Part shown: positions 1 through 64,000 of the stretch, in pieces
How positions within the stretch are numbered: position 1 is the first letter of the stretch
Layout: each line of letters starts with the position of its first letter
Source of the DNA: Robertkochia solimangrovi
GTDB lineage: Bacteria; Bacteroidota; Bacteroidia; Flavobacteriales; Flavobacteriaceae
Direction: 5' to 3'
Assembly (NCBI RefSeq): GCF_007279655.1
Contig: NZ_QKWN01000012.1
Coordinates: 62,001 to 126,000, forward strand
DNA: 64,000 nucleotides
The notes under the pieces: model-generated
What the model saw: the letters and a program-made list of their open reading frames with translations, nothing else
Database searches by the model: none
Told to the model about the DNA's origin: nothing
Program-made: the position numbers and the translations under genes

Positions 1-78
1 ATCGAACACAAAAAAATAAATAGTAGCGCAGTTTTAATATTCATGTCAGGTTGGTATACTTTTCTCAAATCTACTAAT

Positions 79-86
79 TAATTTTG
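79..86 (+). promoter_or_regulatory. Possible -7 promoter box upstream of bshC
   Basis: TAATTTTG matches the Bacteroidota -7 consensus TAnnTTTG. It lies about 175 bases upstream of the bshC start, so the leader would be long. No convincing TTG partner was fixed. The rest of the first 260 bases is AT-rich and shows no gene. Confidence 0.3.
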
Positions 87-260
87 TAGTTTATATCTTA
101 ACTAATTTTTAGGAATAGAAAGTACAAAGTATTTTATCTTTACTTTTTTGAAAGTGAGGTTATGTGACGGAAGAATAGTTCTTTTGAACCGGTAACGATC
201 CCGTTCATTTTTCAGCGAAACGTCCTGATAACCACCGCCTAAAGAATTTCGCAAACGACT

Positions 261-1880
261 ATGCCAGCAAACTATATTCCCTTTAAAGAAACAGGATATT
301 TTTCAACCCTGATCTGTGATTATCTGGATCAGTATGAGCCTTTAAGGGAGCTTTACGGTCAATTCCCCGGGATTGAAGAATTCGGGAAACAGCTCGAGGA
401 GAAGAAGGAATCTTATACCGCCGGTCAAAGGGAGGTTCTTGTGACTTCCTTAAGAGCACAATATGCAGATATCCAGTTAACTGATCCAACTGCAAATCAT
501 CTCGATCTTCTCGAAAATAAAAATACGTTCACGATCGTTACAGGGCATCAGTTGAATCTTTTTACCGGGCCGCTGTATTTTCTCTATAAGATTATTTCTA
601 CGATCAATCTTTGTAAGCGATTAAAGCAAGCTTATCCTGAAAATAACTTTGTTCCTGTCTATTGGATGGCGACAGAAGATCATGATTTTGAAGAGATCAA
701 TTACTTCAATTATAAAGGGAAAAAGTTTCAATGGCAGGGACCTGAAAATGCCGTTGATAACAATGCAGGAGCTGTAGGTAGAATAGAGACCAATGGTCTT
801 GAAGAGGTTTTTGAACTTTTCAATCTGGAACTGGGTCAGGGTAAAGCAGCGGATACCTTACGGGAATTGTTTACAAAAGCGTATTTGCAAGGGTATACTT
901 TAAGTAAGGCTACTCGCTTACTGGTGAATGAACTCTTTGGAAACGAAGGACTGGTGATTCTTGACGGAGATGATGCAAAGCTGAAATCACTTTTTATTCC
1001 TGTAATGGAAAAGGAATTAAAGGAGAATTTTGTGTCTGAAAATGTAGCGGAAAGTAATGCAAAACTGAATGACATCGATGGTTCCTATAAGATTCAGGTA
1101 AATCCGAGAGAGATTAATCTGTTCTATCTGGATGAGGGTTTAAGAGAACGAATCATTGAAACTGAAAATAAATTTTTGGTTAATAATTCAGATCTGGAAT
1201 ATTCAAAGGAAGAACTCCTCGATCTTCTTCATACGTCTCCGGAGAAATTTTCTCCAAATGTTTTGATGCGTCCGATGTTTCAGGAGGTGATCCTGCCTAA
1301 CCTGTGTTATATCGGTGGTGGGGGGGAACTCGCTTACTGGCTGCAGTTAAAGAAAGCTTTTCATGCTGCTTCACTGGTTTTCCCGGTTTTGTTATTACGC
1401 AATTCAGTATTGATTAAGGAAGGAAAGCAGGCAGAGAAACTTGAAAAATTACATATTAGCGATCGTCAGTTGTTCCTGAACAATCATAGTTTTATCAATA
1501 AAAAGGTAAGAGAGATCAGCGATATCGATATTGACTTTACTCCACAAAGAGAACTTCTTAAAGAGCAATTTAGATCGATGTATGAGCTGGCAGAGAAAAC
1601 TGATGCCTCTTTTTTGGGTGCAGTAAAGGCTCAGGAAGTAAAACAACTGAAAGGGCTCGATCATTTGGAAAAGCGATTGCTTAAAGCACAGAAGCGAAAA
1701 TTATCGGATGAAGTGAACCGAATGATGGACCTTCGCAATGCTTTATTTCCAGGTGATTCTTTACAGGAGCGTACCGCTAATTTTTCTGAGTTTTATGAAA
1801 CCTTTGAAGATGCTTTAATACCGACACTACTCCAGGAACTGGATCCCTTAAGAGCAGATTTTGTCGTACTGACCCTGTGA
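261..1880 (+). CDS. bshC: Putative cysteine ligase BshC (bacillithiol biosynthesis)
   Basis: A 539-residue cytoplasmic protein of the normal BshC length. BshC adds cysteine to glucosaminyl-malate in the last step of bacillithiol synthesis, the low-molecular-weight thiol used by many Bacteroidota and Firmicutes in place of glutathione. The family signature is visible: the TGHQLNLFTGPLYF segment near residue 94, followed by the PVYWMATEDHDFEE block near residue 132 (Rossmann-like active-site core) and a charged helical C-terminal third. The ATG at 261 starts the conserved MPANYIPF segment, which supports this start. The other bsh genes are not in the window. Nothing looks broken. Confidence 0.93.
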   Translation: MPANYIPFKETGYFSTLICDYLDQYEPLRELYGQFPGIEEFGKQLEEKKESYTAGQREVLVTSLRAQYADIQLTDPTANHLDLLENKNTFTIVTGHQLNLFTGPLYFLYKIISTINLCKRLKQAYPENNFVPVYWMATEDHDFEEINYFNYKGKKFQWQGPENAVDNNAGAVGRIETNGLEEVFELFNLELGQGKAADTLRELFTKAYLQGYTLSKATRLLVNELFGNEGLVILDGDDAKLKSLFIPVMEKELKENFVSENVAESNAKLNDIDGSYKIQVNPREINLFYLDEGLRERIIETENKFLVNNSDLEYSKEELLDLLHTSPEKFSPNVLMRPMFQEVILPNLCYIGGGGELAYWLQLKKAFHAASLVFPVLLLRNSVLIKEGKQAEKLEKLHISDRQLFLNNHSFINKKVREISDIDIDFTPQRELLKEQFRSMYELAEKTDASFLGAVKAQEVKQLKGLDHLEKRLLKAQKRKLSDEVNRMMDLRNALFPGDSLQERTANFSEFYETFEDALIPTLLQELDPLRADFVVLTL

Positions 1881-1982
1881 TCGGGATCTCGTTTTATGGG
1901 TCAGATCGATTCCTTTACCTTTTAAAAGTACCGCCTGAATAGGTTTCGGAACCCCGAGGTCAGTAGTTGTAGGCAGCCATTT

Positions 1983-1990
1983 TAATTTTG
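1983..1990 (+). promoter_or_regulatory. -7 promoter box close to the VOC gene start
   Basis: TAATTTTG fits TAnnTTTG exactly. It ends only seven bases before the first ATG (1998). If transcription begins a few bases downstream, the first ATG would sit at the mRNA end, so the second in-frame ATG at 2019 becomes an attractive start. Confidence 0.45.
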
Positions 1991-1997
1991 TATCTTC

Positions 1998-2495
1998 ATG
2001 AAATATAATAGTCTACACATGAGGATTCTGTTTTTGTATTTACTTTTTTTATTCGCTGTATTTCCGGCAAAAGCTCAGACGATCAAGCCTTTTGGAGCAG
2101 CTATTTATGTGGACGATCTGGAGCGTGCCTCTGAATGGTATCAGGACATTTTTGATGTGACTTCCACAAATAAAATATCATATCCCGAACTGAATAATTT
2201 AAACATAGAAATTCTCAACAATGAATATCTTCAGTTTGAACTGGTGGAAAGAGACAATTCCTTTTCCATTTACGAACTGGAACCTGATTACAATATTAGA
2301 GAGAAGCCATTAAGAGGGTTTTATAAATTAGCCTTTCAGGTGGAGGATATTGAGTATCTCTATGAACAGATACAGGCAAAACAAGTTGAGATTCATTTTG
2401 AACTTACTACCGATTCGGAATTTGGCATAAAAACATTTATAATAAGAGATCCAGGCAATAATCTGCTTCAGTTTATCGAAATTATTTCTAAATAA
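1998..2495 (+). CDS. Exported VOC (glyoxalase/bleomycin resistance fold) protein
   Basis: A 165-residue protein with a hydrophobic signal peptide ending near KAQ, followed by one vicinal-oxygen-chelate domain. Typical VOC marks are the opening strand GAAIYVDDLERASEWY after the signal, the FQVEDIEYLYEQ helix, and the closing RDPGNNLLQFIE strand. VOC proteins use paired modules to bind a metal and a small substrate; export to the periplasm is less usual. Initiation at 2019 (MRILFLYL) would give a more standard signal peptide and fits the nearby promoter box. The substrate is unknown. Confidence 0.75.
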   Translation: MKYNSLHMRILFLYLLFLFAVFPAKAQTIKPFGAAIYVDDLERASEWYQDIFDVTSTNKISYPELNNLNIEILNNEYLQFELVERDNSFSIYELEPDYNIREKPLRGFYKLAFQVEDIEYLYEQIQAKQVEIHFELTTDSEFGIKTFIIRDPGNNLLQFIEIISK

Positions 2496-2548
2496 TGACA
2501 CTTTATGAATGACCTTTCCAGTTTAAAACTGGCATCGTTTAATGAAAA

Positions 2549-3133
2549 ATGAAAAATACCGTGACAATCATTATTGAACCCTTTAGTCTTCAGTGGGAGA
2601 AGCATTTTTCATCGTTACAAGCCTATTTACTCCAATATTTGGAAAACGATATTCTAAACATAGAGCATGTGGGTAGTACTGCGGTTCCAGGAATGAGTGC
2701 TAAACCCGTCATTGATCTGGATATTGTGATCAGTAATGATAATACCGTTATGAAAAGGGTAATCGATAAACTGGAAATGCTCGGCTATCAGCATTGTGGC
2801 GAAATGGGGATTTCTGGAAGAGAAGCCTTTAAGAGAAGAAGTTCAAAAGTTCGTGTTACCGATTCAAATAAGGAATGGTTTAAACATCATCTCTACCTCT
2901 GTAAAGAAGGCAGTGTAGGCTTACGTAATCATTTGGCTTTAAAAAAACATCTGCTCGAAAATCCTCAAATGGTTGTAGAATATAGTGCATTGAAGCGGGA
3001 GCTTGCAATGAAATATCCAAATGATATGGAGGCTTATATCGAGGGTAAAACCGAATTTATTCTGAACATTCTGAAAATAGAGGGGTTAAGTGGTGATGAT
3101 CTGGATCTTATCAAAAAGGAGAATGAGATGTAG
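2549..3133 (+). CDS. GrpB/UPF0157 family nucleotidyltransferase-fold protein
   Basis: A 194-residue protein carrying the GrpB hallmark HVGSTAVPGMSAKPVIDLD around residues 40-58 and the downstream block around FKHHLYLC near residue 112. GrpB proteins have a nucleotidyltransferase-like fold; in some proteins the domain is fused to dephospho-CoA kinase, but the reaction of stand-alone forms is not established. It lies 53 bases after the VOC gene in the same direction and could be cotranscribed. No signal peptide is present, so it is cytoplasmic. Confidence 0.88.
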   Translation: MKNTVTIIIEPFSLQWEKHFSSLQAYLLQYLENDILNIEHVGSTAVPGMSAKPVIDLDIVISNDNTVMKRVIDKLEMLGYQHCGEMGISGREAFKRRSSKVRVTDSNKEWFKHHLYLCKEGSVGLRNHLALKKHLLENPQMVVEYSALKRELAMKYPNDMEAYIEGKTEFILNILKIEGLSGDDLDLIKKENEM

Positions 3134-3181
3134 GAAATTCAAGGCGGTTAAGTAATAAATATCGTTAACTTAGTGCAATTT

Positions 3182-3189
3182 TATATTTG
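3182..3189 (+). promoter_or_regulatory. -7 promoter box for the Ere-like gene
   Basis: TATATTTG is an exact TAnnTTTG match, 45 bases upstream of the ATG at 3235. No matching TTG box was identified at the ideal distance. Confidence 0.45.
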
Positions 3190-3234
3190 TATTAATAGGT
3201 GATCTAAAGACTTATACCGGATTAGTAATTTAAA

Positions 3235-4509
3235 ATGAAGCCCATCAAAAGAACACAGATATTTACGATGTTATTAACCTTTGTACTACTGCATGGTTAT
3301 TCCCAATCCAAAATAGCATATTTAGAAAAAAACAGATTCGATTTAAATTCCTCAGCGTTTGATTTTCCGGAAAGGGATTTCAATATTATTGGGTTCGGAG
3401 CTTATCATGGAAGTGCGAAAACTGAACAAACCGAATATGCATTACTCAGATCTTTAACGAAAGAGGGTTTAATACAATATTATCTGCCGGAAACTGATTT
3501 TAGTATCGGACATTTCTTCAATGAATATTTACAAACAGGAGATACACTTTTACTCAAGGATTTGATCTATAATTATGGAATCAGGGTACCGCAGGAACGA
3601 AGTATAGAGACCTATGAAAAATGGAAAAAAATTAAAGAACTTAACGATGATTTATCAGGAAAGCACAAATTAACCGTTGTAGGAATCGATCTGCTAGTCT
3701 CCTATAAATACACCTGTAAACATCTGCTTGAAATTATTGACTATAAACAAAATCAGGAAAAATCATTACTGGGAATCGTCAATATGGTAGTATCTGATAC
3801 TACTGATTTTTCACCTTATTATGATAGTTATTCGAAAAAAGTACTGAAAAATTTTGTTGAGGATTACGAAATAAATCCGGCAAAATTTGAAACGGTAATT
3901 AAAGATAAATTTGTCTTTGATCACCTTATAGAAAATCTAAAAAGTACATTTGAGAATTTTGGCAGTTCCTCCAATCGCGAGAAAATAATCTATGACAACT
4001 ACCTCCGGTTAAATGAGTATTACAATTTTGACAGGAAACGGCAATTTGTTCGATTTGGTTTTTTTCATTTAGAAAAGGAGAGAGAAGGAAATAATGCATC
4101 CTTTTTTACAAGATTAATAGAAGGCAATATATATCAACGTAATAAAATTATTACGGTAATCGGGTATTTGACCAATAGTCGAGTACTATGGGATATTGTA
4201 TATGACGATCATAATAATTACAAGTCCTACACTACCGAAGGGGGTTATGGAATAGGAGATTATGAGAAGGAGTATTTTCTCGGCATCGGGAATCTAAAGA
4301 ATGCCAAAAACTCGGATATTACGCTTTTTCGACTTAATCAAAAAAATACACCCTATTCCAACGGTATTCCCGATTTGATGGAAATTGTAATGGAAGATGA
4401 TACTTCCAATGGAGAACAGGTAAAAGGAAAATCTACCACTGAATTTTTGGATTATGCAGTACTGATTTCTAACTCTAAAGCGAATACGCCCATTGAGGAA
4501 ATCAAATAA
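3235..4509 (+). CDS. Secreted protein, possibly erythromycin-esterase/ChaN-like superfamily
   Basis: A 424-residue protein with a signal peptide (cleavage likely after HGYSQ). The first part of the mature chain, IIGFGAYHGSAKTEQTEYAL near residue 51, resembles the opening of the EreA/ChaN/TIKI-like fold, where an acidic residue followed by HG is used in catalysis or metal binding. The next strand carries ETDFSIGHFFNEYL, also in keeping with that fold. The catalytic pattern is not complete by eye and the C-terminal half is unrecognised. It has its own promoter element and stands alone. This assignment is tentative. Confidence 0.45.
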   Translation: MKPIKRTQIFTMLLTFVLLHGYSQSKIAYLEKNRFDLNSSAFDFPERDFNIIGFGAYHGSAKTEQTEYALLRSLTKEGLIQYYLPETDFSIGHFFNEYLQTGDTLLLKDLIYNYGIRVPQERSIETYEKWKKIKELNDDLSGKHKLTVVGIDLLVSYKYTCKHLLEIIDYKQNQEKSLLGIVNMVVSDTTDFSPYYDSYSKKVLKNFVEDYEINPAKFETVIKDKFVFDHLIENLKSTFENFGSSSNREKIIYDNYLRLNEYYNFDRKRQFVRFGFFHLEKEREGNNASFFTRLIEGNIYQRNKIITVIGYLTNSRVLWDIVYDDHNNYKSYTTEGGYGIGDYEKEYFLGIGNLKNAKNSDITLFRLNQKNTPYSNGIPDLMEIVMEDDTSNGEQVKGKSTTEFLDYAVLISNSKANTPIEEIK

Positions 4510-5085
4510 AACAGTCGCTGATTATTCTTTTAAATCATGAGAATATTTCCGCCCCTTCCAATTGCAATTCGGATCGCTGCAATCGATAATATATGACTAT
4601 GCAGAAAATTTAAAAAATCACAGTGATTTTTAGGAGTATCTCCCGAATGGTAAGAATAGCCAAAATAAGTGCGTATCATGCTTAGCGATAAAAATACTGA
4701 TGACAGTTTGGATTAGTCCTTACATGCGGTTGTTGCTTTAAATTTCTGTGCGATTTATTTCTTTTTGAATGCATGGCCAAATGTAAGAAGGAAGTATGGT
4801 GTAAAAGAAAGGTATTCATTTAAATAACACTTCCTGATAATAATTTGGGTAGTTCTACGGGTCTGCTATCTGCATCGGGAATACTGTGGGACTATAGGTT
4901 CAGCATTGTGATGTTTCTGGTTTAGAAAGTTATCGACTATTTTCTTATCTTATACTGTCGTAAGAATCTAAAGTCTGATAACAAAATCGCTCCTATGATT
5001 GCTGACCTTTAGATTGAATTATTCTTCCCATTTCATGAACATTGACTTATCCTTGAATCAAGTTGTTGCATTTAATTAAGTCAAT
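4510..5085. other. 576-base gene-free stretch
   Basis: Both strands are interrupted by stops throughout. No RNA gene, clear hairpin terminator or mobile element was seen. A 49-codon minus-strand reading frame at 4530-4679 exists but has no supporting feature. The stretch may be decayed former coding DNA, which is only a guess from its size in an otherwise denser map. Confidence 0.4.
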
Positions 5086-5877
5086 ATGAAGTCATTGAAA
5101 CAAGTATTTATTTTATTTATTCTTTCAGGTTCACTAATGTTGAACCAAACTTTTGCTCAGGATGATGTTCCGAATAAAGATACTACCCTATGGAGCAGAT
5201 CGGAGGCATATACGCCTACGAGAGTTAATTTGCCGGATAACTATGATCCCGATAAACCCTATACTCTGGTAATTGGCCTGCATGGCTATGGTAGTTCCGC
5301 AGAAGGTTTTCTTGCACTGAGTAAACCTTTTACTGATGCAGGATTTATTTTTGCAGCACCGGAAGCATACTATCCAGTGCCGTTGGATAACGGTAAATTG
5401 GGGTATGAATGGTTTCTATATGATATCTCATCGTTAATTATGCTGGAAAGGCCTGCATCTGACCTTGAAAAGGCCGCAATGAGAGTCACTACAGAAAAGC
5501 AAATGGGGCAGGTGATCAGCGATCTTAAAACTAATTATCGTATCGATAAGGTCTTTGTGGCTGGTTTTTCACAAGGAGGAATTATTACCTATCTCACCGG
5601 TATCCATCACTATGATAAGATTGACGGGATGATAATTTTTAGTTCTGTGGTCGATACAGACTGGTTAGGGAATGATGATATTCGGGAGGGCAATCGGGTC
5701 AGGACTCTGATCATTCAGGGCGAACAGGATACGCTGGTTCCGATAGCACTGGCGGAGAATGGCAGAGATCTCTTACTTGAAAATGGTTATGAGGTCACCT
5801 ACAGGAAATTCGAAGGGAAACATTCCATACCGATGCATCTTATGGACTTTGTGATTGAATGGATCAAAGAAGAATAG
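5086..5877 (+). CDS. Exported alpha/beta hydrolase (phospholipase/carboxylesterase type)
   Basis: A 263-residue protein with a signal peptide ending near TFAQ. The hydrolase fold is clear: the oxyanion-hole strand VIGLHGYGSSAEGF near residue 62, the nucleophile elbow GFSQGG with Ser162, the acid in GEQDTLVP at Asp215, and the His in EGKHSIP at His246. This order and size fit the phospholipase/carboxylesterase group that cleaves short acyl esters. The next gene downstream is a membrane-bound AraC regulator 114 bases away; a functional link is possible but unproven. Confidence 0.85.
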   Translation: MKSLKQVFILFILSGSLMLNQTFAQDDVPNKDTTLWSRSEAYTPTRVNLPDNYDPDKPYTLVIGLHGYGSSAEGFLALSKPFTDAGFIFAAPEAYYPVPLDNGKLGYEWFLYDISSLIMLERPASDLEKAAMRVTTEKQMGQVISDLKTNYRIDKVFVAGFSQGGIITYLTGIHHYDKIDGMIIFSSVVDTDWLGNDDIREGNRVRTLIIQGEQDTLVPIALAENGRDLLLENGYEVTYRKFEGKHSIPMHLMDFVIEWIKEE

Positions 5878-5991
5878 GTGAGCTGCCATTGATAATTATG
5901 CGATCATGGCCGGTCAGGAAGTTTTGAATTTATCCGTATCTTAGATATAGGGGTAAATTACTGGAGTTAAGTATTTTGAAAGCCGGGGTTT

Positions 5992-7869
5992 ATGAATTTC
6001 AGTTCTTTAAATGATACAGAATTCATTGAGAGGCTCAGTAAGGTCGTCGAAGCAAACCTTGCTGATGAGAATTTTGGTGTAAATGAACTGGCAACCTGTA
6101 TCAAACTTAGCAGAACTCAGCTTCACCGAAAGCTCAAAGCTATAAGGAATCAATCAGCCAGTCATTTTATTCGGGAGATCCGACTGATCAAAGCCCGCGA
6201 AATGTTACAGGACAATGTGGGTACAGTCTCTGAGATTGCATATAAGGTTGGCTTTGGGAGTCCTTCGTACTTTATCAAATGTTTTCATGATTTTTATGGC
6301 TGTTCCCCGGGTGTTCTGATGAAATTACCCGCTGGTGAAGCAATAGAATTTCGTGATCCCTCTGATTCAAATCTGAAACCTTCCAAAAGGAAAATTATTC
6401 TCAGCCTCATCCTGGGGTTAGCGAGTGTAGTTTTGCTAGCTGTGCTGATCTTGCTTGTATCCGGATATCTGAGTAGTAATTCTGAAGCTGGTCCCACAGA
6501 CAAATCCTTAGCGGTTTTACCCCTGAAAAACCTGAGTGACAACCGTGATATTCAATACCTCGCAGATGGGATTATGGAAGATATCCTGAATCGGTTGTCG
6601 AAAGTTCATGACCTCAAGGTTAAATCGAGAATCTCCTCAGAACAATACCGGCAGCCTGAAATGTCGGTTCCCAAAATTGCCCGGGAAATGAAGGTTTCCT
6701 ATGTTTTGGAAGGAAGTATTATGAATCAGGAGGACAAAGTTAGGATCTATGTCCAGCTGATCGATGCCAAAAGTGATAATCACATTTGGTCACAGGAATA
6801 CAATCAGGATCTGACCGATATATTGGATATTACCACAGAAGTTTCCCGTCAGATTGCCCGAGAGTTGCAATTGGCACTTACGAACAAGGAAGCTAACTAT
6901 CTTGGAAAGAATTATACAACAAACCGTGAGGCTTATAATCTCTATTTAAAAGGCCGGTTCTTCTGGAGTCGGCGAACGGAGGAAGACCTGCTGAAAAGTA
7001 TTCTGTATTTTGAACAGGTGATTGAAAATGACGAAAATTTTAGCCTGGGTTATGCAGGACTTGCCGATGCCTATTATATTTCTGCCTGGTGGGGGTTTTA
7101 TCCCAGAGTAGCGGGTTTTGAAATGAGTAAACGATTTGCTCAGAAAGCTCTGGAGTTAGATAATGAGTTGGCTGAAGTTCACGCAACGCTGGGAGGTATT
7201 GCTACCTTTTATGACTGGGACTGGAAATCAGCAGAGGAGGAACTAAGAATGGCGATAGCGCTCAATCCTAATTATGCCAGCGGCTATCAGTATTATGCGG
7301 AATTCCTGGATATTCTGGGTGAAAAAGAAGCTGCGCTTAATATGATCACTAAAGCGATGGAACTAAATCCGAATGTCTCGATCTTCAACTATATTCGTGG
7401 TGTCTGCGAGTATAAAAACGGGAATTTTGGAGAAGCCTTGAATTCCTGTAATAAAAGTTTGGAAATAAGTACCATGGAACTGCCATTATGGATCAAATTT
7501 TATATTCATCTGAAGCAAGGAGAAGATGTATTGGCGATTGCGGTGCTTAATGAAGTGCTGACCTTTCTGTATCCTGAAGACAATCCGCAACGGCAAATTC
7601 GAAGAATACATGACCGATCTGATATGAAAGAGGTCTTATTATATACCACAGAATGGTTGAAGGATCATGGTTATCAAAATGATTATCGGTTGGCTGAACT
7701 CTATGCCTTAGCCGGTGAGGAACAGATTGCATTGGACTATCTGGAGCTGGGATTTGAGCATGGAAATAACCGGATTCCAAGAATGAACAGCAATCCTGAA
7801 TTTACCTCGATTAGTCAGGATCCGCGGTTTATCGCATTATTGGAAAAGATGAATCTCATTGTCGATTAA
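5992..7869 (+). CDS. Membrane-tethered AraC-family regulator with FlgO/TolB-like and TPR domains
   Basis: A 625-residue regulator with its DNA-binding part at the N-terminus: an AraC helix-turn-helix pair over residues 1-110 (the typical end FGSPSYFIKCFHDFYGCSP is present). A single hydrophobic span lies at about residues 134-158. Next comes a domain beginning KSLAVLPLKNLSD and ending near residue 300, of the kind found in CadC/adenylate-cyclase-linked proteins and FlgO, then tetratricopeptide repeats to the end. This is a ToxR-like layout: cytoplasmic DNA binding, extracytoplasmic sensing. No response-regulator receiver is present. A strong terminator follows. Confidence 0.88.
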   Translation: MNFSSLNDTEFIERLSKVVEANLADENFGVNELATCIKLSRTQLHRKLKAIRNQSASHFIREIRLIKAREMLQDNVGTVSEIAYKVGFGSPSYFIKCFHDFYGCSPGVLMKLPAGEAIEFRDPSDSNLKPSKRKIILSLILGLASVVLLAVLILLVSGYLSSNSEAGPTDKSLAVLPLKNLSDNRDIQYLADGIMEDILNRLSKVHDLKVKSRISSEQYRQPEMSVPKIAREMKVSYVLEGSIMNQEDKVRIYVQLIDAKSDNHIWSQEYNQDLTDILDITTEVSRQIARELQLALTNKEANYLGKNYTTNREAYNLYLKGRFFWSRRTEEDLLKSILYFEQVIENDENFSLGYAGLADAYYISAWWGFYPRVAGFEMSKRFAQKALELDNELAEVHATLGGIATFYDWDWKSAEEELRMAIALNPNYASGYQYYAEFLDILGEKEAALNMITKAMELNPNVSIFNYIRGVCEYKNGNFGEALNSCNKSLEISTMELPLWIKFYIHLKQGEDVLAIAVLNEVLTFLYPEDNPQRQIRRIHDRSDMKEVLLYTTEWLKDHGYQNDYRLAELYALAGEEQIALDYLELGFEHGNNRIPRMNSNPEFTSISQDPRFIALLEKMNLIVD

Positions 7870-7913
7870 GGGGTGGTAAATCCAAAATAGCAGCGCAGAA
7901 TAGATATTCAGGG

Positions 7914-7942
7914 AGGAACATAATTTATATGTTCCTTTTTTT
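7914..7942 (+). terminator. Intrinsic terminator after the AraC-TPR gene
   Basis: AGGAACATA at 7914-7922 pairs perfectly with TATGTTCCT at 7928-7936 around a five-base loop, followed by a run of T. Confidence 0.85.
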
Positions 7943-8037
7943 ATTAGGATGATTGGAACATGATTAATAGGTTTCAGGAAGGAAAAGGGGTGAACTTTAA
8001 ATACCGTTTAAAACAGTGTTTAACCAAAAGAAAAATT

Positions 8038-8622
8038 ATGAGAACTATTAAATGTATTTTCTGTGCCCTGTTTACCATATTTATGATCGCAGCTTGTGAT
8101 AATAACACCGAAAGCGATTTAAACTCAGACCTGCAAAGCTCTGCAATAGAACAGGATGTATCGAACAAATCCCACACTGTAACTCTGCCGTTCAAAGGCA
8201 AATTTACAGTAATGCGAGCAATGGATCCAGTTGTGATCGAATGCGGGTTGCAAGAATCCATGATCGGAGCAGGAACATTGACCCATTTAGGTAAAATGAG
8301 CACAACCATGTTGTTCTGTGTAGATCTTTCAGATCTTAGTTATTCCTTCCTGGAAGATGGTGCCTTTGTGGCGGCCAATGGAGACGAATTGTATTTTAGG
8401 GTAGATGACGGGCAGATATTATTCGGTGATTATGGCTATTATCAGGGCTATTTCAACGATGAGGTTGTTTTCACCGGAGGTACTGGCCGATTCGAAGGGG
8501 CAACCGGTTCTATCTTTACCAATGCTTACGTGCATTCCGGAACTCCGGGTAATGAATCTGATCCGTTCCATACCGATTTTTCCATCATTGAAGGAAGTAT
8601 TACGCTTAATAAAGGAAAATAA
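8038..8622 (+). CDS. Small lipoprotein, possibly with an allene-oxide-cyclase-like barrel
   Basis: The ATG at 8038 is chosen instead of the in-frame one at 7960 because it opens a clean lipoprotein signal (hydrophobic stretch ending MIAAC, lipid-modified Cys near residue 19). The 194-residue product continues with a Ser/Asp-rich linker and a beta-rich domain ending in GGTGRFEGATGSIF, a pattern shared with allene-oxide-cyclase-like and related small barrels in which GxGxF/YxGAxG recurs. No catalytic residues are evident and the role is unknown. The 26 extra codons upstream overlap the region just after the preceding terminator. Confidence 0.65.
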   Translation: MRTIKCIFCALFTIFMIAACDNNTESDLNSDLQSSAIEQDVSNKSHTVTLPFKGKFTVMRAMDPVVIECGLQESMIGAGTLTHLGKMSTTMLFCVDLSDLSYSFLEDGAFVAANGDELYFRVDDGQILFGDYGYYQGYFNDEVVFTGGTGRFEGATGSIFTNAYVHSGTPGNESDPFHTDFSIIEGSITLNKGK

Positions 8623-8676
8623 CCCATGACTCTTAAAGCGCCATTAATTAGTTGATTACAATGCTTTTAAGGTCCG

Positions 8677-8738
8677 AAGGAACCTGTGTTACAGGTGTGT
8701 GTTATCCAAATCAAAGAATTGCAGGTTCCTTTGTTTTT
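8677..8738 (+). terminator. Long-loop hairpin with T tail
   Basis: AAGGAACCTG at 8677-8686 pairs with CAGGTTCCTT at 8722-8731, followed by a T-rich stretch. The 35-base loop contains a further small inverted repeat CCTGT/ACAGG that competes with the main stem. It fits a terminator for the lipoprotein gene; a small structured RNA is an alternative. Confidence 0.5.
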
Positions 8739-8820
8739 TGCTATTGTATTGTTAAGTGAATACAGAAAATTCGTATTAAACACCTATATTCCCCATTACG
8801 ACAGCATAATCTCAAAAGTA

Positions 8821-9315
8821 ATGAGGTTTCCCGTTTTAGTTTTGTTAATGTTATTGCTTACCGGAATTGCTGATTATTTACAATCAATCGAAAATAACTG
8901 TTCCGAAAATTTTAAAAGCGATGTGGCACTTGGTGTCAATGCAGATAGAGATGTGTACAGGGTGGGAGACACCATACATCTGCGTATTATTTTTAGGAAT
9001 ACCTCCTCATAAGATCTGACGATCGCCTTCAGGTAGGGCGATTTTCATTATTGGCAATTAGGAATCACGCAAAATGGCAAAAAATTGATCGGTGCCGATC
9101 GATATGTATTTAAAATTCCACCTCTTGGATTTTTTGAAAGTGATTATCATGATCTTGCCAGCAGTTCTTTCCGGGAATTGAATAAGGGGTTTAATTATAG
9201 TATACGAGTGCCAAATTTTGCCGCAGAATCGAGCAATTCACCCTATCTCAGAATGAAAGCCGTATGGTATGGGAATCTAAGTGCTGAACAAATTAATATC
9301 CAGATAACATGTTAA
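8821..9315 (+). pseudogene. Disrupted secreted protein gene with two in-frame stops
   Basis: Reading frame one from ATG 8821 runs to TAA 9313-9315, but is interrupted by TAA at 9010-9012 and TAG at 9034-9036, without any frameshift. Protein-like sequence continues on both sides: a signal-like hydrophobic start, then DVYRVGDTIHLRIIFRNTSS before the first stop, DLTIAFR between the stops, and GDFHYWQLGITQNGKKL directly after. The intact protein would have been about 164 residues with an immunoglobulin-like beta-sandwich character. Two separate reading frames would otherwise have to be assumed, neither with a full domain. Function of the ancestor is unknown. Confidence 0.75.
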
Positions 9316-9358
9316 TTCCTAATTGATTAATTTTAGAAGATAAGACAAAATTATACTT

Positions 9359-9931
9359 ATGAGAAGAATAATCTCTTTTGTGCATATTTCACTAGATGGA
9401 TTTGTAGCAGGACCAAATGGAGAAATGAACTGGATAAAGCTGGATGAGGAGTTGTTTGATCACATTGGAATGCGAATCAGTAAAAGTAATGCCGGGTTAT
9501 ATGGACGTAAGACTTATGAATTGATGGAGGATTACTGGCCGACTGCGGCAGATAATCCGAATGCCACTAAACACGATATCGAGCATTCTGCATGGTATGC
9601 CAGGGCTCATAAGTTCGTGATATCCCATAGCCTGAAAGGCTCATCGCTGGAAAATACAACCATTATCGGGGAAGACCTTACGGGACAGATCAATGAGTTG
9701 CGTCAGCAGGAAGGGAAGGAACTCCTCCTTTTCGGGAGTCCGACCACCACACATGCTCTCTTAAGATTAAATTTGATCGATGGTTTCTGGTTTTTCGTGA
9801 ATCCTGTGGTGTTAGGTGAAGGTATTCCCTTGTTTGAAGGTGTTAAGGATCCCTTAAAACTGAAACTTCAGTCTACGAAACGGTTTGCTTCCGGAGTAAC
9901 GGAATTGAGTTATAGTGTAGTTCGTAGTTAG
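9359..9931 (+). CDS. Dihydrofolate reductase family protein (RibD C-terminal-like)
   Basis: A 190-residue cytoplasmic protein that begins RRIISFVHISLDGFVAGPNG, the usual start of the RibD C-terminal/dihydrofolate-reductase-like family, and carries the mid-protein pattern GLYGRKTYELMEDYWP and the late segment LLRLNLIDGFWFFVNPVVLG. Such stand-alone proteins bind NADPH and reduce unknown substrates; they are not true folate reductases. Initiation is at the ATG directly before the conserved first strand. No operon partner is obvious. Confidence 0.9.
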   Translation: MRRIISFVHISLDGFVAGPNGEMNWIKLDEELFDHIGMRISKSNAGLYGRKTYELMEDYWPTAADNPNATKHDIEHSAWYARAHKFVISHSLKGSSLENTTIIGEDLTGQINELRQQEGKELLLFGSPTTTHALLRLNLIDGFWFFVNPVVLGEGIPLFEGVKDPLKLKLQSTKRFASGVTELSYSVVRS

Positions 9932-10017
9932 TACCTGATTGCAGTATTACTATAGGGAACTTTGAAGGCAATTACATCGAAATTTTGTGTTTTATTCCCA
10001 GTATCTAAAAATCAAAA

Positions 10018-10248
10018 ATGGTAGGAATACAAAGCATAGAATCTAATGTTGATCATCAGTCTGAAAGGGTTAAAAAGTATATAATTCTTTGGTGTAGCAA
10101 AGGCCATTTCTCCCTGGAAATGGATAATAAAAGTATTATTCTGAGGAAGTATCAGGTGCTGACAATCACTTCCGGTAAACATAGTGTGAGCACCAAAACC
10201 GGTTGTATACTTTTTCAGTCGATCCCAGAGGAAGTTATATTATTATAG
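10018..10248 (+). CDS. Orphan cupin-like fragment related to AraC N-terminal domains
   Basis: A 76-residue reading frame in which YIILWCSKGHFSLEMDNKS followed by LRKYQVLTITSGKHSV resembles the ligand-binding cupin of AraC-type regulators. The helix-turn-helix half is missing: translation past the stop codon gives no AraC-like sequence. It may be a remnant of a larger regulator or a short free-standing sensor domain. The frame has no clear ribosome-binding site. Confidence 0.4.
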   Translation: MVGIQSIESNVDHQSERVKKYIILWCSKGHFSLEMDNKSIILRKYQVLTITSGKHSVSTKTGCILFQSIPEEVILL

Positions 10249-10347
10249 GGTAGTCACCAGACAGTGTTTTCAAATCTTAGGAAGTGTGAAACAGTTCAAT
10301 TGGAAAAAGCACTGCCCCCTTATCAAATGGCTATGAGGTAATTTGCA

Positions 10348-10355
10348 TAAATTTG
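10348..10355 (+). promoter_or_regulatory. -7 promoter box for the GFA-family gene
   Basis: TAAATTTG matches TAnnTTTG. It lies downstream of the TTG that would open a longer reading frame (10343), so translation almost surely begins at the ATG at 10382 instead. Confidence 0.5.
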
Positions 10356-10381
10356 ATATTCAAAATATAGCAATTCGATTT

Positions 10382-10783
10382 ATGGAATATTCAGGTTCAT
10401 GTTTGTGTAAAGGTGTAAAGTTTAAAATAACTGGTGTATTTGAAAGTTTTTATCTCTGTCATTGCCGATATTGCCGAAAAGATACCGGATCGGCACATGG
10501 AGCCAATCTTTTTTCATCCTCTGCGAAAATTGAATGGTTAAGAACCGAGAAAAAAATTAAAACGTATCAACCTCACAAAAGTGAACATCTTAAAGCATTC
10601 TGTACGAATTGTGGTTCAGCTTTACCAAGTTTGCAAATGGAAGGAAAGCTTTTAGTAGTTCCGGCAGGTTGTCTGGATACAGAAATAGACCGAAGACCTG
10701 ATGCACATATCTTTTTTTCCAACAAAGCAAACTGGGATGAATCTCTGGAAACACTAAAGCGATTCGATCGTCTGCCTGATTAG
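10382..10783 (+). CDS. GFA/CENP-V family zinc protein
   Basis: A 133-residue protein with the cysteine pattern of the glutathione-dependent formaldehyde-activating (GFA) fold: Cys7 and Cys9 (GSCLCKG), Cys26, Cys28 and Cys31 (CHCRYC) and Cys74 and Cys77 (CTNCG). These bind two zinc ions in known members. Most bacterial proteins of this family are not proven glutathione enzymes, and this organism appears to use bacillithiol, so the substrate is open. The ATG at 10382 is preferred because the first conserved motif starts a few residues later and a promoter box sits just upstream. Confidence 0.87.
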   Translation: MEYSGSCLCKGVKFKITGVFESFYLCHCRYCRKDTGSAHGANLFSSSAKIEWLRTEKKIKTYQPHKSEHLKAFCTNCGSALPSLQMEGKLLVVPAGCLDTEIDRRPDAHIFFSNKANWDESLETLKRFDRLPD

Positions 10784-10970
10784 ATTTTTATTCTGGTAAT
10801 GATACGAAAGGATATTTGACAAGATTTTAATAAGGGCATTGCTGTGAACATTACCTGACATGGAACTTTAATTGCCGGAAGATCCTGTTTTTTATACTTT
10901 TAAGGAGGCGATGAACCGAAGTGATGAGTTTTGTTTCAACTCGGTATTGTGGTCACTTAAAATTTCGAAA

Positions 10971-12092
10971 ATGCATAAAATCAATTGTAATGTGATAGTT
11001 ATGGTAAGGCTCTTAGGTTTTGTTTTTTTAGCGATTGCCACATTTTCATGTAAAGGCCAGGAAACAGAGAATGTTCCCGTTGGAAGTATGGAACAAAAGG
11101 AGCTGTCCGATACGGTTGCAATTCAACCGCTGGTTTATCAGAAGCCTAGGGCTGATACCCGCCACCATTCCACCTTGAACGGTAAGGTTAGTGAATTTAT
11201 ATGGCAGTTTTTTGAAGACAGTCTGGGGAATTTTTGGTTTGGAACCAATCATGACGGAATCATCATGTATGATCAAAAATCGCTCGTAAATTATAGGAAA
11301 GTGGATGGAATTGGAGGCAATGCGGTTAGAGCGATTAAAGAAGATCGCGATGGTGGAATTTGGTTCGGCACTTCCGATGGACTCACCCATTTTAACGGGA
11401 AGGAGTTCATCAACTATACTACAAAAGACGATTTGATCAATGATGAGATCTGGGCAGTAGAGATCGATCCGTCAGGACTTCTCTGGATAGGTACGGCCGG
11501 AGGGGTGAGTAAATTTAACGGGAAGCGGTTTGAGGATTTCATGATTCCAAAACCTGAGGTTGCCGATGCGCGGCCAATGCTGTCTGCCGACAGAGTGAGT
11601 GATATTCTGATCGATGATACTGGTAAAGTATGGTTCGTGAATGACGGTTATGGTATCACCCTATACAAGGATGGTCGTTTCGAGTTTTTAACGGCTGAAT
11701 ATAACCTTACGGATAATAATGTTGCGGATCTTTATCAGGATAGCCGGGGAGATATCTGGATTGGAACTTTCTATGGAGGCGTGAGTAAATTTAATGGGGA
11801 AACCTTCAGGAACTTTACCAGCGAAGGACTTTTAGAAGGTGTGGAGGCTTATAATTTTTGTGAGGACAGGAATGGAAATATTTGGTTCTCTGCAGAAAAT
11901 TTCGGAGTGTACCGATACGATGGCGAAAGGTTCACCCGATTTTCTATAGAGGATGGATTAGCCACTAATACTATACAATCGATTTACGAAGATAAAAAAG
12001 GGCAAATCTGGTTCAGTACCTGGAGTGGGATCAGTCTGTATGATGGGGAGGGAATCAGCGATGTTGCAGAGAAAGTGCTCTGGGCAAGATAA
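10971..12092 (+). CDS. Seven-repeat two-component-regulator-type beta-propeller lipoprotein
   Basis: Starting at ATG 10971 (11001 is equally possible) the product has a lipoprotein signal ending IATFSC. The mature part holds seven repeats of the type DxxGxIWFGT...G: their Trp-containing cores are in the segments NFWFGT, GIWFGT, LLWIGT, KVWFVN, DIWIGT, NIWFSA and QIWFST. Seven is the number needed to close one beta-propeller. In hybrid two-component sensors this module is the periplasmic ligand sensor; here there is no membrane span, kinase or DNA-binding domain. It is probably a surface or periplasmic binding protein. The TTG-initiated extension to 10872 adds no domain. Confidence 0.82.
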   Translation: MHKINCNVIVMVRLLGFVFLAIATFSCKGQETENVPVGSMEQKELSDTVAIQPLVYQKPRADTRHHSTLNGKVSEFIWQFFEDSLGNFWFGTNHDGIIMYDQKSLVNYRKVDGIGGNAVRAIKEDRDGGIWFGTSDGLTHFNGKEFINYTTKDDLINDEIWAVEIDPSGLLWIGTAGGVSKFNGKRFEDFMIPKPEVADARPMLSADRVSDILIDDTGKVWFVNDGYGITLYKDGRFEFLTAEYNLTDNNVADLYQDSRGDIWIGTFYGGVSKFNGETFRNFTSEGLLEGVEAYNFCEDRNGNIWFSAENFGVYRYDGERFTRFSIEDGLATNTIQSIYEDKKGQIWFSTWSGISLYDGEGISDVAEKVLWAR

Positions 12093-12194
12093 ATACGGAT
12101 AATAGAAATGTGAAATTTGTGCTAGCCCGTTAAATGGCGTAAGAATGGCATATTGGTGACGTCCGTTAATTTGATTAACTAAAATAATTTTACG

Positions 12195-12623
12195 ATGAAT
12201 AAGGGAAAGCAACTCATGATAGCAACTATCGTAAAAGAAAGACGGATGAAGTTTAATTATACTCAAATGGAATTGGCGGAAATCTCCAATATTAGTCTGC
12301 GTTCCATTCAGCGCATCGAAAATGGAGCGGTTATGCCAAGAGTACATACCTTGAAAATACTTGCTAAGATTCTGGATTTCCCTCTGGAACTTATAACTAC
12401 AACGGATAGTTTAAACGTAGGTAAATGGCAAACCTGGTCTTTTAGAGAAATTATCATTTCTCTTCTGATAATTATTGCAACTATATTATTGGCAATTGCC
12501 TTTATCGCACAATCATCAACATTTCCCGAAACTGATTTCGAGTTGTTGCTGTATTGTGCTTCCGTAATAGGGATATTGATTTTCCTGTTACAGTTATACT
12601 GGAGATGTAAGGTTTTTCGATAG
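12195..12623 (+). CDS. XRE-family helix-turn-helix protein with two membrane spans
   Basis: A 142-residue protein. Residues 8-65 form an XRE/Cro-type helix-turn-helix (TQMELAEISNISLRSIQRIE is the recognition part). Two hydrophobic segments follow at about 84-106 and 116-136, so the DNA-binding domain is held at the inner membrane. It lies 29 bases before a CPBP intramembrane protease gene in the same orientation, suggesting that the two are made together. The target genes are unknown. Confidence 0.85.
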   Translation: MNKGKQLMIATIVKERRMKFNYTQMELAEISNISLRSIQRIENGAVMPRVHTLKILAKILDFPLELITTTDSLNVGKWQTWSFREIIISLLIIIATILLAIAFIAQSSTFPETDFELLLYCASVIGILIFLLQLYWRCKVFR

Positions 12624-12652
12624 GTGAAACATCGATCTGAAACGAATACAAT

Positions 12653-13363
12653 ATGATCGGAATTGTCATTATTCTCATGGCTTCATGGCTGTTACTTTAT
12701 TTTTTTAGGCATGAAGGACTGCAGGTGCTCGGAATTTGTCCATTACGGCAAAGGAGTACTGAATTCGCCGTTGGTCTGACCTTCATCTTTCTTTTAAAAT
12801 CCATGTTCATTATCATCGATTCAATGGTGTATGCGATAGACTGGAAACTGAATCCTGCAATTGATTATATGCATACAAGTCGATCATTTTTGTATCATCT
12901 CAGATCGGCGCTTACGGAAGATCTTGTGTTTCGGGGGGCGCTGTTTTATTTGCTACTCCAAAAACTTGGAATGCACACAGCAATTCTGATTTCTGCTGTT
13001 GTCTTTGGTATGTATCATTGGGTTTCCTATGGTGTAATTGGCGATGGGATAGTTGTCTTAATCTATGTACTTGTAACGACAGGTTTAACCGGTTATATCT
13101 GGGCTTTTACCTATGTAAAGACGGGTTCAGTCCTCATGTCTTTTGGCTTTCATGCCGGTTGGAATTTTTTTAACACACTGTTTTACGATTCTGAACCTTA
13201 TGGCAATCTTCTTTTTCTGGACTCCACACGGCGTAGTTTATCTGGAACTTATGGCACTCTTTATGCTATTTTTATAGGTATTGCACCCGCCATATTTACA
13301 CTGATATTTGTAAAGTGGTGGGTTAAATTTAAAAGTATCTCTGAAGAGGAGTCCCCAATGTAA
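12653..13363 (+). CDS. CPBP-family intramembrane metalloprotease
   Basis: A 236-residue multi-span membrane protein with the three motifs of the CAAX protease/bacteriocin-processing (CPBP, Abi) family: Glu89-Asp90 and Arg94 in TEDLVFRG (a variant of EExxxR), His122 in MYHW, and His167 with Asn171 in FHAGWNFFN. These residues form the active site in related enzymes. The neighbour upstream is a membrane-tethered XRE regulator, a possible substrate. The downstream gene is convergent with only 21 bases between stops. Confidence 0.88.
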   Translation: MIGIVIILMASWLLLYFFRHEGLQVLGICPLRQRSTEFAVGLTFIFLLKSMFIIIDSMVYAIDWKLNPAIDYMHTSRSFLYHLRSALTEDLVFRGALFYLLLQKLGMHTAILISAVVFGMYHWVSYGVIGDGIVVLIYVLVTTGLTGYIWAFTYVKTGSVLMSFGFHAGWNFFNTLFYDSEPYGNLLFLDSTRRSLSGTYGTLYAIFIGIAPAIFTLIFVKWWVKFKSISEEESPM

Positions 13364-13384
13364 ACAAAGGCATGAGCGTCGGTT

Positions 13385-13933
13385 CTATGGTACCATAAAA
13401 TGTCCGCTCCACTGACCGCTTTCTTCATAACTGTACATCACTCGAAGATGAATCGGGCGTTTTAACTGCAGGTACTCGATTTTGTAAGGTTCTATGTTTA
13501 AAACACAGAAATGATTACTGTTATTCAGGTACTCGATCTTGTCAGGTCGTGTGACCTTAGTGCCCGGAGATTGTGCAGCACTGTAATCATGCTTAGCTTC
13601 TTCATTGATCTGTTCCCAGAGCTTTTTAATACGCTTTGGGTTCTCTTCGGGAAAAGCGACTGCATCGATCTTTACCTGTAATAATTTGAAGTGATCGAAG
13701 AACAACAGGCATACTTTGTTGTTCTCTCTGATATGTGTTACTTTCTTAGATCTGCGATCGGTAAAGATCGAGATCTTGAGCTCATCATCCACATCTCTGA
13801 GTACCACTGTTCTCAATCGGGGAGTCTGGTTGATACCCATGGTAGCCAGCGTAAAATATCGGAAGGGATGTTTATGGTCTTTAAGAGCTTTTTTTAGCTC
13901 ATTTTTGGCATTATCTAAATATTCCTGAGTCAC
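13385..13933 (-). CDS. Pyridoxamine 5'-phosphate oxidase-like FMN-binding protein
   Basis: A 182-residue protein with the split-barrel flavin fold: LATMGINQTPRLRTVVLRDV near residue 29, then KISIFTDRRSKKVTHI and VCLLFFDHFKLLQVKIDA. It is shorter than and different from PdxH at the C-terminus (it ends in SGQWSGHFMVP), so it is better called a PPOX-like protein than the vitamin B6 enzyme. It probably binds FMN in the cytoplasm. It is divergent from the PLP-dependent decarboxylase gene, with a promoter box between. Confidence 0.85.
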   Translation of the reverse strand: MTQEYLDNAKNELKKALKDHKHPFRYFTLATMGINQTPRLRTVVLRDVDDELKISIFTDRRSKKVTHIRENNKVCLLFFDHFKLLQVKIDAVAFPEENPKRIKKLWEQINEEAKHDYSAAQSPGTKVTRPDKIEYLNNSNHFCVLNIEPYKIEYLQLKRPIHLRVMYSYEESGQWSGHFMVP

Positions 13934-13984
13934 GATCCAAGTTTTTATAAAGGTACAAATTCTGTGTTAAATTTTACAAAAGCC

Positions 13985-13992
13985 TACCTTTG
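13985..13992 (+). promoter_or_regulatory. -7 promoter box for the PLP decarboxylase gene
   Basis: TACCTTTG matches TAnnTTTG and ends 18 bases before the ATG at 14011. It overlaps the TTG at 13990 that would start a longer frame, which argues against that alternative start. Confidence 0.5.
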
Positions 13993-14010
13993 CAAAAAAA
14001 TTACAGATAC

Positions 14011-15381
14011 ATGCATAATATCGATATAGATGTGGTGGAAATGACATTGGATGTCATGAAGTATGCCATTCACAGAATTACGAATTCCAATCCTGAACTG
14101 GGTATTCCCCGTAAAGAATCTGAATTACGGGAATTGGTAGGTGAAACTATTACTGAGCAAGGGATCGGTGGAGAAAAAGCCTTTCAGTTATTTCGTGATG
14201 TACTCGTGAAAGCTACGGTACCGATCGATCACCCCAGACACCTGGCTTTTGTGCCTGCATCACCAACCCGTGCAGCTGTGATGTTCGATCTTGTGACTTC
14301 TGCTTCCAGTATCCATGGTGCCTACTGGATGGAAGGTGCCGGTGGAATTTATTGTGAGAATGAAGCGATGAAATGGCTGGTCTCACTTACCGGACTTCCG
14401 GAAGGAGCCTTTGGTGTATTTACCAGTGGAGGTACTGCTGCCAATCTTTCAGCTATGGTAGCAGCTAGGGAAAATTGGAGATCTGCAGGCGAACATATCA
14501 GGGAGCGTGGACTCATTATTACCTCAATAGGGGCCCATTCGTCTATCAAGGCAATGGCCAAGGTCATCGATGCCGATGTTTTACTGGTGGATACAGAAGA
14601 TCGTATGGATGCTGAGATGCTGATCGCGAAGATCGCAGGATTGTCAGAGCAGGATCGCCATCGTCTATTTGCTGTAGTAGCAACCGGAGGTACGACCAAT
14701 GCCGGGATCATCGATGATCTGGATGGTATCGCTTCTGTTTGTGAGCAAGAAGAATTATGGTTCCATGTAGATGCCGCTTATGGTGGAGGAGCATTGGCTG
14801 CTGATTCGGTTCGGCACTTGTTCAATGGGATCGAACGAGCAGACAGTATTACCATTGACCCGCATAAATGGTTGTTCTCTCCATACGATTGTGGGGCTGT
14901 TATCTATAAGAGACCAGAACTGGCTAAAAAGGCACATTCTCAGGAAGGATCCTATCTCGACATTTTTAAAGATGAAGGAGCACACGGATTCAATCCTTCC
15001 GATTACCAGATCCAGCTTACCAGAAGGGTGAGAGGCTTACCTTTGTGGTTCTCACTGGCCATGCATGGAACCGATAAATATAAATGGGCGGTCGAGTGTG
15101 GAATATCGATGGCCAAAAAAGCCGGAGATATGATCGAGGCGGAAGATCATGTAGAACTGGTTCGTGACCCTAGCTTGTCTTGTGTTTTATTCAGAAGAAA
15201 GGGATGGACGCCGGATCAATACCGCGACTGGACTTATAAGAACCATCGTGAAGGTGTCGCATTGGTTACTCCTACAAAATGGAAATCCGGACAACAGTAT
15301 GAAACCGTAGCGCGATTTTGTTTTATTAACCCGGATACTACGGAAAAGGATGTACAGTTGATACTGGACACCATGAAATAA
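14011..15381 (+). CDS. PLP-dependent group II decarboxylase
   Basis: A 456-residue enzyme of the aromatic-amino-acid/glutamate decarboxylase group. The cofactor site is clear: FTSGGTAANL for phosphate binding, FHVDAAYGGG for the ring-contacting Asp, and DPHKWLFSPYD with the Schiff-base Lys286. PRHLAFVPASPTRAAVMFDL near the start matches the substrate-side loop in this family. The substrate (aromatic amino acid, glutamate, diaminobutyrate or aspartate) cannot be fixed from sequence reading. The gene is followed by a bidirectional terminator. Confidence 0.9.
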   Translation: MHNIDIDVVEMTLDVMKYAIHRITNSNPELGIPRKESELRELVGETITEQGIGGEKAFQLFRDVLVKATVPIDHPRHLAFVPASPTRAAVMFDLVTSASSIHGAYWMEGAGGIYCENEAMKWLVSLTGLPEGAFGVFTSGGTAANLSAMVAARENWRSAGEHIRERGLIITSIGAHSSIKAMAKVIDADVLLVDTEDRMDAEMLIAKIAGLSEQDRHRLFAVVATGGTTNAGIIDDLDGIASVCEQEELWFHVDAAYGGGALAADSVRHLFNGIERADSITIDPHKWLFSPYDCGAVIYKRPELAKKAHSQEGSYLDIFKDEGAHGFNPSDYQIQLTRRVRGLPLWFSLAMHGTDKYKWAVECGISMAKKAGDMIEAEDHVELVRDPSLSCVLFRRKGWTPDQYRDWTYKNHREGVALVTPTKWKSGQQYETVARFCFINPDTTEKDVQLILDTMK

Positions 15382-15390
15382 TAAAAATAG

Positions 15391-15415
15391 CCCCGGATTC
15401 GTTCCGGGGTTTTTA
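15391..15415. terminator. Bidirectional terminator
   Basis: CCCCGGA at 15391-15397 pairs with TCCGGGG at 15403-15409; T follows on the plus strand and A-rich sequence precedes it. It serves the decarboxylase gene and the convergent outer-membrane protein gene. Confidence 0.85.
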
Positions 15416-16810
15416 ATTTAAAGGGATGTTGAAACCCACGAGAAGTCGGAAGCGGTCAACACTTACCGAAAGATTGTCGTCGTTGAAATCTGTTGGCCCT
15501 ACAGGTAAGGTGATCGCTCTTTGAAAATCTCCCGCAGCGGTGGTATATACTGCTCCAAAGACGAGGTGGAAAGTGTTGGCATCGATATTTACCCCACCTC
15601 CGAAATGATAATTGTCGAGGGTAAGGAGATTCTCCTCTCCGAAGCCATTTTCATTCTCGATGAGTGACTCATTTCTTTTCACCGGTGAAAAATCAGTGGT
15701 AAAGCTGAGGTAGAGTCCGAGTGTCTTTGTCAAATATAGCTCCGTACCAAAACCAAAATTGAGGACCCCTTTTAGTTCTTCTTTTCTTTCTGCCGTATCC
15801 ACAGGTTCTGTTACACTTTCGATGGGAGGAATATCGAGTCGGTCATAGGCTGAAACCGGTGCATGCCAGTCGGCATTTAGATGGAGTACATGTTTATCAA
15901 TTGGAATTCCCGCCCCGATATTCACGCCTAACGGGACCTTTCTTTTAGAATTTATATTGTCAAACTGAGCGATGGTAAGAATGTCGGCACCGGTATTTCC
16001 GGAAGCGAAGATAAACTCACCGTTATAATTTCCTTTCTGGCTGATCTCGAGGTAAGGAAGATCGATGTTGATCCCCAGGTCAAAGCTTGGTAATTTCCAT
16101 GCAGCACCTAATTTAAAGAACAGCCCCATGGAATGTTGTTCGAAAGAGGTTTCTCCATCGGAAAGGTAGATCGGATCGTCTTCATTTAAGAGTACGAAAC
16201 GAATGGCATCGGTTCCGCTGTAATTATAGAAACTGGCGAACATAGAAATACCAATACTGAAATTGTCTTTGAGCTTTTTACCCCAACTCAGGCCGAACCA
16301 CTCTTCAGTGACCTTCATAGTAATGCCAATTTTGGTATTGAAGAATTGCCCAGGTGAAAGAAGGTCCGAATTATCTGCGTCCAAAAGGCCTGTGTCAAAG
16401 GAAGCATCTACGTCGATGCGGCTACGGGATAAAAAAGAATAATAGAAGTTCTCAGTTCCCAGTTTAACGCTACCGGCTACTAGTCCGGGAAGGGCATTGA
16501 ATCTTGGGTTCTCGATGTTGATACCTTCTCCCAGAAAATCATCGATACGTATCATCGAACGTTCGTAGAATTTACCTTCGATGGAAAACTTTGGGTTTTC
16601 GACCAAGGCAAGTCTGGCTGGATTATAGAAAACAGCACCGAGATCGGTTACACTTCCAGTAACGTTCCCATTGAGAAGAACAGATTTATTACCATAGTTT
16701 TCATAGCGATAACTCCGCTGTCCATAGGTGTTTAAATTTATAAATACTACAATTACTGTAGTGAGAAATGTGAGGCGTTTCGGGAAATTGCGTCTTTCAG
16801 ATACTATCAT
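15413..16810 (-). CDS. Outer-membrane beta-barrel protein, FadL/OmpP1-like
   Basis: A 465-residue exported protein with a signal peptide (TVIVVFINLNTYGQ). The mature start GSVTDLGAVFYNPARLAL corresponds to the N-terminal region of FadL/TodX-like channels, in which a similar AxFYNPAxL stretch is conserved. The remainder is made of alternating strands with aromatic belts and short turns, and it ends in a strand with a hydrophobic terminal pattern (RLLVGFNIPLN), as expected for a barrel. Its transported compound is unknown; long-chain hydrophobic substrates would fit the family. Confidence 0.7.
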   Translation of the reverse strand: MIVSERRNFPKRLTFLTTVIVVFINLNTYGQRSYRYENYGNKSVLLNGNVTGSVTDLGAVFYNPARLALVENPKFSIEGKFYERSMIRIDDFLGEGINIENPRFNALPGLVAGSVKLGTENFYYSFLSRSRIDVDASFDTGLLDADNSDLLSPGQFFNTKIGITMKVTEEWFGLSWGKKLKDNFSIGISMFASFYNYSGTDAIRFVLLNEDDPIYLSDGETSFEQHSMGLFFKLGAAWKLPSFDLGINIDLPYLEISQKGNYNGEFIFASGNTGADILTIAQFDNINSKRKVPLGVNIGAGIPIDKHVLHLNADWHAPVSAYDRLDIPPIESVTEPVDTAERKEELKGVLNFGFGTELYLTKTLGLYLSFTTDFSPVKRNESLIENENGFGEENLLTLDNYHFGGGVNIDANTFHLVFGAVYTTAAGDFQRAITLPVGPTDFNDDNLSVSVDRFRLLVGFNIPLN

Positions 16811-16924
16811 AAAAGTATGAATCGGTTATTTGAAGGGGCATGGGATAACGCCTTTTTTCTAAAGGTGTTGATTATTAATTTTTAAATATAGTTAAAAGAG
16901 ACTTTTTCTAACAGTTCAAATTGT

Positions 16925-16932
16925 TATTTTTG
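16925..16932 (+). promoter_or_regulatory. -7 promoter box immediately before guaA
   Basis: TATTTTTG matches TAnnTTTG and ends three bases before the guaA ATG. If used, the guaA mRNA would be leaderless or nearly so. Confidence 0.5.
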
Positions 16933-16935
16933 CGC

Positions 16936-18465
16936 ATGCAAAATAATGTACTCATTTTAGACTTCGGATCGCAGTATACGCAACTCATTGCGCGCAGGGT
17001 CAGGGAACTGAATATATACTGTGAAATTCATCCATACAATAATATTCCAGAGAATCTATCTGATTTTAAGGCGACCATCCTTTCCGGGAGTCCGTTTTCA
17101 GTAAGGGCGGAAGATGCTCCGCATCCGGATCTCAGTGGAATTAAAGGAAAAATGCCTGTTCTGGGTGTTTGTTACGGTGCTCAATATATGGCACATTTCA
17201 ACGGAGGAAATGTTTCTCCTTCTAACACCCGTGAATACGGAAGGGCAAATCTTTCCTTTATCAAAGAGAATGAATCTTTCTTCAACGATATTCATATCGG
17301 GAGTCAGGTGTGGATGAGTCACAGCGATACAATCAAGCAATTACCCGAAGGCGGAGTGAAGCTGGCAAGTACTGCGGATGTTGAAAATGCAGCCTATAAG
17401 ATCGAAGGTGAGGAAACCTATGCGATCCAGTTCCATCCGGAAGTTTATCATTCAACCGATGGTAAGAAGTTATTGGAAAACTTCCTCGTAGGCATTGCAA
17501 AAGTTAAACAGGACTGGACTCCTGATAACTTTGTGGAAATGACCGTGGAAAGTCTTAAAGAAAAAGTAGGGGATGGGAAAGTTGTACTCGGACTTTCAGG
17601 AGGAGTAGATTCAACCGTTGCTGCTGTCTTGCTCAATAAAGCTATCGGAAAGAATCTGTATTGTATATTCGTGAATAACGGACTTTTACGTAAGAATGAA
17701 TTTGAGAACGTTCTCGATCAGTATGAGGGGATGGGACTTAACGTAAAAGGAGTGGATGCGACGGCACGCTTTTTGGATGCATTGGATGGAATCGAAGATC
17801 CTGAGGAGAAAAGAAAAGCGATCGGTAGAGTATTTATCGAGGTCTTCGATGATGAGGCGCATCTCGTACAGGATGTTGACTGGCTCGGACAGGGTACTAT
17901 TTATCCTGATGTGATCGAATCTATTTCTGTTAAAGGGCCTTCTGCTACGATCAAGAGTCATCATAATGTAGGTGGATTGCCTGATTTTATGAAACTTAAG
18001 GTGGTGGAGCCATTGAATATGCTCTTTAAAGATGAAGTGCGACGCGTAGGAGCAAGTCTTGGTATCGATCCGGAACTGCTTGGACGTCATCCATTTCCGG
18101 GACCTGGTCTGGCAATTCGTATTCTGGGTGATATTACTGCCGAAAAAGTTCGTATTTTGCAGGAAGTTGACGATATTTTCATCAGCGGACTCAAAACCTG
18201 GGGACTGTACGATAAAGTATGGCAGGCAGGAGCTATTCTTTTACCGGTGAATTCGGTAGGAGTAATGGGAGATGAACGAACCTACGAAAAATGTGTGGCC
18301 TTACGTGCGGTGGAAAGTACCGATGGAATGACTGCAGATTGGGTGAATCTTCCTTATGAGTTTTTACAAAAAACATCTAATGATATAATAAATAAGGTTA
18401 AAGGCGTTAATAGAGTAGTATATGATATCAGTTCTAAGCCGCCGGCAACCATAGAATGGGAATAA
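16936..18465 (+). CDS. guaA: GMP synthase (glutamine-hydrolysing)
   Basis: A 509-residue enzyme that aminates XMP to GMP. The glutamine amidotransferase domain comes first ([20 protein letters not shown], nucleophile Cys79 in GVCYGAQY, and the FHPEV segment), then the PP-loop ATPase ([17 protein letters not shown]) and the C-terminal dimerisation domain with [13 protein letters not shown]. The ATG at 16936 is chosen because [13 protein letters not shown] aligns with family starts; the TTG at 16921 would add five meaningless residues. It is followed after 10 bases by a LysM gene, an order I recall as common in Flavobacteria. Confidence 0.98.
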
Positions 18466-18475
18466 CATTAATTTC

Positions 18476-20491
18476 ATGAAGAAACACATTGTAACTTTTG
18501 TACTGACACTCGTGATCGGTTTTGTCGCTTCTGCGCAGGATCATTTTAAGACCCATGCCGTTAAAGAAGGTGAGACGGTAGAGCAGATCGCGAAAATGTA
18601 CAGCGTCACTCCTTACAATATCTTAAAATTAAACCCCGAGATAAAATCGGGGTTGAAACCGAATACCATCCTGATTATTCCAGTTGGCGATGTTGCCGTG
18701 CCGGAAACCAAGGATGTGGTGACCACCACAAATGTTGATCCGTTACAGCAGGAAGTGGAGCGTTTCATAAAGCATAAAGTAAGGAAAAAAGAGACGCTGT
18801 ATGGTCTGGCACAGAAGTATAATGTGAGTGAAGCGGTTATCAAAAGATACAATTCACAGCTTTATAGCCGTACACCGATGAAAGGTGAAAAACTGGACAT
18901 TCCGGTATTCAAGAAAATACCTGTAAAAGAGGATAATGGGCTTACCAACGGACTCGTTCCTTACCTGGTGAAGGCTTCAGAAGGGAAATGGCGTATTGCT
19001 TATGAACATGGGATCACCGAAGCGAAATTGCTGGAGCTGAACCCTGAAATGAAAGAAATACTGCAGGAAGGTGATACGCTTATGGTACCCTTCATTGCCG
19101 GGAATGACATGAGAATGGTAGATTCTGACGAATATAATTATTATACGGTTCAGGAGGCAGAAGGTTTTTATCGACTCAATGTAAAACTCGGACTCACGCA
19201 GGATCAGATCGAAATGCTCAATCCTGAAGTTAAGGAAGTCGGGCTTCAAAAGGGGATGATCCTTAAAATACCCAAAGAAGTTACAGGTGATTTTACTGTT
19301 AGTGACGGAAGACTTGTGGAGAAATTCAGTTTGCTGGATAGTCTGAACTATGATTCGGTTTCAAGAATTGCGATCGTACTTCCTCTGGATCTTGGAAGTC
19401 TGGATTACGATTCTATTCCGGCTCTCCAAAGCCGTCTGATGCATACTCCTGGTAAATCACCTGACTTGCTGGAACTGGGAGTCGATTTTTATAGCGGAGT
19501 TCTTGTAGCTCTTGACTCGGCACGCGATCTCGGACTTTCAGTAGATGCTAAGGTCTTCGATAGCGGTAAGAATGAGAACAGAATTTATCAGTTGCTTTCC
19601 AGCGGGCAATTCGCTGACAGAGATGCGATCGTCGGACCAATAATTCCTAATTCCATTAATCAGATCGCTGATTATGCCGGGATGAATGTGCCGGTATTTC
19701 CTCCATTCACCTATAAAGGGATCAATCTTAAATATAATGTTTTTCAAACCCTGCCACCTGATGAGTTATTACGACGTCATATGATCGACTATATGGTGGC
19801 TCATGGTGCGGATAAGAATATCATTATTATTGCTGATAAAGAACATGAGGCGGTACAAAAGGAATTGCAAGCTAAGTTTCCGGGAGCCAAGATCGTAAAT
19901 CCAAAAGATGAATCCATCATCAGATTAGATGACATCAATCCGTTCCTTACCGCAGAAAAGAAGAACTGGGTGATCGTTGAAACCGATAACTTCTCACTTC
20001 TTTATAATATCACTACTGTTGTTAATTCTGCAAGAACTGAAGAATTTAATATTCGTATGCTTACTACCCTCAGAGGTAAGGCCTATGATAATTCCAATAT
20101 TCAGAATATAAGTTTGTCTAACCTTAACTTCATTTATCCGTCACCGTACAACCCGGCGATCAAGGAAAATAGTTTTGCTGAGCGTTATCAGAAACGCTTC
20201 GGAGCGCTTCCGAATCGTTATGCTACCCGTGGATTCGATCTTGTGATGGATCTGCTGTTACGACTTGGGTATAATAAGAATTTATACTATGTGAATTCGA
20301 GGGTCAGCGAGATGGAGTACGTTGAGAATAAATTCGATTATCGCCCATCTACCGAGGGCGGCTACTATAATCGGGCGATGTATATCGTTACTTATGATAA
20401 TCTTGAAATAAAAGAAGTTAAGGATGACACCAACCTCTACAGTGAAGTACCTGGGGGACTTAAGAACGGAATGCGTTCACCTCAAAAGTAA
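18476..20491 (+). CDS. LysM-repeat protein with periplasmic-binding-like C-terminal domain
   Basis: A 671-residue exported protein with a signal peptide ending ASAQ. Four LysM-like repeats follow within residues 25-280 (segments starting HAVKEGETVEQIAKMY, HKVRKKETLYGLAQKY, YLVKASEGKWRIAYEH and YTVQEAEGFYRLNVKL), which bind peptidoglycan. The remaining part, from about residue 295, looks like a type I periplasmic-binding fold similar to the LpoA/LysM ABC-type proteins. A role in cell-wall assembly is likely. Its 3' end overlaps the next gene by 68 bases in a different frame. Confidence 0.85.
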   Translation: MKKHIVTFVLTLVIGFVASAQDHFKTHAVKEGETVEQIAKMYSVTPYNILKLNPEIKSGLKPNTILIIPVGDVAVPETKDVVTTTNVDPLQQEVERFIKHKVRKKETLYGLAQKYNVSEAVIKRYNSQLYSRTPMKGEKLDIPVFKKIPVKEDNGLTNGLVPYLVKASEGKWRIAYEHGITEAKLLELNPEMKEILQEGDTLMVPFIAGNDMRMVDSDEYNYYTVQEAEGFYRLNVKLGLTQDQIEMLNPEVKEVGLQKGMILKIPKEVTGDFTVSDGRLVEKFSLLDSLNYDSVSRIAIVLPLDLGSLDYDSIPALQSRLMHTPGKSPDLLELGVDFYSGVLVALDSARDLGLSVDAKVFDSGKNENRIYQLLSSGQFADRDAIVGPIIPNSINQIADYAGMNVPVFPPFTYKGINLKYNVFQTLPPDELLRRHMIDYMVAHGADKNIIIIADKEHEAVQKELQAKFPGAKIVNPKDESIIRLDDINPFLTAEKKNWVIVETDNFSLLYNITTVVNSARTEEFNIRMLTTLRGKAYDNSNIQNISLSNLNFIYPSPYNPAIKENSFAERYQKRFGALPNRYATRGFDLVMDLLLRLGYNKNLYYVNSRVSEMEYVENKFDYRPSTEGGYYNRAMYIVTYDNLEIKEVKDDTNLYSEVPGGLKNGMRSPQK

Positions 20492-20840
20492 GAATACCTT
20501 TATTACCGATGCCCCGACCGATAACAATGGAAAAGGGGAGGCATTTTCACCTACTGATACCGTAGCCACTGCGCTGGCAAGCTGTATGATGACAGTAATG
20601 GGGATAAAAGCGCGCGATTTGGATGTTGATCTTACCGGAAGTCTAGCGACTGTGGAAAAGATCATGTCGGCTAATCCAAGAAGAATCGCTCGTATCAACG
20701 TCGTGCTGGATATTCCGGTAATGCCGGATGAAAAGTCGGTTAAGATTCTTGAGAACACCGCTCGTACATGCCCGGTACTACTAAGTCTACACGAAGATAT
20801 CATCAAAGATATAACGATCAACTGGAATGTAAATTCCTGA
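20424..20840 (+). CDS. OsmC-family peroxiredoxin-like protein
   Basis: A 138-residue protein with the OsmC/Ohr marks: VKYLGDLRTECVHL at the start, FITDAPTDNNGKGEAFSPTD, the Cys in ALASCMMTVMG and the second Cys in TARTCPVLLSL. The two Cys reduce organic hydroperoxides in known members. The conserved VxYLGDLRTE segment forces the start to 20424, inside the preceding LysM gene, so 68 bases are read in two frames. It is followed by a DUF3820 gene with three bases between. Confidence 0.92.
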   Translation: MTPTSTVKYLGDLRTECVHLKSKNTFITDAPTDNNGKGEAFSPTDTVATALASCMMTVMGIKARDLDVDLTGSLATVEKIMSANPRRIARINVVLDIPVMPDEKSVKILENTARTCPVLLSLHEDIIKDITINWNVNS

Positions 20841-20843
20841 TGT

Positions 20844-21068
20844 ATGAACGATGGATTCAATAGGGAATTCCTGGAAAAGCTAGCTGCCATGAAAATGCCT
20901 TATGGCAAATATAAAGGCAGACTCCTGGTGGATATTCCTGAGCCCTATTATACCTGGTATCGTCAAAAAGGTTTCCCTGAGGGCAAGCTCGGAGACTATC
21001 TGAAAGCCATGCATGAGATAAAGATCAATGGTCTGGAAGGGTTGATCCGTAAAATCAACAGATTATGA
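20844..21068 (+). CDS. DUF3820 family protein
   Basis: A 74-residue protein matching DUF3820 (once named putative quorum-sensing-regulated factor): MPYGKYKGRLLVDIPEPYY followed by the conserved W/Y-Y-x-x-K-G-F-P pattern (TWYRQKGFPEGKLGDYL). Its biochemical role is not established. It starts three bases after the OsmC-like gene and is probably cotranscribed with it. Confidence 0.88.
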   Translation: MNDGFNREFLEKLAAMKMPYGKYKGRLLVDIPEPYYTWYRQKGFPEGKLGDYLKAMHEIKINGLEGLIRKINRL

Positions 21069-21238
21069 TCGTTAAAGTATAGGGTGAGTTTTTGTGATAT
21101 TCTGAGATATGATGATAATTAGTTGGTTTTTTACTACCTGAAATGTAAAGTGTTGAAGAAGGCTGCAATCGTATTCTGAGATTCGTATTAATTATTAAAA
21201 ATCAGTCTGGAGGCGGGATTTTTTTAATTCTTATTTTG

Positions 21239-21246
21239 TATTTTTG
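21239..21246 (+). promoter_or_regulatory. -7 promoter box for pyrG
   Basis: TATTTTTG fits TAnnTTTG, 38 bases upstream of the pyrG ATG. Confidence 0.5.
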
Positions 21247-21260
21247 GCGCGAATTTTTGA

Positions 21261-22919
<1,659 letters not shown>

Positions 22920-22935
22920 AGTACGGAATTGGGTT

Positions 22936-22943
22936 TATCTTTG
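22936..22943 (+). promoter_or_regulatory. -7 promoter box for yidC
   Basis: TATCTTTG fits TAnnTTTG; a TTTG lies at 22910-22913, 22 bases upstream, within the looser spacing accepted for the group. Confidence 0.5.
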
Positions 22944-23030
22944 ATAGCTGAAAGTAAAATGAACAAATTAAGTTCAGATATCGCTATCCCTTCCGGAAGC
23001 GAATTTGATCTCCTAACTAATTATTGTTAA

Positions 23031-24920
23031 ATGGAACAAAAGAAGTTTGACATTAACTCCATCATCGGATTTGTGCTTATCGGTGCGATTTTGATGTGGG
23101 TAATGTATACCAACCAGCCTACACAGGAAGAAATCGATGCAGAAAAGGCGAAGACCGAGCAGGTGGAACAGGAAAAGGCTACAGAAGCCGCAACCACGGA
23201 ATCTACGTCAAGTCAGGAACAGCAGGTCGATCTTAATGATTCTACCGCCCTTGCCAGTTACAAATCTGCATTGGGTGCATTTGGTTATTCCGCTGCCTTA
23301 CCAGCTGCAAAAGGTGGACAGACCGTACTTGAGAATGAGCTTATCAAATTGACGATCGATAACAAAGGGGGTGAGATTACCGAAGCTTTGCTAAAGGATT
23401 TTCATACCTATGACTCTGTACCGGTTTATCTGGTGAAGGATGGTAATTCAAGTTTTAACCTGACATTGCAAACTACTGATAACCGTACCCTGAATACCAA
23501 GGACCTGTTCTTTGAACCAGTCCTTTCTAAGAATGGAGACACACAGGTATTATCAATGCGATTGAAAACAGCATCTAATAATTATCTGGAATATCGGTAT
23601 GAATTGAAGCCTGATGAATTTCTGGTTGATTTTGCCATTCGTTCTCAGGGATTGAACGGGGTACTTAACAGCGCGCAGCCTGTTAACCTGAAATGGGATC
23701 AGAAAGGGATCAGACATAGTAAAAGTATTGAGTATGAAAACCGTTATACACGACTTACTTATATGCATGACGGTTCGGTGAGTAAATTGTCTCCTGCAGG
23801 TGAAGATGAAGAATCGGCATCTGATCTGAAATGGATCTCCTACCGTCTTCACTTTTTCAGCACGATACTTGCTTCGGATAATTCCTTTAAGTCGGCTACG
23901 ATGACCTCAGAAAAATTATTTGAGGAGGAATCACCGGAAGCAAAATATACAAAAGGATACAGCACCACCATTCCACTTGAGGTTCAGGGAGGGGAATTGA
24001 ACTATAATTTGCATTGGTATTATGGTCCTACAGACATCAAGGTGTTGAAGAAATATGAAGACTTAAAATTCATCGATTCCATTCCTTTCGGGTGGGGGAT
24101 CTTCGGATTTATCAATAAATATGTCTTTACACCGCTATATGATTTCCTAAGCTCGTTCCTGCCTTACGGAATAGCGATTATCGTAATGACGATCCTGGTT
24201 CGATTGATCATGTCTCCAGTAACTTATAAATCTTACCTTTCCCAGGCTAAGATGAAAGTATTGCGACCTGAGATCACTGAGATCAATGAGAAGTTTAAGG
24301 ACAACCCTATGAAGCGTCAGCAGGAGACTATGAAGCTATATGGAAAAGCTGGAGTGAGTCCGATGAGTGGTTGCGTGCCGGCATTGATGCAGTTGCCTAT
24401 TTTCTATGCACTCTTCATGTTTTTCCCGACTGCTTTTATGTTAAGGCAAAAACCTTTCCTCTGGGCAGAAGATCTTTCTTCTTATGATGTGATTGCTGAA
24501 TTGCCTTTCAAGATCCCATTCTATGGAGATCATGTGAGTCTATTTCCGATTCTTGCATCAGTAGCGATCTTCTTCTATATGAGAATGACGACAGGACAAC
24601 AGCAAATGATGCAACAGCCAACTCAGGAAGGTATGCCAGATATGGGAAGTATGATGAAATGGATGATCTATATCTCACCATTGATGATGTTATTCTTCTT
24701 TAATAACTATGCGAGTGGTCTGTCTTTGTATTACTTCGTATCTAACCTTATTACCATCGTGATCATGTTGGTGATCAAAAATTATATAATCGATGAGGAT
24801 AAGATTCATGCACAAATTCAGGAAAATAAAAAGAAACCGAAAAAGGAAAACCGTTTCCAGAAGAGAATGCGTGAAATGATGGAGCAGGCAGAGACTCAGC
24901 AAAAACAGGGTAAAAAGTAA
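23031..24920 (+). CDS. yidC: Membrane protein insertase YidC
   Basis: A 629-residue inner-membrane insertase of the long Gram-negative type. One N-terminal span (about residues 8-24) is followed by an acidic/Gln-rich linker, the periplasmic beta-sandwich domain to about residue 360, and the conserved five-span core beginning PYGIAIIVMTILVRLIMSPV, with the hydrophilic-groove Arg in that segment and the hallmark SPMSGCVPALMQLPIFYALF. The Lys-rich tail can contact ribosomes. A strong hairpin terminator follows. Confidence 0.97.
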   Translation: MEQKKFDINSIIGFVLIGAILMWVMYTNQPTQEEIDAEKAKTEQVEQEKATEAATTESTSSQEQQVDLNDSTALASYKSALGAFGYSAALPAAKGGQTVLENELIKLTIDNKGGEITEALLKDFHTYDSVPVYLVKDGNSSFNLTLQTTDNRTLNTKDLFFEPVLSKNGDTQVLSMRLKTASNNYLEYRYELKPDEFLVDFAIRSQGLNGVLNSAQPVNLKWDQKGIRHSKSIEYENRYTRLTYMHDGSVSKLSPAGEDEESASDLKWISYRLHFFSTILASDNSFKSATMTSEKLFEEESPEAKYTKGYSTTIPLEVQGGELNYNLHWYYGPTDIKVLKKYEDLKFIDSIPFGWGIFGFINKYVFTPLYDFLSSFLPYGIAIIVMTILVRLIMSPVTYKSYLSQAKMKVLRPEITEINEKFKDNPMKRQQETMKLYGKAGVSPMSGCVPALMQLPIFYALFMFFPTAFMLRQKPFLWAEDLSSYDVIAELPFKIPFYGDHVSLFPILASVAIFFYMRMTTGQQQMMQQPTQEGMPDMGSMMKWMIYISPLMMLFFFNNYASGLSLYYFVSNLITIVIMLVIKNYIIDEDKIHAQIQENKKKPKKENRFQKRMREMMEQAETQQKQGKK

Positions 24921-24935
24921 TTCATTGAATAATAA

Positions 24936-24974
24936 ATAAAAAAAGGCTGTCAGATTACTGACAGCCTTTTTTTT
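24936..24974. terminator. Bidirectional terminator between yidC and a fasciclin gene
   Basis: GGCTGTCAG at 24945-24953 pairs with CTGACAGCC at 24958-24966 around four bases, flanked by A upstream and eight T downstream, so it works for both convergent genes. Confidence 0.92.
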
Positions 24975-24994
24975 ATTTGCATCCCAGGATGGTT

Positions 24995-26005
24995 TTAATC
25001 GTTGAGTTCAAATACTCCGTCAACGATATGGATCAATCCATTCCATGCAGCTATATTCGCTGTTTCGATCTCAGCAACATTACTTGCTTCATCGATCAGG
25101 TAGACCTGACTTTCGTGGTTTACCGTTAAGTTCGAACCTTCCCAGGTGGTTAGTGATTGCCCTGTGTTGAATTTTTCATACCTGATAATATGATCTTTCA
25201 GGATATGATATTTCAGACATGACATGGTCTCTTCCTGGGTGGTTTCCGTGTTTTCCAGGGACTCGTTTATAGGAGCGAAGATGGTAAAGTCCTTTTCCAG
25301 ATCATTGAGCTCTTTACCCATATCTGCGCTAATTGCATCGAGCATGCTTTTTAATCCGGCCAAAGCCGGGTCTAATTCGATGAGTCGCTTCAGGCTGACC
25401 GGTTGAATAACTGCATCGGTCTTATTGAGGATGCCGTTCCCAACTTTAATGTTCTTTTGAACTACTGATGCCTGATCGTTGATCATCAATTTACCATCTT
25501 TTTGCTGAAGGAAGATGTCGATGTTAACCCTTGACACGAACTCTTCAGACAAGGTCTTAAAGTACGTTCCAGGGAAATATTCCATTCGTTCCTCACCACT
25601 GAACATATGCATTTTGAGCAGTGATGTCAGAAAAGTGGTATTCATATTCTTTACTGAAGAAACATTATTCGCATTTAAATAACTATTGAAGGCAGCATTG
25701 TCAGGAGCGAAGAACGTAAAGGATCCTGGATTATCAAGAGCCTGTTCGTAGCCTATCTGTTCAATTGCTTCAGTGAGTATACTGTAATCCGGATCATCCT
25801 TCAGGTAGCTCCAGATAGATTTGGTTGATACTTCACTGTAACCACCTTCATTTTCGTTGTCTGTCGCGCTTTGTTCCTGTGGGATGCTGAATGTTTCCAT
25901 TTCTAAGTTTGCTTCTTCTTCGAAGCTTTCCGGTTTAGAGCAGGAGATAAGTAGGATAATGGTAACAATGGGGCAGATAACTGAAAAGTTAAATGGTTGT
26001 TTCAT
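24995..26005 (-). CDS. Fasciclin (FAS1) domain lipoprotein
   Basis: A 336-residue lipoprotein: the signal ends LLISCS with the lipid-modified Cys near residue 22, followed by a Glu-rich linker. Two FAS1 domains follow, at about residues 60-200 and 205-335; the marks are FTFFAPDNAAFNSYL and FTIFAPINES for the H1-type motif and NGILNKTDAVIQPV and NGLIHIVDGVFEL for the closing strands. FAS1 domains mediate adhesion or protein contacts at the cell surface. It lies next to a larger four-domain homologue and may share its role. Confidence 0.9.
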   Translation of the reverse strand: MKQPFNFSVICPIVTIILLISCSKPESFEEEANLEMETFSIPQEQSATDNENEGGYSEVSTKSIWSYLKDDPDYSILTEAIEQIGYEQALDNPGSFTFFAPDNAAFNSYLNANNVSSVKNMNTTFLTSLLKMHMFSGEERMEYFPGTYFKTLSEEFVSRVNIDIFLQQKDGKLMINDQASVVQKNIKVGNGILNKTDAVIQPVSLKRLIELDPALAGLKSMLDAISADMGKELNDLEKDFTIFAPINESLENTETTQEETMSCLKYHILKDHIIRYEKFNTGQSLTTWEGSNLTVNHESQVYLIDEASNVAEIETANIAAWNGLIHIVDGVFELND

Positions 26006-26134
26006 ATGTCAAAGAATTTGGTCTGGCCAAATATATATTTTAGTAGGAAAATACTTAATTAACATATAGGAATATTAGTTTAAGTTTCATCAAAAGACGA
26101 TGAAATGTTAAATTTTCGCAACTTATAACAATGT

Positions 26135-26168
26135 AAAAGGGTGCCCTCCTTTCGGAAGGCACCCTTTT
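26135..26168 (-). terminator. Terminator of the large fasciclin gene
   Basis: AAAAGGGTGCC at 26135-26145 pairs with GGCACCCTTTT at 26158-26168; the inner bases TCC/GGA lengthen the stem. It stands just past the minus-strand stop codon at 26192. Confidence 0.9.
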
Positions 26169-26191
26169 AACGAGGTCTGAGGAATGAATTG

Positions 26192-28039
26192 TTATAAAGG
26201 GGGTAGTATAACTTTGTCGATGGCGTGGATTACTCCGTTAACAGCCTGTACGTCGGTTGCAATTATATTAGATATCCTCCCATTTGCGTCGGTAAGAGTG
26301 GCGCCACCCGTTACGTTAGCGGTAATATCCCCTCCCAGGGTTGTTACGGTCATAGCATCGGTTAGATCTCCTGCCCGCACGTTGGCTTCTCCTACGACAT
26401 GATAGTTGAGGGTTGCTTCGAGGGTGGCTGTGTCAATATCATCAAGACTCCCGACTCCCAGTTCGGTCAACAGATCGCCAAATGCAGCATTAGTTGGCGC
26501 GAAAACGGTAAACGGTGCGCTTCCGTCACCCCATGGCGTTGACAAGGTCTCTACATACGTAAAGCTATCTTCCCGGGTAAGCGCGCTAACCAGGGTTGAA
26601 AAATTCGGATCTGCGAGTGCAAAATCAACTACGGTAGGCAATCCTATTACTGCATCTACTGCGTGGATCACTCCATTAGAAGCCTGTATATCGGCTGTTA
26701 TCACATTGGCCACCCCATTAATCATAACTCCATCTTCCGTATTAGCGTAAAGACTAAGTTGATCACCATCTGCATTGGTAGCCATGGAATTGTAGTATCC
26801 CGTTGTGATATCAGCCGATAAGGCTTCTCCTTCAACCACATGATTTAGCAAGATTTCTTTTAAAATATCGGTAGGCACATCTTCCAGACTGCCAAAGCCA
26901 TTGTCATTAAGGAAGGTTGCAAAGGCTGTATTATCCGGGGCAAATACGGTTAACGAAGCTTCGCTATCGTTTAATGCATCTGCTAAACCTGCTGCCTGAA
27001 CCGCAGCGAGAAGGCTGCTATAGTTCTCATCTTCTGCAACCATTTCTGCTATGGTCTTATTCATAGATATGGCGTCGACAACTTCCTGAGGGAGCAATAC
27101 TTTATCGATGGCATGAATCACACCGTTACCTGCCTGAACATCTGCAACTACGACATTTGCATCGGTATCCGTAGCATCATCGATCATAACACCGTCTCCA
27201 GTCATGATTGTAAGGTCACCTCCATTAGCTGTGGTAACGGTCATGCCATCAGTTAGGCCTTCAGAACGGGCGTTGGCTCCAACTACTACATGGTAGGTGA
27301 GTACAGCTTCCAGGGTATCATCATCGATATCATCCAGTGAGGAGATTCCAAGGTCATCCAGCAAAGCCTGAAAAGCGGCATCAGTGGGTGCAAATACGGT
27401 AAATGGTCCGCCATCCATATCATCCAGAAGTCCGGTGTAGGTGTCACCGAAGCGCGATAGCGCACTAACCAGTATAGAGAAATTTGAATTGGCTACCGCG
27501 TGGTCGGTGATACTCGGAATTGTTAAAACACCATCAACAACGTGTACAACACCGTTGGTGGCTTCAATATCTATCGCATTGGCTACCGGCGAGGCAGTAC
27601 CATTGAATATGATACCTCCCTCGGTGTCTATATAGAGACTCAGGTCGCTGTCGTCAGGTCCTGTACCAAGAGTAGTGGTATAACCAGTTGATAGCGAAGA
27701 TGACATTACAACACTGCCCAGTACGTGATTAAGCAGCAGATTGGTGAGTGCCTCATCATTAATGCCGTTTAGATCAGTGATACCCGCATCCTGAAACGCT
27801 TCATCGGTGGGAGCAAAAAGAGTATAGGTTCCGCTCGCATCTAATACATCATCCAGGGCTGAAGCCTGCAGGGCTGCTGCCAGAATTGTATGATTAGCGG
27901 AACTTTCTACAATTTCAGTGATGCTGTACTCCATGGGAAGTTCAGGAGTGCCATCATCGTCATCATTATTACAGGATTGCAGACCTGCAAGAAATACTAA
28001 TAAGATCGTGATTTTGAACAGATGGTTTAGAGTTTTCAT
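26192..28039 (-). CDS. Four-domain fasciclin (FAS1) lipoprotein
   Basis: A 615-residue lipoprotein with a signal ending AGLQSC followed by an Asn/Asp-rich linker, a surface-lipoprotein style start. It has four FAS1 domains in tandem (about residues 38-165, 170-315, 325-460 and 465-612). Each holds the FxVFAPT(D/N)xAF motif and ends with an NGVIHA(I/V)D-type strand. Domains 1/3 and 2/4 look most alike, suggesting duplication of a two-domain unit. The composition is strongly acidic, typical for extracellular adhesins of marine bacteria. Function as adhesin is inferred. Confidence 0.92.
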   Translation of the reverse strand: MKTLNHLFKITILLVFLAGLQSCNNDDDDGTPELPMEYSITEIVESSANHTILAAALQASALDDVLDASGTYTLFAPTDEAFQDAGITDLNGINDEALTNLLLNHVLGSVVMSSSLSTGYTTTLGTGPDDSDLSLYIDTEGGIIFNGTASPVANAIDIEATNGVVHVVDGVLTIPSITDHAVANSNFSILVSALSRFGDTYTGLLDDMDGGPFTVFAPTDAAFQALLDDLGISSLDDIDDDTLEAVLTYHVVVGANARSEGLTDGMTVTTANGGDLTIMTGDGVMIDDATDTDANVVVADVQAGNGVIHAIDKVLLPQEVVDAISMNKTIAEMVAEDENYSSLLAAVQAAGLADALNDSEASLTVFAPDNTAFATFLNDNGFGSLEDVPTDILKEILLNHVVEGEALSADITTGYYNSMATNADGDQLSLYANTEDGVMINGVANVITADIQASNGVIHAVDAVIGLPTVVDFALADPNFSTLVSALTREDSFTYVETLSTPWGDGSAPFTVFAPTNAAFGDLLTELGVGSLDDIDTATLEATLNYHVVGEANVRAGDLTDAMTVTTLGGDITANVTGGATLTDANGRISNIIATDVQAVNGVIHAIDKVILPPL

Positions 28040-28260
28040 CGAATTTACATTTAAATTGTTTAGTGTTTACTAAATAAAGTTAAACAAAAAGAAGCTTAAT
28101 ACAATAATGTTTAACATTAATTAAGAAAAATTAAACATAAAATATTTGGTTTTGATACTGAGATGGTTAGAAACATTAGGTTGCAGGGGCATTTTAGCGT
28201 ATCGGAAGGTTGTAAGGATTTGTATTGATAAGCGTCGAAAGAACTTCTTAACTTATTTTG

Positions 28261-28268
28261 TAATTTTG
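28261..28268 (+). promoter_or_regulatory. -7 promoter box for mnmA
   Basis: TAATTTTG fits TAnnTTTG, 32 bases before the mnmA ATG. The rest of the 28040-28300 intergenic stretch is AT-rich without further recognised features. Confidence 0.5.
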
Positions 28269-28300
28269 CATACTGTCGGGAAGCGACGAAAAATGGTAAT

Positions 28301-29488
28301 ATGAAAAGAGTAGTTGTAGGTTTGTCTGGTGGAGTAGATTCCAGTGTTACTGCATATCTGTTGAAAGAACAAGGGTATGATGTTATCGGGCTTTTTATGA
28401 AGAACTGGCACGATGATACGGTGACCATATCTAATGAATGTCCGTGGCTGGAAGATAGTAATGATGCTATGATCGTTGCCGAGAAACTGGGTATTCCTTT
28501 TCAGACTGTCGACCTCAGTGTAGAATATAAAGAACGCATCGTTGATTATATGTTCAACGAATATGAAAAGGGGCGTACCCCGAACCCGGATGTACTTTGT
28601 AACAGAGAGATTAAATTCGATGTGTTCATGAAGATCGCGTTAAGCCTGGGGGCAGATTATGTGGCGACCGGACATTATTGTAGAAAAGACAGTATTGAAA
28701 AGAATGGTGAAACCATATTTCGATTATTGTCCGGAAAGGATCCAAACAAAGATCAATCGTATTTTCTGTGTCAGTTATCTCAGGAACAATTGGCGAAGAC
28801 CTTATTTCCTATAGGTGAGTTAACCAAACCTGAAGTTCGAAGAATAGCTGCCGAGAACGACCTTATTACTGCAGATAAAAAGGATTCTCAAGGGCTTTGT
28901 TTTGTTGGGAAAGTACGTCTGCCTGAGTTTTTACAGCAAAAATTAAAACCAAAGGCTGGAAATATCATCGAGATCGATGCCGATAGCATGCTGGGTAAAA
29001 AGAACGGAAAAGAGTTCTCTTCAAGACAGGAGGAACTTGAATATCTGGCTGAGAAATTCGTTTATTCTCCGACAGAAGGTAAGGTAGTTGGGCAACATCA
29101 GGGGGCGCATTATTTTACCAAGGGACAACGAAAAGGTCTGGCCGTTGGCGGTACGCCCGAACCTCTCTTTGTTATCGAGACCGATGTAGAAGAAAATGTC
29201 ATATATACAGGTCAGGGGAAAGATCACCCTGGTTTATTTCGAAAAGCTTTGTTTGTATCTCCTGATGAACTTCATTGGGTTAGGGAAGACCTTGCCTTAA
29301 AACCCGGGGAGAATATGAAGTTAAAGGCAAGAATACGTTACCGTCAACCTTTGCAGGAGGCAGAACTCATTCGGGTCGAAGATGGGCTTTATGTTGAATT
29401 CTCTGAACCACAGAGTGCGATTACCGAAGGTCAGTTTGTGGCCTTCTATCAGGATGATGAACTGATAGGTTCCGGTGTTATTGCTTAA
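28301..29488 (+). CDS. mnmA: tRNA-specific 2-thiouridylase MnmA
   Basis: A 395-residue enzyme that thiolates U34 in Lys, Glu and Gln tRNAs. The PP-loop [17 protein letters not shown] lies at the start, the first catalytic Cys in [14 protein letters not shown] and the second in DSQGLCFVG. The C-terminal beta-barrel includes [14 protein letters not shown]. Length is somewhat over the E. coli enzyme and normal for the phylum. A 15-base gap separates it from the downstream oxidoreductase gene, suggesting cotranscription. Confidence 0.97.
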
Positions 29489-29503
29489 AATCAAAATCAA
29501 TTT

Positions 29504-30454
29504 ATGCAAAACAGAATAACCAGCCTTTTTAAGATCAAATATCCGGTCATACAGGCTGGTATGGTCTGGGCAAGTGGCTGGAGGCTGGCTGCGGCTTGTT
29601 CAAATGCAGGTGCTCTCGGACTCATCGGGGCGGGCTCTATGTATCCCGATATATTGCGGGAACATATCCGTAAATGCAAGGTGGCAACAGATAAACCATT
29701 TGGCGTGAATGTGCCGATGCTCTATCCTGACCTCGAAAAAGTGATCGACATCATTATTGAAGAAGGTGTGAAGATCGTTTTTACGTCTGCGGGGAATCCC
29801 AAAACCTATACTTCTCGTCTGAAAGAAAATGGGATCACGGTGGTTCATGTGGTCAGTAGTGTCAAATTCGCTCTTAAGGCTCAGGAAGCCGGTGTGGATG
29901 CCATTGTGGCTGAGGGTTTTGAAGCCGGAGGACATAACGGTCGTGATGAAACCACCACCTTTACGCTCATTCCGATGGTTTGTGAGAAATTGAATATTCC
30001 GGTAATTGCAGCCGGGGGAATCGCTACGGGTGAAGGTATGCTTGCTGCTATGGTGCTGGGAGCGGAGGCTGTTCAGGTTGGTAGCAGGTTTGTAGCAAGC
30101 GATGAGGCATCCTCTCATATCAATTTTAAGAATAAAGTCGTGGAATCGGTTGAAGGCGACACCATGCTCACCTTAAAGGAGCTTGCTCCCGTACGACTGA
30201 TTCGCAATAAATTCTTTGATGATATACAGGAACTTTACAAAAAGGGTACCAATGCAGAGGAATTGATGCGACTACTCGGAAGAGCCAGGGCCAAAAAAGG
30301 TATGTTCGAAGGTGATCTTGATGAAGGTGAGCTTGAGATCGGGCAGATCGCTGGATTGATCCATGATATAAAACCCGCAGCTGAGATTATTTCAGAAATG
30401 ATGCAAGCGTATAGGCAGGCTGTAAAAAAAGTTAAGAATCTACCCGAGTTCTGA
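29504..30454 (+). CDS. Nitronate monooxygenase-type flavoprotein
   Basis: A 316-residue TIM-barrel FMN enzyme of the 2-nitropropane dioxygenase/FabK superfamily. Visible marks are the substrate loop start KYPVIQAGMVWAS, GFEAGGHNGRDE (containing the conserved His used in nitronate oxidation) and the phosphate-binding IPVIAAGGIATGEGM and GAEAVQVGSRFVAS. FabK-like enoyl-ACP reductases share this plan, so the choice between the two activities is not safe. It follows mnmA closely. Confidence 0.85.
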   Translation: MQNRITSLFKIKYPVIQAGMVWASGWRLAAACSNAGALGLIGAGSMYPDILREHIRKCKVATDKPFGVNVPMLYPDLEKVIDIIIEEGVKIVFTSAGNPKTYTSRLKENGITVVHVVSSVKFALKAQEAGVDAIVAEGFEAGGHNGRDETTTFTLIPMVCEKLNIPVIAAGGIATGEGMLAAMVLGAEAVQVGSRFVASDEASSHINFKNKVVESVEGDTMLTLKELAPVRLIRNKFFDDIQELYKKGTNAEELMRLLGRARAKKGMFEGDLDEGELEIGQIAGLIHDIKPAAEIISEMMQAYRQAVKKVKNLPEF

Positions 30455-30492
30455 CTTTAATGGTGAGGAACGGTCGATTTTATAAAAAAGGA

Positions 30493-30522
30493 AAAGTGGC
30501 TGAGGGGGTACCCCGCCACTTT
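30493..30522 (-). terminator. Hairpin terminator of the 30556 gene
   Basis: AAAGTGGC at 30493-30500 pairs with GCCACTTT at 30515-30522 with inner GGGG/CCCC pairs. The T-rich tail is on the minus strand (A-rich at 30483-30495 on plus), so it serves the minus-strand gene. Confidence 0.7.
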
Positions 30523-30555
30523 GTATCTCAATCAGCGATTTCTGAAAACCAATGA

Positions 30556-30990
30556 CTAATTGAGTTTCCTTGATATTTCTACTTTAGAGTCTTTGACATA
30601 GGACCAGTATTCCTCCAGAATTGCATCAGCTTCCTCTTTACTACCTGCAATTCCAACCAGTGCATTGTACCATTTAATAGTTTCGGGGCTTAATTCCCAG
30701 TTGAGCGATTCAATTCCATTTTCATATTTCCAAACGATCACCAGGTCATATTCACCGGTTACCATTTCCATTGTGAGTTCTGCTGCAGGTAAACCCGCTT
30801 GTTTATCGGCTTCCAGAAAATAAGTCTTCATAAGATCCATTGCCTTGTCATAGGTCCCGGGATACATATTGAGGCTGATCACTTTAAGCCATTCGGGGTT
30901 TTCTAGTCGTTTTTCTGTGAGTTCCTGTGCATCGACTGCAAAGGCTGCTAAAAAACAGATGATAATGCAAATTTTAGTAATGATTCTCAT
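30556..30990 (-). CDS. Small exported protein of unknown function
   Basis: A 144-residue protein with a signal peptide ending FAVDAQ. The mature part has repeated Trp and acidic residues and the segment LKVISLNMYPGTYDKAMDLM, which hints at an antibiotic-monooxygenase-like (ABM, dimeric alpha-beta barrel) fold, as does the later VWKYENGIESLNWEL. This is a weak resemblance. No operon partner is evident. Confidence 0.7.
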   Translation of the reverse strand: MRIITKICIIICFLAAFAVDAQELTEKRLENPEWLKVISLNMYPGTYDKAMDLMKTYFLEADKQAGLPAAELTMEMVTGEYDLVIVWKYENGIESLNWELSPETIKWYNALVGIAGSKEEADAILEEYWSYVKDSKVEISRKLN

Positions 30991-31458
30991 ATTTTCGATT
31001 TCGCTGGGTTAAAAGATTCATACTGCCTGAATGGTATTCGGGCAAATAAATACTTAAAACTTTTTAACCGTTAAAGTGATTAGTCTTGGTAGGATTGAGG
31101 CGATAATAAATCAAAAAATTACCCGACGCCGGAGGGATCTTTTGGAATCGGGCAGTGATCGGGTGGAGGATTAGGCTTTAAAAGCCAGAATAATTTCTAT
31201 TTTCATAAAAATTGCCACCGGATCAGGACAGACAGAAAATTGTGTTTGATACCCTTAACACGCTGTCGATCAGGAGTGATTTCGATTTGCAAGATACTAT
31301 TAATAAACTATATTTCAAAGTTTTAAAAAGGAGTAGTCATCAAATTTTATTGCGTTATATCGAGGGTGTCAGCGACAAGAAAGTATGCGGGTGGAAATAT
31401 GAGATTTCCTAAATGGTATTAAGGGGTTCTGTTGTAGAAACTAGCACGTATTCAGTAT
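30991..31458. other. 468-base stretch without a supported gene
   Basis: Only one reading frame of note exists (31212-31412 plus strand, 66 codons, TTG start), with no recognised domain or ribosome-binding site. No RNA gene or strong hairpin was seen. Confidence 0.4.
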
Positions 31459-31971
31459 TTACATATTTACAAATTCAAAAGCATAGTTGTCATAGGTGCT
31501 CAGGTCTATCCCGGTCTCATTGAGCAGGATATTGTGTTCGAGAAAAGCTTTCAGATTTGCCATCCAGAATGACCAGCCATTGCTGCATCCGAAATGAACC
31601 TTCATCTTATGATCATCATCGGTAGGGATGTTTGACTGAGTGAGTGTAAGCAATGTGTGGTCATGCTTGCTTTCTAAGGTGATGGTAAGATGACAATCTC
31701 CTGCAAAAGTATATACAATTTTATCTTTCCCGTTGGCTTCAAGAACCTTTCCCGTTTCCTGACCTTCCCAGTTATGCCACATCCAGCAATATTCATCACC
31801 GGCTTGCACAAATTCATTGGGTTTTAATCGATTTCCATTTCTGGTAAAGTCTGAAGCTCGCAGAAACCACGAAGTGATACCATCTTCAGTTGCCCAGCAC
31901 CAGTAAAGTTTCTCTATGGTAGTGTTGATAAAAATTCTTTTAGTAAAACGTTCAAAGGATAGTGCAGCCAT
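31459..31971 (-). CDS. SRPBCC/AHSA1 (Aha1-type) domain protein
   Basis: A 170-residue START-like protein. The pattern RIFINTTIEKLYWCWATED, then ITSWFL, then EYCWMWHNWEGQETGKVLE and the late NGWSFWMANLKAFLEH helix match the activator-of-Hsp90-ATPase-like group. These proteins form a cavity for hydrophobic ligands; substrates are generally unknown. The long C-terminal helix is present, so the domain is complete. It stands alone. Confidence 0.87.
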   Translation of the reverse strand: MAALSFERFTKRIFINTTIEKLYWCWATEDGITSWFLRASDFTRNGNRLKPNEFVQAGDEYCWMWHNWEGQETGKVLEANGKDKIVYTFAGDCHLTITLESKHDHTLLTLTQSNIPTDDDHKMKVHFGCSNGWSFWMANLKAFLEHNILLNETGIDLSTYDNYAFEFVNM

Positions 31972-32146
31972 TTTTTTGTAATTATACTAATCGTCAGTAA
32001 ATTACAAAAAAAATCATTAAAGAATAACACCGGTGTTTTGTGAGCGATTCTTAACCGGTAAAGTAAAAAGCAAACAGCTGAATCCTGGAATGAGGCGTAT
32101 TAAATTACAGGAAATTGATAGGAAGGAAATTAGAGGTAACTGTAGT

Positions 32147-32887
32147 TCAGGATCTTTTTCTCACATAGATAAGATTTCGATTCCCGCGAGGGTTTTTTCT
32201 GGATTCTATCTCTAAAGATTCTATTGACTTTACCAAAGGGGTAAGCTTTTGGAATCCATAATTTCGAGAATCAAAGTTGGGTTGCTTTTTTTGGAGCAAT
32301 GCTCCCACTTCCCCTAGAAATGCCCATCCTTCTTCATCTTCGAGGTCTTCAATGGTAGAAGCGATGAGTTTGATGACATTGGGTGTGATTTTATCTAATT
32401 TTGATTTATTCGATTCTTTCGAAGTAGAAGCGATATCGGTTTCTTCATTCGATTTTTTAAGAATTTCAAGGTAGATGAATTTATCACAGGATACTATGAA
32501 GGGGTCGGGAGTCTTTTTTTCGCCAATCCCGAAGACTGTCATGCCTGCTTCGCGAAGGCGGACAGCGAGTCGTGTAAAATCACTGTCACTGGATACCAGG
32601 CAAAAACCTTCTACTTTGCCTGAATACAGGATGTCCATGGCATCGATAATCATGGCGGAATCTGTGGCATTTTTACCTGAAGTATAACCGTACTGTTGAA
32701 AAGGGGTTATGGCGTTCTCTAAAAGCACCTTTTTCCATTTCGACAAACTCGGTTTGGTCCAGTCACCATAAATTCTTTTTATGGTAGGGTTGCCATACTT
32801 GGCGATTTCTTCCAGCATTTCCTTAACATTGGTGGCCGGAATATTATCACCATCGATCAGAACCGCCAGATTTAAATCGTTTTTCAT
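32147..32887 (-). CDS. NYN-domain ribonuclease-like protein with C-terminal LOTUS (OST-HTH) domain
   Basis: A 246-residue protein. The N-terminal NYN/LabA-like PIN fold covers residues 1-150: acidic residues in LAVLIDGDNIP, KNATDSAMIIDAMD and LVSSDSDFTRLAVRLREAG can bind Mg2+ as in RNases. A flexible linker with Glu/Ser/Lys follows, then an OST-HTH/LOTUS domain (about residues 165-246, EEGWAFLGEVGALLQKKQPN), which binds RNA. It is four bases after rpsU in the same direction, so it is probably made with ribosomal protein S21. Confidence 0.9.
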   Translation of the reverse strand: MKNDLNLAVLIDGDNIPATNVKEMLEEIAKYGNPTIKRIYGDWTKPSLSKWKKVLLENAITPFQQYGYTSGKNATDSAMIIDAMDILYSGKVEGFCLVSSDSDFTRLAVRLREAGMTVFGIGEKKTPDPFIVSCDKFIYLEILKKSNEETDIASTSKESNKSKLDKITPNVIKLIASTIEDLEDEEGWAFLGEVGALLQKKQPNFDSRNYGFQKLTPLVKSIESLEIESRKNPRGNRNLIYVRKRS

Positions 32888-32891
32888 GGAG

Positions 32892-33086
32892 TTAACCTTC
32901 GTGCTGACGGTCGAATTCCTGCTTGTAAACCGCTTTGGCGATCTCTTTTCTTCTCAATTCAGACTTCTTAACGAACTGTTGATTGTCACGCAGGTTTTTG
33001 ATTTGTTTGGTTCTGTTTACTTTCTGACGATAGCGTTTCAGTGCACGTTCTATGGTTTCACCTTGCTTTACATTGATTATGAGCAT
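32892..33086 (-). CDS. rpsU: 30S ribosomal protein bS21
   Basis: A 64-residue basic protein beginning LIINVKQGETIERALKRY, the standard bS21 start, with KKSELRRKEIAKAVYKQ in the middle. In Bacteroidota bS21 lies near the anti-Shine-Dalgarno end of 16S rRNA and is thought to contribute to its sequestration, consistent with the weak Shine-Dalgarno use in this window. It is the first gene of a pair with the NYN/LOTUS gene and is separated from the cold-shock gene by a terminator. Confidence 0.97.
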   Translation of the reverse strand: MLIINVKQGETIERALKRYRQKVNRTKQIKNLRDNQQFVKKSELRRKEIAKAVYKQEFDRQHEG

Positions 33087-33098
33087 AAAAAATATTTA

Positions 33099-33132
33099 AA
33101 ATTAAAAAGCCATTTGTTGTTGCAAATGGCTT
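33099..33132 (-). terminator. Terminator between the cold-shock gene and rpsU
   Basis: AAGCCATTTG at 33107-33116 pairs with CAAATGGCTT at 33123-33132; T-rich sequence follows on the minus strand, so it ends the cold-shock transcript before rpsU. Confidence 0.88.
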
Positions 33133-33144
33133 GTTCCGATTTTC

Positions 33145-33339
33145 TTAGTCAATTACCTCTACGTTGATGGCATTGATTCCTTTTCTTCCTTTTTCGGTTT
33201 CAAAGCGAACTCTGTCATTTTCATTGATCTCATCAATTAGTCCACTCTGGTGTACAAAGATATCTTCGTTAGAATCTGTTGTTGTGATGAATCCAAATCC
33301 TTTGGTTCTGTTGAAGAACTTTACCGTTCCTTCTTTCAT
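33145..33339 (-). CDS. Cold-shock domain protein
   Basis: A 64-residue protein opening MKEGTVKFFNRTKGFGFI, with the two RNA-binding motifs KGFGFI and DIFVHQSGL of the CspA family. The ATG at 33339 is used; an upstream in-frame ATG at 33405 would add 22 residues not found in CspA proteins. It acts as a nucleic-acid chaperone. A terminator isolates it from rpsU. Long 5' leaders are common for cold-shock mRNAs and the AT-rich region upstream is compatible with one. Confidence 0.95.
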   Translation of the reverse strand: MKEGTVKFFNRTKGFGFITTTDSNEDIFVHQSGLIDEINENDRVRFETEKGRKGINAINVEVID

Positions 33340-33861
33340 TGTATATAAATTTAAAAATGTTCGTATATAATAATCCAGACGAGCAGCAAATACAGGGTGT
33401 AACAATGAAACCCGATACGCTGCATATCTTGTTTTTCAGCAAAGAATCAAAAAATAGGAATGAATTACATGGAAGAGTAAAAAATTTCTAGGCCTTGGTA
33501 CTTAATTGCTAATAAGCTGCAAAGGAACGGTTTTATTTTGGAATTAACTATTTAAACAGGTTTTATTTTGAGAGTGAGTCATTTCTTGACCACTGATTGT
33601 TCGATTTAAACTTATTAATAATGGTTACTTGTAACCCTTTGTAGTACATTTCCTGGGTCTTCAAATAGTGTAATGCTGTTTATGGATAGACTTTAGGTTT
33701 TATTATCATGAAAGTCTCAATGGTCTTAGATGATTCGTAATGCGGAGTATCAAAGATTATATTACCCGGCTTTAGTACTTTATTAACTGATAATTGTCTT
33801 TGTTCTTGATATATCCGATCATTATTTACAAATTTGAAACAGGGAATCCAACTAAACTGAA
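33340..33861. other. 522-base gene-free region upstream of the cold-shock and M1 peptidase genes
   Basis: This is the divergent space between the cold-shock gene (minus) and the peptidase gene (plus). It is AT-rich, with no reading frame of interest. It contains a 12-bp direct repeat spaced 30 bp apart (33529-33570) described separately. Part may be the cold-shock mRNA leader. Confidence 0.5.
33529..33570 (+). repeat. 12-bp direct repeat with 30-bp spacing
   Basis: GGTTTTATTTTG occurs at 33529-33540 and again at 33559-33570. The start-to-start distance of 30 bp is near three helical turns, so both copies face the same side of the DNA. Confidence 0.7.
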
Positions 33862-35556
33862 ATGCCCGCTATACCTATGAATAAAATCCTAGCCACAGCC
33901 CTCTTCCTGGGGCTTTTACAAACTACATTGGGACAGGACAAGATCAAAGAATTTACACAGGCTGATACCTTAAGGGGGACTATTACTCCCGAAAGATCCT
34001 GGTGGGACGTCATGCGTTATGATGTCTACGTACGTCCTGTATTTGAAAAGAAATATACTTCAGGCTTTAATGAGATCACCTATACCGTGGTTGAAGAATC
34101 ACATCCAGATAAAATGCAGATCGATCTTCAGAAGCCTTTAAAGATCGATAGTGTGTTGATGGATGGAAAGGAAATAAAGCGTTATAAAAGAAAGGGAAAT
34201 GTCTACTGGATAGAAACCCCACCCCAGGCGATGGGAACTGAGCATAAGATTAAACTTTATTTCAGTGGAAAACCTCATGAGGCGATCCGTCCACCATGGG
34301 ACGGAGGCTGGTCGTTCTCTAAGGATGAGCAGGGAAGGCCCTGGATGACTGTTACCTGTCAGGGACTGGGAGCTTCCATCTGGTATCCAAATAAGGATCA
34401 TCAAAGTGATGAACCTGATCATGGTGCTTCACTAACCATGCGTGTTCCTAAAGAGTTGACCGCTGTAGCAAATGGACGGCTTCTCGATCGAACGGATCAT
34501 GAAGATGGAACTGTCTCGTTTAAATGGGGTGTGGAGAATCCGATAAGTAACTATACCATAATTCCCTATATCGGGCATTATGTTAACTTCTCACAGGTCT
34601 ATACCGGACTAAAGGGGAAACTGGACCTCAATTACTGGGTGATGGATTATAACCTTGATAAAGCAAAAAATTATATGCCGGAGGAGGTACATAATATGCT
34701 GGATGCCTTTGAATACTGGTTTGGTCCTTATCCCTTTTATGAAGATGGTTATAAATTGATAGAGGTGGATAATACCGGAATGGAGCATCAGACAGCAGTA
34801 TCCTACGGGAATTACTATGCACCGGGGTACAGAGGTCGAGACGGTTCTGGGACCGGGCTTGGGCTCACCTGGGATTTTATTATTATTCACGAAAGCGGGC
34901 ATGAGTGGTTCGGAAATAATATCACCAGCAATGACCTTGCTGATATGTATGTGCATGAAAGTTTTACCAATTATAGTGAGACTTTGTTCATCGATTACAT
35001 CTACGGGGAAGAATCGGCAAATGAATATAACTATGGGATTCGTCAGGGTATCAGAAATGATAAACCGATCATTCCTGCCTACGGTGTGAATGCACAGGGA
35101 AGTGGTGATATGTATCCGAAAGGCGGAAATATGCTACATACGATTCGACATAGTATCGATGACGATAAATTGTTCAGGAATATACTTGCAGGTCTGAATC
35201 AAACCTTTCATAACCAAACTGTGGATGGGCCCCAGATTCAACAGTATTTTACGGAGAAAACAGGATACGATTATTCTAAAGTTTTCAAACAATACCTTAC
35301 CACCACAGAAATTCCGAAATTGCAGCTATATATCGATTGGAAAAATAGTTTGATGTATTACCGTTATACCAATTGTATCGAAGGATTCAATCTTCCACTG
35401 GTGTTGAAAGGAGAGAGGGAGTCGATCAGGATCGCGCCGGATAAAACCTGGAAAAGTACTCCGATCACGCACCGAAACCAATACCTGTTCACGCCTGGAA
35501 GAATTGAGAAGATGTATTATTTAGATGTGGAACTATTGAAAAATATGGAAGAATAA
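33862..35556 (+). CDS. Exported M1-family metallopeptidase
   Basis: A 564-residue protein with a signal peptide (cleavage near TTLGQ). An N-terminal beta-domain is followed by the thermolysin-like catalytic domain with the zinc site HESGH at residues 343-347 and Glu366 nineteen residues later (VHESF). The exopeptidase motif GxMEN is replaced by DNTGMEHQ, which is the form seen in several Bacteroidota M1 proteins. It is shorter than PepN, lacking the long C-terminal helical domain. It overlaps the following M24 peptidase gene by one base, so both are made together. ATG 33877 is an alternative start. Confidence 0.92.
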   Translation: MPAIPMNKILATALFLGLLQTTLGQDKIKEFTQADTLRGTITPERSWWDVMRYDVYVRPVFEKKYTSGFNEITYTVVEESHPDKMQIDLQKPLKIDSVLMDGKEIKRYKRKGNVYWIETPPQAMGTEHKIKLYFSGKPHEAIRPPWDGGWSFSKDEQGRPWMTVTCQGLGASIWYPNKDHQSDEPDHGASLTMRVPKELTAVANGRLLDRTDHEDGTVSFKWGVENPISNYTIIPYIGHYVNFSQVYTGLKGKLDLNYWVMDYNLDKAKNYMPEEVHNMLDAFEYWFGPYPFYEDGYKLIEVDNTGMEHQTAVSYGNYYAPGYRGRDGSGTGLGLTWDFIIIHESGHEWFGNNITSNDLADMYVHESFTNYSETLFIDYIYGEESANEYNYGIRQGIRNDKPIIPAYGVNAQGSGDMYPKGGNMLHTIRHSIDDDKLFRNILAGLNQTFHNQTVDGPQIQQYFTEKTGYDYSKVFKQYLTTTEIPKLQLYIDWKNSLMYYRYTNCIEGFNLPLVLKGERESIRIAPDKTWKSTPITHRNQYLFTPGRIEKMYYLDVELLKNMEE

Positions 35557-36944
35557 TGTTTTCAAAACAAACGTATACCGAGAGAAGAAAAGTATTGAAG
35601 GAAAGTGTTGGAGAGGGACTCCTCTTATTTCCTGGTAATAAGGAGATGGGAATGAACTACAAGGATAACTGGTATCCCTTCCGACAAGACAGTACGTTCT
35701 TATATTATTTTGGGATCGATCTACCGGATCTGTATGTGGTGATCGACGTGGAAAAAGATCGTGAGATCTTGTTCGGAGATGATCTGACACCGGAAGATAT
35801 GGTTTGGGTAGGTGCGGCTGCGCCTCTTAAGGAATATGCTGAAAAGTGCGGCATCGCTGAGGTGAGGCCAATGGCTGCTTTACTGTCCTGGTTGCAAACC
35901 GAAGCCGCTACGGGTAAGGATGTACATTATTTACCGCCCTATCGGGGGAATGTGAGTATTGAAATCAGCAATATTACAGGTATTCCGGTTAATGACGTTG
36001 CTTTAAAATCTTCCGTAAGATTTACCAAAGCGGTTATAGCACAAAGAGCCATAAAGACGCAGGAAGAATTGAAAGAGATCCATAAAGCCGTCAATATTAC
36101 CGCGGCAATGCATACTCATGCTATACGTGCTTCGGTACAGGGAAGAACCGAGAAGGAGATCGCAGGTGAATTACAGGCAATTGCTATCGGTGGAGGTGGA
36201 AATATATCATTTCCTATCATTCTAACCAGAAATGGTCAGTATCTGCATAATCATGCGACCACCGCGACCATCAATAAGGGAGATCTTGTGCTCTGCGATT
36301 GTGGAGCAGAAACGGAAATGCATTATGCTGGCGACATGACGCGAACATTTCCGGTTTCAGAACGTTTTAGCGGTCTGCAGCGGGAAGTATATGATATCGT
36401 GCTGAATTCACATGAGACTGCGGTGGCAGCACTAAAACCTGGCATTCGTTTTAAAGACGTGCATTTGATGGCATGTGCCGCCTTGGTGGAGGGCTTAAAA
36501 GGCATGGGACTTATGAAAGGAAATACCCAGGAGGCTGTGGATGCAGGAGCGCATACCCTGTTCTTTCAGTGCGGATTAGGTCATTTCATGGGCCTTGATG
36601 TTCACGATATGGAAAACTTTGGAGAGCAGCTTGTAGGTTACACGGACGATCTTAAGAAAAGTACGGAATTCGGACTTAAATCTTTGAGGTTAGGTAAAGA
36701 ACTTCAGGTGGGAAATGTACTTACGGTAGAGCCGGGGCTCTATTTTAATCCGTTTCTGATCGATGCATGGAAAGCTCAGGGGAAATACACAGATTTTGTG
36801 AACTATGAAGCGGTTGAGAAATTTAAGGATTTTGGAGGTATCCGGGTCGAAGAAGATTTTGTGATCACGGAAAAGGGTAAACAATTACTGGGTGATCCTT
36901 TGGCTAAAACTGCCACAGCTATAGAAGACTTAAAAAATTCCTGA
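35556..36944 (+). CDS. Aminopeptidase P-type (M24B) peptidase
   Basis: A 462-residue pita-bread metallopeptidase that removes N-terminal residues before proline. The N-terminal creatinase-like domain ends near residue 170; the catalytic domain has the metal ligands in LCDCGAETEMHYAGDMTRTF (two Asp), the GLGHFMGLDVHD segment (His), LTVEPGLYF (Glu) and GIRVEEDFVIT (Glu). No signal peptide is present. Its start codon overlaps the M1 peptidase stop codon (TAATG). A shared role in peptide breakdown is likely, although one enzyme is exported and the other appears cytoplasmic. Confidence 0.93.
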   Translation: MFSKQTYTERRKVLKESVGEGLLLFPGNKEMGMNYKDNWYPFRQDSTFLYYFGIDLPDLYVVIDVEKDREILFGDDLTPEDMVWVGAAAPLKEYAEKCGIAEVRPMAALLSWLQTEAATGKDVHYLPPYRGNVSIEISNITGIPVNDVALKSSVRFTKAVIAQRAIKTQEELKEIHKAVNITAAMHTHAIRASVQGRTEKEIAGELQAIAIGGGGNISFPIILTRNGQYLHNHATTATINKGDLVLCDCGAETEMHYAGDMTRTFPVSERFSGLQREVYDIVLNSHETAVAALKPGIRFKDVHLMACAALVEGLKGMGLMKGNTQEAVDAGAHTLFFQCGLGHFMGLDVHDMENFGEQLVGYTDDLKKSTEFGLKSLRLGKELQVGNVLTVEPGLYFNPFLIDAWKAQGKYTDFVNYEAVEKFKDFGGIRVEEDFVITEKGKQLLGDPLAKTATAIEDLKNS

Positions 36945-36977
36945 ACCATTTTCAGGATGCTTTTACGAGTAAAGCAG

Positions 36978-37010
36978 AGGGCCTTTCTTTTTTGAGAAAG
37001 GCCCTTATTT
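36978..37010. terminator. Terminator between the M24 peptidase and DeoR genes
   Basis: AGGGCCTTTCT at 36978-36988 pairs with AGAAAGGCCCT at 36995-37005. It lies between convergent genes and can serve both. Confidence 0.85.
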
Positions 37011-37771
37011 TATTCAGCAATTATTACTTCTACATTCTTTTTTTCAAGCCAGAATATACTTTCACGATCGATATTTATATCGGTAACGATCTTATCAACT
37101 TTATCCAGACTTTCGATGAATGCAAGTCCCGTTTTCTTGAATTTTGAACTGTCGGCTACCAGAATCACTTCTTCTGAGATCTCGATCATGATCTGATTCA
37201 GATAGGCTTCCTCCATATGATGCGTGAATACACCTACTTCTGGTTTAATGCCGTCTACTCCCAGAAATAATTTGTTGCAATGTAATTGTCGTAAATTTCT
37301 TTCTGCCATCGGTCCTACCAGTGACATGGAAAATTCCTTGAGGTAGCCTCCCGGCATATAAACCTGGAGGTTTTTATACTGTGAAAGATTATTCACGATA
37401 TCCAGCGCGTTACTGATCACGGTCAGCTCATTGAATCCGGCAAGATTATTTGAAATTTCAAAGGTTGTTGTGCCGGAGTCGAGTATGATAGAATCCTTTT
37501 CATCGATCAGACTCGCAGCTTTTTTTCCGATCAATCTTTTGAGTTCCTGATTTACCCCTTTTTTCTCAGAAACTGTCAAGGCGATATTACTGGTTTTGAA
37601 AGCACCCCCGTGCGTTCTCACCAGTAACCGGTTCTTTTCCAGTTTGTCAAGATCATTTCTAATGGTAACTTCGGTAACTCCGAATTTTTCGCTCAGTTCC
37701 TGAACATCGACCTTTCCCAATTCATCCAGTATCTTAAGAATATTGGCCCGTCTTTCTGCTGCTTTTTTCAT
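37010..37771 (-). CDS. DeoR-family transcriptional regulator of the GalNAc locus
   Basis: A 253-residue regulator. Residues 1-55 are the DeoR winged helix (KFGVTEVTIRNDLDKLEKN is the recognition part); the rest is the sugar-phosphate sensor domain of the ISOCOT fold with LDSGTTTFEISNNL, VISNALDIVN and LFLGVDGIKPEVGVFTH. The family normally represses sugar catabolic operons until a phosphosugar binds; AgaR of E. coli controls the GalNAc pathway. It is the last gene of the minus-strand catabolic run, 76 bases after the amidohydrolase gene, with its own candidate operator, so autoregulation is plausible. Confidence 0.92.
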   Translation of the reverse strand: MKKAAERRANILKILDELGKVDVQELSEKFGVTEVTIRNDLDKLEKNRLLVRTHGGAFKTSNIALTVSEKKGVNQELKRLIGKKAASLIDEKDSIILDSGTTTFEISNNLAGFNELTVISNALDIVNNLSQYKNLQVYMPGGYLKEFSMSLVGPMAERNLRQLHCNKLFLGVDGIKPEVGVFTHHMEEAYLNQIMIEISEEVILVADSSKFKKTGLAFIESLDKVDKIVTDINIDRESIFWLEKKNVEVIIAE

Positions 37772-37798
37772 AATCGGTAATACGGTAGTATTTCTATA

Positions 37799-37819
37799 GA
37801 AACAAATATAATTTATTTC
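37799..37819 (-). promoter_or_regulatory. Candidate operator upstream of the DeoR gene
   Basis: An inverted repeat: GAAACAAAT, three bases, ATTTATTTC (eight of nine pairs match). It lies 28 bases upstream of the DeoR start codon. GAAACAAA also recurs at 37820-37827, exactly 21 bp after its first copy. The GAAA...TTTC style matches the elements at susC and the GH109 gene. Confidence 0.5.
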
Positions 37820-37847
37820 GAAACAAAAGAATATTTAAATTTTCGAA

Positions 37848-38834
37848 TTAGAAATTATAGGTTTTTTTAGCATTTTCCCGAAAAATCTTTTGAACCACTT
37901 CGGAGGGAAGTCCCAGGCCTTTAAAAGTTCCTTCGAATTCCGGAGCGACCATTTCTTCTTCGGTTTCAAAATACTTCCAGTGATTTTTCCAAAGTGTTTC
38001 AAAGCGCTGACTGAGCGCTTTCGGCGATCTGGATCCGTCATCGATCACATCGGAACCATAGATAATTCGATCCTGATAGGTGATAAAGAACTCACGTACA
38101 GATTCTCGATCCTGCATCGACTGAAATTGAACATGACAGATGCGCTCGGCCAGATCCGTCATTGTATTCGGAAATTTTTCGAGCCGTTTTGCTACTTCTT
38201 TAAGGTTCCACTCCATGCTGAATAAATGGAGCCCCACATATTTCAGATCGGGATATTTCTCGAGAACCCGGTCTCTTGCCATCATCTGACATTCGTAACT
38301 AGGATAGTCAGCATTTTTATACATATGATACTCAGGATGCGAGCCGAAATATTCCTGGTCGGAATTCATGGTCATCTCTTCCAGAGGTAGCCAGCAATTC
38401 CTGGGTTCTCCCTGATGGCCTATCAATAAAATACCCTCATCGCAAAGATATTGGTATAGGGGGTCAAAGCGTGCATCATCGACCATGACGAATTTTCCTT
38501 CCGAATCGGCTATTGCTGCATCCATGCCGATATTCTTCCAGATCTTTACCGCTACGGCACCATTGGAAATACCTCGTTTCAATTGTTCCAGGGCATGAGG
38601 TAGCCATTGTTGAGTGTTCCAGTAACGGGTGTCAAAACTAGTAGCATATCTGATCATATCCGGATAGCGTTCCTGCAACTTATGAATGGTCGCTTCCTGT
38701 GACTCCAGTGATTCGAAAAAGGGAATGTCCGTGTTGATCGAAAGAAATTTTACCCCGTTCTTAAGGGCAGTTTCCATTTTTTCGGTGGAAAGCGTGTTTA
38801 AATGAACATGAGCATCTATAAAAGATCGGGGCAT
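37848..38834 (-). CDS. TIM-barrel amidohydrolase (Amidohydrolase_2 type), candidate deacetylase
   Basis: A 328-residue cytoplasmic metal-dependent hydrolase. The metal site is visible: FIDAHVH at residues 5-11 (His8 and His... pair of the HxH motif), GHQGEPRNCW near residue 145, LHLFSMEW near residue 205 and GSDVIDD near residue 268. It belongs to the group named for 2-amino-3-carboxymuconate decarboxylase and related hydrolases, not to NagA. Within this operon the expected GalNAc-6-phosphate deacetylase is missing, so this protein is the candidate; a lactone hydrolase role is the main alternative. It overlaps the aldolase gene by 19 bases. Confidence 0.85.
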   Translation of the reverse strand: MPRSFIDAHVHLNTLSTEKMETALKNGVKFLSINTDIPFFESLESQEATIHKLQERYPDMIRYATSFDTRYWNTQQWLPHALEQLKRGISNGAVAVKIWKNIGMDAAIADSEGKFVMVDDARFDPLYQYLCDEGILLIGHQGEPRNCWLPLEEMTMNSDQEYFGSHPEYHMYKNADYPSYECQMMARDRVLEKYPDLKYVGLHLFSMEWNLKEVAKRLEKFPNTMTDLAERICHVQFQSMQDRESVREFFITYQDRIIYGSDVIDDGSRSPKALSQRFETLWKNHWKYFETEEEMVAPEFEGTFKGLGLPSEVVQKIFRENAKKTYNF

Positions 38835-39658
38835 GGCATTTCGTTTTTAACGATTCTCAGTTTATTTTTTACAAGTTTAGTAATTTCTGCCGTGGCAACG
38901 GGGAATACTTTTCTAAGATCAATTTCTTCGTTTTCCGCCAGCGTGTGCTGTAGGGTTTTCATAAAAATATTCTTGATCTCTGTGGCGAGATTAACTTTAC
39001 AGATCCCGTTACAGATCGCTTCCTTGATCTGCTCTTCCGGAACGCCTGAGCTGCCGTGCAATACCAGAGTGGCGGGTGTAATCCTATGGATCCTCGAAAG
39101 AAGTTCGATATCGAGCTTCGGGGTTTTTTTATAAAATCCGTGAGCGGTTCCGATCGCTATGGCCAGCGCATCCACACCGGTTGCTTCCACAAAAGATCGT
39201 GCCTCATCCGGCTGTGTGAATCCTTGTGCGCCATGATCTTGACCGAGTTTGGCGACATAACCTAATTCGGCCTCTACGTGTGCGTTATATGATTCTGCTC
39301 TTTTGACCACTTCCCGGGTGATCCTGATATTTTCCTCCAGAGGGAGTTCGCTGCCATCGATCATCACAGAATCAAAGCCTGCGTCGAGGCAACGTTGAGC
39401 TAATTCTACTGAACCTCCGTGATCCAGGTGAAGATAGCCTTCCACGCCATAATGTTTTAATCCTTCACGACCCAGCTTAACGGCGGTTTCGAGCCCCATA
39501 TAGTCGATGGAGCTCTGGGTAAGTTGAAGAATGATAGGGTCGTTATTTTCAGCGGCTGCCTGGAGCACTCCCTGAAGAGTTTCCATGTTGTAGAAATTGG
39601 TGGCAAGTAGGCCGCGTTTAAGATTGGTGAATTCTGAAAGGCGTTCTTTGATTCTCAC
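38816..39658 (-). CDS. Class II aldolase, tagatose-1,6-bisphosphate type
   Basis: A 280-residue zinc aldolase of the GatY/KbaY/Fba group. The catalytic and zinc-binding positions are seen in YLHLDHGGS (Asp79, His80), DSVMIDGSELPL, AHVEAELGYV, IGTAHGFYK and LVLHGSSGVP. Such enzymes split tagatose- or fructose-1,6-bisphosphate into dihydroxyacetone phosphate and glyceraldehyde 3-phosphate. The neighbours AgaS and a 1-phosphofructokinase-like kinase favour tagatose-1,6-bisphosphate. It starts 19 bases after the PfkB kinase stop and overlaps the amidohydrolase start. Confidence 0.88.
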   Translation of the reverse strand: MRIKERLSEFTNLKRGLLATNFYNMETLQGVLQAAAENNDPIILQLTQSSIDYMGLETAVKLGREGLKHYGVEGYLHLDHGGSVELAQRCLDAGFDSVMIDGSELPLEENIRITREVVKRAESYNAHVEAELGYVAKLGQDHGAQGFTQPDEARSFVEATGVDALAIAIGTAHGFYKKTPKLDIELLSRIHRITPATLVLHGSSGVPEEQIKEAICNGICKVNLATEIKNIFMKTLQHTLAENEEIDLRKVFPVATAEITKLVKNKLRIVKNEMPCPDLL

Positions 39659-39677
39659 GATTTAGATTTATTTTAGA

Positions 39678-40622
39678 TTAGGTCTCCGGATCAAATAGTT
39701 CTCTGATCCTGTTTTGAATTTGGTCTTTGTTTTGAAACGCTGCTGTACCACCGGCAGCGGTTGTATTCAGTGCACCCATGATATTTCCGTATTGCAGACA
39801 AAATTCCAGAGGAGCTCCTGAAATATATTTTGAGATGAATCCGGCATTGAAGGAATCTCCGGCTCCGATCGCATCGATGAATTGTGGGTTGATGAATGCC
39901 TTTACTTTGATCACCTGATCTTCTGTGAAACCGATACTTCCCTGTTCTCCCAATTTCAAGGCGATTGTATTTGCATAAGGACTTACTGCGGTAATGGCTT
40001 CTGTGATAGAATCAGACCCGGTTAAAGCCTTTATCTCCGCTTCATTAGGAAAGAAGACATCTACATAAGGCAGGCAACTTCTGAAGTCGAAGTCCCATGT
40101 ATTCCCCGGATCCCATTGCATGTCCAGTGAAGTTGTAACACCTGTTTCTTTTGCTTTTTTGAAGATCGCTATGATGTCTGTTTTGATACCTTTCTGTAAA
40201 AAGAAATTGGAAAGATGGAAGTGCTTGTGTTTGGCTACCTCTTCCCAGGGTATATCCTGGAAGGTGAGAGCTTCCATCGCACCGCAATGAGTGACATTGG
40301 CCCGATCTTGATCGTAACTCATTACGACGGTAACACCGGTATTGAGTGTTTCCGTTCTTTTGATAAAATCAGTGACAACTCCCTTTTTCTTTAGTTCTCT
40401 CAAGACAAGATCACCGAAGATATCATAGCCGATCATACCGCAAAAGGTCGTCTCTGTACCCATCGATGCGGCATTTGAGGCCATGATGCCTGAAGAGCTT
40501 CCTAATACAAGATTCATGTGGTCAGCGATGATCTCGGTTCCGATTTCCGGGAATCCGTGTATGTTATTTAATATCAGGTCTGCATTCAGTTCTCCTACTA
40601 CGAATAATTCTTTTTTACGCAT
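39678..40622 (-). CDS. PfkB-family sugar kinase (ribokinase-like)
   Basis: A 314-residue kinase with an N-terminal ribokinase-type start (LFVVGELNADLIL), the glycine-rich patch near SSSGIMASNAASMG, and the catalytic C-terminal motif DAIGAGDSFNAGF, whose Asp is the base. The substrate is a sugar or sugar phosphate. Since import is through a symporter rather than a PTS, one kinase must first phosphorylate GalNAc; this one is the better candidate because its partner resembles 1-phosphofructokinases. That assignment is an inference. It overlaps the partner kinase gene by eight bases. Confidence 0.88.
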   Translation of the reverse strand: MRKKELFVVGELNADLILNNIHGFPEIGTEIIADHMNLVLGSSSGIMASNAASMGTETTFCGMIGYDIFGDLVLRELKKKGVVTDFIKRTETLNTGVTVVMSYDQDRANVTHCGAMEALTFQDIPWEEVAKHKHFHLSNFFLQKGIKTDIIAIFKKAKETGVTTSLDMQWDPGNTWDFDFRSCLPYVDVFFPNEAEIKALTGSDSITEAITAVSPYANTIALKLGEQGSIGFTEDQVIKVKAFINPQFIDAIGAGDSFNAGFISKYISGAPLEFCLQYGNIMGALNTTAAGGTAAFQNKDQIQNRIRELFDPET

Positions 40623-41535
40623 GGCTTAGATTTTTAATGTTAATGAGTGGGAGTAAAGATTCCACGTCTGTTTTTCTGAGCATGCCCAGTTCTTCGTTCA
40701 GACAATTGGCTGCACCACAGGCGACACCGTAAGTCGCGATATCTGAATTGGCCATTTGTCTTTCAATGGCAAAGGCGATACCTGCTGTCAGGCAGTCACC
40801 GCTACCAACGGTACTGATGACATTATCAATGGTTGTACATGCGTGGATCAATTCCTCACGGAAATATAGCCATAACCCTTGTTTGCCTTTGGTATAGGCA
40901 ACGAGTTTTACGTTTTTTTTAAGATGTTCGATTACTTCGAAGGGGTTGGTAGTGCCCAAAATTTCACCGGCTTCTGGTTCGTTAAGGTGGATCCCGAAAA
41001 ATTCCGATTTCAAGGCATTTTTAAGTTGTGAGCCATTGCAATCTATGATCAGGTCTTTGCCGGCTTCATGACAATGTTCACTGAGGAGTCTGTTGGCGCT
41101 CTCGGGAGTTCCGGCTGGCCAGGATCCGGAGGCAATGATCAATCGATGATTTCTGATCTCCTTTTTAAATATATCCAGAAAGGATTGCCAGTCGCTTTTT
41201 GTTATGAACGGGCCCGGTTCCAGAAGTTCGGTGTTGTTTAATTCCTGATCCTGAGATCGTATGGTGTAGCATTTTCTGTTTTCAGAATCTAATTCCGGTC
41301 CTATTACATCGATACCTTTATTCAGGCAGGCTTCCTTAATCCAGGAACCGTTTCTTCCTCCCCAGAATGCAAGCAGGGTGGCGTCTTGTCCTAACTCTCG
41401 TTGGGCAAACGCAATATGCGTACCTTTTCCTCCGGGATATTCCTGAAGAGATTCAAAACGATTGGTGGTTCCGCTGGAGAATCGGGTGATCCATGCAAAG
41501 GTGTCTATCGATGGGTTCGGACAAATGATCAGCAT
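40615..41535 (-). CDS. 1-phosphofructokinase/tagatose-6-phosphate kinase-type PfkB protein
   Basis: A 306-residue kinase with the hexose-phosphate kinase start CPNPSIDTFAWI and the YPGGKGTHIAFAQRELG patch seen in FruK and LacC, and the catalytic motif STVGSGDCLTAGIAF with the base Asp. FruK/LacC proteins act on fructose-1- or tagatose-6-phosphate. In this gene order tagatose-6-phosphate is the sensible substrate, giving the bisphosphate for the aldolase. It starts five bases after the agaS stop codon. Confidence 0.88.
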   Translation of the reverse strand: MLIICPNPSIDTFAWITRFSSGTTNRFESLQEYPGGKGTHIAFAQRELGQDATLLAFWGGRNGSWIKEACLNKGIDVIGPELDSENRKCYTIRSQDQELNNTELLEPGPFITKSDWQSFLDIFKKEIRNHRLIIASGSWPAGTPESANRLLSEHCHEAGKDLIIDCNGSQLKNALKSEFFGIHLNEPEAGEILGTTNPFEVIEHLKKNVKLVAYTKGKQGLWLYFREELIHACTTIDNVISTVGSGDCLTAGIAFAIERQMANSDIATYGVACGAANCLNEELGMLRKTDVESLLPLINIKNLSHA

Positions 41536-41540
41536 TTTTT

Positions 41541-42692
41541 TCAGTCTTTAAAAGGGTATATAGTTACGCCCTGAACCACACGGTTGATGGCGCCTGAAAC
41601 CGAAGGATTGTCCGGGTTGAGTCCTGTGCCTATAGATCTGTGATAGCCGAGTAACTGGCCGATCAGGGTAAATGGGATCATGTCAAAATCAGGATAATTA
41701 ATGGTGTTTTTCAAAAGTTCGAACGTCGTAGCGTTGCTGAGGTTTTCGGGTACGATCTTTCCGATACTGAGACAAGCGATCTTATGGTTTTCATTATTGA
41801 TGGATCTTGCCAGGTCGATCTCATATTTCCGCGAGTAATCGTTGTTTGAAAATAAGTATACAACCAGTGTCTTCTCGTTCACGACCGCTCGCGGACCATG
41901 TCGGAAGCCTAGGAAGGAATCGTGTTTGCAGATCACTTTTCCATCAGTCAGTTCCTGTAGTTTTAAATGACATTCTCTGGCAATCCCGACCAACGGGCCT
42001 GATCCCAAAAATACGACCCGGTCAAACTCCTGATTGATGAGCCGGTTGAAGAGGTCCGAATGTTTCAATATATGATTCCCCTGGGCGGCGATATGTTCGA
42101 CTGCAGCCGCTGAATATTGAAAGGGTTTCTTTCGTATGATCAGAAGTATACAAAGTAACATGGAAGTAAAACTACCGGTCATCGCGAGGCTTTTATCATT
42201 AGACTCCTCGGGTAAAAGGATAGCATAATTACGTTCCGGATTTTGTCTGGCGTAATTCATGAGGATACCTTCATCATTGCAGGTGATGATGAGGTGTACC
42301 ATATTTTCTCCACAGATCTGATCGGCAAGTTCAACCGTTGCAATGCTTTCCGGACTATTGCCTGATCTGGCGAAGGATATCAGCAGCGTAGGACGATGTG
42401 GCTCCAGAAACAGATCAGGGTTTGTTACCAGTTGTGTGGTGGCAATAGCCCTGGTTCTGCACCCTGTCTCTTTTTGTACGTAGGCTTCAACGGCTTCACC
42501 GATGAACGCTGATGAACCTGCTCCGGTAAGTACGATCTCTGTTTCTGGTGTTATATGGTCCTGAAAGAATCGGCGGATCGCAGGTTCCTCTTTTGAGATC
42601 TGTTGGAATACTTTCTTCCATAGATGGGGTTGTCCTTCTATTTCTGAAAGGGTGTAGCAGGTTGATTGTTCTTTATCTGAATCTACTCTCAT
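41541..42692 (-). CDS. agaS: AgaS-type galactosamine-6-phosphate deaminase/isomerase
   Basis: A 383-residue protein with two SIS domains, the length of AgaS. The first has VLTGAGSSAFIGEAVEAY and SFARSGNSPES; the second has VFLGSGPLVGIARE, the FRHGPRAVV loop and the AgaS-type end DNPSVSGAINRVVQGVTIYP. AgaS converts galactosamine-6-phosphate to tagatose-6-phosphate and ammonia in the GalNAc pathway. The ATG at 42692 is used: the longer frame to 42935 reads through the symporter gene and adds no SIS sequence. It starts 11 bases after the symporter stop codon. Confidence 0.92.
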   Translation of the reverse strand: MRVDSDKEQSTCYTLSEIEGQPHLWKKVFQQISKEEPAIRRFFQDHITPETEIVLTGAGSSAFIGEAVEAYVQKETGCRTRAIATTQLVTNPDLFLEPHRPTLLISFARSGNSPESIATVELADQICGENMVHLIITCNDEGILMNYARQNPERNYAILLPEESNDKSLAMTGSFTSMLLCILLIIRKKPFQYSAAAVEHIAAQGNHILKHSDLFNRLINQEFDRVVFLGSGPLVGIARECHLKLQELTDGKVICKHDSFLGFRHGPRAVVNEKTLVVYLFSNNDYSRKYEIDLARSINNENHKIACLSIGKIVPENLSNATTFELLKNTINYPDFDMIPFTLIGQLLGYHRSIGTGLNPDNPSVSGAINRVVQGVTIYPFKD

Positions 42693-42703
42693 AATCGCTA
42701 TGG

Positions 42704-44482
42704 CTATAATTTTTTTCTTAGTTGTAACAGTATCAGGAGGCATGTGGCAGCTATTGCCAATAGTATGGTTCCCCATATCGGGCTTCCCAGCAGTAATTTT
42801 CCGATTCCGATCATCAGGCTGTAGATGCCTGTGGTTCCTATGCTCATCGAGGCAAGTGCTGCCGGGAAATTGATCGGTTTGGGAATGATACCTGCGCGGT
42901 CTGTAGCCGACAGGGTTTTTAGTATAGGGGTCCATCCGGAGCCTCCGGGATTTACCTTTTTTACGAATTTTATCAGGGTCTCACGATCGGTTTCCGGACT
43001 CACATAGGCGGTGATGATCCAGCAGACCGTTGTAATGGAGACACCGATGATCAGTTGTTGCCATGATTCCAGGGCTGGCAGATGTAAAAGGGATTCGTGT
43101 ATGAAGGCAAAATACAGCGCCACCAAAAAGGAAACGATCATAGCTACCAGTTCAGTAGCGGCATTGATGCGCCACCAATACCATCGTAATATGAATAGGA
43201 GTCCGGTGCCTGCTCCGATCTGTAATAATATCTGAAAGCCTTGTAAGGCATTGTTTAGCAAGATGGCCATTATGCCACCGGCGATCATGATCAGTAAAGT
43301 AGAGATCCTTCCGATTTGAACCTGTTTTTTATTTGAACTTTTCGGATCGATAAAGCGAGCATACACATCATTCACCAGATAGGATGAGCCCCAGTTCAAA
43401 TGCGTTGAAAGAGTAGACATGTATGCTGCCAGTAATGAGGTAACCACCAGTCCCATTGCACCCTCGGGTAAAAAGGATAGCATGGCGGGGTAGGCCATAT
43501 CATCTCCAATAATGGAAGCTGATTCAGGAAAAGCGGTTTTTAGGGCTTCCAGGTTTGGAAATACCACGATTGAACATAAGGCAACCACGATCCATGGCCA
43601 TGGCCTTAATGCATAATGGACGATGTTGAAAAGGAGAACGGATCTTACTGAATGTTCTTCGTTCTTTGCTGAGAGCATCCGTTGTACCATATAACCTCCT
43701 CCGCCCGGTTCAGATCCCGGATACCATACGGCCCACCATTGAATAAATAATGGAACGAGGAAAATTGTCAGGAAGAGTTCCGGGTTTGAGATGTCAGGTA
43801 TAATATTCAATCTTTCTGATACAGCGGTATTCTTCAAAAGGTTGTCCATACCACCGACCTCCGGGTGGGAGAGCGCTACAAAGGCTGCGATAACTGCGCC
43901 GGCAATGGATAGAATAAATTGTATCGCATCGGTCAGAATCACTCCTTTTAGTCCGCCTATCGCACTGTAGACCACTGTCACCACCCCGGCGATCAGAAGG
44001 GTTTCCACAGGCGTTAAGCCTAAAAGGACACTGCTGATCTTGATGGCTGCGAGTGAAACGATGGCAATGATCATTACATTGAAAAAGAATCCGAGGTAAA
44101 TGGCCCGGAAACCTCTCAGGAAAGCGGCGATCTTTCCGCTGTATCTCATTTCGTAAAATTCTATATCGGTAAGGATGTCGGTTCTCTTCCAGAGTCTGGC
44201 AAAAAAGAAAACTGTGAGCATTCCGGTAAGCAGGAAGTTCCACCATACCCAGTTTCCGGAAACCCCGTGTTTTCTTACAATATCTGCTACCAGATTCGGG
44301 GTGTCGGTAGAAAAAGTTGTGGCGACCATGGAAATACCTAAAAGCCACCATGACATTTTACCGCCTCCTTTGAAATATTCATCGGATGATTTACCGGCTG
44401 ATCGGGAACTGTAGATTCCGATCATTAAAGAGATCAAAAGGAAAACGAATATTATTAATAGGTCTATGGTTGATAGTAACAT
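42704..44482 (-). CDS. Sodium:solute symporter (SSS family) sugar transporter
   Basis: A 592-residue membrane protein with many hydrophobic spans and the SSS features GGGKMSWWLLGISMVATTFS, the TDAIQFILS sodium-site segment and a charged loop around PGSEPGGGGYMVQRML. The family includes glucose, galactose, sialic-acid and myo-inositol symporters. Being the first gene of the catabolic run, it is the likely importer of GalNAc or galactose from the periplasm. The ATG at 44482 is chosen since the extra 10 residues of the longer frame precede the first span without a role. Confidence 0.93.
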   Translation of the reverse strand: MLLSTIDLLIIFVFLLISLMIGIYSSRSAGKSSDEYFKGGGKMSWWLLGISMVATTFSTDTPNLVADIVRKHGVSGNWVWWNFLLTGMLTVFFFARLWKRTDILTDIEFYEMRYSGKIAAFLRGFRAIYLGFFFNVMIIAIVSLAAIKISSVLLGLTPVETLLIAGVVTVVYSAIGGLKGVILTDAIQFILSIAGAVIAAFVALSHPEVGGMDNLLKNTAVSERLNIIPDISNPELFLTIFLVPLFIQWWAVWYPGSEPGGGGYMVQRMLSAKNEEHSVRSVLLFNIVHYALRPWPWIVVALCSIVVFPNLEALKTAFPESASIIGDDMAYPAMLSFLPEGAMGLVVTSLLAAYMSTLSTHLNWGSSYLVNDVYARFIDPKSSNKKQVQIGRISTLLIMIAGGIMAILLNNALQGFQILLQIGAGTGLLFILRWYWWRINAATELVAMIVSFLVALYFAFIHESLLHLPALESWQQLIIGVSITTVCWIITAYVSPETDRETLIKFVKKVNPGGSGWTPILKTLSATDRAGIIPKPINFPAALASMSIGTTGIYSLMIGIGKLLLGSPIWGTILLAIAATCLLILLQLRKKL

Positions 44483-44517
44483 GAAATATTTTTGAAAAGC
44501 AAATAAAAACAATTATA

Positions 44518-44524
44518 ACGAAAG
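44518..44524 (-). promoter_or_regulatory. CTTTCGT element upstream of the symporter operon
   Basis: On the minus strand CTTTCGT stands 36 bases upstream of the symporter start. The same heptamer occurs on the plus strand at 44718-44724 before susC. It is a half-site only; the GAAA partner seen at susC is absent here. No clean promoter pair could be fixed for this operon in the AT-rich 269-base divergent region. Confidence 0.3.
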
Positions 44525-44665
44525 AAAAAATAAAAATAAATAAAATTTTAATGGATAATTTTCTATTTGTATTGAGTCAATCTCAAAAAACATAACAAAA
44601 TATTTACTTAAAACTATATATAAGTGTAATAATTTACTGTTTGAATAAAATTTAACCTTATTTTT

Positions 44666-44694
44666 TTGTTAATTAATATTTAATTATAAATTAG
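44666..44694 (+). promoter_or_regulatory. susC promoter
   Basis: TTG at 44666-44668, an 18-base spacer and TAAATTAG at 44687-44694, which fits TAnnTTTG with one mismatch. The spacing equals that of the GH109 promoter. Confidence 0.6.
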
Positions 44695-44705
44695 TGGCAT
44701 TAAAA

Positions 44706-44722
44706 GAAAGTAAAAAGCTTTC
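44706..44722 (+). promoter_or_regulatory. Candidate DeoR operator at susC
   Basis: GAAAGTAAAAAGCTTTC, an inverted GAAAG/CTTTC pair, starts 19 bases after the start of the -7 box, so it would cover the start of transcription. It matches the element at the GH109 gene in 14 of 17 positions. Confidence 0.5.
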
Positions 44723-44751
44723 GTAACGTAACTAATTAATTAATTTAATTT

Positions 44752-47676
44752 ATGAAAATTAAGCTTTGTATTGTTTTTCTTTGCCTGGGACTCAGCTTCA
44801 CCTGGGGACAGAATTCAGGCGTTATTAAAGGAACGGTCAGGGATAGTGAAACAGGTGTTCCTATTCCGGGGGCTAGTGTTCAGGAAGTAGGCACCACTAA
44901 TGGAACAGCAACTGATTTTGATGGAAATTTCAGTTTAAACGTCTCTGCAGACGGTGTGATCAGGGTCTCTTATCTGGGATATGAATCTCAGGAGATCTCA
45001 GTAGGTGGCAGATCCGATATCTCCGTTGATCTGGTGGTATCTGCATCGGAACTTTCAGAAGTTATCGTGACCGGATATACCCGGCAAGCCCGGGGTGAAG
45101 TTACAGCTTCCGTACAGACTGTTAGCAGTGAAAAATTGCAGGATGTCACTTCTCCTGATGTTTCTACCATGCTTCAGGGGAAAGCGTCCGGGGTTCAGGT
45201 AGTTCAGGGTTCGGGACAACCCGGAGCTAATCCGAGTATCACTATTCGGGGTATCACCTCTATGAATGGAAGTGTGAGTCCTTTATGGGTAGTTGACGGA
45301 GTTATTGTTCACGGAACTCCTAATCTGGCTCCTAATGAGATCGAAAGTATTTCTGTTTTAAAGGATGCTTCTGCGACTGCGCTCTACGGATCCCGAGGTG
45401 CCAATGGGGTTGTGGTCGTATCAACCAAAAGCGGAGTATCAGGGAAAACAACGGTCAGTGTATCATCCAGGATCGGGGTTTCTAAATTCAATAGTGGAAA
45501 TTTCGATGTTATGAATTCCGCTCAGCTTTATAATTATTATGAGAACTTTGGCAATCCGTCAAGTATTCCGGATTACTTTACTCCGGATCTCCTGAACAGA
45601 GATTTTAACTGGTTGGATAATGGTACACAGGATGGTGTGGTTCAGGACGTGAATCTCAGTATGACCGGAGGAACCGAAAAGTCAAAGACCTATGTCTCTA
45701 TAGGCTATTTTAAAGAAAAAGGAACCTTGAAAGGGTATAATTATGACCGTGCAAGTTTCCGTCTGAACCATGAATACAAAGTGTTTGATAATCTTACGCT
45801 CAAACCTAAAGTTGCCTTCAATTACGAAAAGACCGATGATCGTCAGCATTCCCTCTATGCATTATACACCTATATGCCCTGGGATTCTCCGTATGATGAA
45901 AATGGTGATCTGATCAATCCTCAGGATTATCAGGGAACCTGGTACGGACGCGATAACAGTAATTATCTGTACGACCTGCAGTGGAACTATGGTAAAAATC
46001 GCGAATTCAACCTCTTCACCAATTTTGACATTGAATACGAGATCGTACCGAATTTGAAATTCATCTCCACGAATAGTATCACCATGTATTATTCAGATTA
46101 TATGTCCTATACTGACCCGGCTTCGAATTCCGGATTGGCCAATAATGGACAATTATATAAATCGAATGCCAAACGAATCACGAACTTTACCAACCAGATG
46201 CTTCAGTATAAGAATCAATTTGGTGATCATAGCGTTAGTGCATTGGTGGCATATGAGTATAACGATTATAAATATCAATCGTCCAGTGCCACCGGATACG
46301 GTATCGTAACCGGAACCACCATCCTCGACAATGCGGCTACACCGGGTGCCGTTGGAGGATCTGCAAATGATTATGCATTACAATCGGTTTTATTCAACTC
46401 TGATTATTCTTATGCGAACCGGTATATGGCTCAGTTCTCTATCAGAAGAGACGGGGCCTCTAATTTCGGAGAGAATAACCAATATGGTACCTTCTATTCC
46501 GGAAGTTTAGGTTGGAACATCCATAATGAGAATTTTTTCAATGTAGATGCCGTTGATCAGTTGAAATTACGGGCCAGTTATGGTGCGGTAGGAAACAGGC
46601 CTGGGTCTCTTTATCCACAGTATGATCTTTATAGCCTGGGTAATACATACGATGGGTTTCCGGCGCCAACGCCTTCCCAACTCGGGAATGATGATCTTGC
46701 CTGGGAGAAGTCCTATCAAACCAACATTGGTATCGATACCCGTTTTATCGATCGTCTTAACTTTTCTGCAGAATACTATTATAAAGATACCTCAGACCTG
46801 CTTTATTTTGTTACCCTGCCATCGACCAGTGGATATACCGGATACTGGGAGAATGTGGGAGGTGTCACCAATAAAGGTTTTGAAGCATCTCTTGATTTCG
46901 ACATCTTTAAAGGCGATGCGTCAGAATTCTACTGGAATATCGGGGGTAATATCGGAACCAATAAGAATGAAGTTACCGATGTTTACGAAGGGGAGGATAT
47001 CGATCGAGGAACCAAGCTTACCCGTGTGGGCGAGGACTTCAATTCCTGGTTCATGCGTAAATGGCTTGGAGTGGATGCTGATACCGGTTCTCCTCTCTGG
47101 GAGGTTGTTGATGCTGAAACCGGTGAGCGTACTTCTACCACCGATTATAATGCAGCAACAAAACAGATCGTAGGGTCAGCTTCACCTGATTTCTATGGTG
47201 GATTCTCTACACTGATGTCTTATAAAGGATTCAGTCTGAGTGCAAATTTTGCCTTTGTGAGTGGAAATAGGATCTATAATTCCTCCAGAGAACTGTACGA
47301 TGCCGATGGCGCGTATCCGACTTATAACCAGCAGGTTCTGGCGGATGGTTGGAGCCGTTGGGAACAACCGGGAGATATTGCAACGCATCCTCAGTTGCTG
47401 TATGGTGGAAATAATCTTTCGAATAAAACCTCCAGCAGATATCTGGAAGACGGAAGTTATATCAGACTTAGAAATGTCCGTTTCGGCTATACCTTCGGTT
47501 CAGGCCTGATCTCGCACACCGGTATCAAAAGCCTTGAGCTCTATGTGACCGGAGATAACCTTTGGACGATCACTGACTATACCGGGATGGATCCGGAAGT
47601 AGGAGCCGATGGATATAGCAGTACTTTATACCCGGTTCCAAAACGAATCGCATTCGGACTTAATCTTTCATTTTAA
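44752..47676 (+). CDS. susC: SusC/RagA-type TonB-linked outer-membrane transporter
   Basis: A 974-residue transporter. After a signal peptide (ending FTWGQ) comes a carboxypeptidase-regulatory-like domain (GVIKGTVRDSETGVPIPGAS), then the plug with VVVTGY-like VIVTGYTRQARGEV and the SusC hallmark ISVLKDASATALYGSRGANG, and a 22-strand barrel to the end (RIAFGLNLSF). SusC imports oligosaccharides gathered by SusD, powered by TonB. No STN domain is present, so an anti-sigma partner is not expected. It forms an operon with SusD (18 bases) and the DUF3472 gene. Confidence 0.97.
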   Translation: MKIKLCIVFLCLGLSFTWGQNSGVIKGTVRDSETGVPIPGASVQEVGTTNGTATDFDGNFSLNVSADGVIRVSYLGYESQEISVGGRSDISVDLVVSASELSEVIVTGYTRQARGEVTASVQTVSSEKLQDVTSPDVSTMLQGKASGVQVVQGSGQPGANPSITIRGITSMNGSVSPLWVVDGVIVHGTPNLAPNEIESISVLKDASATALYGSRGANGVVVVSTKSGVSGKTTVSVSSRIGVSKFNSGNFDVMNSAQLYNYYENFGNPSSIPDYFTPDLLNRDFNWLDNGTQDGVVQDVNLSMTGGTEKSKTYVSIGYFKEKGTLKGYNYDRASFRLNHEYKVFDNLTLKPKVAFNYEKTDDRQHSLYALYTYMPWDSPYDENGDLINPQDYQGTWYGRDNSNYLYDLQWNYGKNREFNLFTNFDIEYEIVPNLKFISTNSITMYYSDYMSYTDPASNSGLANNGQLYKSNAKRITNFTNQMLQYKNQFGDHSVSALVAYEYNDYKYQSSSATGYGIVTGTTILDNAATPGAVGGSANDYALQSVLFNSDYSYANRYMAQFSIRRDGASNFGENNQYGTFYSGSLGWNIHNENFFNVDAVDQLKLRASYGAVGNRPGSLYPQYDLYSLGNTYDGFPAPTPSQLGNDDLAWEKSYQTNIGIDTRFIDRLNFSAEYYYKDTSDLLYFVTLPSTSGYTGYWENVGGVTNKGFEASLDFDIFKGDASEFYWNIGGNIGTNKNEVTDVYEGEDIDRGTKLTRVGEDFNSWFMRKWLGVDADTGSPLWEVVDAETGERTSTTDYNAATKQIVGSASPDFYGGFSTLMSYKGFSLSANFAFVSGNRIYNSSRELYDADGAYPTYNQQVLADGWSRWEQPGDIATHPQLLYGGNNLSNKTSSRYLEDGSYIRLRNVRFGYTFGSGLISHTGIKSLELYVTGDNLWTITDYTGMDPEVGADGYSSTLYPVPKRIAFGLNLSF

Positions 47677-47694
47677 TCAGAAAACAATATAATT

Positions 47695-49338
47695 ATGAAG
47701 AATATCATAACGAGCCTATTGGCAGCCCTGGTGCTTGTCTCTTGCGACATCGACAGATTTCCCTATGATTCCATCGCTTCAGAAGAACTTTTTGGGGGTG
47801 AAGGAGGATTGGAGTCGGCTACTCTCGGTAACTATTCTATGCTGAAAGGGGATGCAGACGGTAATGGATTTGCACCTCAGATGCACCGTTTCGGTGAATA
47901 TGCCGGAGATAACGTGGCACTCAGTGGAACGACAACTGACCCTTTGTTTTATATTTATAACTACCATAATATCACTACCAGCGGAAAGGCGAATAATCTA
48001 TGGACCGCTGGATATCAGACGATCGTTGGCTGTAATAAGATCATTGGTCTTGCAGAAGAAGGTGTTACCTCCGAAATGGATCAATTGATCGGGGAGAACT
48101 ATTATTTGCGCGGACTTGTGTATTTTCAGATGGTGAATGTATTCGGCAGACCCTATTCCCAGGGAAGGGAGAATCTCGGGATTCCGTTGAAGTTAACAGA
48201 TGATGTAAGTGATACTCCAGACAGAAATACAGTTGGCGAAGTCTATGATCAGGTATTGGCCGACCTTACCAGGGCCGAAAGCCTGATGACGGTGGATAAG
48301 GCTAATAATTATGCGACGAAAGAAGCGGCACAAGCCTTATTATCCAGAGTTTATCTGTATATGGAGGAGAATGAAAAGGCGGTGGAATATGCCGACAAGG
48401 TGATCAATTCCGGAAAGTATAGTCTGGTTAGTCATGATAACCTTTCTAAATACTTTCAATTGAATCCGAATGATAACCCTGAAACGATCTTTTGTTTTAA
48501 AAGACTGGAAGATTCCGATTATAACCATGGTTGGTATACCGTAGGTTCGTTGTATGCCAATATCAATGGTGCCGGGTGGGGTGAGATGTATGCATCCAGT
48601 GATTACCTGGACCTGTTGCGTATGAATCCTGCTGATCAGCGTTTCGGATTTATCGAACCGCAATATTTGTTCGATGCCAATGGAGATAAGATTCCTGCAG
48701 TTTTCTGGGTTGATGGTGATTATAAGTACCAATTCAGACCGATCACAGAAAACGGAAGTAGTATAACCTTTGATCAGGATGGTACTACCTATGATGTATT
48801 GTCTGAGCAGGAGGGTGACCTTACTAAATATTACTTTGAGACCGGAGGAGAGAAACAGTATGTAGTTAAAGATTACGACATGGTAAAGCGTAACGGGTAT
48901 CCAAAATTCTATATTCTTAAATGTTCACTACAGGAGGAGGTCTCTCATTTATGGTCTCCACTGGTTTCAAGACTGGCTGAAATGTATCTGAACAAAGCTG
49001 AAGCCTATGCTAAATCAGGTAATGAAGCTGCAGCGATCGAAAATGTGAACATCATTCGTGAGCGAGCTGGAATCGAGACGTATGAATCAGGTAATTTACC
49101 TGCCGGGATGACAGCTCTTGATGCAGCACTTCAGGAAAGAAGAATGGAACTTGCCTATGAAGGTCACCGCAAATTTGATGTATTCCGAAACAACAGGGCC
49201 CTAAACAGAAGATATCCGGGTACACATCTGAATGGAAATAATCCTTATTATGAGGTGACCCCTACAGATAACCGGGTAATTGTGTATATTCCAGAAGCAC
49301 AAATCACGGCGCAGCCTTCGCTGATCCAAAACCCTTGA
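47695..49338 (+). CDS. susD: SusD/RagB-type glycan-binding lipoprotein
   Basis: A 547-residue lipoprotein with signal ALVLVSC, followed by the SusD-like N-terminal block (NNLWTAGYQTIVGCNKIIG, then LIGENYYLRGLVYFQMVNVF) of TPR-type helices and the RagB/SusD C-terminal part with LVSRLAEMYLNKAEAYAKSG and ERRMELAYEGHRKFDVFRNN. It caps SusC at the outer membrane and binds the sugar. The ligand is inferred from the neighbouring GH2 and GH109 enzymes. Confidence 0.96.
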   Translation: MKNIITSLLAALVLVSCDIDRFPYDSIASEELFGGEGGLESATLGNYSMLKGDADGNGFAPQMHRFGEYAGDNVALSGTTTDPLFYIYNYHNITTSGKANNLWTAGYQTIVGCNKIIGLAEEGVTSEMDQLIGENYYLRGLVYFQMVNVFGRPYSQGRENLGIPLKLTDDVSDTPDRNTVGEVYDQVLADLTRAESLMTVDKANNYATKEAAQALLSRVYLYMEENEKAVEYADKVINSGKYSLVSHDNLSKYFQLNPNDNPETIFCFKRLEDSDYNHGWYTVGSLYANINGAGWGEMYASSDYLDLLRMNPADQRFGFIEPQYLFDANGDKIPAVFWVDGDYKYQFRPITENGSSITFDQDGTTYDVLSEQEGDLTKYYFETGGEKQYVVKDYDMVKRNGYPKFYILKCSLQEEVSHLWSPLVSRLAEMYLNKAEAYAKSGNEAAAIENVNIIRERAGIETYESGNLPAGMTALDAALQERRMELAYEGHRKFDVFRNNRALNRRYPGTHLNGNNPYYEVTPTDNRVIVYIPEAQITAQPSLIQNP

Positions 49339-49348
49339 TGATAGGAAT

Positions 49349-50701
49349 ATGAATTTGAGTAAAGTAGTTAGCGGTTTACCGGCAGCTCTGTTATACCTCG
49401 CCTTAGCTTGTGCGGGGTGTAACAGCTCCGGTAGCCATCAAAGTGAAGAATTAGCCACGGTTTCCTGGCAGAATGCCCAGCGTATTCCTGCAGGAGGAAA
49501 TAGTTGGGTCCTGAACAATGCGTCTGCCAATGAAGTACTGATCTCTGAAACAGGGATCCATAACTGGGCTGCTGCGGAAGATGTCATTCGGGTATATTTC
49601 GCTACCGAACAAGCCGGGCAACTCGACCTGGCATTACATATGAAAGTGTCTTCCGGAGTTTCAGTAATAAAGGTAGGTATAGGTGAAGATATTCGGGAGA
49701 TCGAAGTATCCAATGATTCCTACCAGGATGTTCCGGTAGGTAGTTTTGGTATAGAAAATGCCGGGTATCATTATGTGGAAGTACAAGGGGTATCAAAAAC
49801 TGCCGAATATTTCGGAGACATTACCGAAATTGCTATCACCGGTAAAGCTTCGGAAGGAAAAGTAACCTATATCAGGGAAAAGGAAAATTTCTATTTTGGA
49901 AGACGAGGCCCTTCTGTTCATCTGAGGTTTCCACTTCCGGAAAATAAAGATATCCGCTATTTCTATTCTGAGATCACTGTGCCTGAAGGTGAAGATGTGA
50001 TCGGATCCTATTTCATGGCCAACGGTTTTGGACAGGGGTATTTCGGTATTCAGGTAAACAGTGAAGAAGAGCGAAGAGTACTTTTTTCAGTCTGGAGTCC
50101 TTATACTACTGATAATCCGGATGAAATCCCGGATGATTATAAAATCGGGCTACTGGCAAAAGGGGAGGATGTGCATACCGGTGAGTTCGGAAATGAAGGA
50201 TCCGGAGGTCAAAGCTATCTGAAATATAACTGGAAGGCAGGAACCACCTGTAAATTCTTACTTAAAGGTGAGCCTTCAGGCAATGAAAGTACTGATTTCA
50301 CCGCCTGGTTTTATGCTCCCGGAGAGCAGAAGTGGAAGTTGATCGCTTCTTTCAGAAGACCCCATACCGATACTTATCTAACCGGTTTCTATTCATTCCT
50401 TGAAAATTTTGATACGAAGACAGGCGATCAGATGCGTATGGCAAAATATGGGAATCAGTGGGTGGTAGATAAGGAGGGGAACTGGTATGAACTTACAAAT
50501 ACTATTTTTTCCATCGATGCAACAGGAGATGCGGGCAGACGTACAGATCATGCCGGAGGACTTGATGCTTCCGGAGATTTCTATCTTAAAAATTGCGGTT
50601 TTTTTAGTGATAATGTTGCAGAGGGAGCAAGCTTTGAACGTCCGGAGACAGGAGCAAAGCCCGTTTTAGATTTTTCTGCCCTGGAAGCTAAGATACCTTG
50701 A
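49349..50701 (+). CDS. DUF5077-DUF3472 lipoprotein, third gene of the SusCD operon
   Basis: A 450-residue lipoprotein with a signal ending ALACAGC. The N-terminal third (about 40-165) resembles DUF5077, a carbohydrate-binding-module-like beta-sandwich (WVLNNASANEVLISETGI); the rest matches DUF3472, including FYFGRRGPSVHLRFPLP, then QGYFGIQVNS and a Trp-rich central strand set. No catalytic pair can be identified. Position 10 bases after SusD suggests a surface glycan-binding protein or an enzyme of unknown type. A terminator hairpin follows. Confidence 0.82.
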   Translation: MNLSKVVSGLPAALLYLALACAGCNSSGSHQSEELATVSWQNAQRIPAGGNSWVLNNASANEVLISETGIHNWAAAEDVIRVYFATEQAGQLDLALHMKVSSGVSVIKVGIGEDIREIEVSNDSYQDVPVGSFGIENAGYHYVEVQGVSKTAEYFGDITEIAITGKASEGKVTYIREKENFYFGRRGPSVHLRFPLPENKDIRYFYSEITVPEGEDVIGSYFMANGFGQGYFGIQVNSEEERRVLFSVWSPYTTDNPDEIPDDYKIGLLAKGEDVHTGEFGNEGSGGQSYLKYNWKAGTTCKFLLKGEPSGNESTDFTAWFYAPGEQKWKLIASFRRPHTDTYLTGFYSFLENFDTKTGDQMRMAKYGNQWVVDKEGNWYELTNTIFSIDATGDAGRRTDHAGGLDASGDFYLKNCGFFSDNVAEGASFERPETGAKPVLDFSALEAKIP

Positions 50702-50775
50702 ATTGAAGAATCCCGGGTCTTTTGAATAACCGATGATTTGAATGATCTGCATTATAAATAAAAAGAGTTTTAACG

Positions 50776-50817
50776 GAAAGGACAGTTCTTTAAGATTGTC
50801 CTTTCTTTATTTTTGTT
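50776..50817 (+). terminator. Terminator after the SusCD-DUF3472 operon
   Basis: GAAAGGACA at 50776-50784 pairs with TGTCCTTTC at 50797-50805, followed by a T-rich tail. The tail also contains a promoter box for the next gene. Confidence 0.8.
50808..50815 (+). promoter_or_regulatory. -7 promoter box for the GH2 gene
   Basis: TATTTTTG fits TAnnTTTG and is placed 38 bases before the GH2 ATG, inside the T tail of the preceding terminator. No TTG box at the ideal distance was seen. Confidence 0.45.
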
Positions 50818-50852
50818 TACCGGCCCTCCGGTAATTACCTAACGAAAACTGA

Positions 50853-53800
50853 ATGAAAAAAATTTACCTGTTACTATTCATCCTATTGAGTATTGCCAAT
50901 GTTCAAGCACAGCAAAATCCTGAAGAGGATGTTTATCACTATATCGAGAACCCTGATGTTCTCTCTGAAAATAAGTTAGATCCGCATTCCGGATTCTTTT
51001 CCTATGAAAATTCAGCACTCGCTGAAACCGGTATCCCGGCAAACTCAACAAATTATATATCACTGGACGGAATATGGAAATTCAACTGGGTACGTAAACC
51101 CGACGAAAGACCTGAAGACTTTTATCGTGAAGATTATGATATAGCCTCCTGGAAAGATATTCAGGTTCCTTCCAATTGGGAGATCGAAGGATTTGGGATT
51201 CCTATCTATGTCAACCACCAATATGAATTTGCCGATTATAAAGCCCCCGTTTCTAAGGAGATTGATTTTACAGACCGGATCTATCCCAGTGATCCGGGTA
51301 AAGTACCTCATGACTATAATCCTGTTGGTTCCTTTAAAAGAGAATTTACCGTTTCTGAAGACTGGACTGGAAACAAAAGCATAATTCTTCATATCGGTGC
51401 CATGAAATCCGGAGGGTTTGTATGGATTAATGGAACCTATGTGGGATATTCTCAGGGAAGTAAATTGCCCGCTGAGTTTGATGTGACCGATTATGTGCAT
51501 TCCGGCGAAAACAGTATAGCTATACAGATCTTTCGATGGACTGACGGATCATATTTGGAATGTCAGGACTTCTGGAGGATCAGTGGTATCGAAAGAAGTG
51601 TTTACCTGTATGCTCAGCCCGTGAATCACATTACCGATATTAAAACAGATGCCTCACTTGACGAAGGCTATAATAACGGCGTTCTTAAGGTTGATCTTAC
51701 CCTTGGTAATCGCAGTGGTAAAGATCACAGATCGAAGCTCAAATATACGCTGCTTAGAAATGGTAAAGTCATTTTGCAGGAAGAACGGGATTATAAGCTG
51801 ACGGCTGGTACTTCGACGGAGGTCAGCTTTGACGGAGTTGTCCCGGCTGTTGAGAAGTGGACGGCGGAGACTCCGGAACTCTATACGCTCTTAATTACGC
51901 ATCAGGACAAAAAGGGTAGGGTATTGGAAGTGATTCCTCAGCATCTGGGATTCAGAAAAGTGGAAATACGCGATGGCCTTCTAAAAATAAACGGGCAGGT
52001 TGTTACCCTCAGAGGTGTGAATACACAGGAACACGATCCGGAAACCGGACATGTGATTGACCGGGAAATGATCATGACTGATATAATACTCTGGAAGGAG
52101 AATCATATCAATGCTGTTCGATTGAGTCATTATCCGCGTGGCGATGAATTCTATGAATTATGCGACCGGTACGGGATCTATGTGGTGGATGAAGCAAATA
52201 TTGAATCCCATGGAATGTATTACGGAGAGCACAGTCTTGCCGTGAAGCCGGAATGGGAAAAGGCGCATTTGGAACGCATGAAACAGATGGTGATACGGCA
52301 TTACAATCATCCATCCGTGATCATCTGGTCTATGGGAAATGAAGCCGGAAACGGTGTGAACTTTTACAAAGGGTATGATCTTATCAAATCCTTGGATTCC
52401 ACCGGCAGGCCGGTACAATATGAACGCTCTTACAAAAAGGAAGACGGGAACCTGTTTGATATGGACCGTAATACCGATATCATCGTTCCTCAGTATCCTT
52501 CCCCCGGAACATTTGAATTAATCGGACAAAATAAGTCAGACCGGCCTTTTATTCCGAGTGAATATGCTCATGCGATGGGGAATAGTATGGGGAACTTTCA
52601 GGAATACTGGGATGAAATCGATAAGTATGATAATCTTCAGGGTGGGTTCATCTGGGATTGGGTCGATCAGTCGGTTTGGAAAAAGGACCTTTTTGGAAAT
52701 CGCTTCTATGCTTATGGTGGTGATTACGGGAAAAATATGCCTACCGATAATACATTTTTGAATAATGGGATAGTTGACCCGGATCGCTCTCCTCAACCGG
52801 AGCTGTTCGAAGTAAGGAAGGTACATGAACCGGTAAACTTTAAAGACAAGGGTATTAACCGGCAGAAGGAAATGAGAATTTTGATCGAGAATCTTTATGA
52901 TTTTACAGATCTCAACACCCTTCAATTTTCTGCAGTGATCAAAGCAGACGGAATGTTACTCCGGGAAATTACTTTGGACCCTGGTAGTATAATTCCGCAT
53001 ACTGGCCGGTTAGTTCGGATTCCTTTCGGAGATATTGTCTTGGATCCGCTTACAGAGTATTTTATCGAAATCAAAGGCATATTGAAATCAGAGCAGGATC
53101 TTTTACCCGCCGGTTACGTGATCGCCAGAGAACAATTCAAATTGGAGCCTGCAGCCAGGGAAATAGCAAAATTGGAAATAAAGGACTATGGTTCCGTAAA
53201 CCTGAAAAAGGGTAAAGGAAGGATCGAAATATCCGGTAATTCCTTTTTCATAAGTTTTGATCGATCCTCAGGTAAGATCCTTGATTATAAAATTGACGAT
53301 AAGGAGATGTTTTTGCCGGAGAATGGTCCGGTACCTAACTATTGGAGAGCTCCTACCGATAACGACCTTGGTAACAGAATGCAGGAAAAGAATCTTGTGT
53401 GGAAAGAAGCTTCCCTGAATTACCGATCAAAGATCACCGCAATTGAAGAAAATAAGGATGGATCGGTGTCGATTAAGGTACAATTCGAATTGCCCGGTGT
53501 TGAAACTACCCAGCTAACTGCCTATACGGTTTTCGGAAACGGAATGATACAAGTGAGTAATCATTTGAATGCTTCAGAAATGGCCGCTGATATACCCCGT
53601 TTTGGAATGCGAATGAAATTACCAAAAGAATACAGCCATGTGAAATATTATGGAAGAGGTCCATGGGAGAACTATGCCGATCGGAGAACCTCCACTTTTG
53701 TGGATGTCTTTGAAACTTCTGTAAGCGATATGTATTTCCCTTATATCCGTCCTCAGGAGAATGGTTACAGAACCGATATAAGATGGGCCTTGTTCCAAAA

Positions 53801-54188
53801 TACTATTGGAGAGGGAATCATGGTAGTCGCATCGGCTGACAATCCGGACAATCTGGGTTTTAGTGCACTTTTTATGGCACAGGAGGATTTTGATGTGACT
53901 GCCGGACTCAATTATCAAAAGGGGGCGGTAGGGACGAATTTCAGCAAACACACCACCGATATTACAGAACAGGAATTTATTGAATTGAAACTGGATATGC
54001 AGCAAAGAGGTGTTGCCGGAATCGACAGCTGGGGAGCACGACCTCTTCAAAAGTATACCATCGATCCGGCTAAGGATCATGCTTATACTTTTTATATAAT
54101 TCCAGTGGATGCTCAATCAAAACAATCGTTGCTGACCCAGTTTAAGGCTGCCTATTATGCAGCCGGAAATACCAAAGGTGGAGAGTAA
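50853..54188 (+). CDS. Secreted GH2 beta-galactosidase (LacZ type)
   Basis: An 1111-residue enzyme with a signal peptide ending VQAQ. Domain order follows LacZ: sugar-binding jelly roll (about 60-235), immunoglobulin-like domain (240-345), TIM barrel (350-650) with the acid/base Glu497 in WSMGNEAGNG and the nucleophile Glu570 in PSEYAHAMGNS, a further beta domain, and the small-chain domain (about 800-1090) with NYWRAPTDNDLGN. It removes beta-linked galactose, probably in the periplasm. It has its own promoter box, and a 165-base gap separates it from the GH109 gene. Confidence 0.95.
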   Translation: MKKIYLLLFILLSIANVQAQQNPEEDVYHYIENPDVLSENKLDPHSGFFSYENSALAETGIPANSTNYISLDGIWKFNWVRKPDERPEDFYREDYDIASWKDIQVPSNWEIEGFGIPIYVNHQYEFADYKAPVSKEIDFTDRIYPSDPGKVPHDYNPVGSFKREFTVSEDWTGNKSIILHIGAMKSGGFVWINGTYVGYSQGSKLPAEFDVTDYVHSGENSIAIQIFRWTDGSYLECQDFWRISGIERSVYLYAQPVNHITDIKTDASLDEGYNNGVLKVDLTLGNRSGKDHRSKLKYTLLRNGKVILQEERDYKLTAGTSTEVSFDGVVPAVEKWTAETPELYTLLITHQDKKGRVLEVIPQHLGFRKVEIRDGLLKINGQVVTLRGVNTQEHDPETGHVIDREMIMTDIILWKENHINAVRLSHYPRGDEFYELCDRYGIYVVDEANIESHGMYYGEHSLAVKPEWEKAHLERMKQMVIRHYNHPSVIIWSMGNEAGNGVNFYKGYDLIKSLDSTGRPVQYERSYKKEDGNLFDMDRNTDIIVPQYPSPGTFELIGQNKSDRPFIPSEYAHAMGNSMGNFQEYWDEIDKYDNLQGGFIWDWVDQSVWKKDLFGNRFYAYGGDYGKNMPTDNTFLNNGIVDPDRSPQPELFEVRKVHEPVNFKDKGINRQKEMRILIENLYDFTDLNTLQFSAVIKADGMLLREITLDPGSIIPHTGRLVRIPFGDIVLDPLTEYFIEIKGILKSEQDLLPAGYVIAREQFKLEPAAREIAKLEIKDYGSVNLKKGKGRIEISGNSFFISFDRSSGKILDYKIDDKEMFLPENGPVPNYWRAPTDNDLGNRMQEKNLVWKEASLNYRSKITAIEENKDGSVSIKVQFELPGVETTQLTAYTVFGNGMIQVSNHLNASEMAADIPRFGMRMKLPKEYSHVKYYGRGPWENYADRRTSTFVDVFETSVSDMYFPYIRPQENGYRTDIRWALFQNTIGEGIMVVASADNPDNLGFSALFMAQEDFDVTAGLNYQKGAVGTNFSKHTTDITEQEFIELKLDMQQRGVAGIDSWGARPLQKYTIDPAKDHAYTFYIIPVDAQSKQSLLTQFKAAYYAAGNTKGGE

Positions 54189-54264
54189 TGAGTCTGAAAA
54201 AGAGAACACAAGCCATAAGGAACACTAATGAAAGCTAAAATGCTATTTAAACCCCTAAATAATT

Positions 54265-54293
54265 TTGTTTTTTAAATAAAAAAATTATTTTTG
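54265..54293 (+). promoter_or_regulatory. Promoter of the GH109 gene
   Basis: TTG at 54265-54267, an 18-base spacer and TATTTTTG at 54286-54293 give an exact consensus promoter for this phylum. A second -7-like TAATTTTG lies at 54260-54267. Confidence 0.75.
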
Positions 54294-54304
54294 GAATATA
54301 AAAC

Positions 54305-54321
54305 GAAATAAAAAAACTTTC
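54305..54321 (+). promoter_or_regulatory. Candidate DeoR operator at the GH109 gene
   Basis: GAAATAAAAAAACTTTC starts 19 bases after the start of the -7 box, exactly as its 14/17-identical counterpart does at susC. It would overlap the start of transcription. Confidence 0.5.
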
Positions 54322-54353
54322 TTTTACTATTTAAATTATAAAATCGGATAAAA

Positions 54354-55715
54354 ATGAATTCCAGAAGAGACTTTATCAAACGAACTTCCATTGCGGGTGC
54401 CGGGTTGGCGTTTGCCCCGAATATTTCTTTCGGATTTAATCCTTTTAAAGGAGAAAAGCTAAAGCTTGCATTTATAGGGGTAGGCTTAAGAGGAACTAAC
54501 CACCTGAACAATGCGATCAGAAGAAACGATACGGAGATCACCGCTATTTGTGATATCGATTCGGATCGTGTTGATATTGCCTTGAAGCTGCTGGAGAAAG
54601 ATGGTCGTAAAAAGCCGCAGGTGTTTGGTAAGAATGAAATGGATTATCTGAATTTGCTGGCCTCAAAAGAGGTAGATGCAGTTATAATTTCTACTCCATG
54701 GTTATGGCATACCAAGATGGCTGTAGCTGCTATGGAAGCCGGAAAGTTTACGGGAGTGGAGGTGTCGGCTTCTCAGACCATTGAAGAATGCTGGGATCTT
54801 GTCAACACTCATGAACGTACAGGAACCCATATGATGTTGCTGGAGAACGTAAATTTTCGAAGAGATGTCATGGCGGTTCTCAATATGGTAAAGCAGGATG
54901 TTTTTGGTGAATTACTGCATTTTCGTTGTGGTTACCAGCATGACCTGCGTGGCGTTAAGTTCAATGATGGTAATTCAGCCTATGGTCCGGGAGTGGAATT
55001 CGGAGATAAAGGAATCTCTGAGTCAAAATGGAGAACGAAGCATTCGGTTTTCAGAAATGCAGACACCTATCCGACTCATGGAGTTGGTCCTATCGCTGCG
55101 ATGTGTGACATAAACCGTGGTAATCGTTTTGGAACCATAACTTCTCATGCCACCAAGGCGGTCGGACTTCATAAATACGTTGTTGACAAAGGAGGGGAAT
55201 CACATCCAAATACCAAGGTTAAGTTTAAACAGGGGGATATCATCACTTCTACGATTGAAACTGCAAACCAGGAGACCATCATCATTACTCATGATACGAA
55301 CTCTCCACGTCCTTATTCACTTGGTTTCAGAGTGCAGGGCGTTAACGGACTATGGGAAGTCGATGGCAACAGGATTTATGTGGAAGGTAAATCGGAGCCA
55401 CATCATTGGGATGATGCAACAGAATGGATTAAAAAATATGATCATCCGGTATGGAAAGAATATGAAGCAAAGGCTACCGGAGCCGGTCACGGTGGAATGG
55501 ATTATTTTGTTATGCAGTCTTTTGTTGAGGCGGCGATGGCGAATGTTGCTCCTCCGATCGATGCGTATGATGCCGCAGCATGGTCGGCGATCACTCCGTT
55601 ATCTGAAATTTCTATCGAAAATAATGGGGAACCTCAGGAATTCCCTGATTTCACAAGAGGTCAGTGGATCGCCAGAAAACCTTATGACTGGATGACCACT
55701 CATTACGGTAAATAA
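54354..55715 (+). CDS. GH109 alpha-N-acetylgalactosaminidase (NAD-dependent)
   Basis: A 453-residue exported enzyme with a Tat signal (SRRDFIKR and a hydrophobic stretch). It has the Gfo/Idh/MocA Rossmann fold (LAFIGVGLRGTNHLNNA), and the GH109 pattern known from Elizabethkingia NagA: ENVNFRRDVMAVLNMV, CGYQHDLRGV, YPTHGVGPIAAMCDINRGNR, HKYVVDKGGESHPN and AGHGGMDYF. GH109 enzymes release terminal alpha-GalNAc by an NAD-dependent oxidation-elimination route; at least some act on blood group A antigen, and other activities occur. Automated annotation would call it an oxidoreductase. A terminator follows the gene. Confidence 0.9.
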   Translation: MNSRRDFIKRTSIAGAGLAFAPNISFGFNPFKGEKLKLAFIGVGLRGTNHLNNAIRRNDTEITAICDIDSDRVDIALKLLEKDGRKKPQVFGKNEMDYLNLLASKEVDAVIISTPWLWHTKMAVAAMEAGKFTGVEVSASQTIEECWDLVNTHERTGTHMMLLENVNFRRDVMAVLNMVKQDVFGELLHFRCGYQHDLRGVKFNDGNSAYGPGVEFGDKGISESKWRTKHSVFRNADTYPTHGVGPIAAMCDINRGNRFGTITSHATKAVGLHKYVVDKGGESHPNTKVKFKQGDIITSTIETANQETIIITHDTNSPRPYSLGFRVQGVNGLWEVDGNRIYVEGKSEPHHWDDATEWIKKYDHPVWKEYEAKATGAGHGGMDYFVMQSFVEAAMANVAPPIDAYDAAAWSAITPLSEISIENNGEPQEFPDFTRGQWIARKPYDWMTTHYGK

Positions 55716-55773
55716 GAATTAGTTGGATTCAGCCATATTCATTTACACAATCAGATTAAGTTAGTTGGTGAAA

Positions 55774-55803
55774 ACACCCGAAGGTAATTTCGGGTGTTTT
55801 TTT
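55774..55803 (+). terminator. Terminator after the GH109 gene
   Basis: ACACCCGAA at 55774-55782 pairs with TTCGGGTGT at 55789-55797, with a T run to 55803. Confidence 0.9.
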
Positions 55804-55848
55804 ATGAATATAGGAAACCGGAAGGTATCGAACGTATAAAAAGAAAAA

Positions 55849-55864
55849 GCCAGGACCTCCTGGT
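55849..55864 (-). terminator. Short hairpin after the outer-membrane protein gene
   Basis: CCAGGA at 55850-55855 and TCCTGG at 55858-55863; A-rich sequence upstream on the plus strand gives T on the minus strand. The loop is tight, so the outer pairs form the working stem. Confidence 0.6.
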
Positions 55865-55886
55865 ATTTTCTTTAAGTATTCATCTA

Positions 55887-57128
55887 TTAATTGATCCAGC
55901 GTTTCTGGAACCAAAGGTCTGTTAGATTCAGATTGATATTGATCGTATTGTAGTTCTCCTGAATCAGGAGGTTACCCGATTCTCCCGACAATCCGTGCGT
56001 ATAATTGATATTGAGGATGGAACGACCACCGATTGGAATTCCGATACCAAAGGTTGCCGAAGTGTTCGAAATTGATTTATGATCGATCTCGAGATATCCA
56101 GTGTCATAATTAAATCCGGCAAGAAGGATAACACTTTCCAGATAATTTCGGGGTTGCGCATTGAAATATTTGAAACTGAAATTGTAGATAGACTGATCTT
56201 TGTAGGTTCCGATATCATCGGTTTGATCGGTGACACTCCAAAATCTTTTATTATAGTCGATATCTACGACAAATTTTTTCAGGAAACTGTAATTAAGTCC
56301 GAAGCCCATACGCCATGGTAAGGTAAAATCATCGATCTGTGTGCCTTCTTCCGACTCTACCTCTGAGGATACCCCATATTTACTTTTGGTGATGGTTCTG
56401 TCCATTCTACCGTTCATGGTAGTTTGGAGGTCTGTTAGTGCGCCAAAGGTTAGGTTCTTGGTGAGCTGATAAGTTGCGCCGAGTCTCAATCCTATTCCGC
56501 TATAATAATTTGTTTCATCGATATCGATACTGGCTTCCCAGGTTTCAATGGATTCTTCCTGCTTAATACTTCCGAAAAGATACTGCATGCCAAACCCAAG
56601 ATTTAATTTATCGGTTAGTTTATAACCATAGCTCAGATTCAGTTCATTGATTCCCCCGGATCCGGAAACACTCGTGATATATTCTTCGGTACTTCCTTCG
56701 ATATTATCCACTTGTCCGGTCAGAGAATAGCCTACTGTGGAAGAGGGTGTAAGCGAAAGACTTACACCGGAGCGCTGGCCGGTCTTAGTGGCAAAGGAAA
56801 GATTGGAGAAGTTGGAAACACTTACCGATTCCGAAGTGTCATTATTGGAGATCTTATTGAGCTCTGTTTTGAGGCCGATATCCATGATAAAGATCTTGTC
56901 TTGTAAGGATGAAAGGGTCGCAGGGTTAATACCATTGTAAAAATAAGCACTGTTCCAGGCCGTACCACTGAGGGAAGTACCCGTCGATAATCCTGAATTC
57001 GTATAATTTGCAGTTCCAAGTCCGAACAGCGAATAGGGTGATCCGGATAAATTGTTGGATTGTGCACTGATGCTTTGTGCGGAAATAATGGCTACTACCG
57101 CAAGCAGAAGCGTAAAATTTTTATTCAT
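55887..57128 (-). CDS. Outer-membrane beta-barrel protein
   Basis: A 413-residue exported protein with a signal peptide ending ISAQS. After SPYSLFGLGTANYT the NGINPATLSSL segment resembles the FadL/OmpP1-like NPA stretch; the rest is a set of amphipathic strands with acidic turns, ending in LTDLWFQKRWIN. Its ATG at 57128 lies inside the upstream DUF4270 gene (eight-base overlap), so the two are translationally coupled. The transported molecule is unknown. Confidence 0.75.
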   Translation of the reverse strand: MNKNFTLLLAVVAIISAQSISAQSNNLSGSPYSLFGLGTANYTNSGLSTGTSLSGTAWNSAYFYNGINPATLSSLQDKIFIMDIGLKTELNKISNNDTSESVSVSNFSNLSFATKTGQRSGVSLSLTPSSTVGYSLTGQVDNIEGSTEEYITSVSGSGGINELNLSYGYKLTDKLNLGFGMQYLFGSIKQEESIETWEASIDIDETNYYSGIGLRLGATYQLTKNLTFGALTDLQTTMNGRMDRTITKSKYGVSSEVESEEGTQIDDFTLPWRMGFGLNYSFLKKFVVDIDYNKRFWSVTDQTDDIGTYKDQSIYNFSFKYFNAQPRNYLESVILLAGFNYDTGYLEIDHKSISNTSATFGIGIPIGGRSILNINYTHGLSGESGNLLIQENYNTININLNLTDLWFQKRWIN

Positions 57129-58407
57129 CGTAAATTCCGTATTTAACAATTAATTTGGGACGATATTCACCCTGATCGTTAATGATCAGTTGGTCTACCG
57201 TTGAATTAAATGAGTTAGGGTGGATAGTGATCGCGTCTTCGGTGATATAGGTTTCGTTCAATTTATCTTCGATATAACCATCGATTGGGAGTGTATAATA
57301 ATATTGCTGAAATTCTTCGTCATAGAGCAGGGTGGCATAGACCGACCCAACGAAATCATCTGACAATTGAGATTCCACTTCATTGTGATTATTCAATAGT
57401 GATACCGTCAGGCTGTCCCGGAATACTTCGGTGTCATGAATCAATGGATAAATGGTAAGACTGGCATTTAGTACCACTCCTTTATTAGGGAGATCGAAAA
57501 GGTTTCTGAGAGTGGGGAAACTTATCGAGGTCATATAGCCTGTGCTACCTTGAACATAGCTCATGCTGTCGGTTTCTGAGGATCTAAGTGTGATATCCTG
57601 ATCAGTAAGTTTGTTGAAAAATGAATTATCTCGTGTTGCCGAAGTTTTGTTATAGGAACTCACATCATTATCCAGGATATACATATCGTAGGTGAGTGAT
57701 TCGTCCTGGATCTCTGATGGAATAGTGTAGTAAAACCGAAGATAGGTGTCACCTTGATCTTTTGAGTATCCAAGTACTGTTCCATCATCGTCGGTAGTTG
57801 GTTGAATGGTAAGACCTTTGAAAACTTCTCTCAAATCTGGCGTTTCATCAACGATACCGGATCGTATCGGGTCAAAGATGTTTTCACCTACTTCCCAGGG
57901 AATACGGATATAAAGAGAATCTGAGAAATTAGGTTGAGGATAGAATTCGATACTCGCGATACTGGTAGCATCATAGCCGAATACAGAAGTATTGTAAAGA
58001 CTGTTGTCATCTGATGTGAGCTCATCCTGAATCAGATGTATATTATAGTGATTGAGTTTCAGGGTGTCTTTATAGTAATAGGTGTCAAATCCAAGGATCA
58101 ACGCTACACTATCGAGAGTTGCCTGTTTAGGAATATCGAATGAAGAGGGTGAAAGCTCGAAATAGGCTTCCGATCGTACAGTTCCAAAATAGGGGTCCTG
58201 ATATTGTCCGGCAAGTAATCTGGTAGCGGAGGAGGTTGCCAGACTGTCCAGTTTAAATGTGGAGACCGCAACGCTGAAAGTATCGATATAAATGATTCTT
58301 GCGGATGAATCAGTAAAATCTTCCCCGGCTGTGAAGTCGTCGTAGGTATCAGGCGAACAGGCTGTTAACAGCACGATTCCGAAGAGGATGAATATTGCAT
58401 TTTTCAT
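57121..58407 (-). CDS. DUF4270 family lipoprotein
   Basis: A 428-residue lipoprotein (signal GIVLLTAC, ATG at 58407 chosen because it starts the signal directly; the frame to 58431 adds eight residues). The DUF4270 pattern is recognisable: FTAGEDFTDSSARI, then LLAGQYQDPYFG, DSVALILGF and a C-terminal IHPNSFNSTVDQLI stretch. The family is confined to Bacteroidota, located at the outer membrane, with no known role. Its neighbours (outer-membrane barrel, Kelch protein, DUF4907) are, as I recall, often found together with it. Confidence 0.9.
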   Translation of the reverse strand: MKNAIFILFGIVLLTACSPDTYDDFTAGEDFTDSSARIIYIDTFSVAVSTFKLDSLATSSATRLLAGQYQDPYFGTVRSEAYFELSPSSFDIPKQATLDSVALILGFDTYYYKDTLKLNHYNIHLIQDELTSDDNSLYNTSVFGYDATSIASIEFYPQPNFSDSLYIRIPWEVGENIFDPIRSGIVDETPDLREVFKGLTIQPTTDDDGTVLGYSKDQGDTYLRFYYTIPSEIQDESLTYDMYILDNDVSSYNKTSATRDNSFFNKLTDQDITLRSSETDSMSYVQGSTGYMTSISFPTLRNLFDLPNKGVVLNASLTIYPLIHDTEVFRDSLTVSLLNNHNEVESQLSDDFVGSVYATLLYDEEFQQYYYTLPIDGYIEDKLNETYITEDAITIHPNSFNSTVDQLIINDQGEYRPKLIVKYGIYDE

Positions 58408-58693
58408 AGTGACCATGTTAATGAGGCTCAAAGAACCCTATTTGCCTCCGGCTATTAAAAAAGAATATACATATAGGGGTGAACATCCAACGAAGCCCTT
58501 AAAATCATCGATAAATCAGCAGGATTCGATTGATATGTGCCAGAATCCGGTTTGTAGACGGAATTCCCGTATTGGTATATCTTATTTATTCAAAAGAGGA
58601 ATTTCTGATATGTTCGCTTCGTAAATCACAGTTTCGGTGAAATGGAATTCAGGTAAGATCTCACCGGACTTTAAAATTTAACCCCACAATAAA

Positions 58694-59701
58694 ATGAAGG
58701 AGCTTTTACATTTAAGATTAAAATTTATTGGGCCATTGTTTGCATTGGCCGCGGTCATTACCTCCTGTTCTTCAGACGATGATGATGACGATTCAGGAAA
58801 CTGGGTTGAAAAATCGGTTTTCGATGGTGTTCCCCGCAGTAATTCTGCTGCGTTTACCATTGGTAGTACCGGATATATGGGTACTGGTTATGATGGAGAT
58901 GATTATTTAAAAGATTTTTGGGCGTATCACATGGGCGGTGACTATTGGGAGCAATTGCCGGAATTTCCGGGAGAGGCACGAAGCGCAGCCGTTGGATTTG
59001 CGATCGATGGTGCTGGTTATATAGGACTTGGTTATAACGGAGATACCAATAAGGAGCTTGGAGATTGTTATCGTTTCGATACGTCAGCAAATGCCTGGAC
59101 TCAGGTGGCTGATTTCGGCGGAACGGCGAGAAGAGCTGCTGTTGCATTTTCTTCAGACTCCTATGGATACGTAGGTACCGGTTATGATGGTCAAAATGAC
59201 AAAAAGGATTTCTGGAAATATGATCCTGCAAATGACACCTGGGAAGAGTTGGTTGGATTCGGAGGAACCAAACGTAGAGATGCTACTTCCTTTAGAATAG
59301 CAAATAAGGTCTATATGGGATCCGGAGTTTCAAACGGATTGAATCAGGATGATTTTTGGGTTTTCGACCTTGATGCTGAATCCTGGACCGCATTGAACGA
59401 TCTCGATGAGGAGGATACTTATGAACTGGTAAGAAACAATGCAGTTGGATTTTCTCTGAACGGAAAAGGGTATTTGGCACTTGGTGTTTACAGTTCTTCC
59501 AGTACAAGTTCTGTATGGGAATATGATCCTTCAGATGATACCTGGGAAGAAAAAACTTCCTTCGAAGGAGTGTCAAGACAGGGATCAGTAGCTTTCTATA
59601 ATGATGAAATGGCATTTATAGCCCTTGGAAGAAGTGGAACACTGTATCTCGATGATACCTATCAGTTCTTTCCAAATGAAGAATATAACGAAGACGATTA
59701 A
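58694..59701 (+). CDS. Kelch-repeat lipoprotein
   Basis: A 335-residue lipoprotein with a signal ending AVITSC and a run of Asp. The mature part has Kelch-type repeats of about 50 residues, each with a GYxGxGYDG or similar turn and a WxYDPxxDTW strand (FWAYHMGGDYWEQL, CYRFDTSANAWTQV, FWKYDPANDTWEEL, FWVFDLDAESWTAL, VWEYDPSDDTWEEK). At least six blades are visible, in keeping with a propeller. It is a probable surface binding protein, divergent from the DUF4270 gene and followed by the DUF4907 gene after 15 bases. Confidence 0.9.
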   Translation: MKELLHLRLKFIGPLFALAAVITSCSSDDDDDDSGNWVEKSVFDGVPRSNSAAFTIGSTGYMGTGYDGDDYLKDFWAYHMGGDYWEQLPEFPGEARSAAVGFAIDGAGYIGLGYNGDTNKELGDCYRFDTSANAWTQVADFGGTARRAAVAFSSDSYGYVGTGYDGQNDKKDFWKYDPANDTWEELVGFGGTKRRDATSFRIANKVYMGSGVSNGLNQDDFWVFDLDAESWTALNDLDEEDTYELVRNNAVGFSLNGKGYLALGVYSSSSTSSVWEYDPSDDTWEEKTSFEGVSRQGSVAFYNDEMAFIALGRSGTLYLDDTYQFFPNEEYNEDD

Positions 59702-59716
59702 TCAGAATCGAGTATC

Positions 59717-60079
59717 ATGAAGAAGTTAAAAAGATCTTCCGGATTCGTAGGGCCCATCGCAGTTTTAATTGCGTCGATCGCAATTCTGTGGGCGTTGGGA
59801 ATTCTACTCACTAAAGAACCGGGATTCAACCTGAAACTTGATGAGGATCAAAGCGGTTGGTCGTATTCAGTGTTTTTCCATGAGAAACTTATGATCAAAC
59901 AACGATATGTTCCTGGGGTCTCAGGAACCTACAAATTTGAAAACAAGGAAGGTGCTGAGGCTATAGGAATGCTGGTTATTCACAGACTTCAGGAAAAGAC
60001 AAATCCCAGAATTACGGCTGCAGACCTAACCGGGATGCGTATTAAGATCAGGAGGGTTGCCTTGCTTGGGACGGACTAA
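59717..60079 (+). CDS. DUF4907 family membrane-anchored protein
   Basis: A 120-residue protein with one N-terminal membrane span (VGPIAVLIASIAILWALGIL) and a soluble domain with KLMIKQRYVPGVSGTYKF and AIGMLVIHRL, as in DUF4907, a small Bacteroidota family usually found beside Kelch genes. The function is unknown. It is in an apparent operon with the Kelch lipoprotein. Confidence 0.83.
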   Translation: MKKLKRSSGFVGPIAVLIASIAILWALGILLTKEPGFNLKLDEDQSGWSYSVFFHEKLMIKQRYVPGVSGTYKFENKEGAEAIGMLVIHRLQEKTNPRITAADLTGMRIKIRRVALLGTD

Positions 60080-60119
60080 AAGACCGTTCGGGGAATTTAT
60101 TGGATGATTAATTCGAAAA

Positions 60120-60854
60120 ATGAATGAAATGAAGATAAACTGTATTATTATCGATCCCGATCCGTTGGCGGTTCGGTATTTCAGGACCTATTGTAAATTA
60201 TTAGATCAAATTTCATTGCAGGGAACCTATTCGAATGCACTGGAAGCGATCGAAAAGATCAATTCGGGAAGGATAGATCTTATCATTGCAGCGATAGATA
60301 CACCGTTTATTAATGAAAGAGAATTTTCGGAGGCACTTGAATATAAGCCACTGTTCATATGTACGCTTCCCGAGCAAAAATTCATGTCCAAAGGAGTTGC
60401 CTGGCATCCGTTGGCCTATTTAAAGAAACCGGTGGAATTTCCGGAATTTGTAAAAGTAGTTTCTAAAGTTCTGGAAGTTTTTAATTCGGAGGGTACGGGT
60501 AGTAATCTGGTCTCTTCCGATGGAAAAGCCGTAAACTTCAATCAAATGCTTTATGTTCTTCAGGAAGAAAGCCAGATTCGAATCAATGTGAACGATATCG
60601 TTTATATACATGAATTTAAAGGTCAGCGTAGAATATATCTCGATTATGGCAAACCGGTGCTTACCTCCATGAGTTTCGATGAAATTGAAAATAATCTGAA
60701 TGATTCTAAATTTATACGCGTTCATGATTCATTTATGATCAATACCTGTAAGGTTAAAAAATTCAGGGATACCAGAGTTGTGGTCAATGGCACCTGGATA
60801 CCCCTGGGTACTACTTATCGCGATATGTTTCTGTCGCGTGTAGGTGTTTTTTAG
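60120..60854 (+). CDS. LytTR regulator with an atypical receiver domain
   Basis: A 244-residue regulator. Residues 5-120 form a receiver fold (IIIDPDPLAVRYF at the start, and the Lys of YLKKPVEF), but the phosphorylated Asp is replaced: the strand that normally reads DxxxxD is DLIIAA, with Ala58 at the acceptor place. Residues 135-244 are a LytTR DNA-binding domain (IRINVNDIVYIHEFKGQRR and FIRVHDSFMINTCKVKKF). It is therefore unlikely to be controlled by ordinary phosphorylation. It sits 40 bases after the DUF4907 gene. ATG 60129 is an alternative start. Confidence 0.87.
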   Translation: MNEMKINCIIIDPDPLAVRYFRTYCKLLDQISLQGTYSNALEAIEKINSGRIDLIIAAIDTPFINEREFSEALEYKPLFICTLPEQKFMSKGVAWHPLAYLKKPVEFPEFVKVVSKVLEVFNSEGTGSNLVSSDGKAVNFNQMLYVLQEESQIRINVNDIVYIHEFKGQRRIYLDYGKPVLTSMSFDEIENNLNDSKFIRVHDSFMINTCKVKKFRDTRVVVNGTWIPLGTTYRDMFLSRVGVF

Positions 60855-60914
60855 AGTGTTAGTGAATTATTAAAGGAGTATTATGTTCAAACAAAGTTTT
60901 CATAAAGGTGTGGT

Positions 60915-61070
60915 TTAAAACCTGAAACAATCCCCAACCTTGACCGGATATACCTGACCAATATATTCGGCTTTAAGCACCCTAATGGAACTTCCTCCTT
61001 CACCTGAGCCACGCTGGTTACAAATCTTGCAGGCTGAGGTTGAAGGAGTTTTTTTATGATATGATTTCAT
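60915..61070 (-). CDS. 51-residue small protein with a CxxC motif
   Basis: A short reading frame on the minus strand in the 434-base gap after the LytTR gene. The product begins MKSYHKKTPSTSACKICNQR and continues through GSGEGGSS and KAEYIGQVYPV to VGDCFRF. Cys14 and Cys17 form a CxxC pair and a third Cys lies near the end; the N-terminus is basic. Codon choice and composition look protein-like, and the preceding ATG lies in a plausible position, but there is no strong ribosome-binding site and no family could be named. It could bind zinc. Confidence 0.5.
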   Translation of the reverse strand: MKSYHKKTPSTSACKICNQRGSGEGGSSIRVLKAEYIGQVYPVKVGDCFRF

Positions 61071-61117
61071 ATGTTTTAGTTAAGATCTTCTGGTCTGTTT
61101 GCGCAATGGATATCGAC

Positions 61118-61142
61118 GATCCTGCTTACCGCAGGCAGGATC
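61118..61142. repeat. Perfect inverted repeat
   Basis: GATCCTGC at 61118-61125 is matched by GCAGGATC at 61135-61142 around nine bases that include a second, overlapping pair (CCTGC/GCAGG). It resembles short palindromic repeat units scattered in flavobacterial genomes, a general impression only. Confidence 0.6.
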
Positions 61143-61288
61143 TATTGGCATTTGAATCTGATCCTATTTAAGGTGATTTTAGAAGTGAGTTAAATTATAT
61201 GAGGACTTCTCTAAACAGCAATGAACTTCAGGTAGAAGGCAGCGAGAGGAAATAGATTAACTTAAAAAAAGAGAAGTAGTGACAGGGC

Positions 61289-62062
61289 TTAAAGGGTTCT
61301 CAATATTCGGGTTGGATTTTCGGTATGTCTGGGATCCTGTTTGAGCAAAAAGCACATACAGTTGTAGAATTCGGGAGCATCAGCATGAAAATCGAGAGGC
61401 CTTTCAAAGAAGGTTTCCAGTGCAACCGCAAACATTTCCATAAGGTTGGTACCACCATATTTTCTGAATACTGTGGTTTGTCCTTGTCGAATCCGGGCGA
61501 TCTGTTTAATGCCAAGGCGTTCCCATTGCTTTAACTGGCCGGGATGAAGTATACGCTGAAAATAATTTTTCTTTGAATTTTCAAGGATAAGACAATGTGC
61601 AAATTCATGCAGAGCCAGATTGATTCCGTCACTACTTGATTTGAATCCACTTTCAATAGCCGGCCAGCTGAGGTTGACCGAACGGGTTAATGGATTTACA
61701 TCTCCTTTTAAATAGATATTGCTGTTTTTGTAGGTGTAGTTTTTGGAGAACAGTACGATCCTGTTAAAGTATTCCAGTACATCGTGGTTCAAACCAAAAG
61801 TGATCTGTACAAAAGCACTTCCCAATAAAAGCTGCATTTCCCGCGTAACCGCAAAACCTTTTTCTGATTCGATTTGTGCAGACCCTAAAAAGCGTAAAGT
61901 TCTTATTACAAATTCCTTCTTTTCCCTTTCGCCCAGTCCTTTAAAATAGGAGTTCCACTGCATAAGAACATCATGACATTCCGCTTTGGATGTCTTGCTC
62001 AAAAAAAGATCGTATAATCGATACTTCAGATCAATAAATGTATATCTAACAGTGCTTATCAT
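61289..62062 (-). CDS. MtfA-like M90 zinc peptidase
   Basis: A 257-residue cytoplasmic protein with the zinc peptidase motif LHEFAHCL (His152, Glu153, His156) and the third ligand region NLMEMFAVALETFFERP near residue 207. This is the pattern of MtfA/DgsA (family M90), known in E. coli as an aminopeptidase that interacts with the glucose regulator Mlc. No Mlc-type gene is next to it. It stands alone, with a repeat island upstream. Confidence 0.88.
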   Translation of the reverse strand: MISTVRYTFIDLKYRLYDLFLSKTSKAECHDVLMQWNSYFKGLGEREKKEFVIRTLRFLGSAQIESEKGFAVTREMQLLLGSAFVQITFGLNHDVLEYFNRIVLFSKNYTYKNSNIYLKGDVNPLTRSVNLSWPAIESGFKSSSDGINLALHEFAHCLILENSKKNYFQRILHPGQLKQWERLGIKQIARIRQGQTTVFRKYGGTNLMEMFAVALETFFERPLDFHADAPEFYNCMCFLLKQDPRHTENPTRILRTL

Positions 62063-62172
62063 AGGTTGATCAGGGTTGTTGAATGTTGGCGGAACTCCGG
62101 GAACATTCCTCTAAAGATAGCACAAATTAATTATGTCGTTTATATTTTTAAATATTCCCGGAAAGGAGGCGA

Positions 62173-62305
62173 CGAATTAACCCATAGCGAGCGTCAATGA
62201 ACGAAGCTAAAGTGAGCGTCAGCGAACAAATCCAAGTGAGTGTCAGCGAACTAAATTCAGTGATGCGAAAGCGAACAAAGCGTCACCGAATTAACCCATA
62301 GCGAG
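62173..62305 (+). repeat. 24-bp tandem repeat block flanked by a 19-bp perfect repeat
   Basis: Units start at 62186, 62211, 62235 and 62259 (25, 24 and 24 bases apart): AGCGAGCGTCAATGAAC, AGTGAGCGTCAGCGAAC, AGTGAGTGTCAGCGAAC and AGTGATGCGAAAGCGAAC. The 19-mer CGAATTAACCCATAGCGAG occurs perfectly at 62173-62191 and 62287-62305, bracketing the block. Confidence 0.8.
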
Positions 62306-62336
62306 GCGATAGCGAGCATTAAGGTCACTCAAGGGA

Positions 62337-62427
62337 GTTTTGCGTCAGCAAAACAATCCGCGACACTAGAGAACAGATTGCGGGAGCAATCAGGATCGAC
62401 ACTAAGCACCGTCAGGTGCCGACACTT
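62337..62427 (+). repeat. Array of three hairpins with four-base loops, each followed by CGACACT
   Basis: Stems are GTTTTGC/GCAAAAC (62337-62354, loop GTCA), GATTGC/GCAATC (62376-62391, loop GGGA) and GCACC/GGTGC (62406-62419, loop GTCA). CGACACT follows at 62361, 62397 and 62420. Confidence 0.85.
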
Positions 62428-62433
62428 CTAACG

Positions 62434-62724
62434 TTAAATTCCATATCTTACATCCGCAATCTCTGGCGTAGTATCAAACACCTTCTTCGCAAAGGGACAT
62501 AAGGGGAGTATCTTCTGGTCGTTTTCTCTTGCATATTCAACCCCTTTCATCACGAGGTCGTTCCCATATCCATTTCCTGAGAATTTTTCATCGATCTCAG
62601 TATGGTCAATAATAAATTTAGAGCTGCCGGCCCTTGTATAGGTCATTTCTCCGGCGTGTTCATCATCGACATAGATGACGAATTTTCCTTTTCTTCCGTT
62701 GTCTTCCTGTTCAATTCTTGTCAT
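62434..62724 (-). CDS. Small GNAT-fold protein, YjdJ/NATD1-like
   Basis: A 96-residue single-domain N-acetyltransferase-like protein. It shows GEMTYTRAGSSKFIIDHTE, the acetyl-CoA loop region KFSGNGYGNDLVMKGVEYAREN and the LPLCPFAKKVFD end, as in E. coli YjdJ and the eukaryotic NATD1 protein. Substrates are unknown. It follows a YjdI-like gene after 18 bases, the same pairing as in E. coli. Confidence 0.88.
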   Translation of the reverse strand: MTRIEQEDNGRKGKFVIYVDDEHAGEMTYTRAGSSKFIIDHTEIDEKFSGNGYGNDLVMKGVEYARENDQKILPLCPFAKKVFDTTPEIADVRYGI

Positions 62725-62742
62725 ATTAGTGAGGGGATGTAA

Positions 62743-62967
62743 TTATGATTCTTTTTCAATTTTGGATTTAATGCTCAATGCCCCAGACGGACATTTTGAA
62801 ACTTGATCGATCAGGGCTTCAGAGCTCGCATTTTCTATCTTGATCCATGGCCGATCCTTCGGATTGTAAACTTCGGGAAGCGTCTTTACGCAGATCCCGG
62901 AATGTTGACATAGTTCGGGTTTCCAGAGAATGGTGATCTCACCATTGCTGTATTCCAGTGTTTTCAT
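62743..62967 (-). CDS. YjdI-like iron-sulfur (4Fe-4S mono-cluster) protein
   Basis: A 74-residue protein with Cys in ELCQHSGICVKTLPEVYN and in SKCPSGALSIK, the pattern of the YjdI/Fer4_19 family thought to bind one iron-sulfur cluster. The order YjdI then YjdJ-like is conserved from E. coli. It overlaps the TMEM175-like gene by four bases, so the genes are translationally coupled. Confidence 0.88.
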   Translation of the reverse strand: MKTLEYSNGEITILWKPELCQHSGICVKTLPEVYNPKDRPWIKIENASSEALIDQVSKCPSGALSIKSKIEKES

Positions 62968-63545
62968 AGTTCTTCTGATATTATCTTTTCGATTCTTTTG
63001 TCCGGGACGATCCAGATGATCGCAACCACTATATAAAGCATTAGGCTTATGATTGGTATCCAGAAAGATATGATCACGCCCAGTGCATAGAAAAGGATAC
63101 TTATCAATCCTTTAAGATCTTTGCCAAAGGCCTTTTTCAACTTGGAATTGCTGCCTTCATATTTCATTACCTTCCATACCAGGATTCTGTAGGCGATTGC
63201 TGCCATCATCAGAACGATGCCGTAAAGAGCAACCGGATTTTTTTCAAAATGGTTTTCGCCCATCCAACCGGTTACAAAGGGAAACAGCGATAGCCAAAAC
63301 AATAAATGAAGATTTGCCCATAATACATTTCCATTCACTTTACTTACTGCCTGCATCAGATGATGATGGTTGTTCCAGTAAATACCGATATACACAAAAC
63401 TGCCAAGATACGTCAGGAAAACTGGCAAGACCGGAAGTAAAGTTTCAAATTCGGGTCCTTCCGGAACTTTCATTTCCAATACCATGATAGTAATTATGAT
63501 GGCTAATACACCATCGCTGAACGCTTCAAGTCTTCCTGTTTTCAT
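62964..63545 (-). CDS. TMEM175-family (DUF1211) potassium channel-like protein
   Basis: A 193-residue membrane protein with six hydrophobic spans. The first carries RLEAFSDGVLAIIITIMVLE, the RxxxFSD motif typical for bacterial TMEM175 channels. Known members form tetrameric potassium channels without the usual selectivity filter. Function here is inferred from that motif. The gene lies between a DUF302 gene and the YjdI-like gene in one run. Confidence 0.9.
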   Translation of the reverse strand: MKTGRLEAFSDGVLAIIITIMVLEMKVPEGPEFETLLPVLPVFLTYLGSFVYIGIYWNNHHHLMQAVSKVNGNVLWANLHLLFWLSLFPFVTGWMGENHFEKNPVALYGIVLMMAAIAYRILVWKVMKYEGSNSKLKKAFGKDLKGLISILFYALGVIISFWIPIISLMLYIVVAIIWIVPDKRIEKIISEEL

Positions 63546-63561
63546 CGTAAGCGGCAGGGGG

Positions 63562-63951
63562 TTATAAGTTTGCGATTACTTTTTTTAGCTTATTCTGTAC
63601 ATCGGTTGCAATTTCACCGAGATCTGGATTTTCAACAGTACTCATTGAAGCGATCGGATCGACTGCGACAACCTCAATCGAGCCATCCTCATTCTCTTCT
63701 ACGATCACATTACAGGGCAGAAACACACCAATTTTATCTTCACTGCAAAGAGCTTTATGCGCAAAATGAGGATTACATGCTCCCAGAATCGTATATTTTT
63801 TAAAATCCACATCAATTTTCTTTTTGAGTGTTTCTTTAACATCGATTGTGGTCAGCACACCGAAGCCTTCCTCCTTCAAGGCTGCTGTGACTTTTATAAT
63901 GGCATCTTCAAAGGTTGTGCCTTTTAAATTCGTGTTAAAATAATAGCTCAT
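63562..63951 (-). CDS. DUF302 family protein
   Basis: A 129-residue protein matching DUF302: FEDAIIKVTAALKEEGFGVL and the middle segment YTILGACNPHFAHKAL, followed by GVFLPCNVIVEE. The family is widespread and linked with stress or metal-related operons, but the function is not known. It is the first gene of a run with the TMEM175-like, YjdI-like and YjdJ-like genes (16 bases before the next). Confidence 0.92.
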   Translation of the reverse strand: MSYYFNTNLKGTTFEDAIIKVTAALKEEGFGVLTTIDVKETLKKKIDVDFKKYTILGACNPHFAHKALCSEDKIGVFLPCNVIVEENEDGSIEVVAVDPIASMSTVENPDLGEIATDVQNKLKKVIANL

Positions 63952-64000
63952 GATTTCTCAAATTTAATAATAGAGGTATGTATTTTAAGAATAGGAAAGA

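Follow-up and report, generated by a model that had tools for sequence, protein, structure and literature searches.

A Robertkochia solimangrovi locus predicted to use GalNAc/galactose oligosaccharides sets SusCD genes beside an AgaS-type operon with a candidate amidohydrolase deacetylase

The twelve genes at positions 37010-55715 of the Robertkochia solimangrovi window (the whole stretch of 64,000 nucleotides that was analysed) most likely combine a SusCD system that handles Gal/GalNAc oligosaccharides with an AgaS-type catabolic operon running through tagatose-6-phosphate. The account as a whole, a GalNAc/galactose oligosaccharide utilisation locus with AgaS-branch catabolism, is in our judgement probable. 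What seems new here is a PF04909 amidohydrolase that apparently stands in for the deacetylation step. We lean slightly towards a more specific proposal, in which a signal-less PF04909 clade would act as a non-orthologous GalNAc-6-phosphate/GalNAc deacetylase and the PfkB1 clade as a GalNAc/GalN 6-kinase, together with AgaS making up a Bacteroidota variant of GalNAc catabolism. The genes are open reading frames in two divergent blocks (Table 1); all twelve lie where the original prediction had placed them, and Pfam and NCBIfam matches agree with the families it had named. Two starts were read from the translations: AgaS, whose listed span of 41541-42935 is too long, likely begins at 42692, and the symporter at 44482 rather than 44512. 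Scans of the 64-kb window for tRNA genes and Rfam families returned no matches.

Table 1. Genes and promoter region of the locus, with predicted roles and the supporting matches
Feature	Position	Strand	Evidence
DeoR-family regulator, AgaR type	37010..37771	-	NF040755 AgaR, PF00455, PF08220
PF04909 amidohydrolase without signal peptide; predicted GalNAc(-6-P) deacetylase	37848..38834	-	PF04909, AgaS linkage, conserved residues, AF2 model
Class II ketose-bisphosphate aldolase; predicted tagatose-1,6-bisphosphate aldolase	38816..39658	-	PF01116, TIGR00167
PfkB1, ribokinase-like sugar kinase; predicted GalNAc/GalN 6-kinase	39678..40622	-	PF00294, best NCBIfam, AgaS linkage
PfkB2, 1-PFK/LacC-like kinase; predicted tagatose-6-phosphate kinase	40615..41535	-	TIGR03168, AgaS linkage
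AgaS-family SIS protein; predicted GalN-6-P deaminase/isomerase	41541..42692	-	TIGR02815, 3odp
Sodium:solute symporter; predicted inner-membrane uptake of GalNAc, perhaps Gal	42704..44482	-	PF00474 117 bits
Divergent AT-rich promoter region, TTTCG-type words	44483..44751		Sequence inspection; sampler
SusC-like TonB-dependent transporter	44752..47676	+	PF07715, PF00593, PF13715
SusD-like lipoprotein	47695..49338	+	PF07980, PF14322
DUF5077-DUF3472 protein, lipobox-like cysteine	49349..50701	+	PF11958 361 bits, PF16871 131 bits
GH2 LacZ-type beta-galactosidase	50853..54188	+	PF02836, PF02837, PF02929, PF16353
GH109, predicted alpha-N-acetylgalactosaminidase, Tat-type signal	54354..55715	+	PF21252, 2ixa, 6t2b, TIGR01409

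In the plus-strand block, open reading frame positions and Pfam matches place SusC and SusD side by side, and GH2 and GH109 are the linked carbohydrate-active enzymes. The GH109 protein passes the curated cut-offs for PF21252 (282 bits) and the Rossmann domain PF01408 (44 bits), and among solved structures it lies closest to 2ixa, which bears the name alpha-N-acetylgalactosaminidase (525 bits; 6t2b, 254 bits; both near full-length), in support of the GalNAc/galactose direction proposed originally. It is probably an alpha-N-acetylgalactosaminidase, with a Tat-type signal scoring 24 against a cut-off of 16.7. The GH2 protein has the LacZ domain set (NF052611 952 bits, cut-off 999) and carries GNEAGNG at 495 and SEYAHAMGNS at 569, which we take to be the two catalytic-Glu motifs, in line with the earlier claim that both glutamates are present. 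Among solved structures, the DUF3472 protein matches 4qhw, an uncharacterised protein, at 383 bits, and a literature search on DUF3472 yielded only off-topic titles (centipede venom, Drosophila viruses).

In the minus-strand block, the predicted AgaS operon and the symporter in place of a PTS are both supported. The AgaS protein matches TIGR02815 over the whole model at 386 bits, below the curated cut-off of 529, and 3odp at 293 bits. The aldolase scores 288 bits with PF01116 and 238 with TIGR00167 (cut-off 216), with the tagatose-specific models below their own cut-offs. Both kinases belong to PF00294. PfkB1 (174 bits) has ribokinase as its best NCBIfam match (118 bits, cut-off 300), and PfkB2 lies nearest the 1-PFK/LacC subfamily (TIGR03168 183 bits, below the cut-off of 216). 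Kinases of the latter subfamily act on phosphosugars and ribokinase-like kinases on sugars.

These affinities bear on an unlikely exchange of roles, in which PfkB1 would phosphorylate tagatose-6-P to tagatose-1,6-bisphosphate, leaving the 6-phosphorylation of GalNAc or GalN to another kinase. By tblastn, PfkB1 accompanies AgaS in 30 of 33 stretches, PfkB2 in 15 and a GatZ/KbaZ-like AgaZ (PF08013) in nine; among the best 80 of 452 relatives, 42 and 32 of the 44 AgaS loci carry PfkB1 and PfkB2, respectively. The exchange would suit the loci in which PfkB1 occurs with AgaS and aldolase where neither PfkB2 nor AgaZ was found (10/43 in the 80-locus set after a tblastn recheck and 9/33 stretches, at least one of which also lacks PfkB1). 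Against it, PfkB2 and AgaZ never share one of the 33 stretches, as if both served one step, while PfkB1 remains; two loci retain PfkB1 with neither PfkB2 nor aldolase; and it is PfkB2, not PfkB1, that resembles the phosphosugar kinases. We retain PfkB1 as the predicted GalNAc kinase. The 80 loci and the 33 stretches overlap in some genomes (e.g. L075/L171, L068/L114) and hence are not independent; both were recounted by tblastn, since calling of open reading frames misses genes in GC-rich loci (e.g. L087, L176).

The locus is not fully self-contained. The original prediction had called it so and had credited it with every expected function, both of which are too strong: Pfam and NCBIfam searches found neither a GalNAc-6-P deacetylase of a known family (NagA/AgaA) nor a galactose kinase within it, the galactokinase sits on another contig, and the deacetylase is only a predicted one. 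Loss of both agaA and nagA abolishes growth of E. coli on GalNAc, according to the available text of PMC3668189, so a deacetylase is needed. In the R. solimangrovi genome, NagA is represented by partial matches only (best 36 bits, cut-off 226), and three PIG-L deacetylase-like proteins encoded outside the locus tell against the reading that follows. The amidohydrolase, which the original prediction had named as a differing part without recognising it as the sole step lacking a known enzyme, would fill this place as a non-orthologous GalNAc(-6-P) deacetylase. It matches PF04909 at 55 bits (cut-off 26), and no NCBIfam model, including TIGR00221 (NagA), at E 0.001, for which reason we dropped the idea of a diverged NagA.

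A survey for AgaS recovered 13 of 299 genomes of the family and 21 of 395 of the phylum, 33 of them distinct. In 24 of these 33 Bacteroidota genomes, an amidohydrolase of at least 33% identity lies within a few kb of AgaS (tblastn), and the L116 and L138 clusters consist solely of AgaS, PfkB1, amidohydrolase and DeoR genes, a set whose enzymes would be those required to convert GalNAc into tagatose-6-P. A NagA homologue occurs in only one of the 33 stretches, there as part of a nagB-nagA pair, and the same NagA queries detected one in each of the four AgaS loci recovered when 369 genomes from the class of Duganella were searched. Missing NagA alone says little, because NagA is rare in Flavobacteriaceae anyway (20/199 genomes), and we dropped its absence as proof of replacement. 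Genome-wide, NagA matches were found in 5 of 24 genomes with a linked amidohydrolase and in 6 of 9 without one (Fisher p 0.03, not corrected for kinship). The nine stretches that lack the amidohydrolase include four with an exported, distant PF04909 protein instead, and one Duganella locus holds an exported relative together with a NagA homologue.

The AF2 model of the amidohydrolase (pLDDT 94) is an amidohydrolase-superfamily barrel. H9, H11, K97, H140, H203 and D262, an HxH/K/H/H/D set that we take to be metal ligands, are invariant in the 44 rows of a fold alignment (A2) made from 43 of 83 amidohydrolase open reading frames plus the window protein. Its fold neighbours include lactonases, decarboxylases, phosphotriesterase-like proteins and dihydroorotase, and by sequence the PDB yielded just three matches, all weak and apparently unrelated. 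A rather unlikely alternative is that the operon acts on GalN, or on a sugar deacetylated before uptake, and that the amidohydrolase has a different function, for instance hydrolysing a sugar lactone or cleaving off an O-acyl group. The lactonases 3fdk and 4j35 and the COG3618 amidohydrolase 4dlf among its fold neighbours agree with this, as do exported relatives (42-46% identity) that adjoin genes for Gfo/Idh/MocA and 3-keto-disaccharide-hydrolase proteins in places where AgaS was not seen. However, the AgaS-linked proteins are mostly without a signal sequence and lie inside the AgaS-kinase-aldolase operon, Pfam and NCBIfam reveal no oxidoreductase in the minus-strand operon that would make a lactone, and both glycosidases of the locus are Gal/GalNAc types. 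Across the 83 open reading frames, AgaS is in the stretch for 41 of the 56 with a short N-terminus and for 4 of the 27 with a long one; the HxH motif falls within 21 residues of the start in 22 of 24 AgaS-linked rows, and comes later in L086 and L053, whose starts are uncertain. We rejected a single clade of AgaS-linked amidohydrolases, as the tree needs three to four changes. The linked type of residue 230, called by regular expression with no call for three rows and a reading for L116 that may be off, occurs without AgaS in the stretch in 17 of 58 cases (best 80 of 452 relatives).

It is very unlikely, in our estimate, that the SusCD/GH2/GH109 locus and the AgaS operon are separate units that are divergent here by chance. 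In many relatives the AgaS operon does adjoin a SusC of only 28-33% identity or none, GH2 is near AgaS in only 6 of 44 AgaS loci (best 80 of 452 relatives), and the stretch downstream in Galbibacter marinus (L194) shows a GH20-like match where GH2 and GH109 were not found. Yet in Galbibacter/Joostella (L111, L112, L114, L115), SusC (62-64%), SusD (64-68%) and DUF3472 (52-60%) genes are likewise divergent from the AgaS operon, and SusCD, PfkB1, AgaS, the symporter, the amidohydrolase, GH109 and DUF3472 occur together in three genomes of a distant family (G484, G613, G487). Since the gene order recurs in many genomes, the arrangement goes beyond chance.

Built on direct observations (gene families, their linkage and the lack of a full-length NagA in the genome), the joint scheme predicts activities, step order, compartments and the glycan. 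SusCD, perhaps with the DUF3472 protein, would bring small glycans into the periplasm, where exo-acting GH2 would release beta-galactose and GH109 alpha-GalNAc, and the symporter would carry the freed sugar across the inner membrane. In the cytosol, five enzymes could match five steps: PfkB1 would convert GalNAc to GalNAc-6-P; the amidohydrolase would remove the acetyl group, after or before the kinase step; AgaS would turn GalN-6-P into tagatose-6-P and ammonia; PfkB2 would form tagatose-1,6-bisphosphate; and the class II aldolase would split this into DHAP and GAP. Galactose would enter the Leloir pathway encoded elsewhere, and an AgaR-type repressor may control the locus.

Parts of this arrangement are already published, as a GH2, GH109 and SusCD locus for GalNAc in B. 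theta and a GH109 and GalNAc-pathway cluster in Faecalibacterium prausnitzii. According to the available text of PMC11992087, the B. theta PUL BT4240-50 shares with our locus SusCD, a GH2 beta-galactosidase, a GH109 alpha-GalNAcase, a putative transporter of the inner membrane and a kinase for GalNAc, the enzyme activities on our side being predicted ones. Its kinase, however, is of the APH type and phosphorylates O1, whereas both of ours are PfkB; it additionally has M60-like peptidase and sigma/anti-sigma genes; and a word search of the main text as available gave no mention of AgaS, deacetylase, aldolase or tagatose. In the F. prausnitzii cluster, GH109 accompanies the genes of a GalNAc pathway that takes five steps via tagatose-1,6-bisphosphate, as is predicted here, but uptake is by a PTS where our locus has a symporter and SusCD, and SusCD goes unmentioned in the available text (PMC10808065). 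The AgaS step and tagatose-bisphosphate aldolase, both predicted in our locus, and AgaR are common to it, E. coli aga/gam (PMC3668189) and Shewanella Aga (PMC2996990), as far as those sources extend; the Shewanella pathway, with permease and kinase replacing the PTS, is PTS-free like ours, and AgaA/NagA is the deacetylase in E. coli, a place that the PF04909 protein would take here, where the kinases are of the PfkB type. The original statement that no experimentally described locus has this exact makeup thus needs tempering, as two come close, but neither joins the AgaS branch to SusCD in the text available. Our literature search, by titles and abstract openings with subscription journals thinly covered, returned no PF04909 GalNAc deacetylase or Bacteroidota AgaS pathway.

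The DeoR regulator of the original prediction proves to be of the AgaR type, scoring 262.1 bits with NF040755, just above the cut-off of 260, with PF00455 and PF08220 also matching. A sampler that forces one site into each of 17 mutually related promoter regions scored above all 12 shuffled sets, which gives only a hint of an operator among the TTTCG-type words of the divergent region.

Going by their genus names, many of the Bacteroidota bearing the operon presumably inhabit marine or saline environments. Should the PF04909 clade prove to be the deacetylase, they could use GalNAc. In a survey of gut bacteria, GalNAc catabolism was recognised by the presence of AgaS plus AgaA, and the text available reports 76 positives among 397 genomes, in Actinobacteria, Firmicutes and Proteobacteria (PMC5583593). 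By this criterion the operon-bearing Bacteroidota would count as unable to use GalNAc or as GalN-only, and pathway reconstructions that demand AgaA/NagA would miss the proposed Bacteroidota variant.

From the regulator to the symporter, the minus strand of the window carries seven genes spaced by -19 to 76 bases, as in a single operon; the host genome measures 4.4 Mb (100% complete, 0.26% contaminated). Divergent from this block, SusC, SusD and a DUF5077-DUF3472 gene are spaced 10-18 bases apart on the plus strand; GH2 and then GH109 follow at gaps of 151 and 165 bases, given which they may have their own promoters. The window GH109 carries a Tat-type signal, and most of its sequence aligns with 2ixa, an entry named alpha-N-acetylgalactosaminidase (525 bits). 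Judged from sequence, lipobox-like cysteines are present in SusD and the DUF3472 protein, and the N-terminus of GH2 is hydrophobic; both glycosidases would be located in the periplasm. None of the five genes on the plus strand was seen to encode an endo-acting enzyme, which would suit oligosaccharides better than a polymer as substrate. Elsewhere in the window, a protein combines an NYN with an OST-HTH/LOTUS domain and is possibly an RNA-acting nuclease.

Coordinates of features in the window and in related loci
Feature	Locus	Position	Strand
NYN-OST-HTH/LOTUS protein	window	32147-32887	
Seven-gene block, regulator to symporter	window	37010-44482	-
PF04909 amidohydrolase	window	37848-38834	-
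PfkB1 (ribokinase-like)	window	39678-40622	-
PfkB2 (1-PFK/LacC-like)	window	40615-41535	-
AgaS	window	41541-42692	-
Sodium:solute symporter (SSS)	window	42704-44482	-
Second GH109-family protein	L066	8034-9449	
Sulfatase (PF00884, SGSH_C)	L073	12641-14263	
Divergent GH109-amidohydrolase pair	L122	8536-9900, 10001-10993	
Other part of AgaS locus	L154	3619-5721	
Other part of AgaS locus	L154	10997-14200	
Other part of AgaS locus	L103	6466-8700	
Other part of AgaS locus	L104	6132-8195	
Other part of AgaS locus	L104	12069-14801	
Other part of AgaS locus	L101	8350-9414	

Known GalNAc catabolism requires AgaA or NagA as GalNAc-6-P deacetylase, and E. coli lacking the two enzymes fails to grow on GalNAc (PMC3668189). 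A search of the window's own genome found no full-length NagA (eight partial matches, the strongest scoring 36 bits where the cut-off is 226); a galactokinase lies on a different contig from the locus (301 bits, above cut-off). The candidate deacetylase, the PF04909 amidohydrolase, had no match in NCBIfam and no convincing relative among PDB sequences. Its AlphaFold2 model, built from 44 rows (pLDDT 94, pTM 0.92), is an amidohydrolase-superfamily barrel closest (VIA-align 2) to the uncharacterised 3irs (Z 21.6, rmsd 2.9, 239 aligned) and 3cjp (Z 19.7), followed at Z 17-18.5 by decarboxylases, lactonases, phosphotriesterase relatives and dihydroorotase. The modelled fold fits a metal hydrolase and does not single out a substrate.

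AgaS and the amidohydrolase were both searched in the same 299 family and 395 phylum genomes. AgaS was present in 13 and 21 of these, respectively, giving 33 distinct genomes (the window's own is in both draws), whose AgaS stretches of 10-26 kb were recounted by tblastn. These contained PfkB1 (30), DeoR (26), aldolase (26), the amidohydrolase (24, with 33-69% identity among the relatives), GH109 relatives (22), PfkB2 (15), the GatZ/KbaZ-like protein AgaZ (9; PF08013, 114 bits) and a NagA homologue (1). The commonest order was AgaS-PfkB2-PfkB1-aldolase-amidohydrolase, often followed by a second GH109 relative and DeoR. In L066-L072 this second GH109-family protein lies between amidohydrolase and regulator (32-35% identity to the window GH109; PF21252, 150 bits in L066), unlike in the window operon, where it is absent. 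By tblastn, the amidohydrolase was not found in nine AgaS stretches (G011, G037, G212, G225, G289, G307, G437, G448 and G569); in four of them (G212, G225, G289 and G569) a distant PF04909 protein with an export signal is present instead (two of the four checked by Pfam).

Several neighbourhoods varied in other ways. Three genomes of the distant Bacteroidota family f36 (L085, L086 and L087; G484, G613 and G487) encode SusCD, PfkB1, a LacD/DeoC-family aldolase, AgaS, AgaZ, SSS, the amidohydrolase, GH109 and DUF3472 in a single 20 kb stretch. In L073, a sulfatase adjoins the symporter of the AgaS operon, a hint that some relatives may target GalNAc glycans bearing sulfate. Some AgaS loci without a linked amidohydrolase have melibiase-like proteins, DUF4874-DUF4832 proteins with a secretion tail and exported distant PF04909 proteins; L154 contains a linked-type amidohydrolase as well. 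Loci of the L154/L103/L104/L101 kind look like a second type of galactosamine-glycan locus.

Across the 33 AgaS-positive whole genomes, NagA matched at E 1e-20 in 11 and exceeded the cut-off in 4. Matches occurred in 5 of the 24 genomes whose AgaS has the amidohydrolase as a neighbour and in 6 of the 9 lacking it there (Fisher p 0.03, the genomes being related); 5/24 is not low, since the family rate is 20/199. The replacement argument rests on the linked amidohydrolase filling the deacetylase gap, not on exclusion of NagA. The NagA-like gene of G491 belongs to a nagB-nagA pair and is separated from AgaS by about 10 kb.

One scan with alignment A1 recovered 452 relatives, the best 80 of which (Galbibacter, Joostella, Salegentibacter, Leeuwenhoekiella, Echinicola, Belliella, Fodinibius and others) were kept with at most 10 kb each side. 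Among these best 80, tblastn placed AgaS in 44 loci, together with PfkB1 (42), aldolase (40), PfkB2 (32), DeoR (30), a GH109 relative (26), DUF3472 (11), GH2 (6) and a NagA homologue (2). Of the two loci with a NagA homologue, L171 is the pair already described for G491. The other, L176, comes from the proteobacterium Duganella; its PF04909 protein has a signal-like N-terminus, and the NagA homologue shares the stretch. AgaS occurs in 4/369 genomes of Duganella's class, Duganella included; in the other three loci (L201-L203), roughly 3 kb separate AgaS from a NagA homologue, and a search there yielded no amidohydrolase. NagA is thus kept in 4/4 AgaS loci of that class, and the amidohydrolase stands in 24/33 Bacteroidota AgaS stretches. 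In Leeuwenhoekiella L122 and L119, a GH109 of 76-78% identity is divergent from the amidohydrolase, and AgaS was not found in either stretch.

The amidohydrolases themselves fall into two kinds. By raw counts, with kinship among rows left in, the metal motif lies within 25 residues of the start in 56/83 ORFs, 41 of them with AgaS in the stretch; in the other 27 the N-terminus is longer or the motif went unmatched (lipobox-like word in 16, AgaS with 4). Counted likewise, residue 230 tracks this division: it is Glu in 58 of the best 80 (41 with AgaS), while the remaining 22, of which 3 have AgaS, show another residue or gave no reading. In a 53-row tree, 20 of 24 AgaS-linked amidohydrolases cluster in a single group, 22 rows in size and supported at 92/87, outside which stand L107 and a group of L085, L086 and L053. 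Exported-looking PF04909 relatives in L090, L092, L093 and L096 (42-46% identity) adjoin Gfo/Idh/MocA (PF01408) and 3-keto-disaccharide-hydrolase (PF06439) genes (Pfam on L090 only); SusC was seen in three of the four and AgaS in none.

Two clusters, L116 of Salegentibacter echinorum and L138 of Flavilitoribacter nigricans, comprise AgaS-PfkB1-amidohydrolase-DeoR only. Such a set would be expected if AgaS, PfkB1 and the amidohydrolase took GalNAc as far as tagatose-6-P and left the remaining steps to general glycolysis; the missing enzymes may also lie elsewhere in these two genomes. PfkB2 (15/33) and AgaZ (9/33) never share an AgaS stretch, and neither occurs in 9/33; tagatose-6-P kinase has been proposed as the AgaZ role (PMC12118421). 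In 10/43 named loci (rechecked by tblastn) neither PfkB2 nor AgaZ was found, which leaves some probability, though a low one, to a swapped assignment of the kinase roles.

Among known systems, B. thetaiotaomicron BT4240-50 shares SusCD, GH2, GH109, a transporter and a GalNAc kinase with the window locus; its kinase yields the 1-phosphate, unlike the role proposed here, and the main text of its paper mentions neither AgaS nor a deacetylase nor an aldolase. In F. prausnitzii, GH109 accompanies a GalNAc pathway of five steps, with uptake by a PTS (PMC10808065). In a gut-genome survey, 76 genomes from three other phyla had the AgaS/AgaA pathway (PMC5583593). The window locus unites both plans and seems to have two steps replaced.
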